DNA from: Saprospiraceae bacterium
Lineage (GTDB): Bacteria; Bacteroidota; Bacteroidia; Chitinophagales; Saprospiraceae
Length of the DNA stretch: 33,944 nucleotides
Assembly (NCBI GenBank): GCA_026993525.1
Contig: JALWSS010000226.1
Coordinates: 1-33,944, forward strand
Reading direction: 5' to 3'
Below, one piece after another: positions 1 to 33,944 of this stretch (the first letter of the stretch is position 1; each line of letters starts with the position of its first letter). The notes below the pieces were generated by a model, which saw only the letters and a list, made by a program, of their open reading frames with translations, was not told the origin of the DNA and made no database searches. The position numbers and the translations under genes are program-made.

Positions 1-126
1 TACACCCTACACCCTACACCCTACACCCTACACCCTACACCCTACACCCTACACCCTACACCCTACACCCTACACCCTACACTCTACACTCTACACTCTA
101 CACCCTACACCCTACACCCTACACCC
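1..126. repeat. Tandem heptamer array (TACACCC)n, cut by the window edge
   Basis: Eighteen 7-bp units in perfect register. Units 1-11 are TACACCC, three units at 78-98 are TACACTC, and the last four (99-126) are TACACCC again. The array begins at or before base 1, so its true length is unknown. The same heptamer and the same TACACTC variant recur at 17672-17703, 17742-17775 and 31498-31530. The right end overlaps the 3' end of the neighbouring minus-strand gene and provides its stop codon. The form resembles the heptanucleotide short tandem repeats known from filamentous cyanobacteria; a shared origin is not implied. Confidence 0.95.
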
Positions 127-1171
127 TCAACAATTCAATGGCTTCCATCTCGGACCTGGTTTTGGTGATAGCTATTATTTTACCTTCAATAGAGTTCTCT
201 GCGTCATTGACCTTTTTAATGATGATATATTCTTTGGAAAATGGGTGGTAAAATAGTTGAGTCTTTTCAACCAGCGTTTCAACGGATGTGTATGGTGTGA
301 AACCCCGAAACCCTGATTCGGCCTCCGGGCTGTCTGGGTGAATGAACCCGACCAACCCGACGGGAGGTTTTTCCGGTGAAAAAATGGATAGCCTTACCAC
401 CACATTGAGTATTTTCGATTTCATAACCTCAAATACCCAATCGTCCTGTACAAGTTCTTCTATTGGTTTCCACTCCCTGGTTTTTAGTTGAAAAAATTGC
501 AATCCGCCCAGCCGCTTTTTGTATTGGAACATCGGGACGTCTTTGTAAATGAATCCTGGGTAATAAAATTCCTTGCCTGTTGCATGTCCGTATTCCAGTT
601 CCAGCAGCATGGTGAAAATGCCGGGGCTGAACTTGCTGTAATTCAGGTCATAGGCAGCTTCGAGTGATGCCAGTGTTTTGTTGCCTTCAAACATCACAGT
701 GAATGCCACCAATCGGGAGCCCTCTTTTACGATCAATAACCTGGCGGGAAAATTTTCCGAAGAATTATTCCTGAATATGTGGTTGGTCAGGCCGGGCACA
801 TTTTGCCACTTGTGTGCTTGCTTTTTGAATTGTATCCACAGGTTGTTTATCTCATTGTCGCAATAAAATTCCCGCACCTCATATTGGAAACGCTGTGAAT
901 TCCTTCGGAGCAATTTTCGCTTGCTCTTACTGAAAACGGGCGGGTTTACCGGAGCCCGCAGGTACAATCTGGCCGTAACGGGATGCTCGGGGGAGTAGCG
1001 GGCAGCTATGGCGGTTGCCATGTTCACCCCGGTCGGGAAGTAGCCGTTCTGCAGTGCCTCATCCAGCTCGGAACGGGACAAGCTCTTAAGGTGGTGTTGC
1101 TCAAAAAATGACGGGGTGTATTTTGACACTGCGATGGTTTTCCCTGGTTCGAGAGAGAATTCGTGCGGCAA
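119..1171 (-). CDS. ATE1/Bpt-like aminoacyl-tRNA-protein transferase family protein (GNAT fold)
   Basis: 350 aa from a TTG start. Residues about 40-95 contain a GYFPTG stretch followed by LYLRAPV and SKSKRKLLRRN. This resembles the segment before the catalytic half of arginyl/leucyl-tRNA-protein transferases (family pattern: hydrophobic strand, then SxSQRRxxRRN). At about residues 200-225 the YYPGFIYKDVPMFQYKKR stretch matches the family's YYLGYWI...MxYKxR block. Family members attach an amino acid to protein N-termini for N-degron degradation; that role here is inference. The usual N-terminal Cys cluster is absent, and about 100 C-terminal residues look unrelated to the family. The TTG lies about 17 bp beyond the terminator hairpin of the upstream giant gene, and no ribosome-binding site is obvious; a GTG 14 codons in is an alternative. 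The stop (TAG) lies inside the heptamer array. Confidence 0.6.
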   Translation of the reverse strand: MPHEFSLEPGKTIAVSKYTPSFFEQHHLKSLSRSELDEALQNGYFPTGVNMATAIAARYSPEHPVTARLYLRAPVNPPVFSKSKRKLLRRNSQRFQYEVREFYCDNEINNLWIQFKKQAHKWQNVPGLTNHIFRNNSSENFPARLLIVKEGSRLVAFTVMFEGNKTLASLEAAYDLNYSKFSPGIFTMLLELEYGHATGKEFYYPGFIYKDVPMFQYKKRLGGLQFFQLKTREWKPIEELVQDDWVFEVMKSKILNVVVRLSIFSPEKPPVGLVGFIHPDSPEAESGFRGFTPYTSVETLVEKTQLFYHPFSKEYIIIKKVNDAENSIEGKIIAITKTRSEMEAIELLRV

Positions 1172-1181
1172 TTTTGCGAAG

Positions 1182-1219
1182 AAAAAGAAAAACCGGAACC
1201 TGACAGTTCCGGTTTTTTT
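1182..1219 (-). terminator. Rho-independent terminator of the giant surface-protein gene
   Basis: An 11-bp perfect stem pairs 1189-1199 with 1206-1216 around a 6-nt loop. It is flanked by A-rich and T-rich tracts on both sides, so it could work in both directions. It begins about 22 bp after the stop of the giant minus-strand gene, and on that strand it is followed by a T-rich run. Confidence 0.85.
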
Positions 1220-1240
1220 AAAATCAAGGATGTCTCAGTG

Positions 1241-4200
1241 TTATGGTAATTTTTCGTTGATCACAAAATTGGCAAGGAGGTTAATGTTGTCCGGACTGGC
1301 CAGGATGGTGTGGAACAATAGTTTGCTCCGGTCGTTGTCGGGCCCCTGGTAGATGATTACCCCGTCCATGTTGAAATCTGTTGAAGTGTAGCCCTGGCCG
1401 ATGTAATTCATGAGCCCAAAGGTGTTGTCCGGAGCAGATGCAATGAAGAAAAATATATTCAGAATGTCATTGCCGGGGCCCTGGTACACAACTTTCCGGT
1501 CGGCATTGAGGTCGCCGGACCACAGCGCCCGCTGGCCGGCGTAGTTGATGGCCGGGTTGGTTCCGAAAACTTCGAAATTGCTGTCTTCGAAGTCTGTTGA
1601 GACAACGGTAGGGGTCAGGTGAACCGGTTGGTTGCTGGCCATGCCGAGGTGATTCCGGTGGCGTATGGCCACGAAATAATCACCACTGGGCACATTGGGG
1701 AAGAACACCGCCGAAGTGCCGTCCACGTCCACTGCGTCACCATCCCGTTGGAGCAGTGCAGAGCGGGTAGAGACGACCTCGTGTGCATCATCAACAGATC
1801 GCAACTCGATGAACACCCAGTCAACGATGGCGTTGTCGCCGCTGGTGAGCAAGACACTCGGGTCGATTGTTTCTCCACCGCACCCTATGACATGCTGGAA
1901 GGATGGGTTGTCAGTGAACGGTTCGGTCAGTGGGATCAATCCTTTTTTCCGAAGGTCATCCCGCATCAAGGTATTGTTGGTGCTTTCCAGGAGGCTGCCG
2001 TGAAGTTTTACCTTGATTTGTAGCCGGACGCCTATGCAGGTGGTTCCGGCGAGCGGGTCACAGGGGTCCCTGGGGTTGGACTCACTGCCGGCGGGGCCGT
2101 CCACGATGCCGTTGTGGTTGGCATCTTCCACGCCGTCGGGGATGCCGTCGTTGTCGGTGTCGGGGTCAGTGGGGTCGGTTTCTATGCCGAGTTCAAAGAT
2201 GCCGTTGTGGTTGGCGTCTTCCACGCCGTCCGGGATTCCGTCACCATCGCTGTCGGTGCGCAGCCAGTGGGTTTCGCCGTCGTCCATGATGCCGTTGCCG
2301 TTTTTGTCTTCGAGGGCATCGGGGATGCCGTCGCCATCGCTGTCGGTGTCTTTGTTGTTGGGTTTGGTGTCGCCGTCGTCGTCCACGTCGGGTTGGTTGT
2401 TGGTTTCGCCAAACTCTCCGTCAATGGCTCCGATGCTGAAAGGCGAGGTATCGGGATCGGGACCGTCTTCGGGTTTGCCGTCCTGGGTGGCGCCGTCACC
2501 TTCGGTAACGATGTAGCCCACCAGGTTATCCACCATTCCATCGCCGTTGGCATCGGTAAATACGTCAATCTGGTTGTCGCCGTCGAGGTCGAGATCGGCC
2601 AGGCCTATTTCCACGATGTCCGGGATGCCGTCGCCGTCGCCGTCGCCATCGAGGTAGTCAGGAGCGCCGTCGCCGTCCAGGTCTGCGCCCTGGTAGGCAC
2701 TGCCGTCGCCGTCGGTGTCTTCGGGGCGGCCGTCCTGCACGGCTCCGTCACCGTCGGTAATGACGAGGGGGTTGTTTTCGTAGAAGTCAGAGAAGCCGTT
2801 GCCGGTGGTGTCTTGTGCGAACAGCGAGTCGAGTTTTCCGTCGCCATCGGTATCTATGCCACCGGCTTCGATGAGGTCGGGTATGCCGTCGTTGTCGCTG
2901 TCTGTGTCGAGGAAGTTGGGGATTCCGTCGCCGTCTTTATCGGGGGCGCCGCTGTTGGGGCCATCGGTATAAACACCGCCGGTTATTTTGATGAGCACTT
3001 CCCCGGGCTGGTCAATTCCGAAAGAAGAGTCATCGTCGGGGTCGTAGAGGTCGTAGAAGCCATCTCCGTCGGCGTCCGGCAAGGAGGCCGCCACGCTGTC
3101 AATGGGATAGTCAATGTGCCCGTCGCCGTCGCTGTCAAGGCCACCGGCTTCGATGAGGTCTGGGGTACCGTCGTTGTCGCTGTCCTGGTCGAGGTAGTTG
3201 GGCACTCCGTCCTGGTCTCTGTCGGCTGTGGGTGAGAGGGGGTCGAAATCGGAGGAGGCCACGGGGTCGGGGTTGGTCTCATCGCCGTCCATGTCGTTGG
3301 CGATGCCGTCGTTGTCGAGGTCCCAGTCGGACTGGCCGAAGAGGTCCACGATGCCGTCACCGTTTTTGTCCTGGAAACCGGCTTCGATGATATCGGGTAT
3401 GCCGTCGTTGTCGCTGTCGAGGTCCTGTCGGTCCGGGATGCCATCGCCGTCGGTATCGGCGGTACCTTCCACATCATCGGGTATGCCGTCGTTGTCTTCG
3501 TCCAGATCGAAGAGGTCTGCCAGTCCGTCACCATCGGCGTCGTTTTCGTTGTAAACGGTGATTTTCTGGTACTTCAGGGTTGTATTGTTGCAGTAGTCGC
3601 TAAGGGACCAAACCCGGAGTACATACCCGTCGCAACCATCCAGGTAAGCCAGGTTGTCGGTGTAGCTGGCTTCCAGTCCGTCTGCGCAGTTGTCAGCTTC
3701 GTCAAACACATCGCCTGTGATGTTCAGGTCATTCCTGTCGGTGGCGCAGGTGATGGTCAGGTCAGCGGGTACGGTGAAGGTGGGTGGGGTGGTGTCTCTG
3801 AGGATAAAGCGCTGTACCAGGGTGGTGCTGTTGCCACATTCATCGGCGATGTACCAGGTCCTGGTGAACAAGGTGTCAGCGCCACAGTCGAAGCTGTACG
3901 GGCTGTCGGTAACCGTGATGGCCGTTGAGACGTCGCAGTTGTCCATTCCGACGATGTCAACACCCAGTACGGGCGGGTCGGGAATGGCGCTGCATTCCAC
4001 CTCCCGGTCAAATGGCAGGCTTCCTTCCACCACCAGGTAGGTCAGGGATTCGGCAGCATGCGTGCCGTCCAGGTAGTCCCACTCGTCAATTTTTACGGAG
4101 AAGGAGTTGGGCGTTACCGAAGCCACCCTGATGGTAGCCGGCGCACCGTCGTTGTTGGAGATGCCGCCGAGGATGACCACCGGGTTGTGGTAATCGAATT

Positions 4201-7200
4201 GCAGGTTTACCGTTAGGAAATTGTCTGTCACACTGATCTGACCCGTTTCGCCGAAGGCCTCACCATCGGCAAGTGTCAGCACTTGCCCTGCCTGCAGGGC
4301 CATGTAACCGGCACTTTCGTAACCGTGATTGGTCTCAGGATCCAGAGACGTTTCCTCCTGGCAGTAAATGGTGGCACTACTTCCGGTAAGGCCGGAATAG
4401 CGCATAGCCACCGGGTTGTTTTCGTTGAAAGTTTGCAGACAGGTGACAAAACCGGCGGGGCTGTAGGATTGCGCCAGCGAAAGAGATACCGGATCGCTGC
4501 TCACCAGTTTCTTGCCCACTTCCAATGGCAGGCCGGTAGTGTTCACACCTTCCTCTATGGCCATCCAGGCCACACTTTCCACGCCGTGTTTGCCGTCGCC
4601 GTTTTCCTGTTCCTGAATTCTGAGCTGGAATTGTTCAGTAGAAATGTTGCGCAAGCGAGTGACGACAGCTGAAGCGTCGTTGTTGGTCACTACCTGGGCA
4701 AAGACGATGGGCTTGGTGGCAAACTGCACGGGCAGCCGCACGGTCTTCCAGCGGTGGGTCACGTTTTCCATCACGCCGGCCACCATTCGCTTGCCGTTGG
4801 GCAGGGTGTAAATGCGGTAGATGTCAGGTGCGGTGGCATCCTGAATGGTCACGGTTTGCTGGTTGGACACGGAGTTGCCGCAGTAGTCCTGGGCCGTCCA
4901 TACCCGTGTGAGCAGGTAGCTGTAGATGGCGCAACTGTCCTGGCCCTGGTTGGATTGTTCGCTCATGGCCAGGGTTACCTGCTGGCAGTTTTCCCAGGCG
5001 TCCACGATGGGAGGCAGTGGTATCTCGTCGTCGCAGAAGACCATTTCATCCGGCGGGATGTTTTGCAGCACCGGCACTTCGGTGTCACCCAGGTCAATGG
5101 TTACGGTAGCGGTGGCACAGCAACTGGTGCCGTTGTTGCAAACCTGGTAGGTGAATTGGTCGGTTCCGCAAAAGGCGGAGTTGGGCGTGTAGATGAACTC
5201 CCCGTCGGCATCCATGTCTATGGTTCCGTTTTGCGGTGGTGTGGCAATGCTGTACGTCGGATTGACCACGCTGCTGTCGTTGTCCGAAACATTGTCGAAG
5301 AAAAACAAACCCGGGCAGGCCGAGGTGTAGAGGTCGTCAGTGGGCTGCGGGGCCTCTGAGGTGCGTTTCTGCACTGCGTTGCTCAGCACCCAGGCCGAAC
5401 AGGGTGATCTGCGGGCTTTGCGCCGGAATTCGGTGGTAACATTTATGGTGCCCGGGCTGAGCGTATCTGCATTTGCTCCGGCAATGTCCTGCCAGGCGGT
5501 CCATCCGCCCATGCCGTCGCTTTCCCGCTTTTCCCATTGAAATTCTGCCGTGCCTCCTGTGCCGCCAAAAGGTTGCGACAGCGAGGTGATGGTACCGGCC
5601 GGTATGTTGCTGCAAAGGTCTTCCTCACCGCTGATGGTGCCTCCCTGTGTGTAGTTTCCGACGATGCTCAGGCTCGTGTCGGCATAGCCAAAGCAGAAAC
5701 TGTCCTGTACGGTGAGGTAGATGGTATGGCTGCCACCGTTGGCAAAGCTCACACTGTGCGGCCCCGCTCCGGTAGCCGTTTGCGGCGTGGCGCCGCTACC
5801 AAAATTCCAGGTAAAGGTATAGGGCCCGCTGCCGCCGGATACCGTTCCGGAAACGCTGACTGCCGAGCCGGTGCATACCTCCGTGGGGCTCGCCTGGATG
5901 GCTGCATCCAGGCTGGAGGGCTCGGTAAGCGTCACCGAACCCCAGGCCTGTTCGCATTCCTGTCCGGTATAGCGGAGCCGGATATCGTAAACACCACCGG
6001 CCAATCCACCGTAGCTAAACGGAGGAGCTGACCAGGTGGTGCCACCGTCAATGCTTCCTTCAATGGTGGTGCCGGGAGGATAATTCGTGGTTATGTTGAT
6101 GGTGCCATCGGAAACATTGCAAGTGGATGGATCTGTAGATGTGAGGTTGGTAACAACGATTTGTGGCCGCACCTGCCATTGCAGGGTGTCGGCAGCGGGG
6201 CAGCCGTTGAGGTCGGTTGTCAGAATGACGGTGACGGTTGTGGAGGCCACGGTGTTGGGCACGTTGAAGCTGACGGCGTGGGGACCGGCTCCTGAGGCCG
6301 TTTGCGGGCTGGCAAACTGCCCGAAATTCCAGCTGAATGTGGTTCCGTTTGCCGAAGGAGCAGCTTCAAAAGTGTACTGGATGAGCTCGCAGAGGTAGCC
6401 GTTGTCGGTGGCCGGGAATGTGGCTATCATCGCCGTTGGCAATGGCTTCACGGTTTTCACCACGGTGTTGGAATTGATCCAGGCCTGGCAAGGCGAGCGC
6501 TGGGCCTGCCGGCGATACCAGGTGGTCTGGGCAATGGGTGCCGGATCCCAGGTGGTGCCTGTAGCACCGGTGATCGTTGACCAGGTTGCACCCGAATCCG
6601 TGCTTTTCTGCCAGCGGTAAACGATGGTTCCGTCCACCCCGCCACTGGGCAGTGCCAGGCTGCTGACCGGTGCCGGATCATAAGCACCGCATTGCACTTC
6701 ATCACCTGAGATGTAGCCCCCGTTGGTGAAATTGTTCACCACCATTTTGGTGACGCCCGCCGTGTACACCCATGCGCTGCAGGGATTTCTCCGGGCCCCT
6801 CTTCTGTATTGTGTCGTCAGAATGATGGGCGGTGGGTTGAAGGTTTCCGCATTGGCGCCGGGCACATCCACCCAGGTGCTGCCGCCATCCGTACTTTTTT
6901 GCCATTGGTATTCCAGTGAGCCACCCTGCCCGCCGGATGGTGCTACGGTACTTCCAATGAGTTGCGGGTCGAAAGAGCCACATTTTGTTTCCGTTCCGGA
7001 AATGCTGCCGGCATCGGTGAAGTTGTTCACCACGGTTTTGATGACGGGTTCAGTGTACAGGTAGCTGGCGCAAGACGATCGCCGGGCGCCCCTCCGGAAC
7101 CAGGTGGTCAGGCTGATGCTGCCCGGGTCGTAGCTGTCGGTGTTGGCACCGGGGATGTCCGTCCAGGTGGCGCCATCGTCGGTACTTTTTTGCCATTGGT

Positions 7201-10200
7201 ATTCTGCTGCCCCCGCATTGCCGCCTGATGGAAGGATCACATTGGTGATGGGTGCCGGATCGTAAGTGTCGCAACTGATCTCAGCCCCACTGATGGTCCC
7301 GGCATTGGTAAAGTTCTGGACAAAAGTTTTCTGAACGACGTTGGAGTAAACCCAATCCAGACAGGGTACCAGCCTGGCACCCCTGCGGTACCAGGTAGTT
7401 TGCGAAATCGTTGGCGGATCGTAGGTGGCACTTTGTGCGCCCGTTATGGTTGACCAGTTGGCGCCTGCGTCGGTGCTGTATTGCCACCGGTATTCGGTGG
7501 TGCCGGCTCCTCCACCTGAAGGGCCGCTCACTTCGCCGATCAATGCCGGGTCGTAACTGGCCACACACTGGGATTCATCCCCGTTGATGGTACCTCCGTC
7601 GGTGTAATTGCTCGAAGAGGCAACATTCATGACAGCAGTTGTGGTGCAGCCGGATGCCGAAGAAAGGGTAACGGCATAAGTGCCGGCCAGCAGGTTGGTG
7701 CGGTCACCGGTCAGGCTGGCCAGGTCGGCAATCTGATCCGGCGTCAATGCCACATTTTTGTAATACCTGACATCGTCCATCAAGCCGTTGTAATAGGTAT
7801 TGCCGCCGTTCAGAACGGAACCGGAGATGGAGTTGCCGATGCCACCGTTGTTGCCGTGGTTCTTCACCTTGGAAAGACCGGTGTGAATGGTTGGCGAAGG
7901 CACGCCATCGAGGTAAACGGTAAAATCTCCATCGTCAAAAACCACGGCCACGTGGTGCCATTGTCCGTCATCCGGCACAACGTGCGTGGCGTCGGAATAC
8001 AGCGGAGAGCTGCTTTTGACGCCGGCGTGCAGGATGTTGTTGGACAGGCGGATGGCCATGCCCTTGCCGCCCGATGAGCCCCCTTCGTCAAACAAGGTTT
8101 GAATGCCGTTGAGCTTGTTGGGTTTGAACCACAGCGCTACCGTAGCTTTGGTAAATTTCTTTTCCATGAACCCATTGTCAACACTGTAGCGAACGTAGGT
8201 GCTGCCGTTGAAGTAGATCGAATACCTGCCCTGCACACAATCACGGGAGTAAATGGGGTACCCGTGGATGCCATTGTTGTGGTTTACATTTCCGGAAACA
8301 TCGTCGGTGCTTTGTTCAAAAGTCCACCAGGCGGTTTCGGGCATGTCGCTCCACCGGAAGCTCAACGGCACATCGGTGGCCTGCGGTGAAACATCTATTG
8401 CTCCGCCACCGGAGCCGCAGTTTTCATCGGTTACGGTGTAGTTGCCCACGAGGATGGGCCCGCAGTCGTCGTCTTCGCAATCTGTCAGGCCGTCGAAGTC
8501 GTCGTCGCGGCCGTTGTAGCATATTTCCGGATAGGCAATGGGCGCCATTGCCGAGCCGGGAATGATGTTCCAACTGCTGTTGGAGGGCGTTTTCCACCAG
8601 ACCTGGAAATGGTCGCCGCCGCCACCCTCTTTGTGGAGCAATTCCACATAGTATTTGTTGCCCGCCACCAGGCTTACCGGAGCCGAGGTCTGCTCGCTGT
8701 ATTTGGTGTGCTGGTTGACGCTGGTGTACCCCGGCACCTCGCAGATGACCGATTTGTTCAGGAAAGAAGAATCTGTGCTGAGGTACAGCCGGCAATTGTC
8801 GTCACCGGTCACGTTGAAAGTGTAAGTCCCGCTTTCTGGAGGCACGATGTAGCCATAGACCCTGGTTCCGTAATTGTTGTCGTAATTGTTGGGGCCCTGG
8901 AAAGAATAGATGTAGCCCGTTTCATTGTACTTGTTGGGGTAGTTGCGGTTGGTGACAAGGTCTTTGATTTTCGTTCCGGAAATGTTTCCCCACCGCTCAT
9001 AAGTCAGACCTCCGATGCCCGCATCAATGGTGTTGGGGCAGTCAACCTTTGTCAAAGAAACGGCATCGATGGCCACACCAACGCCCTGCCTCGAGTTAGT
9101 GAAGATAAAGCTGCTGATGGGGTCCTGGATGTTGTAGGTGAAGGTGTATTCACAGAGTGTCCAGCTCAGGTTGTTCCAACTGTCGCTGGAGGGGATTGCC
9201 CATGCGAATACCGGTTTGAACCCGCTCACGAAGTCGAATTCCATGTTGAGCACTGCCGGGTGTTGCGGCTCGGTGCCACCATCGGGCAAGCCGTTGTTGG
9301 CCAGTGAGGCCGTCCAGGCTGCGGCGTAAAAACAGAAGCGGTAGGTCTGACCGTCTTCCAAAACTAGGTTGTTCGAGAAGTCCACGTCGGCAACGTAGCA
9401 ATCACCGTCACTGGGTATCCACACGAAGTAATCGCCTTCCGGGTTGTTGACCAGGTCGGCCTGATCGTTTATGTAATACATGTATTTGGATGAAATGGCC
9501 ACCATCCAGGGTTCGATGGAGGTCACATCACCATCGGACATGGCTTTGGCCGGCGAGCCTTCCAAAGTGACGGGGAAGGAACTGACGTTGGATTCTTCAA
9601 ACCCACCGTTGGGCACCATGTTGTCAGAACAACCACAGCCCAGCGGGTAGTCGGTGCCACCCAGGGGGTCAATTTGTTTGAAACAGAAATCGTCGGCAAA
9701 GAGGTAGGTCGAAGAAGAGCCGGATTTGTAACCGCCCACTTCCGCAATGACGGCGCCTGCCGGTGCTTTTCCCTTCAGGGAAAACTGGCGGTACACCACA
9801 TCGTATTCGAGAATGGGTTGCAAAATGCTGGAAAGCGTCTGGTTGTTCACGTCTTTCCATTCCACGTACAACTCGGCGTAGTTGGGCACCCCGCCCACTT
9901 TGGCCCATGCCGTCAATTCATAGGTCTGCCCTTCGAGAACAGCCAGCCGCTGGAAAAAAGTAGCGCCGTTGCTGACAATTTTAACGGCAGAATTTCCCGT
10001 AAAGGCATCCGAAGTATTGCTTACCGTACCGCCCGCTATGAGCCAGTTGTCCATGTTGTTTTCGAAGCCCTCGTTGTGAATCAGGATACATTCTCCCATC
10101 GGCGGAGTTTCTTCAGAAAGGCAGAATTCATCCACTTTGAGGTAGGTTCCGCCAAACTTGAGGGCATAAACCTGGATGTAATACGAACCGGCCGGCGCCG

Positions 10201-10714
10201 TGGCACTAACCTGGTACATGGAGTAGGCCGAGGTGCTGGTTACGTTAACGGTGTTTTCACTGATGAGGGATCCGCCGGAATCGTAAAACCTCAGTGCGAG
10301 GATGGAGCTCCAGGTGTTGGAACTTCGTTTTGCGTAGGCTTTTACGGTGTACACACTGCCGGGGAGGATGCCGGTTTTGGTTTGTGAAACGTAAGCGTAA
10401 AAACCCTTCAGTTCGGCAGCCGAACTTCCCGACCATGCATCGCCGGTGGTGATGACGTAGCCGTATTTGTACCAATCGGAAAAGCCGGACTCGAAGCCGG
10501 TGTTGGCCAGAAGAATACAGGGCGGTGGAAGCGCCAGTGCAGCGGCTTTGGCTGACAGCGAATGTTCGAATGCGCGGGAAAGCTTGTGACAGGCTTCTGT
10601 AGTGAAATGCCCTGTGGTCATGCCGGGGTCTTTTGCCTGTGCTGTGGAGAGCATCCCTGCAAAAAACACGGCAACGACAGCGGTTTTACGCGCCAGTTTG
10701 TTCAAGACATCCAT
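1241..10714 (-). CDS. Giant modular secreted/surface protein (adhesin-like), 3157 aa
   Basis: ATG start, signal peptide at residues 1-27 ending TAQA. Approximate domains in order: three CBM_4_9/galactose-binding-like modules (70-560); PA14 (568-722); a DDDFDG-type metal-binding motif (729-753); a SprB-like repeat (759-1030) split by a LamG/concanavalin domain (about 794-1001); four ~95-aa Ig-like repeats (1039-1425) with W[QK]xSTD and TTWxRRxAR signatures; PKD; SprB repeat; PKD; a fifth ~95-aa repeat (1685-1788); a cadherin/Ig-like module; HYR-like modules interrupted by a threefold repeat (about 1962-2235); thrombospondin type 3 repeats (about 2385-2890) rich in DxDxDGxxD; and a C-terminal region with two dockerin-like halves (about 3075-3157). 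The likely role is calcium-stabilised adhesion or polysaccharide binding outside the cell (inference). It has no recognisable type A T9SS sorting domain, unlike its two cargo neighbours. Export by T9SS is likely from the domain set but not shown. Confidence 0.9.
2040..3545 (-). repeat. Low-complexity DNA encoding thrombospondin type 3 repeats
   Basis: About 1.5 kb of trinucleotide-biased DNA encodes calcium-binding TSP3 repeats. A recurrent unit reads [15 protein letters not shown], then an aspartate-rich DGDG segment; two near-identical copies of [11 protein letters not shown] lie near the C-terminal end. Codon repetition (GAC/GAT, GGC, GAC) leaves long frames open on the opposite strand, which are artefacts. 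Direct repeats of this kind are plausible sites of copy-number change. Confidence 0.9.
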
Positions 10715-11044
10715 AGTTTTTGTCGAGGGGGGTAGCGGTTTTTGTAAATGTGAACGGATGGCGTTTTTCCGGAATGTTTCCCGGAATTGTCATTCGCCAC
10801 GGTGTCTGTTTCGTTAGCGCCTCGCCTTTTTTCGTCGTCTCAATGTTGGCCCGAAGGGCCGAAGAAGGCGAGTGAGACCAAACACAAAAGCCCCGGTGAA
10901 TCAGCAGGCTCTTGCCACCAACAGGGTTAAAGCATTCTGAAATTTTGGGTTGCAGTAGTGTTATTTATGAAATGCAGGAGGGCGGGAAGGAGCGGGGGTT
11001 GGGTGTGTATTGTTGAGAAGGGCAAAGCTTGTACCAAAAGAAGG
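10715..11044. other. Intergenic region upstream of the giant gene
   Basis: No gene was recognised. The region holds the nested inverted repeats at 10821-10878 and presumably the promoter of the giant gene, but no clear TTG / TAnnTTTG pair was found on the minus strand. Bases 10880-11044 show nothing further. Confidence 0.5.
10821..10878 (-). promoter_or_regulatory. Interleaved inverted repeats, possible leader pseudoknot or switch
   Basis: Read on the minus strand, the order is GTCTCA (A), CTCGCCTTCTTCG (B), a GGCCC-TTC-GGGCC hairpin, TGAGAC (A'), then CGAAAAAAGGCGAG (B'). A pairs with A' (6 bp), and B pairs with B' (8 bp, then 4 bp past a small internal loop). Because the arms interleave as A-B-A'-B', they can form an H-type pseudoknot or two mutually exclusive stems. 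The element ends about 107 nt before the giant gene's ATG, so it would lie in its leader if transcription begins upstream. Function is inferred from pairing only. Confidence 0.4.
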
Positions 11045-11084
11045 AAAAACGGACTGTCTTCAGTGGGTTTTGAAGACAGTCCGT
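11045..11084 (-). terminator. Rho-independent terminator of the copper monooxygenase / T9SS cargo pair
   Basis: A 14-bp perfect stem pairs 11049-11062 with 11071-11084 around an 8-nt loop. On the minus strand it is followed by five T residues. It lies about 150 nt past the stop of the 11234-12298 gene, after the 140-bp inverted-repeat element. Confidence 0.8.
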
Positions 11085-11091
11085 GACAGGG

Positions 11092-11231
11092 TATACTCAA
11101 AACGAAGTGGTTTGGGAGGCGATCCCGATCCCGTCCCGAAATTCTTCGGGATTCGGGATTCGGGACCAAACTCCCCATCCACACTGGACGGGAGTGATGA
11201 ATTATTCCCAAACCACTTCGGATCGGGTATA
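11092..11231. repeat. 140-bp element bounded by 26-bp inverted repeats
   Basis: The left arm (11092-11117) and right arm (11206-11231) are inverted repeats matching at 22 of 26 positions; the inner 15 bases (CGAAGTGGTTTGGGA) match perfectly. The right arm ends 2 bp from the stop codon of the adjacent gene. The interior contains a second, CCCGAA/TTCGGG-type palindrome near 11125-11166. It has no open frame. It could be a MITE-like insertion or a long 3'-UTR hairpin; target-site duplications were not evident. Confidence 0.6.
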
Positions 11232-11233
11232 AA

Positions 11234-12298
11234 TCAGCTTTTCTGGAAGAGCCGGAAGCTCAGCATCTTGCCTTTTTGGTCTCTCAGTACGAGCAGATGC
11301 GTGCCGGAGGCCAAACCGGAAACCGGGATTTGTGCCTCGCTGCTGTCCAGTGTTTGCGAAGCGACCGGTTTTCCGTTCATGTCGAATATTTCCAAAGTGC
11401 CGGTTTGGGCTTCTTCAAAACGGATATTCAGATAATCAACGGCAGGATTGGGATACAGTTCCATGGCCGGCCCCTGGAAGACCTCTTCGTCGGAGGTGAC
11501 TAAACTTTTGAGCCAGGTGACGGAATAGGCGTCAAATTCGGGTTCGTATTCCACCTGCACCACCGGGAAGCCAAGTCCGTTGGTGTTTGCCCAGAAGTTG
11601 TAGTCGTAGGAGGTGTCAGGCTCTGCAGAACCATCCACCAACTGCCATACGCCTGCAAACAGGATGTAGGTGGAGTCCCAGGACTGGTTCATTTCTGTAG
11701 AGCGAATGACTTCGTAGCTGCCCGCGGGTGTGGTCATGTTGCCGTAGGCATCAATGCTGACACTGCGTTTGGTGGTGGTTTCCAGCCTGACGCTGTCAAA
11801 CGGAAAACCGATGGTGGCTCCGTCCAGCGATATGGTCTGGAAAGTGGTTTCATTGTAGCTGTCTCCAAAGGTGGCCGGAAAACGCAACAACGACTGGCCG
11901 GGGTTGATCCGGACAGATACGTCAACGCTCGTAACGGAGTCTATCTCGAAATGCGCCCGGGTGCCGATGATGCTGAAAGCCTGGTCGTTCAAAATGAAAT
12001 AGATGTAACCCAGCGTGTCGGATTGCGCAGCGAGGTTGGCGTTCGGAAACTCGTCATAGAACGGCGTTTCGTCCGGTATCACGAATTTGAAATCCGACTC
12101 TTGCTGGTCTTTCAGTGCGGTGTAGTCCCAGCTTTGCATGCCGGGTCCTCCTTCGGTAATGCTGGCGTCCGGCAGGGTGTCAACCGTTTGGATGGCTGTG
12201 ACGCCCAGTGCAGCAATGTCGCTGGCATTGATGGTGATTTGGGCCTGAACGCTCACAAAAGCAAACAAGCCTAACAGAAGTGTAAAGTGTCTTTTCAT
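11234..12298 (-). CDS. Secreted protein with T9SS type A sorting domain
   Basis: 354 aa. A signal peptide covers residues 1-19 (MKRHFTLLLGLFAFVSVQA). The C-terminal ~75 residues form a type A T9SS domain: ELYPNPAVDYLNIRF, then GTLEIFDMNGKPV, and a final GTHLLVLRDQKGK strand ending in a basic residue. This predicts export across the outer membrane and processing by the T9SS. The central ~260 residues are beta-rich and not recognised as a named family. The gene starts 56 bp after the stop of the copper monooxygenase gene on the same strand and is followed by a strong terminator, so the two are probably co-transcribed. It could act with the monooxygenase at the cell surface (inference). Confidence 0.85.
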   Translation of the reverse strand: MKRHFTLLLGLFAFVSVQAQITINASDIAALGVTAIQTVDTLPDASITEGGPGMQSWDYTALKDQQESDFKFVIPDETPFYDEFPNANLAAQSDTLGYIYFILNDQAFSIIGTRAHFEIDSVTSVDVSVRINPGQSLLRFPATFGDSYNETTFQTISLDGATIGFPFDSVRLETTTKRSVSIDAYGNMTTPAGSYEVIRSTEMNQSWDSTYILFAGVWQLVDGSAEPDTSYDYNFWANTNGLGFPVVQVEYEPEFDAYSVTWLKSLVTSDEEVFQGPAMELYPNPAVDYLNIRFEEAQTGTLEIFDMNGKPVASQTLDSSEAQIPVSGLASGTHLLVLRDQKGKMLSFRLFQKS

Positions 12299-12354
12299 AA
12301 CCGATGATTTGAGAGTTGAAAAATGTTTGCCGGGTGTCCTGACGGCTGTGCGGG

Positions 12355-13929
12355 TTATCTGGCGACAAACTTAGTGCTTTTCAACTGCCCATCGGCATTG
12401 CGAAGCACCACAAAATACAAACCGGGAGACAAATCCACATTTAGTTCCACCTTGTGTTTTCCTTCGGTAAAACGCCGGGCTACAACAGGACGCAGCACAA
12501 CCCGGCCCATTGAATTGACGATTTCGATACTGATATCTGCGCTGGAGCTCAGGCTGAATTCAAGTTGCAGCAGCTCATCAACCGGATTGGGGCTGACGTT
12601 GGAGAGTTCACCCGGGAAGTCGTTTTCCGAAGGTTCAAAAACGGCCGTAAGAAAGGTGCTGTCCAAAACAATGTCTTCATCGCCGGGCTGGTAGGGCAGG
12701 TATTCCATGAAGAGGAACAACATTTCATCGGTGGTTTCTTCGCCGTAATGAACCGTTTGTGGCGGGCTGTTGGGGTTGTATGGGTTGCCGCTGGTGTTGT
12801 CGTAGGTGAATTCCGTCTCGATCTTGCTGCCGTCCGGAACGTGCAGCAGTTTGGGGAAGGCGTACATCCCCTGCCAGTCAAAATCCCATTGTGGAATGGA
12901 GATGAATGGCTGTATGCTGCCGTCGGGCAATTTGGCCCATGCTTTCATGGATTTGCCCAACAGGTGCATGTGCGGAAAAACCCGGAGGATGGTAAAGTCA
13001 ATCCCGAAATCGAGGTCGAGCCGGGTGTGGAAGGTCTTGACGGTGTTGGGAGGGATGACAAAAGGGGTGTTCAGGTTGGTGGTCCAGGGATCGGCTACGG
13101 TGGCGAATTTCACCTCCCGCATGCCATTGTTGGACGGGGCAAAAAAGAAGTGGATTTTGGTGGAATCGGTCTCACCTGCGCTGCCGGCAGGGTAGTGGAG
13201 CTGGACCACGATGTCGGCGTTGGCTTTGAGTCGGATGCCGGTGCCGGCAGGGTAGGTGAGGGGGTTGCCGCCCGGCGCCCAGGCGCCGAACATCTCAGCC
13301 CCTGCACAACTGTTGCCGAAGCAGATGTAACCCGGTTCGGGGGTGGCGTCATCGGCAGCGGCACATTGCCCGCTTTCATCCTGAAAGGCCACGACGTGGT
13401 GGACGATCTCCCGGTTGCCGGGAACGATCTCCCAGGCCGTAACGAAGCGGTCTTCCTGAACCGGATTCTTGAAGACGAAACAGCGGTACTCGTCCGCTCC
13501 GGTAGCCTGAGAGGTGTAGGTTGGAATTTGCAACACCAGGTCAGGGGTGCCGGGCAGGTCACCGTTCTCCGGAAATTCGGGCGGATCAGGCGCATTGACC
13601 AGGTTGCCGGGAGCAGCACCTTGTTCCACCCAGTCAATCAGGGTCTGGCGTTCTGCCTCGGTCAGCGTTCTTTCGTAAGCATGGTGCTGGTAGTTGGGGT
13701 CCGGAGGCCAGGGCGGCATGATGCCGTTTTCGAGGCTCCATTGGATGAGCGAGGCATTGGCCGCTGCGCTCTCAAAAGTGGTGAGGCTGAACGGGGCTAT
13801 GCCTCCGTCACGGTGGCAGCTTGCGCAGTTTTCGAAGAAAATGGGGGCGGCATCTTCGGCCCAGGTCAGGTCCTGTGCCTTGAGGCTGAATGCGAGGAAA
13901 AGAATTGCAAAAGGTGTAAAGTACTTCAT
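12355..13929 (-). CDS. Cytochrome c / copper type II monooxygenase-like protein with T9SS domain
   Basis: 524 aa with a signal peptide at residues 1-18. A heme c site CASCH lies at 35-39 and is followed by a short cytochrome-like segment. The middle resembles the two copper domains of peptidylglycine alpha-hydroxylating / dopamine beta-monooxygenases: His177-His178 (IVHHVV) and His245 (QLHYPAG) fit ligand positions, His320-x-His322 (HMH) fits the second copper site, and Met403 or Met408 (MLFLFM) fits its Met ligand. A type A T9SS sorting domain (SPNPVDELLQLEF onward) closes the protein. The expected chemistry is copper-dependent C-H hydroxylation with electrons passed through the heme, outside the cell; the substrate is unknown. 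The start ATG fits the signal peptide. A partial -7 element (minus strand TACCTTTA, 13961-13968) lies upstream, without a matching -33. Confidence 0.82.
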   Translation of the reverse strand: MKYFTPFAILFLAFSLKAQDLTWAEDAAPIFFENCASCHRDGGIAPFSLTTFESAAANASLIQWSLENGIMPPWPPDPNYQHHAYERTLTEAERQTLIDWVEQGAAPGNLVNAPDPPEFPENGDLPGTPDLVLQIPTYTSQATGADEYRCFVFKNPVQEDRFVTAWEIVPGNREIVHHVVAFQDESGQCAAADDATPEPGYICFGNSCAGAEMFGAWAPGGNPLTYPAGTGIRLKANADIVVQLHYPAGSAGETDSTKIHFFFAPSNNGMREVKFATVADPWTTNLNTPFVIPPNTVKTFHTRLDLDFGIDFTILRVFPHMHLLGKSMKAWAKLPDGSIQPFISIPQWDFDWQGMYAFPKLLHVPDGSKIETEFTYDNTSGNPYNPNSPPQTVHYGEETTDEMLFLFMEYLPYQPGDEDIVLDSTFLTAVFEPSENDFPGELSNVSPNPVDELLQLEFSLSSSADISIEIVNSMGRVVLRPVVARRFTEGKHKVELNVDLSPGLYFVVLRNADGQLKSTKFVAR

Positions 13930-14004
13930 TCCGGATGGTTTGTGAACAATGACTTTGCCCTAAAGGTAAGGCCTGGAAAGCAAGTGGCACATCCGGCCAT
14001 CGAA

Positions 14005-14955
14005 TCACCAGTCTTTGATCTCCCAATAGTTCTGGTTTTCGATCTCGTCCAGGATGGCCAGGTAGTTTGAATAACGAAGTTCGCTGATGAGACCCTCTTC
14101 CAGGACCCTTTTTACGGCGCATCCGGGTTCGCTCCGGTGCAGGCACTGGCCACCGAATTTGCATTGCGACGACAACTCAAAAAATTCCCGGAAGTTGTGA
14201 GCCACGTCCAGCAGTTCCAGGTTGTTGAAACTCAAGGTTTTAATGCCCGGTGTGTCTATGATGGTTCCGCCAAAATCCAGGTCGTGCATTTCTGCAAAGG
14301 TGGTGGTGTGCTGCCCTTTGCCGGAGTAGTCGGAAAGCTCTCCCGTTCGCAGGTTCAGCTGGGGCTGTATGGCGTTGATCAGGGTGGATTTGCCCACGCC
14401 CGACTGGCCGCTGACGAGGGAGATTTTATCCTTCAGGCTGTCTTTCAATGCTTCCAGGCCGGTGCTTGCCGTGGCTGAGGTGAGCAGCACCTGGTAGCCG
14501 ATTTCGCCGTAGATGTCCCGGAGGTATTCGAAAACATTCAGATGCCCTTCGTCATAAAGGTCGGCCTTGTTGAAAACGATGACAACGGGGATGTTGTAGG
14601 GTTCGGTCATCAGCAGGTAGCGGTCAATGAAGCCCGGTTTGAGGTTGGGTTCCACAATGGTGACGATGAGTACCGCCTGGTCAACATTGCTGGCCAACAG
14701 GTGCAGCGAGTGTTTCTTGCGAGGCGATTGACGGACGACGTAGTTCTTTCGTGGCAGGATCTCGTGGATGGTTCCTATTCCTTCTTCTTCCAGGTTGACT
14801 TTCACCTCATCGCCTACGGCAACCGGATTGGTCAGTGGCAGCCCGTCGAGACGGAATTTGCCTTTGATGCGGCATTCCACCGTCTCACCACCTTCCAGCT
14901 TGACGGTGTACCAACTGCCGGTTGATTTTCTGACTGTGCCTTTTTTCAGATTCAT
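14005..14955 (-). CDS. rsgA: Ribosome small subunit-dependent GTPase A
   Basis: 316 aa, a circularly permuted GTPase that helps mature the 30S subunit. After an N-terminal OB-fold (residues 1 to about 75), the G motifs appear in permuted order: NKAD at 129-132 (G4), the P-loop GQSGVGKS at about 183-190 (G1) and DTPG at 234-237 (G3). The C-terminal zinc site is Cys265, Cys271, His273 and Cys279. The open frame extends 20 codons further upstream, but ATG 14955 is chosen because MNLKKGTVRKS is the usual family N-terminus and an AAAGGA ribosome-binding site lies just before it. The gene stands between two unrelated gene sets. Confidence 0.96.
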   Translation of the reverse strand: MNLKKGTVRKSTGSWYTVKLEGGETVECRIKGKFRLDGLPLTNPVAVGDEVKVNLEEEGIGTIHEILPRKNYVVRQSPRKKHSLHLLASNVDQAVLIVTIVEPNLKPGFIDRYLLMTEPYNIPVVIVFNKADLYDEGHLNVFEYLRDIYGEIGYQVLLTSATASTGLEALKDSLKDKISLVSGQSGVGKSTLINAIQPQLNLRTGELSDYSGKGQHTTTFAEMHDLDFGGTIIDTPGIKTLSFNNLELLDVAHNFREFFELSSQCKFGGQCLHRSEPGCAVKRVLEEGLISELRYSNYLAILDEIENQNYWEIKDW

Positions 14956-15022
14956 ATTTTCCTTTCGCCTTTGGCAATGATGAAGGGGTATTGGAAGGAG
15001 CAGAAAAATTAACAACCAAATA

Positions 15023-15660
15023 AACCTTCATAATCCTTCATAATCCCCATAATCCATTATTAACCACAGAGTTCCCAGAGTAATTAACAGAGTTGAACAG
15101 AGTTTTCCTTCCAGATGAAGCTCGTAGCTCGTAGCTCATAGCTCATAGCTCATAGCTCGTAGTCAATCCTGCTAAATTTTCGCTGCAGAGTTGAACAGAG
15201 TTTTCCTGACAACCGATCCCGGGCGAATCCCCGGGAATCCCGAGACAAGCTCGGGACCAACAACCTTCATAACCCTCCATAATCCCCATAATCCATTATT
15301 AACCACAGAGTTCCCGGAGTAATTAACAGAGTTGAACAGAGTTTTCCTTCCAGATGAAGCTCGTAGCTCGTAGCTCGTAGTCAATCCTGCTAAATTTTCG
15401 CTGTAGAGTTATCAGAGTTTTCCTTCCAGATGAAGCTCGTAGCTCGTAGCTCATAGCTCGTAGTCAATCCTGCTAAATTTTCGCTGCAGAGTTGAACAGA
15501 GTTTTCCTGACAACCGATCCCGGGCGAATCCCCGGGAATCCCGAGGCGAGCTCGGGACCAACAACCTTCATAACCCTCCATAATCCCCATAATCCTCATA
15601 ATTCATTATTAACCACAGAGTTCCCAGAGTAATTAACAGAGTGAAACAGAGTAATCCTGC
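15023..15660. repeat. Composite intergenic direct repeats of about 240-300 bp
   Basis: A block starting AACCTTCATAA recurs at 15023, 15262 and 15563. Each copy carries TAATCCCCATAATCC, then TTATTAACCACAGAGTTCCC, then GAGTTGAACAGAG. The first two continue into TTTTCCTTCCAGATGAAG (copies at 15103, 15342 and 15418), a run of AGCTCGT/AGCTCAT heptamers, then CAATCCTGCTAAATTTTCGC. Two nearly identical palindromic elements lie at 15215-15258 and 15516-15559. No coding frame is credible. The TTAACC(A/G)CAGAG phrase also occurs in the tracts near 17706 and 31533. Confidence 0.9.
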
Positions 15661-15688
15661 TAACCGGTCCCGGCAAAGCCCCTTGATC

Positions 15689-15898
15689 AACCGCCAACCG
15701 CCAACCGCCAACCGCCAACTGATCCCGGGCGAAGCCCCGGGACCAACCGCCAACCGCCAACCGCTAACCGCCAACCGCCAACCGCCAACCGCCAACCGCC
15801 AACCGCCAACCGCCAACCGCCAACTGATCCCGGGCGAAGCCCCGGGACCAACCGCCAACCGTCAACCGCCAACCGCCAACCGCCAACCGCCAACCGCC
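15689..15898. repeat. (AACCGCC)n heptamer arrays alternating with two palindromes
   Basis: Three arrays of the 7-bp unit AACCGCC (15689-15719, 15745-15824, 15850-15898, with a few one-base variants) are separated by two identical 24-bp GC-rich palindromic elements at 15721-15744 and 15826-15849. Each element begins GATCCCGGGC and ends CCCGGGACC. The open frames across this tract encode only a 7-residue repeat and are not genes. Bases 15899-15963 contain one copy of the TTGCGAAGCGA motif (15934-15944) and nothing else recognised. Confidence 0.95.
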
Positions 15899-15963
15899 TC
15901 AAAATCCATCCAAAGAAAAACAGAATCGGGCAGTTGCGAAGCGAGGGGAAACAACAAGCGGCC

Positions 15964-17475
15964 TCAGCGCCGGATGCGCACGTGTCTGAGGGAGTAGTAA
16001 AAAATGAAGGTATAGCCCAGTGTCAGGGTGAGGTGCATGGCCAGGAAACCGTAGTTGCCGCTTTCGTAGCCCTGCCAGGAGGCATAGCCGAAGAACACTG
16101 CCAACAGGCCTTCCATGGAAGTGGTCCAGGAGATGCGCCGGGCGAGGTACTTGCGGTTCCAGAGGCTGTCTTTGAGGCCGGTGATGTTGAATTTCGGCGT
16201 TCTGACGAAGGCGGATTTTTTGCCCAGCCATCCCTGGATGACGGCCACCGTGTTGTGCAGCGAGAGGCCCATGCTCAGTGCAAGGAACAACGGGAAAAGC
16301 AAAATAAACCTGGCCAGGCGTTTCCAGTATGCACCGTTACCGGGCTGCATTTCCACGTTGGCGGTGTAGTGTACGGCAATGAGGGCCAGCATGCCCACAT
16401 AGCAGTATTCCAGCAGGGTGGAACCAAGCTGTACATTGCTCCAGTAGAGCAGCAACGGCACGCTGAACACCCCCATGATGAACACGCAAACGAACACGGT
16501 GCTGGCGGCCAGTTGCATGGTGGCGTGCAGTTTTTGACCGAAGGAAAGCTCAGACCGCCATACAGTGGGCAGCATCTTTCGGGCGGTCTCGGCACCCCCT
16601 TTCATCCAGCGGAATTGCTGTGATTTCAGGCCGTGCATCTCTGCCGGCAGCTCGGCCGGAGAGCCCACTTCTTCCAGAAACAGGATTTTCCAGCCTTTCA
16701 GTTGTGCCCGTATGCTGAGGTCCAGGTCTTCGGTGAGGGTGTCGGCTTCCCAGCCACCGGCATCGTCAATGGTTTTGCGCCGCCAGACGCCGGCAGTGCC
16801 GTTGAACTGGAGCAGGTAGTTGCCGGCGTGGCGACCCTTCTGCTCCACCCGGAAATGAACGTTGAGTTGCAGTGCCTGCAATCGGGTGATGATCGAATAA
16901 TTCTCATTGAGGTGTTCCCACCGGGTTTGCACCACGCCCACTTTTTCATCTTCGAAATGGGCCAGTGTGGCCTTGAGAAAATCCGGCCGGGGCATAAAGT
17001 CCGCATCGAAAATGGCGATGAACTCCCCCCTGGCGTGTTGCATGGCTTCCTTCAGGGCCCCGGCCTTGAAGCCTGCTCTGTCGGTGCGCCGGAACTGGGC
17101 GATGTTGTACCCCCTGGCCCTGTATTCTTCTACTTTCCTTCGGGTAATGTCAACCGTTTCATCGGTGGAGTCATCCAGGATGTGTACCTCGAAGCGGTCT
17201 TTGGGGTAGTCCAGTTGCATGATGTTGTCAATGAGTCTTTCGACAACGTACAGTTCATTGAAAATGGGTAGCTGTATGGTCACAAACGGCCATTCACGGT
17301 CGGACAGGTCGTTTACAGGTTCTTTTCCGGGCATCACTGCCCGGCGCCCCCTGCGCAATTGCCTGTGGTGCTTTTTGTAGTTGTACAGCAGGTCGAGCTG
17401 CATCAGGCAGTACGCTGTGATGGCAACCAAAGCAAGGGCGTATAAAATGAAAATGACATTGATCAGAACAGCCAT
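15964..17475 (-). CDS. Processive family 2 glycosyltransferase (cellulose synthase-like), membrane protein
   Basis: 503 aa. One N-terminal membrane segment (about residues 3-25) precedes a cytoplasmic GT-A domain: PIFNE, LDDSTDET, DAD at 157-159 (nucleotide-sugar/metal), TED at 248-250 and QQFRW at 286-290. TED plus Q(Q/R)xRW is the signature of processive beta-glycosyltransferases. About four C-terminal membrane segments follow. The likely product is a beta-linked glycan or glycolipid; the sugar cannot be read from the sequence. No BcsB, PilZ or deacetylase partner is adjacent. The open frame runs 41 codons further upstream, but that part is translated GATGAGG heptamers and promoter DNA, so ATG 17475 is chosen. 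A TACCTTTG -7 element lies 26 nt upstream of it. Confidence 0.88.
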   Translation of the reverse strand: MAVLINVIFILYALALVAITAYCLMQLDLLYNYKKHHRQLRRGRRAVMPGKEPVNDLSDREWPFVTIQLPIFNELYVVERLIDNIMQLDYPKDRFEVHILDDSTDETVDITRRKVEEYRARGYNIAQFRRTDRAGFKAGALKEAMQHARGEFIAIFDADFMPRPDFLKATLAHFEDEKVGVVQTRWEHLNENYSIITRLQALQLNVHFRVEQKGRHAGNYLLQFNGTAGVWRRKTIDDAGGWEADTLTEDLDLSIRAQLKGWKILFLEEVGSPAELPAEMHGLKSQQFRWMKGGAETARKMLPTVWRSELSFGQKLHATMQLAASTVFVCVFIMGVFSVPLLLYWSNVQLGSTLLEYCYVGMLALIAVHYTANVEMQPGNGAYWKRLARFILLFPLFLALSMGLSLHNTVAVIQGWLGKKSAFVRTPKFNITGLKDSLWNRKYLARRISWTTSMEGLLAVFFGYASWQGYESGNYGFLAMHLTLTLGYTFIFYYSLRHVRIRR

Positions 17476-17501
17476 CGATGTGGTTTTTTGAAAGGAAAGG
17501 A

Positions 17502-17509
17502 CAAAGGTA
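17502..17509 (-). promoter_or_regulatory. -7 promoter element of the GT2 gene
   Basis: On the minus strand this reads TACCTTTG, a full match to the Bacteroidota TAnnTTTG element, placed 26 nt before ATG 17475. No TTG was found at the usual 19-21 nt upstream distance. Its position inside the extended open frame supports the shorter start. Confidence 0.5.
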
Positions 17510-17547
17510 AGCGCCCGGTTCAATTGCCATTGCCCGGGTCGGGACAT

Positions 17548-17835
17548 TTTGAGGGATGAGGGATGAGGGATGAGGAATCGAGGAATTGATCCCGACATCC
17601 GTCGGGAGAGGAATTGATCCCGACATCCGTCGGGAGAGGAATTGAGGAACCGAGGGGGCTAGCACCTCCAAACTCTACACTCTACACTCTACACTCTACT
17701 CTTAATTTAACCGCAGAGTTGAACAGAGTAGCGCTTCCAAACCCTACACCCTACACCCTACACCCTACACCCCCGTCTGGCCTGCCTGCCTGTCGGCTAG
17801 ACAGGGCGCCAGCCGGACAGGCTACTCCCTACTCA
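17548..17835. repeat. Intergenic tract of heptamers, 28-bp repeats and palindromes
   Basis: In order: three GATGAGG heptamers (17555-17575); two exact 28-bp direct repeats (17583-17610, 17611-17638), each holding a CCCGACATCCGTCGGG palindrome; TACACTC heptamers (17672-17703); TTAACCGCAGAGTTGAACAGAG (17706 on); TACACCC heptamers (17742-17775); and an 11-bp inverted repeat with one bulged base near 17788-17822. Bases 17836-17907 show nothing further. These are the same building blocks as in the tracts at 15.0-15.9 kb and 31.4-31.76 kb. Confidence 0.9.
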
Positions 17836-17907
17836 GGAATGAGGGATTGAACCCAAAAACCTCCGTAATAACCCTCCACCCCAAAAAAAAACCTTTCAAA
17901 AACCCCA

Positions 17908-18969
17908 TCAAAAGGCTCCTTTCGAATTTTCAATAACCTGCATGATGTGGTCCCGGTCTTTTATTTCCCGGAAGAAAGCATTGAGGTAAGCGATGATCTC
18001 CTCTCTGGATTGTTGTGGCAGAAGCCTGAAAGTGTGGACTTGGTCCATCAGGGAAACTTTTTTCTTTTCGTAATAGCGCAGCACCGGGTCCACTTCTTCA
18101 AAAGTTCGGGGAAATCCAAGGTAAACCCGGTCACAAATGGACTTTTGGCCCAGGCTGGCATTCGGCCGGGCGTAGGGTGCTTTCACGAGGCAACTGAAAT
18201 CGAAATCATAAGGTACACAGACGATACGGCCATCGGGTAGTCGGATCATCTCCACATTGCGGTACATGGTGTAGCTGTAGTCCGCATTTGAAATCATGTA
18301 TTGAAACAGCGAGGTGGCAATTTCCTGGAAACGGTGGAGGCTGTCAGGGTTGACACCCATGGCCTCGTACTTTTCGGCGTTGTAGCGCTCGGCCAGGTCT
18401 TCACCGTCTTCCACCAGGATGCTGTAGTGCTTGATTCTGGACAGGGGTTTTTCTTGCCCGGCATAGCGGACCTTGACCAGGCGCACCCGGAAGCTGTAAT
18501 TGGAGACAATGGAGTACAATTTGTAAATGAGGTATTCCCGGATAACGAGTTCACGACTCCTGGTGCGGTCGTTCAGGCAGTGGGTGACCAGTTTCAGTTC
18601 GTTCACTTCGCTGAGTCCTTTTTTCCGAAGGTCTTTTTTTCTGAATTTCAGTTTCAGGGGGGGGAAATCGCATTTCATCCGGCGAAACTTTCCCCTGCAT
18701 TTGATTTTCATGTCCATGTCCAGCACAACGTCTTTTTTGACCTTGAACTGAATGTGTCCGGGTTGGTATTTATCTGTTTTCCGGTTGGCTTCCAGCAGTT
18801 TGTAGTCGGTGGTGAGGACTACTTGCGCAACCTGGTCTGCCGGCAAGAGGTCGAAGATGCTTTTTTGCGAAGCGAGGGAATCTGTTTCCTGGGAAAACAC
18901 TGCACCGGCAGGAAAGGCCAGAACTGACAATGCAAAGGCGTGCAAGGTGAGTGCGAAGAGATTTTTCAT
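17908..18969 (-). CDS. Secreted CotH-kinase-like protein
   Basis: 353 aa. ATG 18969 is chosen because it starts a signal peptide (MKNLFALTLHAFALSVLAF, cleavage near residue 25); the upstream 65 codons of open frame overlap the neighbouring gene's end and lack family features. The order of motifs resembles the CotH atypical-kinase fold: MDMKIKCRGKFRR (compare xxRGNS), PPLKLKFRKKDL, ELKLVTHCLNDRTRSRELVIREYLIYKLYS, then Asn228-Ala-Asp230...Asn238 followed by YDFD (Asp255, Asp257). In CotH proteins the comparable Asp/Asn residues bind metal and ATP. The similarity is remote, so kinase activity is a hypothesis. It lies 58 bp after the BatA/VWA gene on the same strand and is probably in its operon. 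Confidence 0.6.
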   Translation of the reverse strand: MKNLFALTLHAFALSVLAFPAGAVFSQETDSLASQKSIFDLLPADQVAQVVLTTDYKLLEANRKTDKYQPGHIQFKVKKDVVLDMDMKIKCRGKFRRMKCDFPPLKLKFRKKDLRKKGLSEVNELKLVTHCLNDRTRSRELVIREYLIYKLYSIVSNYSFRVRLVKVRYAGQEKPLSRIKHYSILVEDGEDLAERYNAEKYEAMGVNPDSLHRFQEIATSLFQYMISNADYSYTMYRNVEMIRLPDGRIVCVPYDFDFSCLVKAPYARPNASLGQKSICDRVYLGFPRTFEEVDPVLRYYEKKKVSLMDQVHTFRLLPQQSREEIIAYLNAFFREIKDRDHIMQVIENSKGAF

Positions 18970-19027
18970 GACCGTGTTGTAAATTGACGGTGAAGGTAGG
19001 TAAAAAAACGGGAGTGGCTTGTTGGAT

Positions 19028-21058
19028 TTAGCCTTTCCAAAACCTGAGCAGGAGGGTCTCTGCTCCAAGTGCCAGCAAGGCCAGCAGTACAAACCATTTC
19101 CACAGCAATATCCCCGTACTTCGCTCCGCAATGACATCGGTAAGGCTGGCCAGGGCGCTTCCACCTATGACGTTCACGTTGGGTGGGAGTTGCTGCTCCA
19201 GTTCGTCAATGGAATAATACCGAAGGTCACTTTCCCGGCGGTCGTAATTGAAAGCAAATTTTGCGAGGATGGTGTCGGGTTGGAGAAACAGGTCGTAATA
19301 GCCGGCTTCCAGTGATTCGTTTTGCAAGGTCAGGTACACCTTTGAAGCTACGATGCGCTGCTGAGGAATGAACTCCTCTTTCTCACCACGGAGCTTGTAC
19401 ACGCTTTCCCCTCCGTGCACGTGGTTGTCGGCCTCGATGACCTGGTCTGCACCGATTGTGTAGGCGATGGGCCTGCTGCGTGCCGAGGAAATGGCCATTT
19501 TGTACAACATGGGAACAAAGATCTCCCCACTGGTGGCCAGGTTGCTGAACTCGTCACTCAACGGCGCTGCACAGAGGTAAAAGATGCCATTGCCCGAGCG
19601 GTATTTCGAAAGGAAGGTGCTGCCGTCGCGGTAGGTCAGCAAGCGCTCACCACCGATCCGGGCTGAGGTGCCGATCTTGAAATTGCCCCTTGTGGCAGGG
19701 AGGCGCAGGTTGGCGTTTCGGTTTTCGAATACATCGCGGAAAACAAATTCTTCGGTGTTGATGTCTGTCACCTGCCTGTTTACGGTTTCAAAGGCCTTGA
19801 TTTCATCTGCCGGAACACTTTTGAGGAAGGCGTTCCAGCTCGCCAGGTCGGCATCCTGGGGCGGGAAGGCCAGCAGATTGCCCCCATTTTTCACATACGA
19901 TGCCAGCTCGAAAGAAAGTCCGGATGAAATGGACCTGACCCCGTTGCAAATAATCAGTTGGAAGCCCGGAAACGAGGAATAATCCAGGTTGCGTACCAGT
20001 TGGTTGGTCACCCTGAAATAGCCGGCACTCTTAAATGCAGCGTCAAGGCGAGGGTCAGGAGCCAGCTCATTGATGACCAAAACGTCAATGAATTCAGCCA
20101 CGTGAAAGGTAAAATAATAGCTGTCATCAAACTGCACCGGGTAATCGGTCAGGTTGAGCACGGCCTCGTGCCAGCCTGTTTTGCTGATGTTGATGACAAC
20201 GGTGTCAATCACCTCTGATCCGGCCGGGATGTTGAGGGTGCCTACGGGCTTGGTTTCCCCTCCGTAGGTCACCGACAAGCGGACGTTTTCGGCGTCGTCG
20301 TTGCCCCAGTTGCGGGTTTTGACGAACAAGACATTGGGTTGGTTGAGCGTCCTGACGGGCGCTTCGAACCAGGAGCTGTCTATGCTCACGTTGTTTTCCT
20401 GTACCGCTTGCAGCGGAACCAGATTGACCTGGAGGCTGGTGTCACTGTATGTGCCCAGGTCGGTGATGTTGCGTTGAAAATCAGAGATGATGAAGCTGAG
20501 TAGATTTGGAGCGGTGCTGGTTCCAAGCACCTGTTTTTGCCTGGTCAGCACCTGACTGATGGTGCGCACTGCCGGGCTGGTTTTGATCTCATCCAACATT
20601 GCAAGTGCTTCTTCTTTTGACACCAGCCGTTGGTGTTTGCCCTCAAAATCATTGGTGAGTATCTGGAAGCGGTCTTCTTCCCGGTAAGCGTTCACTATTT
20701 CCCGGGCCTTTTGCCTTGCTTTTTCCACCATGGGAACATCTTCGCTGAGGGATTGCATGCTGAAGGAATTGTCCACAAAAATGCTGATGGCATTGTCGCC
20801 TTGTTTTACCGCCGATCCCTGGGGGATGAATGGCTGGGCAAAGGCAAACACCAATGCCAAAACGGCCAGGCAGCGCATCAGCAGCACCAATAGGTTGCGA
20901 AGTTTTTGCCGGGCGCTGGTCTCTTCCTTTACCTCTTTCAGGAATTTCACATTGGTGAAGTACACCTTCTTGAACCGACGGAAATAAAAAAGGTGAATGA
21001 TGACCGGAATGGCAATGGCCAGTGCGGCAATCAGAAATGTCGGGTAAAGGAATTGCAT
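19028..21058 (-). CDS. BatA/VWA-domain membrane protein (aerotolerance-type)
   Basis: 676 aa. The N-terminal ~80 residues form the BatA-type membrane module: MQFLYPTFLIAALAIAIPVI, a basic turn FYFRRFKKVYFTNVKFLKEV, then a second membrane helix ending AFAQPFIP. A von Willebrand A domain follows with MIDAS residues Asp96, Ser98 and Ser100 (DNSFS). The large central part is extracytoplasmic and beta-rich, and a last membrane helix (GILLWKWFVLLALLALGA) precedes a short tail. Such proteins occur with MoxR ATPases in Bacteroidota, but none is in this window. ATG 21058 starts directly at the family N-terminus; the 28 upstream codons are not conserved-looking. Downstream is the CotH-like gene. Function beyond envelope integrity or protein-complex assembly is not known. 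Confidence 0.85.
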   Translation of the reverse strand: MQFLYPTFLIAALAIAIPVIIHLFYFRRFKKVYFTNVKFLKEVKEETSARQKLRNLLVLLMRCLAVLALVFAFAQPFIPQGSAVKQGDNAISIFVDNSFSMQSLSEDVPMVEKARQKAREIVNAYREEDRFQILTNDFEGKHQRLVSKEEALAMLDEIKTSPAVRTISQVLTRQKQVLGTSTAPNLLSFIISDFQRNITDLGTYSDTSLQVNLVPLQAVQENNVSIDSSWFEAPVRTLNQPNVLFVKTRNWGNDDAENVRLSVTYGGETKPVGTLNIPAGSEVIDTVVINISKTGWHEAVLNLTDYPVQFDDSYYFTFHVAEFIDVLVINELAPDPRLDAAFKSAGYFRVTNQLVRNLDYSSFPGFQLIICNGVRSISSGLSFELASYVKNGGNLLAFPPQDADLASWNAFLKSVPADEIKAFETVNRQVTDINTEEFVFRDVFENRNANLRLPATRGNFKIGTSARIGGERLLTYRDGSTFLSKYRSGNGIFYLCAAPLSDEFSNLATSGEIFVPMLYKMAISSARSRPIAYTIGADQVIEADNHVHGGESVYKLRGEKEEFIPQQRIVASKVYLTLQNESLEAGYYDLFLQPDTILAKFAFNYDRRESDLRYYSIDELEQQLPPNVNVIGGSALASLTDVIAERSTGILLWKWFVLLALLALGAETLLLRFWKG

Positions 21059-21213
21059 GGTGTCAGTTTTGTTGCGGGGTTCCGTGATCGGTGCTATCCT
21101 CCCAATACGTCTGAAAAAGCCGATTGTTGTCCAATACAGCACCCAACCTGGGAGCGGGCAAAAATAAGTATTTGGAGCAGAGCCGAAACCGGGTCTTTCC
21201 TTCGCTTCGCAAC

Positions 21214-21251
21214 AAAAAAAAATCCCAACCCGGGGCTTAATCCGGTTGGGA
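21214..21251 (-). terminator. Rho-independent terminator of the antirepressor-like gene
   Basis: An 8-bp stem pairs 21223-21230 with 21244-21251, extended by two pairs past a bulge. On the minus strand it is followed by nine T residues. It lies about 80 bp after the stop of the 21331-22155 gene and isolates it from the BatA/VWA gene. A TTGCGAAGCGA motif copy (21202-21212, minus orientation) abuts its T-tract. Confidence 0.88.
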
Positions 21252-21330
21252 CGGAAACACTATCGGAACACGTAAGATGGAATTGAGAATTGGCTATTGA
21301 TGTTGGCCGGCAGGCCGAAGAAAACCCGGA

Positions 21331-22155
21331 TCAGCAGGCCAGTTTATGGGTCTCCCAAAGTTGGAACTGGCGTTCGGGTTCCATGTTCCTGACCTGGTCA
21401 ACCAATTTTTCATCCACTTCGGGAAGGAAAGCGGGAATGGAGTTGCGGTCGTCAAAGATTTCAACATTCATCTCCTTTGCAAAGGCTTTGGCGAGGTCGG
21501 CCACGTTTTTGGCGTATGCCTCGCTTTTGCCCAGGGCCATGAACAGGTCAATGACCGCAGTTCTCACCATTTCGTGTTTGTCAATGTGCATCAACATTTG
21601 GCGCTGGGATTTGCCGGCCACCTTCCTGCCGGCCCTTTGGAGCGCCTTTTTCAGGTCGTTGGTGGAGTAGCCCAGGAGCTTGGCCCTGAAATTCCACCAG
21701 TTGGCGGCGGTGCCGCCGTTGCGGGCTTCATACAACTCGAGGTGTTTGCGCTCGCAGGCGGTTTGGCAGGACACCAGGCCCATTACTTTGGTCAGTTCCA
21801 GAATGGCCAGCACTTGTTCTTTGGTGAATCTGTCGTCCGGTGCCACCTCTTGTTGCATGTGTTGCAGGTAGGTGGCGTATTTCAGTTTGTGCCTGCTTTT
21901 GGAGTGCAGCGTGATGAGCTTGGCCAGTTCCAGCCCAAGATAGTAGTCATCGAGGAGCTTGTCTTTCCCCGGTCGCTTCGCAAAATCCCTGAGGTACTCC
22001 GGTTGCCGGATCCCATCCTGAAAATTGTAAAAGTCTCTGATCCACTTCTTCACCGCTCTGGAGTAGTCTGCTTTCGGAAGTTCCAAAACCATGTAGAGTT
22101 CGGAAGCCAAAACCACCCTTGTACCTTTTTTGCTGACCAGGATTTGAAGTTCCAT
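21331..22155 (-). CDS. Antirepressor-like DNA-binding protein (AntA/AntB-type N-terminus), putative
   Basis: 274 aa. The first ~70 residues (VVLASELYMVLELPKADYSRAVKKWI) resemble the N-terminal domain of phage AntA/AntB-type antirepressors, which has the pattern xxxARxLHxxLxVxxxFxxWI. The rest is helical and charged. It contains CQTACERKHLELYEARNGG, then a Lys/Arg-rich KKALQRAGRKVAGKSQRQML segment, and a C-terminal part not recognised. The gene is a stand-alone unit with its own promoter, an inverted repeat overlapping that promoter, and a strong terminator. It may bind its own promoter (inference). No phage structural or integrase genes are nearby, so this may be a domesticated or chromosomal family rather than prophage. 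Confidence 0.5.
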   Translation of the reverse strand: MELQILVSKKGTRVVLASELYMVLELPKADYSRAVKKWIRDFYNFQDGIRQPEYLRDFAKRPGKDKLLDDYYLGLELAKLITLHSKSRHKLKYATYLQHMQQEVAPDDRFTKEQVLAILELTKVMGLVSCQTACERKHLELYEARNGGTAANWWNFRAKLLGYSTNDLKKALQRAGRKVAGKSQRQMLMHIDKHEMVRTAVIDLFMALGKSEAYAKNVADLAKAFAKEMNVEIFDDRNSIPAFLPEVDEKLVDQVRNMEPERQFQLWETHKLAC

Positions 22156-22183
22156 TTTCGATACTTTTTGTTTGATGACGAGG

Positions 22184-22225
22184 CAAAGATGTGGAACATG
22201 TTTTAAAAATGCAACATTTAAAACA
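22184..22225 (-). promoter_or_regulatory. Promoter with overlapping 9-bp dyad, antirepressor-like gene
   Basis: On the minus strand a TTG (22212-22214) and CATCTTTG (22184-22191, one mismatch to TAnnTTTG) are separated by exactly 20 nt, the normal Bacteroidota spacing. A 9-bp inverted repeat, TGTTTTAAA (22199-22207) and TTTAAAACA (22217-22225), occupies the spacer and flanks the -33 TTG. This is an operator-like position for autoregulation. The expected transcript start is near 22178, giving a leader of about 20-25 nt. Confidence 0.6.
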
Positions 22226-22481
22226 AAAAATTTTAATCAAAAAGGGAAATAAATTTTCGATACCCTGCAAAGTGTAATCATATAGTTGTTATTACGGATC
22301 ACCTCATTGCACTGATTTGGTTGAACTTTGGCCCGCAGGCAGAACTTAAAACAAAACCACTGAGGGGTGGGGCAGGGGCAGTGCAGCTAAGCTGTACCAT
22401 ACCTTGAGGGGGTAGCACTTCCTTCGGTAAATGTGTCCGGCTGTGGCTGTCAGGCGGGGTGAAGACGCTTGAAACCGGAGA
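22226..22481. other. Intergenic region, no gene seen
   Basis: The first part is very AT-rich and belongs to the upstream region of the antirepressor-like gene. Bases 22271-22481, downstream of the paraoxonase-like gene, contain no recognised gene, hairpin terminator or repeat. Confidence 0.5.
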
Positions 22482-23552
22482 TCATTTCTCCAGCACCAGG
22501 ATCCCGTCATCGAAAACGCTGCCCACGAGAATTCTTTCTCCCGGGCCGGACTCCTCTCCACTGCCGGGTATGAGAACAGCCACAGAAGAGCCGGAAATTG
22601 GGTTGCCGTCGTTGAGGTAGCGTTCTTCCACAATAGTATAGTGGCCATTCTCGTCCGGGGAAATCGTCAGAACTTGCGAAGGTGAGCGCTTTGCGGGGTC
22701 TTTTGCGTGGCCCAGGAAGGCCAGCATTTTCGGGTGGGCTGCCGTCCACAGGATTCCGTTTTCGTCAAAATCCAGGTTGTCCACTCCGGTGCCCAGGTGG
22801 GTTTTGTATTTGAATTTCCAGGGGCTGATCTGGTAAACGGCGATGCTGCCGTCAGTGGTCAGGGCGACAAAAAGCTCCTTACCGTCGGGGCTGGTGTTGA
22901 TGCCGTTGGGGTAACGCAGGCCCGTTTCTAGTACCTGGCCAGATGTTCCGTCGTAATGGCCTATTTCACCGGTGCCGATCAGCAGAAAGTCTTTCCACTT
23001 TGAAATTGATGCACCGGCACCGTGATCATTTGTGAAGTAAAATGCGTGTTTTCCAACAGCCACCACGTCATTGGGGCTTTTCAGAAAATCTCCTGTGATG
23101 GTTTCAGCATGGAACAGGCTGTCGTTGCGCATCTCAAAGATTTCTACCGAAGGGCCGCCGTCGGGGTGATTGACCGCGAAAAGCCATCGGGTGCTGTCTG
23201 TGGCATCGTCGTAAACTGAAATGCCGTGCGGCCGGAAATCCTCCGGCGACCAATCGGTGGCCATTTTTTGTGGGGTGGGATTTTTCGAAGAAAGGTCTAA
23301 AAGAAAAATGGCACCCGTGTTCGGCAGGCCTTCCTTTGCCTTTCGCCTGTCACATGAAGAAATGTAGGCTTTGTTGCGATGCCGGTCCACCACGATATCC
23401 TCTGCACCGACCGCTCCCCGGATCATTTGCCCAGTAAAATCCGAATGGTATTGAAGCTCTTTAAAGGTGCCGGCTTTGATCAGGGTGCGCAAAGTGAGCG
23501 CGATGACAACCAGGATGAGAATGGCGATTAGTGCATAAATGAGGCGCTTCAT
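22482..23552 (-). CDS. Paraoxonase/arylesterase-like six-bladed beta-propeller, membrane-anchored
   Basis: 356 aa. A single N-terminal helix (MKRLIYALIAILILVVIALTL) anchors or exports a beta-propeller. All residues aligned with the calcium sites of human PON1 are present at close to the same numbers: Glu51-Asp52 (PON1 53-54), Asn161-Asp162 (168-169), Asn216 (224) and Asp258-Asn259 (269-270). The active-site His is also there (His109 in PHGIS; PON1 His115). Lactonase or arylesterase activity is therefore plausible; the substrate is unknown. An ATG six codons further upstream is possible, but ATG 23552 directly begins the Lys-Arg-hydrophobic helix. It diverges from gdhA and shares a ~310-bp intergenic region with it. 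Confidence 0.85.
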   Translation of the reverse strand: MKRLIYALIAILILVVIALTLRTLIKAGTFKELQYHSDFTGQMIRGAVGAEDIVVDRHRNKAYISSCDRRKAKEGLPNTGAIFLLDLSSKNPTPQKMATDWSPEDFRPHGISVYDDATDSTRWLFAVNHPDGGPSVEIFEMRNDSLFHAETITGDFLKSPNDVVAVGKHAFYFTNDHGAGASISKWKDFLLIGTGEIGHYDGTSGQVLETGLRYPNGINTSPDGKELFVALTTDGSIAVYQISPWKFKYKTHLGTGVDNLDFDENGILWTAAHPKMLAFLGHAKDPAKRSPSQVLTISPDENGHYTIVEERYLNDGNPISGSSVAVLIPGSGEESGPGERILVGSVFDDGILVLEK

Positions 23553-23862
23553 AAAAAATGAGATTATCAATGAAAATGGCTTGAATTCTGGAGTACTTTG
23601 CCGGTCAAGGTAGCTTTTTTCTGCTTTCGGTGATGATGTTTGTCATTTTGGTACCCAAAAGCATTACTTAGCTTGCAGAAAATTCGCGATAATCACGGCG
23701 CGAAAACTCAAACAAATTACACAGTGAGACGATTTTGGACAGGTCAACTCACCGTTTTACCATTTCCTCTGAACCAAGACCAACCATGCAAAGGCACCTG
23801 GATCTGGAATTCCGTACTGTTTGCGCAGTACACTGATATACTTGTCACCAAATTTGAACAAT
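23553..23862. promoter_or_regulatory. Divergent upstream region of the paraoxonase-like gene and gdhA
   Basis: No gene was found in this 310-bp gap. The clearest element is an inverted repeat, GTACTG (23814-23819) and CAGTAC (23826-23831) with a 6-nt centre, 32 bp before the gdhA start, a possible operator. No full TTG / TAnnTTTG pair was found for either gene. Confidence 0.4.
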
Positions 23863-25221
23863 ATGGATATCCTAACCAAATCAACCACCTACTCGTTGGC
23901 TGAGTTTCTTCAACTCGTTGAGCAACGGAACCCTAACGAACCTGAATTTCTACAGGCAGTTACTGAATGGGCAGAAAACATTCTTCCGTTTGTAAAAGCC
24001 AATCCAAAATACCAAAAGGCATCTCTCCTCGAAAGGCTCACCGAGCCCGACAGGGTGTTCTCCTTCCGGGTCAATTGGGTTGATGACAAGGGAAATGTTC
24101 AGGTAAACCGGGGCTATCGCGTACAGTTCAACAATGCCATTGGCCCCTACAAGGGCGGACTGCGTTTTCACCCTTCGGTCAATCAGAGCATCCTGAAATT
24201 TCTCGGATTCGAACAAGTGTTCAAAAACAGCCTGACCACCCTGCCCATGGGCGGCGGCAAAGGGGGCTCCAACTTCGATCCGAAAGGAAAATCCGACGCA
24301 GAGGTCATGCGATTCTGCCAGGCGTTTATGACAGAGCTTTATCGCTACATCGGACCCGACACGGATGTGCCGGCAGGTGACATCGGCGTCGGAGGAAGGG
24401 AGATCGGATTCCTTTACGGAATGTACAAAAAACTGACCCGCACACACATCGGAGTGCTTACCGGCAAAGGCCTCGAATACGGCGGTAGCCTTATCCGGCC
24501 TGAAGCCACCGGTTATGGCCTTATCTACTTTATGCAGGAAATGCTGAAGGCGAAGGGCGATTCAACAGAGGGCAAGCGTTGCCTTGTTTCCGGATCCGGA
24601 AATGTGGCTCAGTATGCCATTGAAAAAATCCTCGACCTTGGAGGAACCGTCCACAGCGTTTCTGATTCCAATGGTACTGTTTACGACAAAGACGGCATAG
24701 ACCGGGAAAAACTGGAGTTCATCAAAGAGCTCAAAAACAACAAGCGAGGCCGGATCAAAGAGTTCGCTGAGCATTACGGGCTGATCTATATGGAAGGCAA
24801 ACGCCCGTGGGAACTTCCCTGCGATCTTGCATTCCCCTGTGCCACACAGAACGAAATTGATGCAAATGATGCAGAGATGCTCGTCAAAAACGGTTGCAAA
24901 GGAGTGGCAGAAGGCGCCAACATGCCTTGCACCAATGCGGCCATCAGCGTCTTCCAGAAAGCAGGCATTCTGTATGCGCCGGGCAAGGCCTCCAATGCGG
25001 GCGGCGTTGCCACATCCGGACTTGAAATGTCTCAGAACTCGCTCCGCCTGACCTGGTCCCGTGAGGAAGTTGACAAGCGACTGCAGGACATCATGGTTAG
25101 CGTACACAACAAATGTGTTACCTACGGAAAAGACGGAAACAAGATTGACTACGTAAAAGGCGCCAACATTGCCGGTTTTGTAAAAGTCGCCAACGCAATG
25201 CTGGATCAGGGAATCGTATGA
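23863..25221 (+). CDS. gdhA: Glutamate dehydrogenase, hexameric
   Basis: 452 aa, the normal length of small hexameric glutamate dehydrogenases. It interconverts 2-oxoglutarate plus ammonium and L-glutamate. Lys97 (GPYKGGLRF), Lys121 (FKNSL), the catalytic Lys133 (PMGGGKGG) and Asp173 (PAGDIGVG) all sit 8 residues after the Clostridium symbiosum counterparts (89, 113, 125, 165). The Rossmann domain carries the SGSGNVAQYA dinucleotide motif. Coenzyme choice is not certain from sequence, though the overall type is that of NADP-linked biosynthetic enzymes. The open frame extends 14 codons upstream, but ATG 23863 (MDILTK) gives the usual N-terminus. A strong terminator follows 29 bp after the stop, so the gene is monocistronic. 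Confidence 0.96.
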   Translation: MDILTKSTTYSLAEFLQLVEQRNPNEPEFLQAVTEWAENILPFVKANPKYQKASLLERLTEPDRVFSFRVNWVDDKGNVQVNRGYRVQFNNAIGPYKGGLRFHPSVNQSILKFLGFEQVFKNSLTTLPMGGGKGGSNFDPKGKSDAEVMRFCQAFMTELYRYIGPDTDVPAGDIGVGGREIGFLYGMYKKLTRTHIGVLTGKGLEYGGSLIRPEATGYGLIYFMQEMLKAKGDSTEGKRCLVSGSGNVAQYAIEKILDLGGTVHSVSDSNGTVYDKDGIDREKLEFIKELKNNKRGRIKEFAEHYGLIYMEGKRPWELPCDLAFPCATQNEIDANDAEMLVKNGCKGVAEGANMPCTNAAISVFQKAGILYAPGKASNAGGVATSGLEMSQNSLRLTWSREEVDKRLQDIMVSVHNKCVTYGKDGNKIDYVKGANIAGFVKVANAMLDQGIV

Positions 25222-25250
25222 GTTTCCCAACAAGTGAAGATTTTATGTGG

Positions 25251-25281
25251 AAGCCTTCCGGAGTTCCGGGGGGCTTTTTTT
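25251..25281 (+). terminator. Rho-independent terminator of gdhA
   Basis: An 11-nt arm AAGCCTTCCGG (25251-25261) pairs fully with CCGGGGGGCTT (25266-25276), including two G-T pairs, around a 4-nt loop. Seven T residues (25275-25281) complete it. Confidence 0.93.
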
Positions 25282-25540
25282 ACAGTGCTCTCAGCAAGGG
25301 CACCACGCATCCAACACACCACAGGGCACACGGGAGCATGAACACGGCATGTTTCCCCTCAACAGGTTTGTTCCCCATGTGCGTTTGCAACCGTTCAAAC
25401 TTGCTGAAACCGCTTGGTCCGCGGGGCCTGTGCCGGGTGGTGTGAGAGAACGAAACGACCGATGCGTCAATCATCATCCGATTCAGGCCGGTCAGGGTAC
25501 GGCTCCCGGTCCGGCCCTGAATAACCATGCAAAACCACTT
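25282..25540. other. Intergenic region between gdhA and the cupin cluster
   Basis: No gene is supported. A minus-strand frame of about 80 codons (roughly 25280-25525) is open here but shows no family features or ribosome-binding site and ends in the gdhA terminator T-tract. The promoter of the cupin-GT4-lipoprotein-SCO1 cluster should lie here, but no clear -33/-7 pair was found. Confidence 0.45.
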
Positions 25541-25933
25541 ATGCACAAGAAAAACAAGGTCATCCACAAACGGCTGAAAGAAGTGGCCGGGTTTCTGGCC
25601 GGCGATCACACCTGGTTGAGAGAAGTGCTGCATCCGGCCAACGACGGGCTTGAGCTGCCATACAGCCTGGCTCATGCCCGCCTCGAACGGGGCACGGCCT
25701 CTTTGCCGCACCGCCTCCAAAAAAGTGATGAGGCTTATTTTTTCCTGAAGGGCGAAGGGGTGCTTCACATTGATGAAAAGAAGATAAGTGTGCAGGCCGG
25801 CGATGTGGCACTGGTGCCCGCCGGTGCACTTCAATACCTGGATAATACAGGTCAAGGCCAATTGGCTTTTCTTTGCATCGTTTCACCTCCCTGGTCGGTA
25901 GAGGACGAGGCCATCGAGGAACGGCAACACTAA
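25541..25933 (+). CDS. Small cupin-domain protein
   Basis: 130 aa, a single cupin barrel. Motif 1 reads PHRLQKSDEAYFFLKGEG and motif 2 reads GDVALVPAGALQYLDN. In metal-binding cupins motif 1 is HxHx(3-4)E and motif 2 has a His at PxGxxH. Here the second His of motif 1 is Leu and the motif 2 His is Gln, so only one His and the Glu remain and metal binding is doubtful. A sugar- or ligand-binding role is possible. ATG 25541 is chosen because residues upstream in the open frame do not resemble the family. It is the first gene of a plus-strand cluster, 18 bp before a GT4 gene. Confidence 0.82.
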   Translation: MHKKNKVIHKRLKEVAGFLAGDHTWLREVLHPANDGLELPYSLAHARLERGTASLPHRLQKSDEAYFFLKGEGVLHIDEKKISVQAGDVALVPAGALQYLDNTGQGQLAFLCIVSPPWSVEDEAIEERQH

Positions 25934-25951
25934 CCCGAAGCACTTCAGGGA

Positions 25952-27148
25952 ATGCGCATTCTCGTTCTGACAAAAAAGTTTCCCTACCCGCTCAAAGAAG
26001 GCGAGCCCATCGCCATTACCAATCTTTGCCGCTCGCTGAAAGCCTGTGGAGCCCGGCTGACCCTGTTGGCCATGAACACCAGCAAGCACTATACTGACTT
26101 GTCAGAGCTGCCGGCTGACTACGACCACTTTGAAGCAATCCATGCCGTGGAAGTGGACAACCGCATTTCCATTTCCGGTGCCTTGAAGAGTTTGCTCAAA
26201 GGCGAACCCTACATTCTCAGCCGTTTTCAGAATGAAGAATACCACCGGGCGTTGGAGAAACTGCTGACAACAGAGCAGTTCGACATCGTTCAGATAGAAA
26301 CGCCTTACCTGGCTTCCTGTGTGCCGGTCATCAAAAAACTGACTTCGGCACCCATCGTCATGCGGGCACACAACGTGGAGCACGAGATATGGGACCGGGT
26401 GGCGCGCTCATCGCCCCTTCCCAAAAAGCTTTACCTGCGCAACCAGAACAAACACCTCGAGCGGGTGGAAGTGGGCATGCTCAACGAGTACGACCTGCTG
26501 CTGGCCATCACCGCCGATGACCTCCGAAGGTTCACAGAACTCGGCCTTCGGAAAACCGGGCTGGTGGCTCCCGCCGGACTGGTGGTTGCTGAATACCGGC
26601 CCAGGCCGTTCAAAAAAGCCCTGTCCATCGGCTTCATCGGAGCGCTGGACTGGATGCCCAATCAGCAGGGCGTGGTTTGGTTTCTCGAAAATGTTTGGCC
26701 CTTGCTGAGGGAAAACCACCCGGAGCTGACTTTTGAGATAGCCGGGAAAAACACCCCCGACTGGTTAAAGAAAAGAGCCGGAAATGGGGTGAAGGTATTG
26801 GGCGAAGTGCCCGATGCAAAAGACTTCATCAACCGGCATGCGCTGTTCGTGGCTCCGCTTTTCAGCGGCAGTGGCATCAAAATCAAAATCCTGGAAGGCA
26901 TGGCGCTGCAACGCGCAGTGCTGACCACCCCGATCGGCCTGGAAGGCATACCCGCCCAAAACGGCGTACACGTCCTCTCCGCTGAAACGGCCCGGGAATT
27001 TGTGCTGAATGTGGAGCTCTGCCTCAACCAGCCCGACGTGGCCATCGGCCTGGGCCACTCCGCCCGGCAATTGATGGAAAGGGAGTTTGACCTCTTTGCC
27101 ATCGGAAAAAAGGTGTTTTCGGAATATGAAAAGTTATGTGTCCGATAG
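25952..27148 (+). CDS. GT4-type glycosyltransferase (group 1)
   Basis: 398 aa, soluble GT-B fold. The N-terminal half starts MRILVLTKKFPYPLKEGEP and contains the RAHNVEHEIW block common in sugar transferases of exopolysaccharide and lipid-glycan pathways. The C-terminal nucleotide-sugar half has GALDWMPN, FEIAGKN and SGSGIKIKILEGMA, where the Glu fits the conserved GT4 acidic residue. Donor and acceptor cannot be named. It follows the cupin gene by 18 bp and precedes a lipoprotein gene by 59 bp. A second, divergent GT4 lies at 28324-29463; whether they serve the same pathway is unknown. Confidence 0.88.
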   Translation: MRILVLTKKFPYPLKEGEPIAITNLCRSLKACGARLTLLAMNTSKHYTDLSELPADYDHFEAIHAVEVDNRISISGALKSLLKGEPYILSRFQNEEYHRALEKLLTTEQFDIVQIETPYLASCVPVIKKLTSAPIVMRAHNVEHEIWDRVARSSPLPKKLYLRNQNKHLERVEVGMLNEYDLLLAITADDLRRFTELGLRKTGLVAPAGLVVAEYRPRPFKKALSIGFIGALDWMPNQQGVVWFLENVWPLLRENHPELTFEIAGKNTPDWLKKRAGNGVKVLGEVPDAKDFINRHALFVAPLFSGSGIKIKILEGMALQRAVLTTPIGLEGIPAQNGVHVLSAETAREFVLNVELCLNQPDVAIGLGHSARQLMEREFDLFAIGKKVFSEYEKLCVR

Positions 27149-27207
27149 CACCCACACCGGGCTCCTGTTTTCATTGCTTTGCAATTCCGAAGAAAAAATC
27201 AAGAAAC

Positions 27208-27687
27208 ATGAACAAGCTTTTCTTTCTCCTCATCTTCTTCCCCGGCTTCCTTTTTACCTTCGGCTGCGCCAATTCCGAAACTGAAAAAACCGGTCAGGAA
27301 ACGGCCGCTGACCCCAACATTGCAGCACAGGACTCCCTGCGGGATGTGGTTTTTGAAATCCACGACGCGGTGATGCCCAAAATGGGTGAGATCAACCGCT
27401 TGCAGCGCGAGCTGCGAAAGTGGAAAGACGCCCACCCCGATGCCGACCCGGAAGTGCAGGAAGAAATCCTGAAAACACTGGATTGGCTCACCAGAGCCGA
27501 TGATGGCATGATGGAATGGATGGCAGGTTTCAGCCAGCCGGCCAACCTGAGGGATTCGCTGGCACACGATGCCATCATGGAATACCTGACCGGTGAACAG
27601 AAAAAGGTGCAGGCCGTTTATGACGATATCAACGGCAGCATCGGAGCTGCCAAAGCCTTGCTCGAAAAATTAAATCAAGAGAAATAA
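27208..27687 (+). CDS. Small lipoprotein, function unknown
   Basis: 159 aa. ATG 27208 begins a lipoprotein signal (MNKLFFLLIFFPGFLFTFGC) with the lipidated Cys at residue 20; the lipobox (TFGC) is loose. The mature part is mostly helical and acidic, with a likely coiled-coil stretch (HDAVMPKMGEINRLQRELRK) and a second helical hairpin near the C-terminus. No named family was recognised. It sits 9 bp upstream of the SCO1 gene and is probably co-transcribed with it. A role in copper handling or cytochrome oxidase assembly would be guilt by association only. Confidence 0.8.
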   Translation: MNKLFFLLIFFPGFLFTFGCANSETEKTGQETAADPNIAAQDSLRDVVFEIHDAVMPKMGEINRLQRELRKWKDAHPDADPEVQEEILKTLDWLTRADDGMMEWMAGFSQPANLRDSLAHDAIMEYLTGEQKKVQAVYDDINGSIGAAKALLEKLNQEK

Positions 27688-27696
27688 AGCAGGACC

Positions 27697-28320
27697 ATGA
27701 GAATTTTTTCCGCAGTTCTTTTCCTCTTCGCCATGCTGGCAACGGCATGCGAGACCATGCAGCCCGAAACGCTCCCTATCCTTGGTGAACGGGATTATGT
27801 GGACGGAGATACGATCTATCACACCATCCCGGATTTTGCCTTCGTCAACCAGGACTCTGAACTGGTGACAAATGAAACCTTCACCGGAAAGGTGTATGTG
27901 GCGGACTTCTTTTTCATCCATTGCCCCACCATTTGCCCCAAAACGGCCCGGGAAATGAAGAAAATCCACGACCACTTCATTGACGACGGCCGGGTGATGC
28001 TGCTGGCCCATTCCATTGACCCCCAGCGCGACACCGTCGGGGCCCTGAAAAGGTATGCCCGCAACCTCAACGCCAATACCGAAAAGTGGCACTTCGTAAC
28101 GGGTGACAAGGATGCCATCTACGAAATTGCCGACGATTATTTCAGCATCGCAATGGAGGACCCCGATGCGCCGGGAGGCTTTGACCACAGCGGCAGGCTG
28201 ATACTGGTGGACGGCAAGCGCCACATCCGATCCTTTTGCAACGGCACTGACCCGAAAGACGTGGATCGCTTCATCAAAGACATCGAGCGTTTGCTGAAAA
28301 CGGAATACAACAAGGAGTAG
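27697..28320 (+). CDS. SCO1/SenC/PrrC-family copper chaperone, lipoprotein
   Basis: 207 aa with a lipoprotein signal (LATAC, Cys18). The thioredoxin-like domain carries the copper-binding Cys76-x3-Cys80 (HCPTIC) and the distal His164 (FDHSG), the three ligands of SCO proteins. SCO proteins load the CuA site of cytochrome c oxidase. It is the last gene of the plus-strand cluster; its stop is only 3 bp from the stop of the convergent GT4 gene, leaving no room for a separate terminator. Its presence fits an aerobic respiratory lifestyle. Confidence 0.93.
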   Translation: MRIFSAVLFLFAMLATACETMQPETLPILGERDYVDGDTIYHTIPDFAFVNQDSELVTNETFTGKVYVADFFFIHCPTICPKTAREMKKIHDHFIDDGRVMLLAHSIDPQRDTVGALKRYARNLNANTEKWHFVTGDKDAIYEIADDYFSIAMEDPDAPGGFDHSGRLILVDGKRHIRSFCNGTDPKDVDRFIKDIERLLKTEYNKE

Positions 28321-28323
28321 GAG

Positions 28324-29463
28324 TTATTGCCAGCCGGCCAGCTCTTCCAGTCCCTCCACCAGGCGCTGCCAGGAGAAGCGCTTCTTTTCTTCCCTTACCC
28401 CTTCGGTAAAAGCCTGCTGTCGCTCTTTTTCGAAGAAATCAACAATGGCGTTGGCAATGGCCTTCGGTGAAACCTCCACCACATAGCCGGCTTTGCCATG
28501 CGCCACGATCTCCGGCAGTCCGCCAACGGCCGTCACCAGCATCGGTTTCTCAAAGTGGTAGGCCATCTGGCTGATGCCGCTCTGGGTGGCCGATTTGTAG
28601 GGTTGTGCCACCAGGTCAGCAGCCCCGAAATAGTACCGCACGTCGGCATTGGGGATGTAATCCGTGTGCAGGATGACCCGTTCCTGCAAGTCCAGCTCTG
28701 CGATCAGTTGCTCGTATTTTTCCCGGTTGCCGTAGTATTCTCCCGCCACGATGAGCCTGACCTCCATGGCCTTCAGTCTTTTATCGGCCAGGGCCCGAAG
28801 CAGCAGGTCCAGCCCTTTGTAATCCCGGATGAAGCCGAAAAAGAGCACGTACTTTCCATCGGGGGGCAGACCGAGTTTTCCCAGCGCCTCTTGCCGGCTG
28901 GCCGGCGTTCCGTAATTGTCGTAAACAGGGTGCGGGATCAGGCGGGAGGGCTTGTTGCGGGTGAACAGGCGCAGGTCTTGCTCTACGGATTCAGACATGG
29001 TGATGAAGGCATCGGCTGCGCCAATGAAGTAGCGGGTAAATAGTTTGTCGCCGGGCCTTTTTTCGTGGGGCAGCACGTTGTCGGTGATGGCAATGACCTT
29101 TGTCTTTCTTCGCTTCGCAATGCGCAGCACAGTGCCCAGGCAGGGCCCCATGAATGGCAGCCAGTAACGGACCACTATCAGGTCCGGTTTCAGTTTCCGG
29201 ATTTTCAGGCCGGTCAGTATCCAGTTGACGGGATTCACGGAATTGATCCAGGATTTGATGTCCAGCCCGGCAGGCGGAGGGTCTGTGGAGTATTGCGTTT
29301 TGCCGGGGAAAAGAAACCCCGGGTATTGCAGCCGGAAGGAAACGATGGTCACTTCGCAAGGGCCTTTCTGCAGCTCTTTGGCCAGGCGCTCCGTCAGGGC
29401 AGCGATGCCCCCCCTGAGTGGGTGGGCCGGTGACACGATGACGATTTTCTTCTTTTTGTTCAA
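28324..29463 (-). CDS. GT4-type glycosyltransferase
   Basis: 379 aa, GT-B fold. The N-terminus IVIVSPAHPLRGGIA holds the acceptor-side glycine-rich loop. The C-terminal domain has LFFGFIRDYKGLDLLL, IVAGEYYG and the PYKSATQSGISQMAYHFEKPM block typical of GT4 donor sites. The start is TTG, 16 nt after the Lrp stop on the same strand, and no in-frame ATG occurs until about residue 150; the TTG is therefore accepted. This implies co-transcription with the Lrp gene. The substrate is unknown. Confidence 0.87.
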   Translation of the reverse strand: MNKKKKIVIVSPAHPLRGGIAALTERLAKELQKGPCEVTIVSFRLQYPGFLFPGKTQYSTDPPPAGLDIKSWINSVNPVNWILTGLKIRKLKPDLIVVRYWLPFMGPCLGTVLRIAKRRKTKVIAITDNVLPHEKRPGDKLFTRYFIGAADAFITMSESVEQDLRLFTRNKPSRLIPHPVYDNYGTPASRQEALGKLGLPPDGKYVLFFGFIRDYKGLDLLLRALADKRLKAMEVRLIVAGEYYGNREKYEQLIAELDLQERVILHTDYIPNADVRYYFGAADLVAQPYKSATQSGISQMAYHFEKPMLVTAVGGLPEIVAHGKAGYVVEVSPKAIANAIVDFFEKERQQAFTEGVREEKKRFSWQRLVEGLEELAGWQ

Positions 29464-29479
29464 TGGATTCTCGTTGGCT

Positions 29480-29947
29480 TTAGATGGGCAGACTGGTGGT
29501 GTGTTTGATTTCCTTCATCACGAAAGAACTCTGCACCCTCCCGATGTTGTCGAGGGCGGCCAGTTTTTCGGAGACAAAATTCTGGTATTCGCTCATGTCT
29601 CTGGCCACCACCTTCAGCAGGTAGTCGTACTGGCCGGCAATGTGGTAAACTTCCTGTACCTCCGGAAGGCTTTGCACGTCCTTTTCAAACTTTTCAAGGT
29701 AAACGGCGGCGTGTTCTTTCAGTTGCACATTGCTGAAGGCCAGGAGTTGGTAATTGAGCTTGTTTCGGTTCAGGAGGGCCACGTAGCGTTGGATGTAACC
29801 CTGCATTTTCAGCCTTTTCACCCGCTCGTGCACCGGTGAGGTGGTGAGGTCGAGTTGCGAAGCGATCTCCTTGATGGTGGTGTAGGCGTTTTCCTGAAGC
29901 ATTCTCAGAATGGACAGGTCGGTTTCATCGAGAAGGTGGTTGGTCAT
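29480..29947 (-). CDS. Lrp/AsnC-family transcriptional regulator
   Basis: 155 aa. An N-terminal winged helix-turn-helix (LDETDLSILRMLQENAYTTI, then DLTTSPVHERVKRLKMQGYI) precedes the RAM ligand-binding domain (VQEVYHIAGQYDYLLKVVAR). ATG 29947 gives the standard family N-terminus; a 9-codon extension in the open frame is not needed. It diverges from the Cys/Met PLP-enzyme gene. In Pseudomonas putida an Lrp-type regulator (MdeR) controls the divergent methionine gamma-lyase gene, so an amino-acid-responsive control of that neighbour is likely here (inference). The downstream GT4 is probably in the same transcript. Confidence 0.93.
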   Translation of the reverse strand: MTNHLLDETDLSILRMLQENAYTTIKEIASQLDLTTSPVHERVKRLKMQGYIQRYVALLNRNKLNYQLLAFSNVQLKEHAAVYLEKFEKDVQSLPEVQEVYHIAGQYDYLLKVVARDMSEYQNFVSEKLAALDNIGRVQSSFVMKEIKHTTSLPI

Positions 29948-30005
29948 GGCAGCAAATTTTTCCAGGAGTAGCAATTGGATGGATGTGATACGGGAAAAAG
30001 TTTGG

Positions 30006-30013
30006 CAAAATTA
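30006..30013 (-). promoter_or_regulatory. -7 element of the Lrp gene
   Basis: On the minus strand this reads TAATTTTG, a full TAnnTTTG match about 58 nt before the Lrp ATG. No TTG was found at the normal distance upstream. Confidence 0.4.
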
Positions 30014-30051
30014 ATATTATGAAGGAATATTTACTGCATTGACGCAAATCA

Positions 30052-30082
30052 TTGGGATGATGGTCTTTGCAGAGTAATTTTG
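30052..30082 (+). promoter_or_regulatory. Promoter of the Cys/Met PLP-enzyme gene
   Basis: TTG (30052-30054), a 20-nt spacer and TAATTTTG (30075-30082) match the Bacteroidota consensus exactly. The start of transcription is expected near 30088, about 24 nt before the ATG. A broken dyad, GCAAATCAT (30044-30052) against ATGAT-4 nt-TTTGC (30056-30070), overlaps the -33 region and could be an Lrp site. A TTGCGAAG motif copy begins inside the -7 element. Confidence 0.7.
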
Positions 30083-30111
30083 CGAAGCAAATAAAGCCAA
30101 AAAGATAGCTT

Positions 30112-31392
30112 ATGAAAAAGCACCAATTCCGCCCGGAAAGTTTGATGATGTCTTACGGTTACAAACCGGAGTGGTCAGAAGGCGCCATCAAATGTCCCAT
30201 TTTCCAGACTTCCACTTTTGTGTTCCAATCCGCTGAGGAAGGCAAGGCTTTCTTTGAGTTGGCCTATGGCCTTCGGGAAAAAGGCGAAAAGGAGAACCCC
30301 GGCCTCATTTACAGCCGCTTGAACAACCCGGACCTGGAAATACTGGAGAACCGGCTTGCACTGTGGGACGGGGCAGAGGATTGTGCGGTTTTCGAAAGCG
30401 GTATGTCTGCCATTACCACCGCCATGCTGGAGTTCCTGCAACCGGGTGATTTGTTCGTTTACAGCAATCCCGTTTACGGAGGCACCAGCCATTTCATTCA
30501 GCATTTTCTTCCAAAATACGGCATCCATGTCCTGGCCTTTGCGCCGGGCACCTCAAAAGATCAGCTCATCCGGATGATCAGCGAAAGCGGCCACGCCAAC
30601 CGGCTGGCCATGGTCTATCTGGAGACACCGGCCAACCCCACCAATGACCTGATCAGCATCAAAATGTGCCGGGAAGTTGCCGATCATTTTGGAAGTGCTG
30701 AACGGCGGGTGCTGGTGGCAGTTGACAACACCTACCTGGGCCCGCTGTGGCAGCACCCGCTGAAGCATGGCGCAGATTTGGTGCTCTATTCCGCTACCAA
30801 ATACATCGGCGGTCACAGTGATGTGATTGCCGGTGCTGTTTTGGCTTCAAAAGAACTGATGGAAAGGGTGAAAACCCTGCGCACCTTCCTCGGCAACATG
30901 GCCGGCCCCTGGACGGGCTGGTTGCTCTTGCGAAGCCTCGAGACACTGAAAATCAGAATGGAAAGACAAAACTCCAACGCTCAAAAGGTGGTGAAGTGGC
31001 TGGTCAACCACCCAAAAGTGGAGAAAGTACACTACCTCGGCACTCTGACACCGGCAGATGGCGAGCAATACGAAATCTACAAAGATCAGTGTGAAGCCCC
31101 CGGAGCCATGGTATCCATTGAAATTGCCGGCGGCGAAAAAGAGGCATTCCAGTTTCTGAACAACCTCAAAATTGTCAAGCTGGCCGTAAGCCTCGGAAGT
31201 ACGGAATCGCTGGCGCAACACCCGGCCACCATGACCCACGCCGGCCTGGAGCCGGAAGAAAAACTGCGTTACGGCATCACGCCCAACCTCGTCCGACTCT
31301 CCGTCGGCGTCGAACATCCGGATGACATTATCTACGACCTGAAAAATGCGCTGAATGCCGTGCAGGCTGAGCCGGTTTTGATGAATTCGTGA
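30112..31392 (+). CDS. Cys/Met-metabolism PLP enzyme (cystathionine gamma-synthase / methionine gamma-lyase family)
   Basis: 426 aa, fold type I PLP enzyme. The Schiff-base Lys is Lys230 in SATKYIGGHSD; other family blocks are YSRLNNPDLEILE, FESGMSAIT, NPVYGGTSHF and TPANPTND. Family members carry out gamma-elimination or gamma-replacement on methionine, homocysteine or cystathionine. At the position of the methionine gamma-lyase active-site Cys (YGCT in Pseudomonas) this protein has YGGT, so lyase identity is not assured. The divergent Lrp gene favours a catabolic or amino-acid-regulated role. The protein is longer than typical ~400-aa relatives, partly from an insert near residues 45-62 (AYGLREKGEKENPG). 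Confidence 0.88.
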   Translation: MKKHQFRPESLMMSYGYKPEWSEGAIKCPIFQTSTFVFQSAEEGKAFFELAYGLREKGEKENPGLIYSRLNNPDLEILENRLALWDGAEDCAVFESGMSAITTAMLEFLQPGDLFVYSNPVYGGTSHFIQHFLPKYGIHVLAFAPGTSKDQLIRMISESGHANRLAMVYLETPANPTNDLISIKMCREVADHFGSAERRVLVAVDNTYLGPLWQHPLKHGADLVLYSATKYIGGHSDVIAGAVLASKELMERVKTLRTFLGNMAGPWTGWLLLRSLETLKIRMERQNSNAQKVVKWLVNHPKVEKVHYLGTLTPADGEQYEIYKDQCEAPGAMVSIEIAGGEKEAFQFLNNLKIVKLAVSLGSTESLAQHPATMTHAGLEPEEKLRYGITPNLVRLSVGVEHPDDIIYDLKNALNAVQAEPVLMNS

Positions 31393-31439
31393 CTCGTGAG
31401 ACGTGACGGGTGACACGTGACATGTGGCAAGCTCTGCTA

Positions 31440-31760
31440 AACCAAATAATTCAGGGATGAAGGATGAGGTATGAATGATGATAGATACTGCACCTCCAAC
31501 CCTACACCCTACACTCTACACTCTACACTTTTTAACCACAGAGTAAAAGGAGTTTAGAACAGAGTTTAGCAGAGTATACCTGCTATCCGGCAACCGACCC
31601 CGATACCGAAAGCTTTCGGTATCGGGGACAACCTACAACCTTCATAACCCTTCATAACCCTTCATAACCCTTCATCCCCGATGAATATCGGGGTCATAAC
31701 CCTTCATCCCCGATGAATATCGGGGTCATAACCCTTCATAACCCTTCATAACCCTCCATA
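31440..31760. repeat. Intergenic tract: heptamers, decamers and palindromes
   Basis: In order: TACACCC/TACACTC heptamers (31498-31530); TTTAACCACAGAG and related CAGAG phrases (31531-31575); a perfect loop-less 30-bp palindrome (31598-31627); 10-bp CTTCATAACC units (about 31640-31760); and, within them, two 32-bp repeats (31671-31702, 31703-31734), each holding a CCCCGAT/ATCGGGG palindrome. Bases 31393-31439 just after the PLP-enzyme gene show only short GTGA-type repeats. The palindromes could also stop transcription from either side, but lack T-tracts. Confidence 0.92.
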
Positions 31761-31764
31761 CCCT

Positions 31765-31926
31765 TCACTCAATAACCTCGATCTTCTCATGCACTTGCAG
31801 GGGGCTGCAGCCAAGTTTCTGCAGGCCGTAGAGGATGAGCAGAGCCAACAACAACATGCCGGGGCAGCCCCATTTGTAGCTGGGTTTGGGTTTTGCTGCG
31901 GGTGGAGTGGGGGACGGTTCGGCCAT
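31765..31926 (-). CDS. Small membrane protein, 53 aa, function unknown
   Basis: A Pro-rich N-terminus (MAEPSPTPPAAKPKPSYKWG) is followed by one membrane segment (CPGMLLLALLILYGLQKLGC) and a short charged tail. No family was recognised. The ATG follows the crotonase stop by a single base (TAA-A-ATG), which strongly supports translation of this small frame by coupling. It may be an accessory of the methyltransferase-crotonase operon or simply a passenger. Confidence 0.65.
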   Translation of the reverse strand: MAEPSPTPPAAKPKPSYKWGCPGMLLLALLILYGLQKLGCSPLQVHEKIEVIE

Positions 31927-31927
31927 T

Positions 31928-32710
31928 TTACTTCCCTTTGAAATTGGGTTTGCGTTTTTCGACAAAGGCCGCTGCACCTTCTTTGAAATCATCGGTGGCG
32001 GTTGTTTCACCGAAGGCCCTGACTTCATACTCGAAACCGTTTACGCCCTCTTCGAAACAGGCGTTCACGCATTCAATCACCTTTTGAATGGCAATGGGGC
32101 CTTTTCCGGCTATCTTTTGCAGCAGTTCCTTCGCTTTATTCAGCTCTTCGCCTGCGGCAACGACGTAGTTGACCAGGCCAAGTTCCAGGGCTTGCCGGGC
32201 ATCTATCATGTCGGCGGTCATGAGCAGTTCCAGGGCTTTGGTTTTGCCGATGTACTGCACCAGCCGCTGGGTGCCGCCATAGCCGGGAATGATGCCCAGG
32301 TTGACCTCCGGTTGGCCAAAGCGGGCTTTCTCGCCGGCGATGCGCAGGTGGCAGGCCATGGCCAGTTCGCAGCCGCCGCCCAGTGCGAATCCGTTCACGG
32401 CAGCGATTACCGGTTTCGGGAAGCGCTCGATGGCGAAGAATACCTCGTGTCCCCTGGCGGCCATTTCCCGGCCCTTTTCGGCGTCCAGTTGCAGAAATTC
32501 CTTGATGTCCGCTCCGGCCACGAATGCCTTTTCACCGGCACCGGTGACGATGATCCCTTTGAGACCTTCGATGTTGGGAGCATCTTCGGCAAAGAAGCGC
32601 TTCAGTTCCAGCATCGTTTGGGTGTTCAGCGCATTGAGTGCTTTCTCCCGGTCAATGGTCAGGATGACGATGCCGTCTTCGTTTTGAACGAGCAGGTTTT
32701 CGTAGTTCAT
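31928..32710 (-). CDS. Enoyl-CoA hydratase/isomerase (crotonase) family protein
   Basis: 260 aa, the standard length of short-chain crotonases. Both catalytic Glu residues of hydratases are present with the canonical spacing of 20: Glu115 (GGGCELAM) and Glu135 (QPEVNLG), followed by PGYGGTQRL. The CoA oxyanion loops AGADIKE and GFALGGG are intact. It should hydrate trans-2-enoyl-CoA (crotonyl-CoA type) in fatty-acid or butyrate metabolism. ATG 32710 overlaps the stop of the upstream methyltransferase gene as ATGA, giving translational coupling; the 43-codon upstream extension of the frame lies inside that gene and is rejected. Confidence 0.93.
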   Translation of the reverse strand: MNYENLLVQNEDGIVILTIDREKALNALNTQTMLELKRFFAEDAPNIEGLKGIIVTGAGEKAFVAGADIKEFLQLDAEKGREMAARGHEVFFAIERFPKPVIAAVNGFALGGGCELAMACHLRIAGEKARFGQPEVNLGIIPGYGGTQRLVQYIGKTKALELLMTADMIDARQALELGLVNYVVAAGEELNKAKELLQKIAGKGPIAIQKVIECVNACFEEGVNGFEYEVRAFGETTATDDFKEGAAAFVEKRKPNFKGK

Positions 32711-33564
32711 GATGGTTGGTTTATTAATTCGATCAGGTGGTAGCCCCACAGCCCTTTTTTCCAGGCTTTGTACTGGGCCAGTCCGGTTTTGTAGTGAATT
32801 TTGGAAAAGTAGGTGGCATTGTGGAACAGGTTGTACCATTTGGTGCCCAGCATGCCGGCCAGGGCAGCCCGGTAAATCCGTTTGATGGAGGGGACGATTT
32901 GCCGGCTCACGTTTTCATGCCCGTTGACTTGCATTCCAAACTTCCGGGCTTCCTGGTCAAACTCGTCAACGCTGAGTATATCGCTCATGGCCCAGCCGCC
33001 CAGCATGGTTTGCATCAGGGGCTGCTGTTCGATTCTCCAGTCGCCGTGTTTGAAAACGTCTGCGATGAGGATGCTGCCGGAGCGTTTGAGCAGCCGCTTC
33101 ATTTCCCGAAGGAAAGCGGCTTTGTCAGTGGCGGTTTGCATGCTTTCGATGGCCCAGACCCGGTCAAAAGTGTTGTCGTCAAAATTTGTGTGGGTGTAAT
33201 CCTGGCAACTGAAGTCCAGCAGCTTCGACAAGCCTGATTTTTGGGCGAATCCGCTTGCCCTGTCCACCTGCCGCCGGCTGAGGGTGATGCCGCTTACCCG
33301 GCAACCGAATTCCGAAGCGAGATAGATCGCAGAGCCACCAACGCCGCAGCCGGCATCCAGCACCCGTTCGCCCTTTTGCACCTTGCCGAGTCGGGCCAGC
33401 CGCTCGTTGGTGTTTTTGATGGCCTGGGCAAGGGTGGAGATGCCGGGTTCCCAAATGCCGTAGTGCAGGCCCATGCTTTCCTCCAGCTTCCAAAAGCGGC
33501 GGTAGTGGACCTCGGTGTGGTCGTAGTAATTGGCTATCTCTTCTTTGGTAAATGTTCGCTTCAC
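32707..33564 (-). CDS. SAM-dependent class I methyltransferase
   Basis: About 285 aa from a GTG start. The SAM-binding motif I is VLDAGCGVGGSAIYLA; later motifs are GITLSRRQVDRA, NFDDNTFDRVWAIES and GSILIADVF. The N-terminal block EEIANYYDHTEVHYRRFW and the LHYGIW motif resemble the cyclopropane-fatty-acid synthase / sterol and tocopherol C-methyltransferase group, so a lipid-like acceptor is likely but unproven. A TTG eight codons upstream (33588) would also work; GTG is preferred because KRTFTKEEI is the family-like beginning and the TTG falls in an AATCTTTG promoter-like element. The gene heads the operon with the crotonase and the 53-aa protein. Confidence 0.85.
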   Translation of the reverse strand: MKRTFTKEEIANYYDHTEVHYRRFWKLEESMGLHYGIWEPGISTLAQAIKNTNERLARLGKVQKGERVLDAGCGVGGSAIYLASEFGCRVSGITLSRRQVDRASGFAQKSGLSKLLDFSCQDYTHTNFDDNTFDRVWAIESMQTATDKAAFLREMKRLLKRSGSILIADVFKHGDWRIEQQPLMQTMLGGWAMSDILSVDEFDQEARKFGMQVNGHENVSRQIVPSIKRIYRAALAGMLGTKWYNLFHNATYFSKIHYKTGLAQYKAWKKGLWGYHLIELINQPS

Positions 33565-33729
33565 AGGGCAGCAGTTTGGAAGGAGCAAAGATTGGGGATT
33601 TTTGGGAAAGGGAGGAACTGATTAATGTTGAAATGTCCCATCCCAGGTGCGGTTGTATACCCGTGTTTCGGTGGCTTGTAATAGTTGCTTGCATTTTTCA
33701 ACAAAATATTGAGCTATCATTCCGCCCCC

Positions 33730-33759
33730 TTGCACAAATAAAAATTCTCCCTTATCTTG
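33730..33759 (+). promoter_or_regulatory. Possible promoter reading toward the right edge
   Basis: TTG (33730-33732), a 20-nt spacer and TATCTTG (33753-33759) form a near-match to TTG / TAnnTTTG, one T short in the -7 element. It would drive the partial frame that starts at 33858. The rest of the gap 33589-33857 shows no gene or repeat. Confidence 0.3.
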
Positions 33760-33857
33760 CACACCGAACGTTCCGCACTACCGAAACACCAATATTACCG
33801 GACATCTGAACCCGTTGGAAATACAGCACTGCATGCAGAAAAAATCCTGTGTAAAAT

Positions 33858-33944
33858 ATGGAAACCTCCACCTGTTCAGCAAGAATTTTCAGCTTCACAA
33901 GACTTGACCTTCAACCCGTAAAGCAGTTTGGTTATTCAACCCTG
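33858..33944 (+). CDS. Possible start of a gene running off the right edge
   Basis: From ATG 33858 a frame stays open for all 29 codons to the window end (begins METSTCSARIFSFTRL). It has a plausible promoter about 100 bp upstream but no recognised family features or clear ribosome-binding site. Chance openness over this length is quite possible. Confidence 0.25.
   Translation, partial: METSTCSARIFSFTRLDLQPVKQFGYSTL

Follow-up and report, generated by a model that had tools for sequence, protein, structure and literature searches.

A recurrent 11-mer in a Saprospiraceae genome as the commonest form of a probable dispersed DNA mini-hairpin signal

A stretch of 33,944 nucleotides from a Saprospiraceae bacterium (the window, meaning this whole stretch) repeats one octamer, often within the 11-mer TTGCGAAGCGA. 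The repeated word is the most frequent version of a very small hairpin signal in DNA, dispersed in the genome and the genus and preserved in evolution. This signal resembles the "self" tags that some bacteria use for DNA uptake, but is apparently written as a folded shape and not in plain letters.

The octamer excess noted in the original prediction is real: the window has 15 copies, whereas 100 dinucleotide shuffles gave 1.55 on average and 6 at most. All 14 octamers named there and all seven exact 11-mers are present, in differing frames and in both gene orientations. The tally was one short, as a further copy lies at 8473-8480 (minus strand), and for the minus-strand copies at 21202, 21973 and 29110, real as they are, these coordinates are the starts of the 11-mers, with the octamers starting at 21205, 21976 and 29113. 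Because the additional copy is inside the giant ORF (1241-10714), the statement that the giant gene contains none is wrong; three members of the hairpin family, at 4469, 4647 and 5573, are located in this ORF as well.

The unit is very probably 5'-TTG-S-C-(GNA or GNNA)-G-S'-C(G/A)A-3', in which S stands for zero to three free Watson-Crick pairs (class A), a grading that rests on covariation and conservation, with the structure predicted from sequence covariation. The loops are nearly always GNA or GNNA, the inner arms vary yet pair, and TTGCGAAGCGA is the most frequent family member. This supports a reading in which selection preserves the foot (TTG / C-R-A) together with the rule for the loop, and the stem would need only to pair. 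A stricter sequence relative, TTNCCGAAGGRAA (class B), shares the CGAAG core, has almost no triloop other than the one of this core, and has the appearance of a conventional site in double-stranded DNA. Eight of the 15 window octamers are class A hairpins, one of which (30080) fits class B too; the octamer at 1174 is class B only, and those at 8473, 12398, 20895, 22674, 29352 and 30928 belong to neither class. The window holds 21 class A and three class B sites, given here with their state in the nearest relative, G004:

1173..1185, plus: class B TTTGCGAAGAAAA, stricter sequence relative
4469..4480, plus: class A TTGCGCCAGCGA, GCCA loop, giant ORF; same in G004
4647..4658, plus: class A TTGCGCAAGCGA, GCAA loop, giant ORF; same in G004
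5573..5584, plus: class A TTGCGACAGCGA, GACA loop, giant ORF; same in G004
10846..10862, plus: class A, three extra pairs, TTGGCCCGAAGGGCCGA; in G004 stem same, loop GGA
11354..11364, plus: class A TTGCGAAGCGA; outside aligned blocks
12023..12033, plus: class A TTGCGCAGCGA; outside aligned blocks
12458..12470, minus: class B TTACCGAAGGAAA, stricter sequence relative
14810..14822, minus: class A, one extra pair, TTGCCGTAGGCGA; same in G004
15934..15944, plus: class A TTGCGAAGCGA, intergenic (predicted genes); same in G004
18865..18875, plus: class A TTGCGAAGCGA; same in G004
19121..19131, minus: class A TTGCGGAGCGA; same in G004
21202..21212, minus: class A TTGCGAAGCGA, intergenic (predicted genes); same in G004
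21303..21318, plus: class A, two extra pairs, TTGGCCGGCAGGCCGA; same in G004
21973..21983, minus: class A TTGCGAAGCGA; same in G004
27260..27272, minus: class A, one extra pair, TTGGCGCAGCCGA; same in G004
27400..27417, plus: class A, three extra pairs, TTGCAGCGCGAGCTGCGA; in G004 stem same, loop GTGA
29012..29024, minus: class A, one extra pair, TTGGCGCAGCCGA; same in G004
29110..29120, minus: class A TTGCGAAGCGA; same in G004
29855..29865, plus: class A TTGCGAAGCGA; G004 has TTGCGCAGCTA, no family member
30080..30090, plus: class A, fully Watson-Crick dialect, TTGCGAAGCAA; same in G004
31207..31218, minus: class A TTGCGCCAGCGA; same in G004
32148..32160, minus: class A, one extra pair, TTGCCGCAGGCGA; same in G004
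33103..33115, plus: class B TTCCCGAAGGAAA, stricter sequence relative

Nineteen of the 21 class A sites could be aligned to G004, where 16 are identical, two are still hairpins, and one is not.

Genome-wide, TTGCGAAGCGA occurs 480 times against two for the reversed pattern. Under a three-phase, frame-aware Markov null, which replaced an initial homogeneous one, 43 copies stand against 0.37 expected in 434 kb, and the excess extends over seven of seven contexts, that is, all six frames and the space between genes. Neither of the two refuting conditions named in the original prediction, a count close to Markov expectation and confinement to a single codon context, was borne out. Counts were made on repeat-masked sequence (with 14,148 of 433,944 bases masked in the first G000 set), and the gene calls are our own ORF and hexamer predictions, with no curated annotation. 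Another word enriched in simple k-mer lists, TTTGACGAAG, was rejected, as it proved largely tied to a single codon phase, with sense phase 0 accounting for 16 of its 22 in-gene copies.

The excess continues when the stem is lengthened. In the whole genome, TTGCGN{1,2}AGCGA occurs 1119 times against 13, the form with one free inner position 481 times against 29, and that with two 190 times against 21. Among the places listed for G000, the inner arms are paired in 84 of 100 (of 481; 52.7 expected with independent arms) and in 48 of 50 (of 190; 16.9 expected), and among those listed for G004 in 94 of 100 (of 197; 42.3 expected); all are tallies of the first-listed places, and the 48 include three tandem copies from contig C65. 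Sites with zero, one, two and three extra pairs number 118, 46, 17 and 10 in 523 kb of G000, against frame-aware Markov expectations of 5.65, 2.32, 0.28 and 0.05. These separate counts supersede a pair test on the flanks of CGAAG, which mixed classes A and B and gave a Watson-Crick excess at flanking positions 1, 3 and 4 and none at 2. The enrichment of longer stems is weak in G008 and G006 (one site with two and none with three extra pairs in each), so the evidence for a variable stem comes mainly from G000 and G004.

Foot and loop follow narrower rules. The most frequent three-base foot is TTG/CGA at zero, one and two inner pairs in both G000 and G004. The spacer between TTGCG and AGCRA is one base long 90 times and two bases long 28 times, and lengths 0 and 3-12 occur just 0-4 times (G000). 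For one to three inner positions, C-G-closed GNA/GNNA hairpins reach 3.8 to 22 times expectation in G000, against 1.0 to 2.5 times for control loops. GCCA is the commonest four-base loop, ahead of GCAA with 13 versus 8 in G000 and 9 versus 5 in G004. Hairpins with 4-bp stems show no general surplus in G000, neither with three-base (3834 versus 3728) nor with four-base loops (3840 versus 3921), and the signal is therefore not part of a general excess of small hairpins.

With its DNA parameters, ViennaRNA predicts minimum folding energies of 0 kcal/mol for wobble 11-mers, -1.3 kcal/mol for either strand of the perfect 11-mer, and -3.5 kcal/mol for the 15-mer; in longer members the GNA strand gains only 0.3 kcal/mol over the other. 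The generic DNA model may carry no special-loop bonus. The T.G wobble form (GCGA) outnumbers the perfect form (GCAA) about tenfold in G000 and G004, so the conserved property is not simply the strength of folding.

Against a background identity to G004 of 80.2%, site positions are conserved at 0.92-1.0 per base, apart from the wobble base with 0.85; the flanks reach about 0.78. For TTGCGAAGCGA, identity is 0.968 versus 0.784 in the flanks, and 26 of 34 rows are identical versus 4 of 37 for permuted 11-mers; the rows come from both genomes and count each shared site once per genome. By conservation the motif ranks first of 5093 8-mers and 1475 9-mers; among 7-mers it is not first, with CCGAAGG second and TGCGAAG eighth. 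Of 78 unique aligned sites, 48 are identical, six differ yet are hairpins in both genomes, with changes solely at the free loop base or the foot A/G in all six, and 24 are present in a single genome. The divergence of these 24 does not exceed that of the sequence beside them (mean identity 0.738 versus 0.750), and eight of them differ at four or more bases. Only one has a gap within the site, which indicates turnover by substitution and not by insertion. Taking aligned versus unaligned DNA as a mere proxy for core versus acquired DNA, the density is 60 sites in 122 kb versus 4 in 32 kb for G000 (p=0.003), and 64 in 143 kb versus 17 in 52 kb for G004 (p=0.31).

The excess is genus-wide: all 14 genus genomes searched carry the signal, two of them weakly, in two dialects, GCGA and GCAA. 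Among 246 other genomes sampled from the phylum, one has more than 112 sites. Of the 14 genus genomes, 13 have ComEC matches, as do all six other family members searched, among them members without the signal; one of these six has it.

Sites in coding sequence are found in both orientations, with 75 sense and 91 antisense in G000 (p=0.24) and 54 versus 71 in G004, and 82 of 92 short-form sites are within predicted genes. An intrinsic terminator, expected between genes, 3' of them and on the sense strand, was rejected on this distribution. Short-form sites are spaced more or less at random, at a mean gap of 3.75 kb and a variance/mean of 2.56/2.20 per 10 kb; gaps below 500 bases are somewhat more frequent than expected (0.19 versus 0.12). 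The replication-strand bias typical of Chi/KOPS was not found, with 59 versus 59 sites by local GC skew (523 kb, draft G000). The occurrence in all six frames and both gene orientations, together with the lack of strand bias, marks a DNA-level signal, as originally proposed, with selection acting on DNA and not on protein. An uptake-sequence or HIP1-like iterated signal was likewise the right neighbourhood. What found no support is a strand-biased segregation or Chi-type signal, and a fixed linear octamer or 11-mer as the unit, since the unit looks hairpin-like, with variable stem and loop.

We lean slightly towards the view that bacterial chromosomes can bear an address that spans the genome and is encoded in the secondary structure of DNA. 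Each genome would have from several hundred to almost two thousand selected mini-hairpins, defined by foot and tip with a free paired stem, and a putative protein would read them on single-stranded or extruded DNA, in dialects that differ by one foot pair (T.G versus T-A). The C-GN(N)A-G tip would let a short strand fold in single-stranded or negatively supercoiled DNA, and the reader would bind foot and folded tip on whichever strand has the hairpin. The hairpins could then be self-recognition marks for homologous DNA exchange, DUS-like, yet read in hairpin form. We consider self-recognition the most likely role because of the spread in both orientations, the high conservation, the in-place turnover by substitution and the species dialects, although an uptake or recombination role as such is put forward tentatively. 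The whole explanation, a chromosomal mini-hairpin signal with an uptake-like role in self-recognition, has a probability of roughly 40%.

Other explanations deserve consideration. An ordinary double-stranded site, for example of a methyltransferase or HIP1-like, with half-sites TTGCG and AGCGA, could account for the 4-bp form, which taken alone can be written as TTGCG-N(1-2)-AGCRA, and the stricter class B does exist. Yet the signal survives one to three inserted, varying, complementary pairs, the G...A loop lacks the symmetry of a dyad site, and half-word spacings other than 1-2 are not enriched, so this reading is already disfavoured and unlikely. Template switching at short inverted repeats, a mutational by-product without selection, might explain why a third of the single-genome sites (8 of 24) differ at four bases or more. 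Such a process, however, would fix neither the TTG/CRA foot nor the GN(N)A loop with its C-G closing pair, and would not hold most positions at 0.92-1.0 identity beside flanks near 0.78. Those 24 sites, moreover, have as a group diverged no further than the adjoining sequence; we regard this process as quite unlikely. Codon or amino-acid bias has a negligible chance: most copies are within genes, but for TTGCGAAGCGA the frame-aware excess in and between genes refutes it.

An RNA hairpin acting in transcripts as terminator, processing or regulatory site is conceivable in that a transcript with the sequence of this strand would fold too, its wobble pair then being G-U. It is very unlikely given the balance of sense and antisense sites, the location of most short-form sites inside predicted genes, and the commonest four-base loop, GCCA, which violates the RNA GNRA rule. 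Y1/RAYT single-strand transposases read DNA hairpins and could spread a mobile or REP-like element, and 12 of the 14 genus genomes have Y1_Tnp matches; the numbers of these matches (two in G000, one in G004, eight in G009, nine in G006, three in G011) seem by eye unrelated to the signal, and the turnover by substitution speaks against insertion, which makes this highly improbable. More weight, although still in the doubtful range, goes to a supercoil-sensing, chromosome-architecture or replication-restart signal, in which extruded hairpins bind a nucleoid, topoisomerase or primosome protein. Early promoter hairpins of phage N4 extrude from negatively supercoiled duplex under much the same design rules, and the roughly random spacing would fit. 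The lower density outside shared regions in one of two genomes would be unexpected for an architectural signal.

To our knowledge, iterated genome signals such as uptake sequences, HIP1 and Chi consist of plain words. In the present case the kept feature appears to be a fold, with stem letters free to change while pairing. If true, the secondary structure of DNA would be under selection at genome scale in nature. This would also open a way to undiscovered machinery of DNA exchange or chromosome maintenance in Saprospiraceae, and would directly test whether small GNA-loop hairpins arise in living chromosomes.

DUS/USS form dialects between species, follow no orientation rule and have a density of about one per kb, against about one per 2.7 kb for the hairpin signal in G000 (191 in 523 kb). 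Both share genome-wide excess, occurrence in both orientations and all frames, and conservation above the flanks. In the comparisons reported for DUS, identity is 97% versus about 85% in the surroundings, with 71% exactly conserved (PMC2397512); the hairpin signal is likewise short, genome-wide and far better conserved than its surroundings. Many singly occurring DUS are described as too diverged for point mutation (PMC2397512), unlike single-genome hairpin sites, which are only as diverged as their flanks. DUS/USS are linear words, whereas the hairpin signal has no single linear consensus: stem sequence, stem length and loop vary, and pairing is kept. HIP1 of cyanobacteria is reported as iterated genome-wide and lineage-specific, some strains having alternate words instead (PMC4390886), and the hairpin signal, with its alternate forms, is similar in all three respects. 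HIP1, however, is a perfect octamer palindrome tied to methyltransferases, not a hairpin with loop and foot, and no fixed palindromic word is found here, as stem and loop vary.

REP elements are dispersed short DNA hairpins too, yet mobile, longer and mostly intergenic; the insertion and the RAYT transposase link were tested here and not found. The promoter hairpins of the N4 virion RNA polymerase have stems of 5-7 bp and serve three promoters of one phage, so they are no chromosomal signal. Like the present hairpins they are small and combine conserved with free stem bases; as described, they need a loop-closing pair and a loop with 5' G and 3' A, and extrude at a superhelical density of -0.035 with magnesium (PMC4496689). 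The target hairpins/cruciforms of diversity-generating retroelements, reported to act at the DNA level and to be seen in supercoiled plasmids, share a varied stem with a kept loop, GRNA (PMC3240598). They have 7-10 bp stems beside one variable repeat and are not genome-wide.

A structural match is found among mini-hairpins with d(GNA) and d(GNNA) loops, which are known as model oligonucleotides; the listings of open-access papers searched showed no case in which they recur along a chromosome as a signal. Tetraloop mini-hairpins of the d(cGNNAg) type obey the same loop rule. The GNA or GNNA loop, the C-G closing pair and the complementary arms of the signal, seen at the level of sequence and covariation only, would match stable hairpins of the d(cGNAg) type. 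For an 11-mer with a 4-bp stem and a GCA loop, reported melting temperatures are 68.9 C with C-G closing versus 48.9 C with G-C closing (PMC5815330), and it is this loop rule and this C-G preference that the d(GNA) triloops share with the signal.

The window contains 15 copies of the octamer TTGCGAAG, whereas 100 shuffles gave a mean of 1.55 and a maximum of 6. The excess reported in the original prediction is real, and its list of 14 copies was one short, having overlooked a copy inside a giant open reading frame that it had held to be free of the octamer. The seven exact copies of the 11-mer TTGCGAAGCGA in the window were borne out by an exact count.

8473-8480, minus strand: overlooked copy of the octamer TTGCGAAG, inside the giant open reading frame

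The giant frame itself (1241-10714, minus strand) spans 3157 residues, with a 93-bp internal repeat at 2098-2348.

Across the whole genome to which the window belongs (G000; 5,156,449 bases in 230 contigs, the window being contig 226), the 11-mer was found 244 + 236 times, and the pattern read backwards 2 + 0 times. Copy number ranges from 7 to 405 in the 13 other genomes of the genus, where the controls give 0 to 6, and from 0 to 5 in 26 genomes of the family or order from other genera. Genes were predicted in 434 kb of G000, comprising the window and 20 further stretches, and the null was a Markov model preserving codon-phase composition; the genes are predictions and the genomes draft assemblies. 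Against this background, a comparison of the Markov kind that had been proposed with the prediction, 43 copies of TTGCGAAGCGA were found where 0.37 were expected.

The signal operates at the level of DNA. As anticipated from copies in differing frames and between genes, the 43 copies occupied all six frames as well as intergenic positions under the frame-aware null. The wider pattern TTGCGN{1,2}AGCGA has 92 sites in the 434 kb; 82 of them fall within predicted genes, beside a coding fraction of 0.826, with 34 in sense and 48 in antisense orientation. When every hairpin form was counted over 523 kb of G000, 75 sites were sense and 91 antisense (p=0.24), 24 were intergenic and one was at a gene edge. 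No orientation bias relative to local GC skew was detected in G000 (59 vs 59), and spacing was approximately random, with gaps below 500 bases slightly over-represented (0.19 vs 0.12).

What is repeated is broader than one word. Single-letter variants of the 11-mer are present in 0-3 copies each in G000, the sixth base being the exception (C 28, G 3, T 0). The two half-words, TTGCG and AGCRA, show enrichment solely when the spacer is one base (90) or two bases (28) long; the remaining spacings up to 12 gave 0 to 4. This pattern can be read as a hairpin, TTGC-GNA-GCRA or TTGC-GNNA-GCRA. We extended the model by inserting further pairs into the stem, between the foot and the tip of the hairpin (TTG-S-C-GN(N)A-G-S'-C(G/A)A). 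With S of 0, 1, 2 and 3 pairs, the 523 kb of G000 gave 118, 46, 17 and 10 sites (expected 5.65, 2.32, 0.28 and 0.05), followed by a single site at four pairs and none at five or six. The nearest relative, G004, gave 92, 36, 15 and 5 in 335 kb (expected 3.74, 1.50, 0.17 and 0.03). In two further genus members, G008 (280 kb) and G006 (100 kb), the short form was strong (51 vs 4.36 and 18 vs 1.41), the form with one extra pair was moderate (10 vs 1.79 and 4 vs 0.69), and stems with two and three extra pairs gave 1 and 0 sites in both.

The inner stems of G000 vary: single pairs were C (33), G (12) or T (1), double pairs CC (9), GC (6), GG (1) or CA (1), and the three-pair stems comprised seven distinct triplets. 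When the inner positions were left free, the whole of G000 yielded 481 and 190 places (controls 29 and 21), and G004 yielded 197 (control 20). Among the places listed, the arms were complementary in 84 of 100 and 48 of 50 in G000 and in 94 of 100 in G004, while independent arms of equal frequencies would give 52.7, 16.9 and 42.3, respectively. The predicted stems are paired, yet variable in sequence.

Loop and closing pair were compared with TT ... (A/G)A feet and any inner stem. In G000, C-G closing with GNA loops reached 9.5, 12.8 and 22 times expectation for one, two and three inner positions, and with GNNA loops 3.8, 8.0 and 10.1 times; with zero inner positions both stood at 1.0. Control loops (A-N-G, C-N-T) reached 0.6-2.5 times for one and two positions in G000, G004, G008 and G006, and in G008 and G006 up to 5.2 times at three positions, where at most 0.6 was expected. 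GNA loops with other closing pairs were mostly less enriched than with C-G, but G-C gave 4.9 times (15 vs 3.0) at two positions and 10.7 times (8 vs 0.7) at three in G000, A-T gave 4.1 and 5.4 times, and T-A gave 4.0-7.6 times in G008, in words rich in T and A. In a 100-kb sample of the genus member G003, the one-position GNA form amounted to only 6 vs 1.8. Among three-base feet, TTG/CGA had the highest count in G000 and G004 at 0, 1 and 2 inner pairs and was joint first in G004 at three. In G008 and G006, TTG/CAA led at zero inner pairs, followed by several other TTG/C-- feet; at one and two pairs other feet ranked top, on small counts.

The signal is conserved as well as over-represented. 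In the alignment of G000 with G004 (143,862 bases, 80.2% identity), 0.76 of 34 TTGCGAAGCGA rows were wholly identical, against 0.11 of 37 rows for permuted 11-mers; motif identity was 0.968 against 0.784 in the flanks, with no internal gaps. TTGCGAAG ranked first in conservation among 5093 8-mers, and four motif words topped 1475 9-mers; among 4627 7-mers, CCGAAGG was second and TGCGAAG eighth, with words like ATCATGG ranking above. For the 11-base form (59 rows), identity per position was 0.95-1.0, falling to 0.92 at the free loop base and 0.85 at the wobble base; the bases directly adjoining the motif both had 0.78, and those within 15 bases of it 0.53-0.93. The 78 unique hairpin sites divided into 48 identical, 6 altered but still hairpins, with each change confined to the foot A/G or to a loop base that is free to vary, and 24 present in a single genome. 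Counterparts of the latter were 1-7 letters off (mean identity 0.738, flanks 0.750), with a gap inside the site in one case. Within the window, 19 of 21 sites fell in aligned blocks: 16 identical, two hairpins with a changed loop base and one non-hairpin.

The signal comes in species dialects. TTGCGN{1,2}AGCGA was counted 1119 times in G000 and 1125 times in G004 (controls 13 and 15) and 50-338 times in the other 12 genus genomes; TTGCGN{1,2}AGCAA was counted 97, 124 and 113-1382 times. The closest pair (81% identity; other genus genomes at most 77% in the larger matches) therefore prefers the T.G foot and the rest the T-A foot. G010 is near balance (279 vs 318), and the weakest members are G009 (70 vs 7 for GCGA, 113 vs 18 for GCAA) and G002 (50 vs 11, 165 vs 13). 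The signal was also weak in a 100-kb sample of G007, and in one of G009 no test word combined more than a few copies with an enrichment above roughly threefold. The abundance in the genus is not accounted for by GC content, since the G003 sample has 40% GC, yet its genome holds 720 GCAA sites. Outside the genus, the GCAA form was found in G016, of a different genus (354, control 8), and G024 (83 vs 19); nine other family genomes had 8-44 (controls 2-24). Across 247 phylum-wide genomes, G000 included, counts were 2-178 and frequently exceeded the reversed control, a demanding comparison with a palindromic word. Only G250 (178 vs 26) and G072 (112 vs 59) passed 100 sites in this sample; the next clear excesses were in G076 (83 vs 17), G232 (72 vs 6) and G164 (68 vs 11).

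Stricter relatives of the hairpin words, classes B and C, share the CGAAG core and contribute to the octamer count of the original prediction.

1173, 12458 and 33103: class B/C motif sites (TTNCCGAAGGRAA, TTTGCGAAGARA, TTGCGACGAAR)

In the same order of words, enrichment was 39 vs 0.69, 18 vs 0.62 and 24 vs 0.98 in G000, and 23 vs 0.38, 13 vs 0.34 and 6 vs 0.64 in G004. Alternative triloops had 0 or 1 copies, except TTNCCGNNAGGRAA (8 vs 1.68 in G000, 0 in G004). We regard this sister class as distinct sites that are perhaps double-stranded.

Other repeats were also seen. Heptamer tandem arrays (TACACCC, AGCTCAT, ACTCTAC, ACCCTAC) lie at 1-127, 15119-15162, 17672-17699 and 17741-17772 of the window, CAACCGC heptamers form two 105-bp units matching at 98% (15688-15898), and an intergenic short repeat (about 17655-17729) has several tens of listed matches in G004 at 75-92% identity. 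Arrays of 7 bp (TAGGGAG, TAGGGTG, TAGAGAG types) top the raw k-mer counts of the G000 sample. In G004 stretches L051-L056, four contexts show enrichment of CATTGTGGAAC/GTTCCACAATG (5 copies, 0.14 expected), and GTTCCACAA ranks with the better-conserved 9-mers. TTTTGAAAA/TTTTCAAAA words, enriched intergenically and in several frames in G008 (L057-L070) and G007 (L100-L104), are possibly a further lineage-specific signal.

The d(cGNNAg) tetraloops are unusually stable DNA mini-hairpins, and the loop rule of the hairpin family is that of such mini-hairpins. In the ViennaRNA DNA model, the wobble 11-mers had no stability and the strands barely differed. According to the excerpted text of one study, C-G closing in place of G-C raises the melting point of an 11-mer hairpin (4-bp stem, GCA loop) by 20 degrees (PMC5815330). 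Excerpts on phage N4 describe promoter hairpins that depend on the loop-closing pair together with a G at the 5' end and an A at the 3' end of the loop, and that extrude at a superhelical density of -0.035 (PMC4496689); in retroelement target hairpins, again as excerpted, the GRNA loop is kept and the stem varies (PMC3240598). Together these systems show that hairpins of this type are usable in duplex DNA. The hairpin may fold within the cell and be read by a putative protein, and the signal may serve self-recognition in DNA uptake or recombination. ComEC was matched in 13 of the 14 genus genomes, but every one of the six further family members searched had matches too. None of the open-access papers that our searches listed described this hairpin signal. 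Uptake sequences, in the excerpts of PMC2397512, have a similar conservation pattern and dialects, and this resemblance favours a role in self-recognition during DNA exchange.
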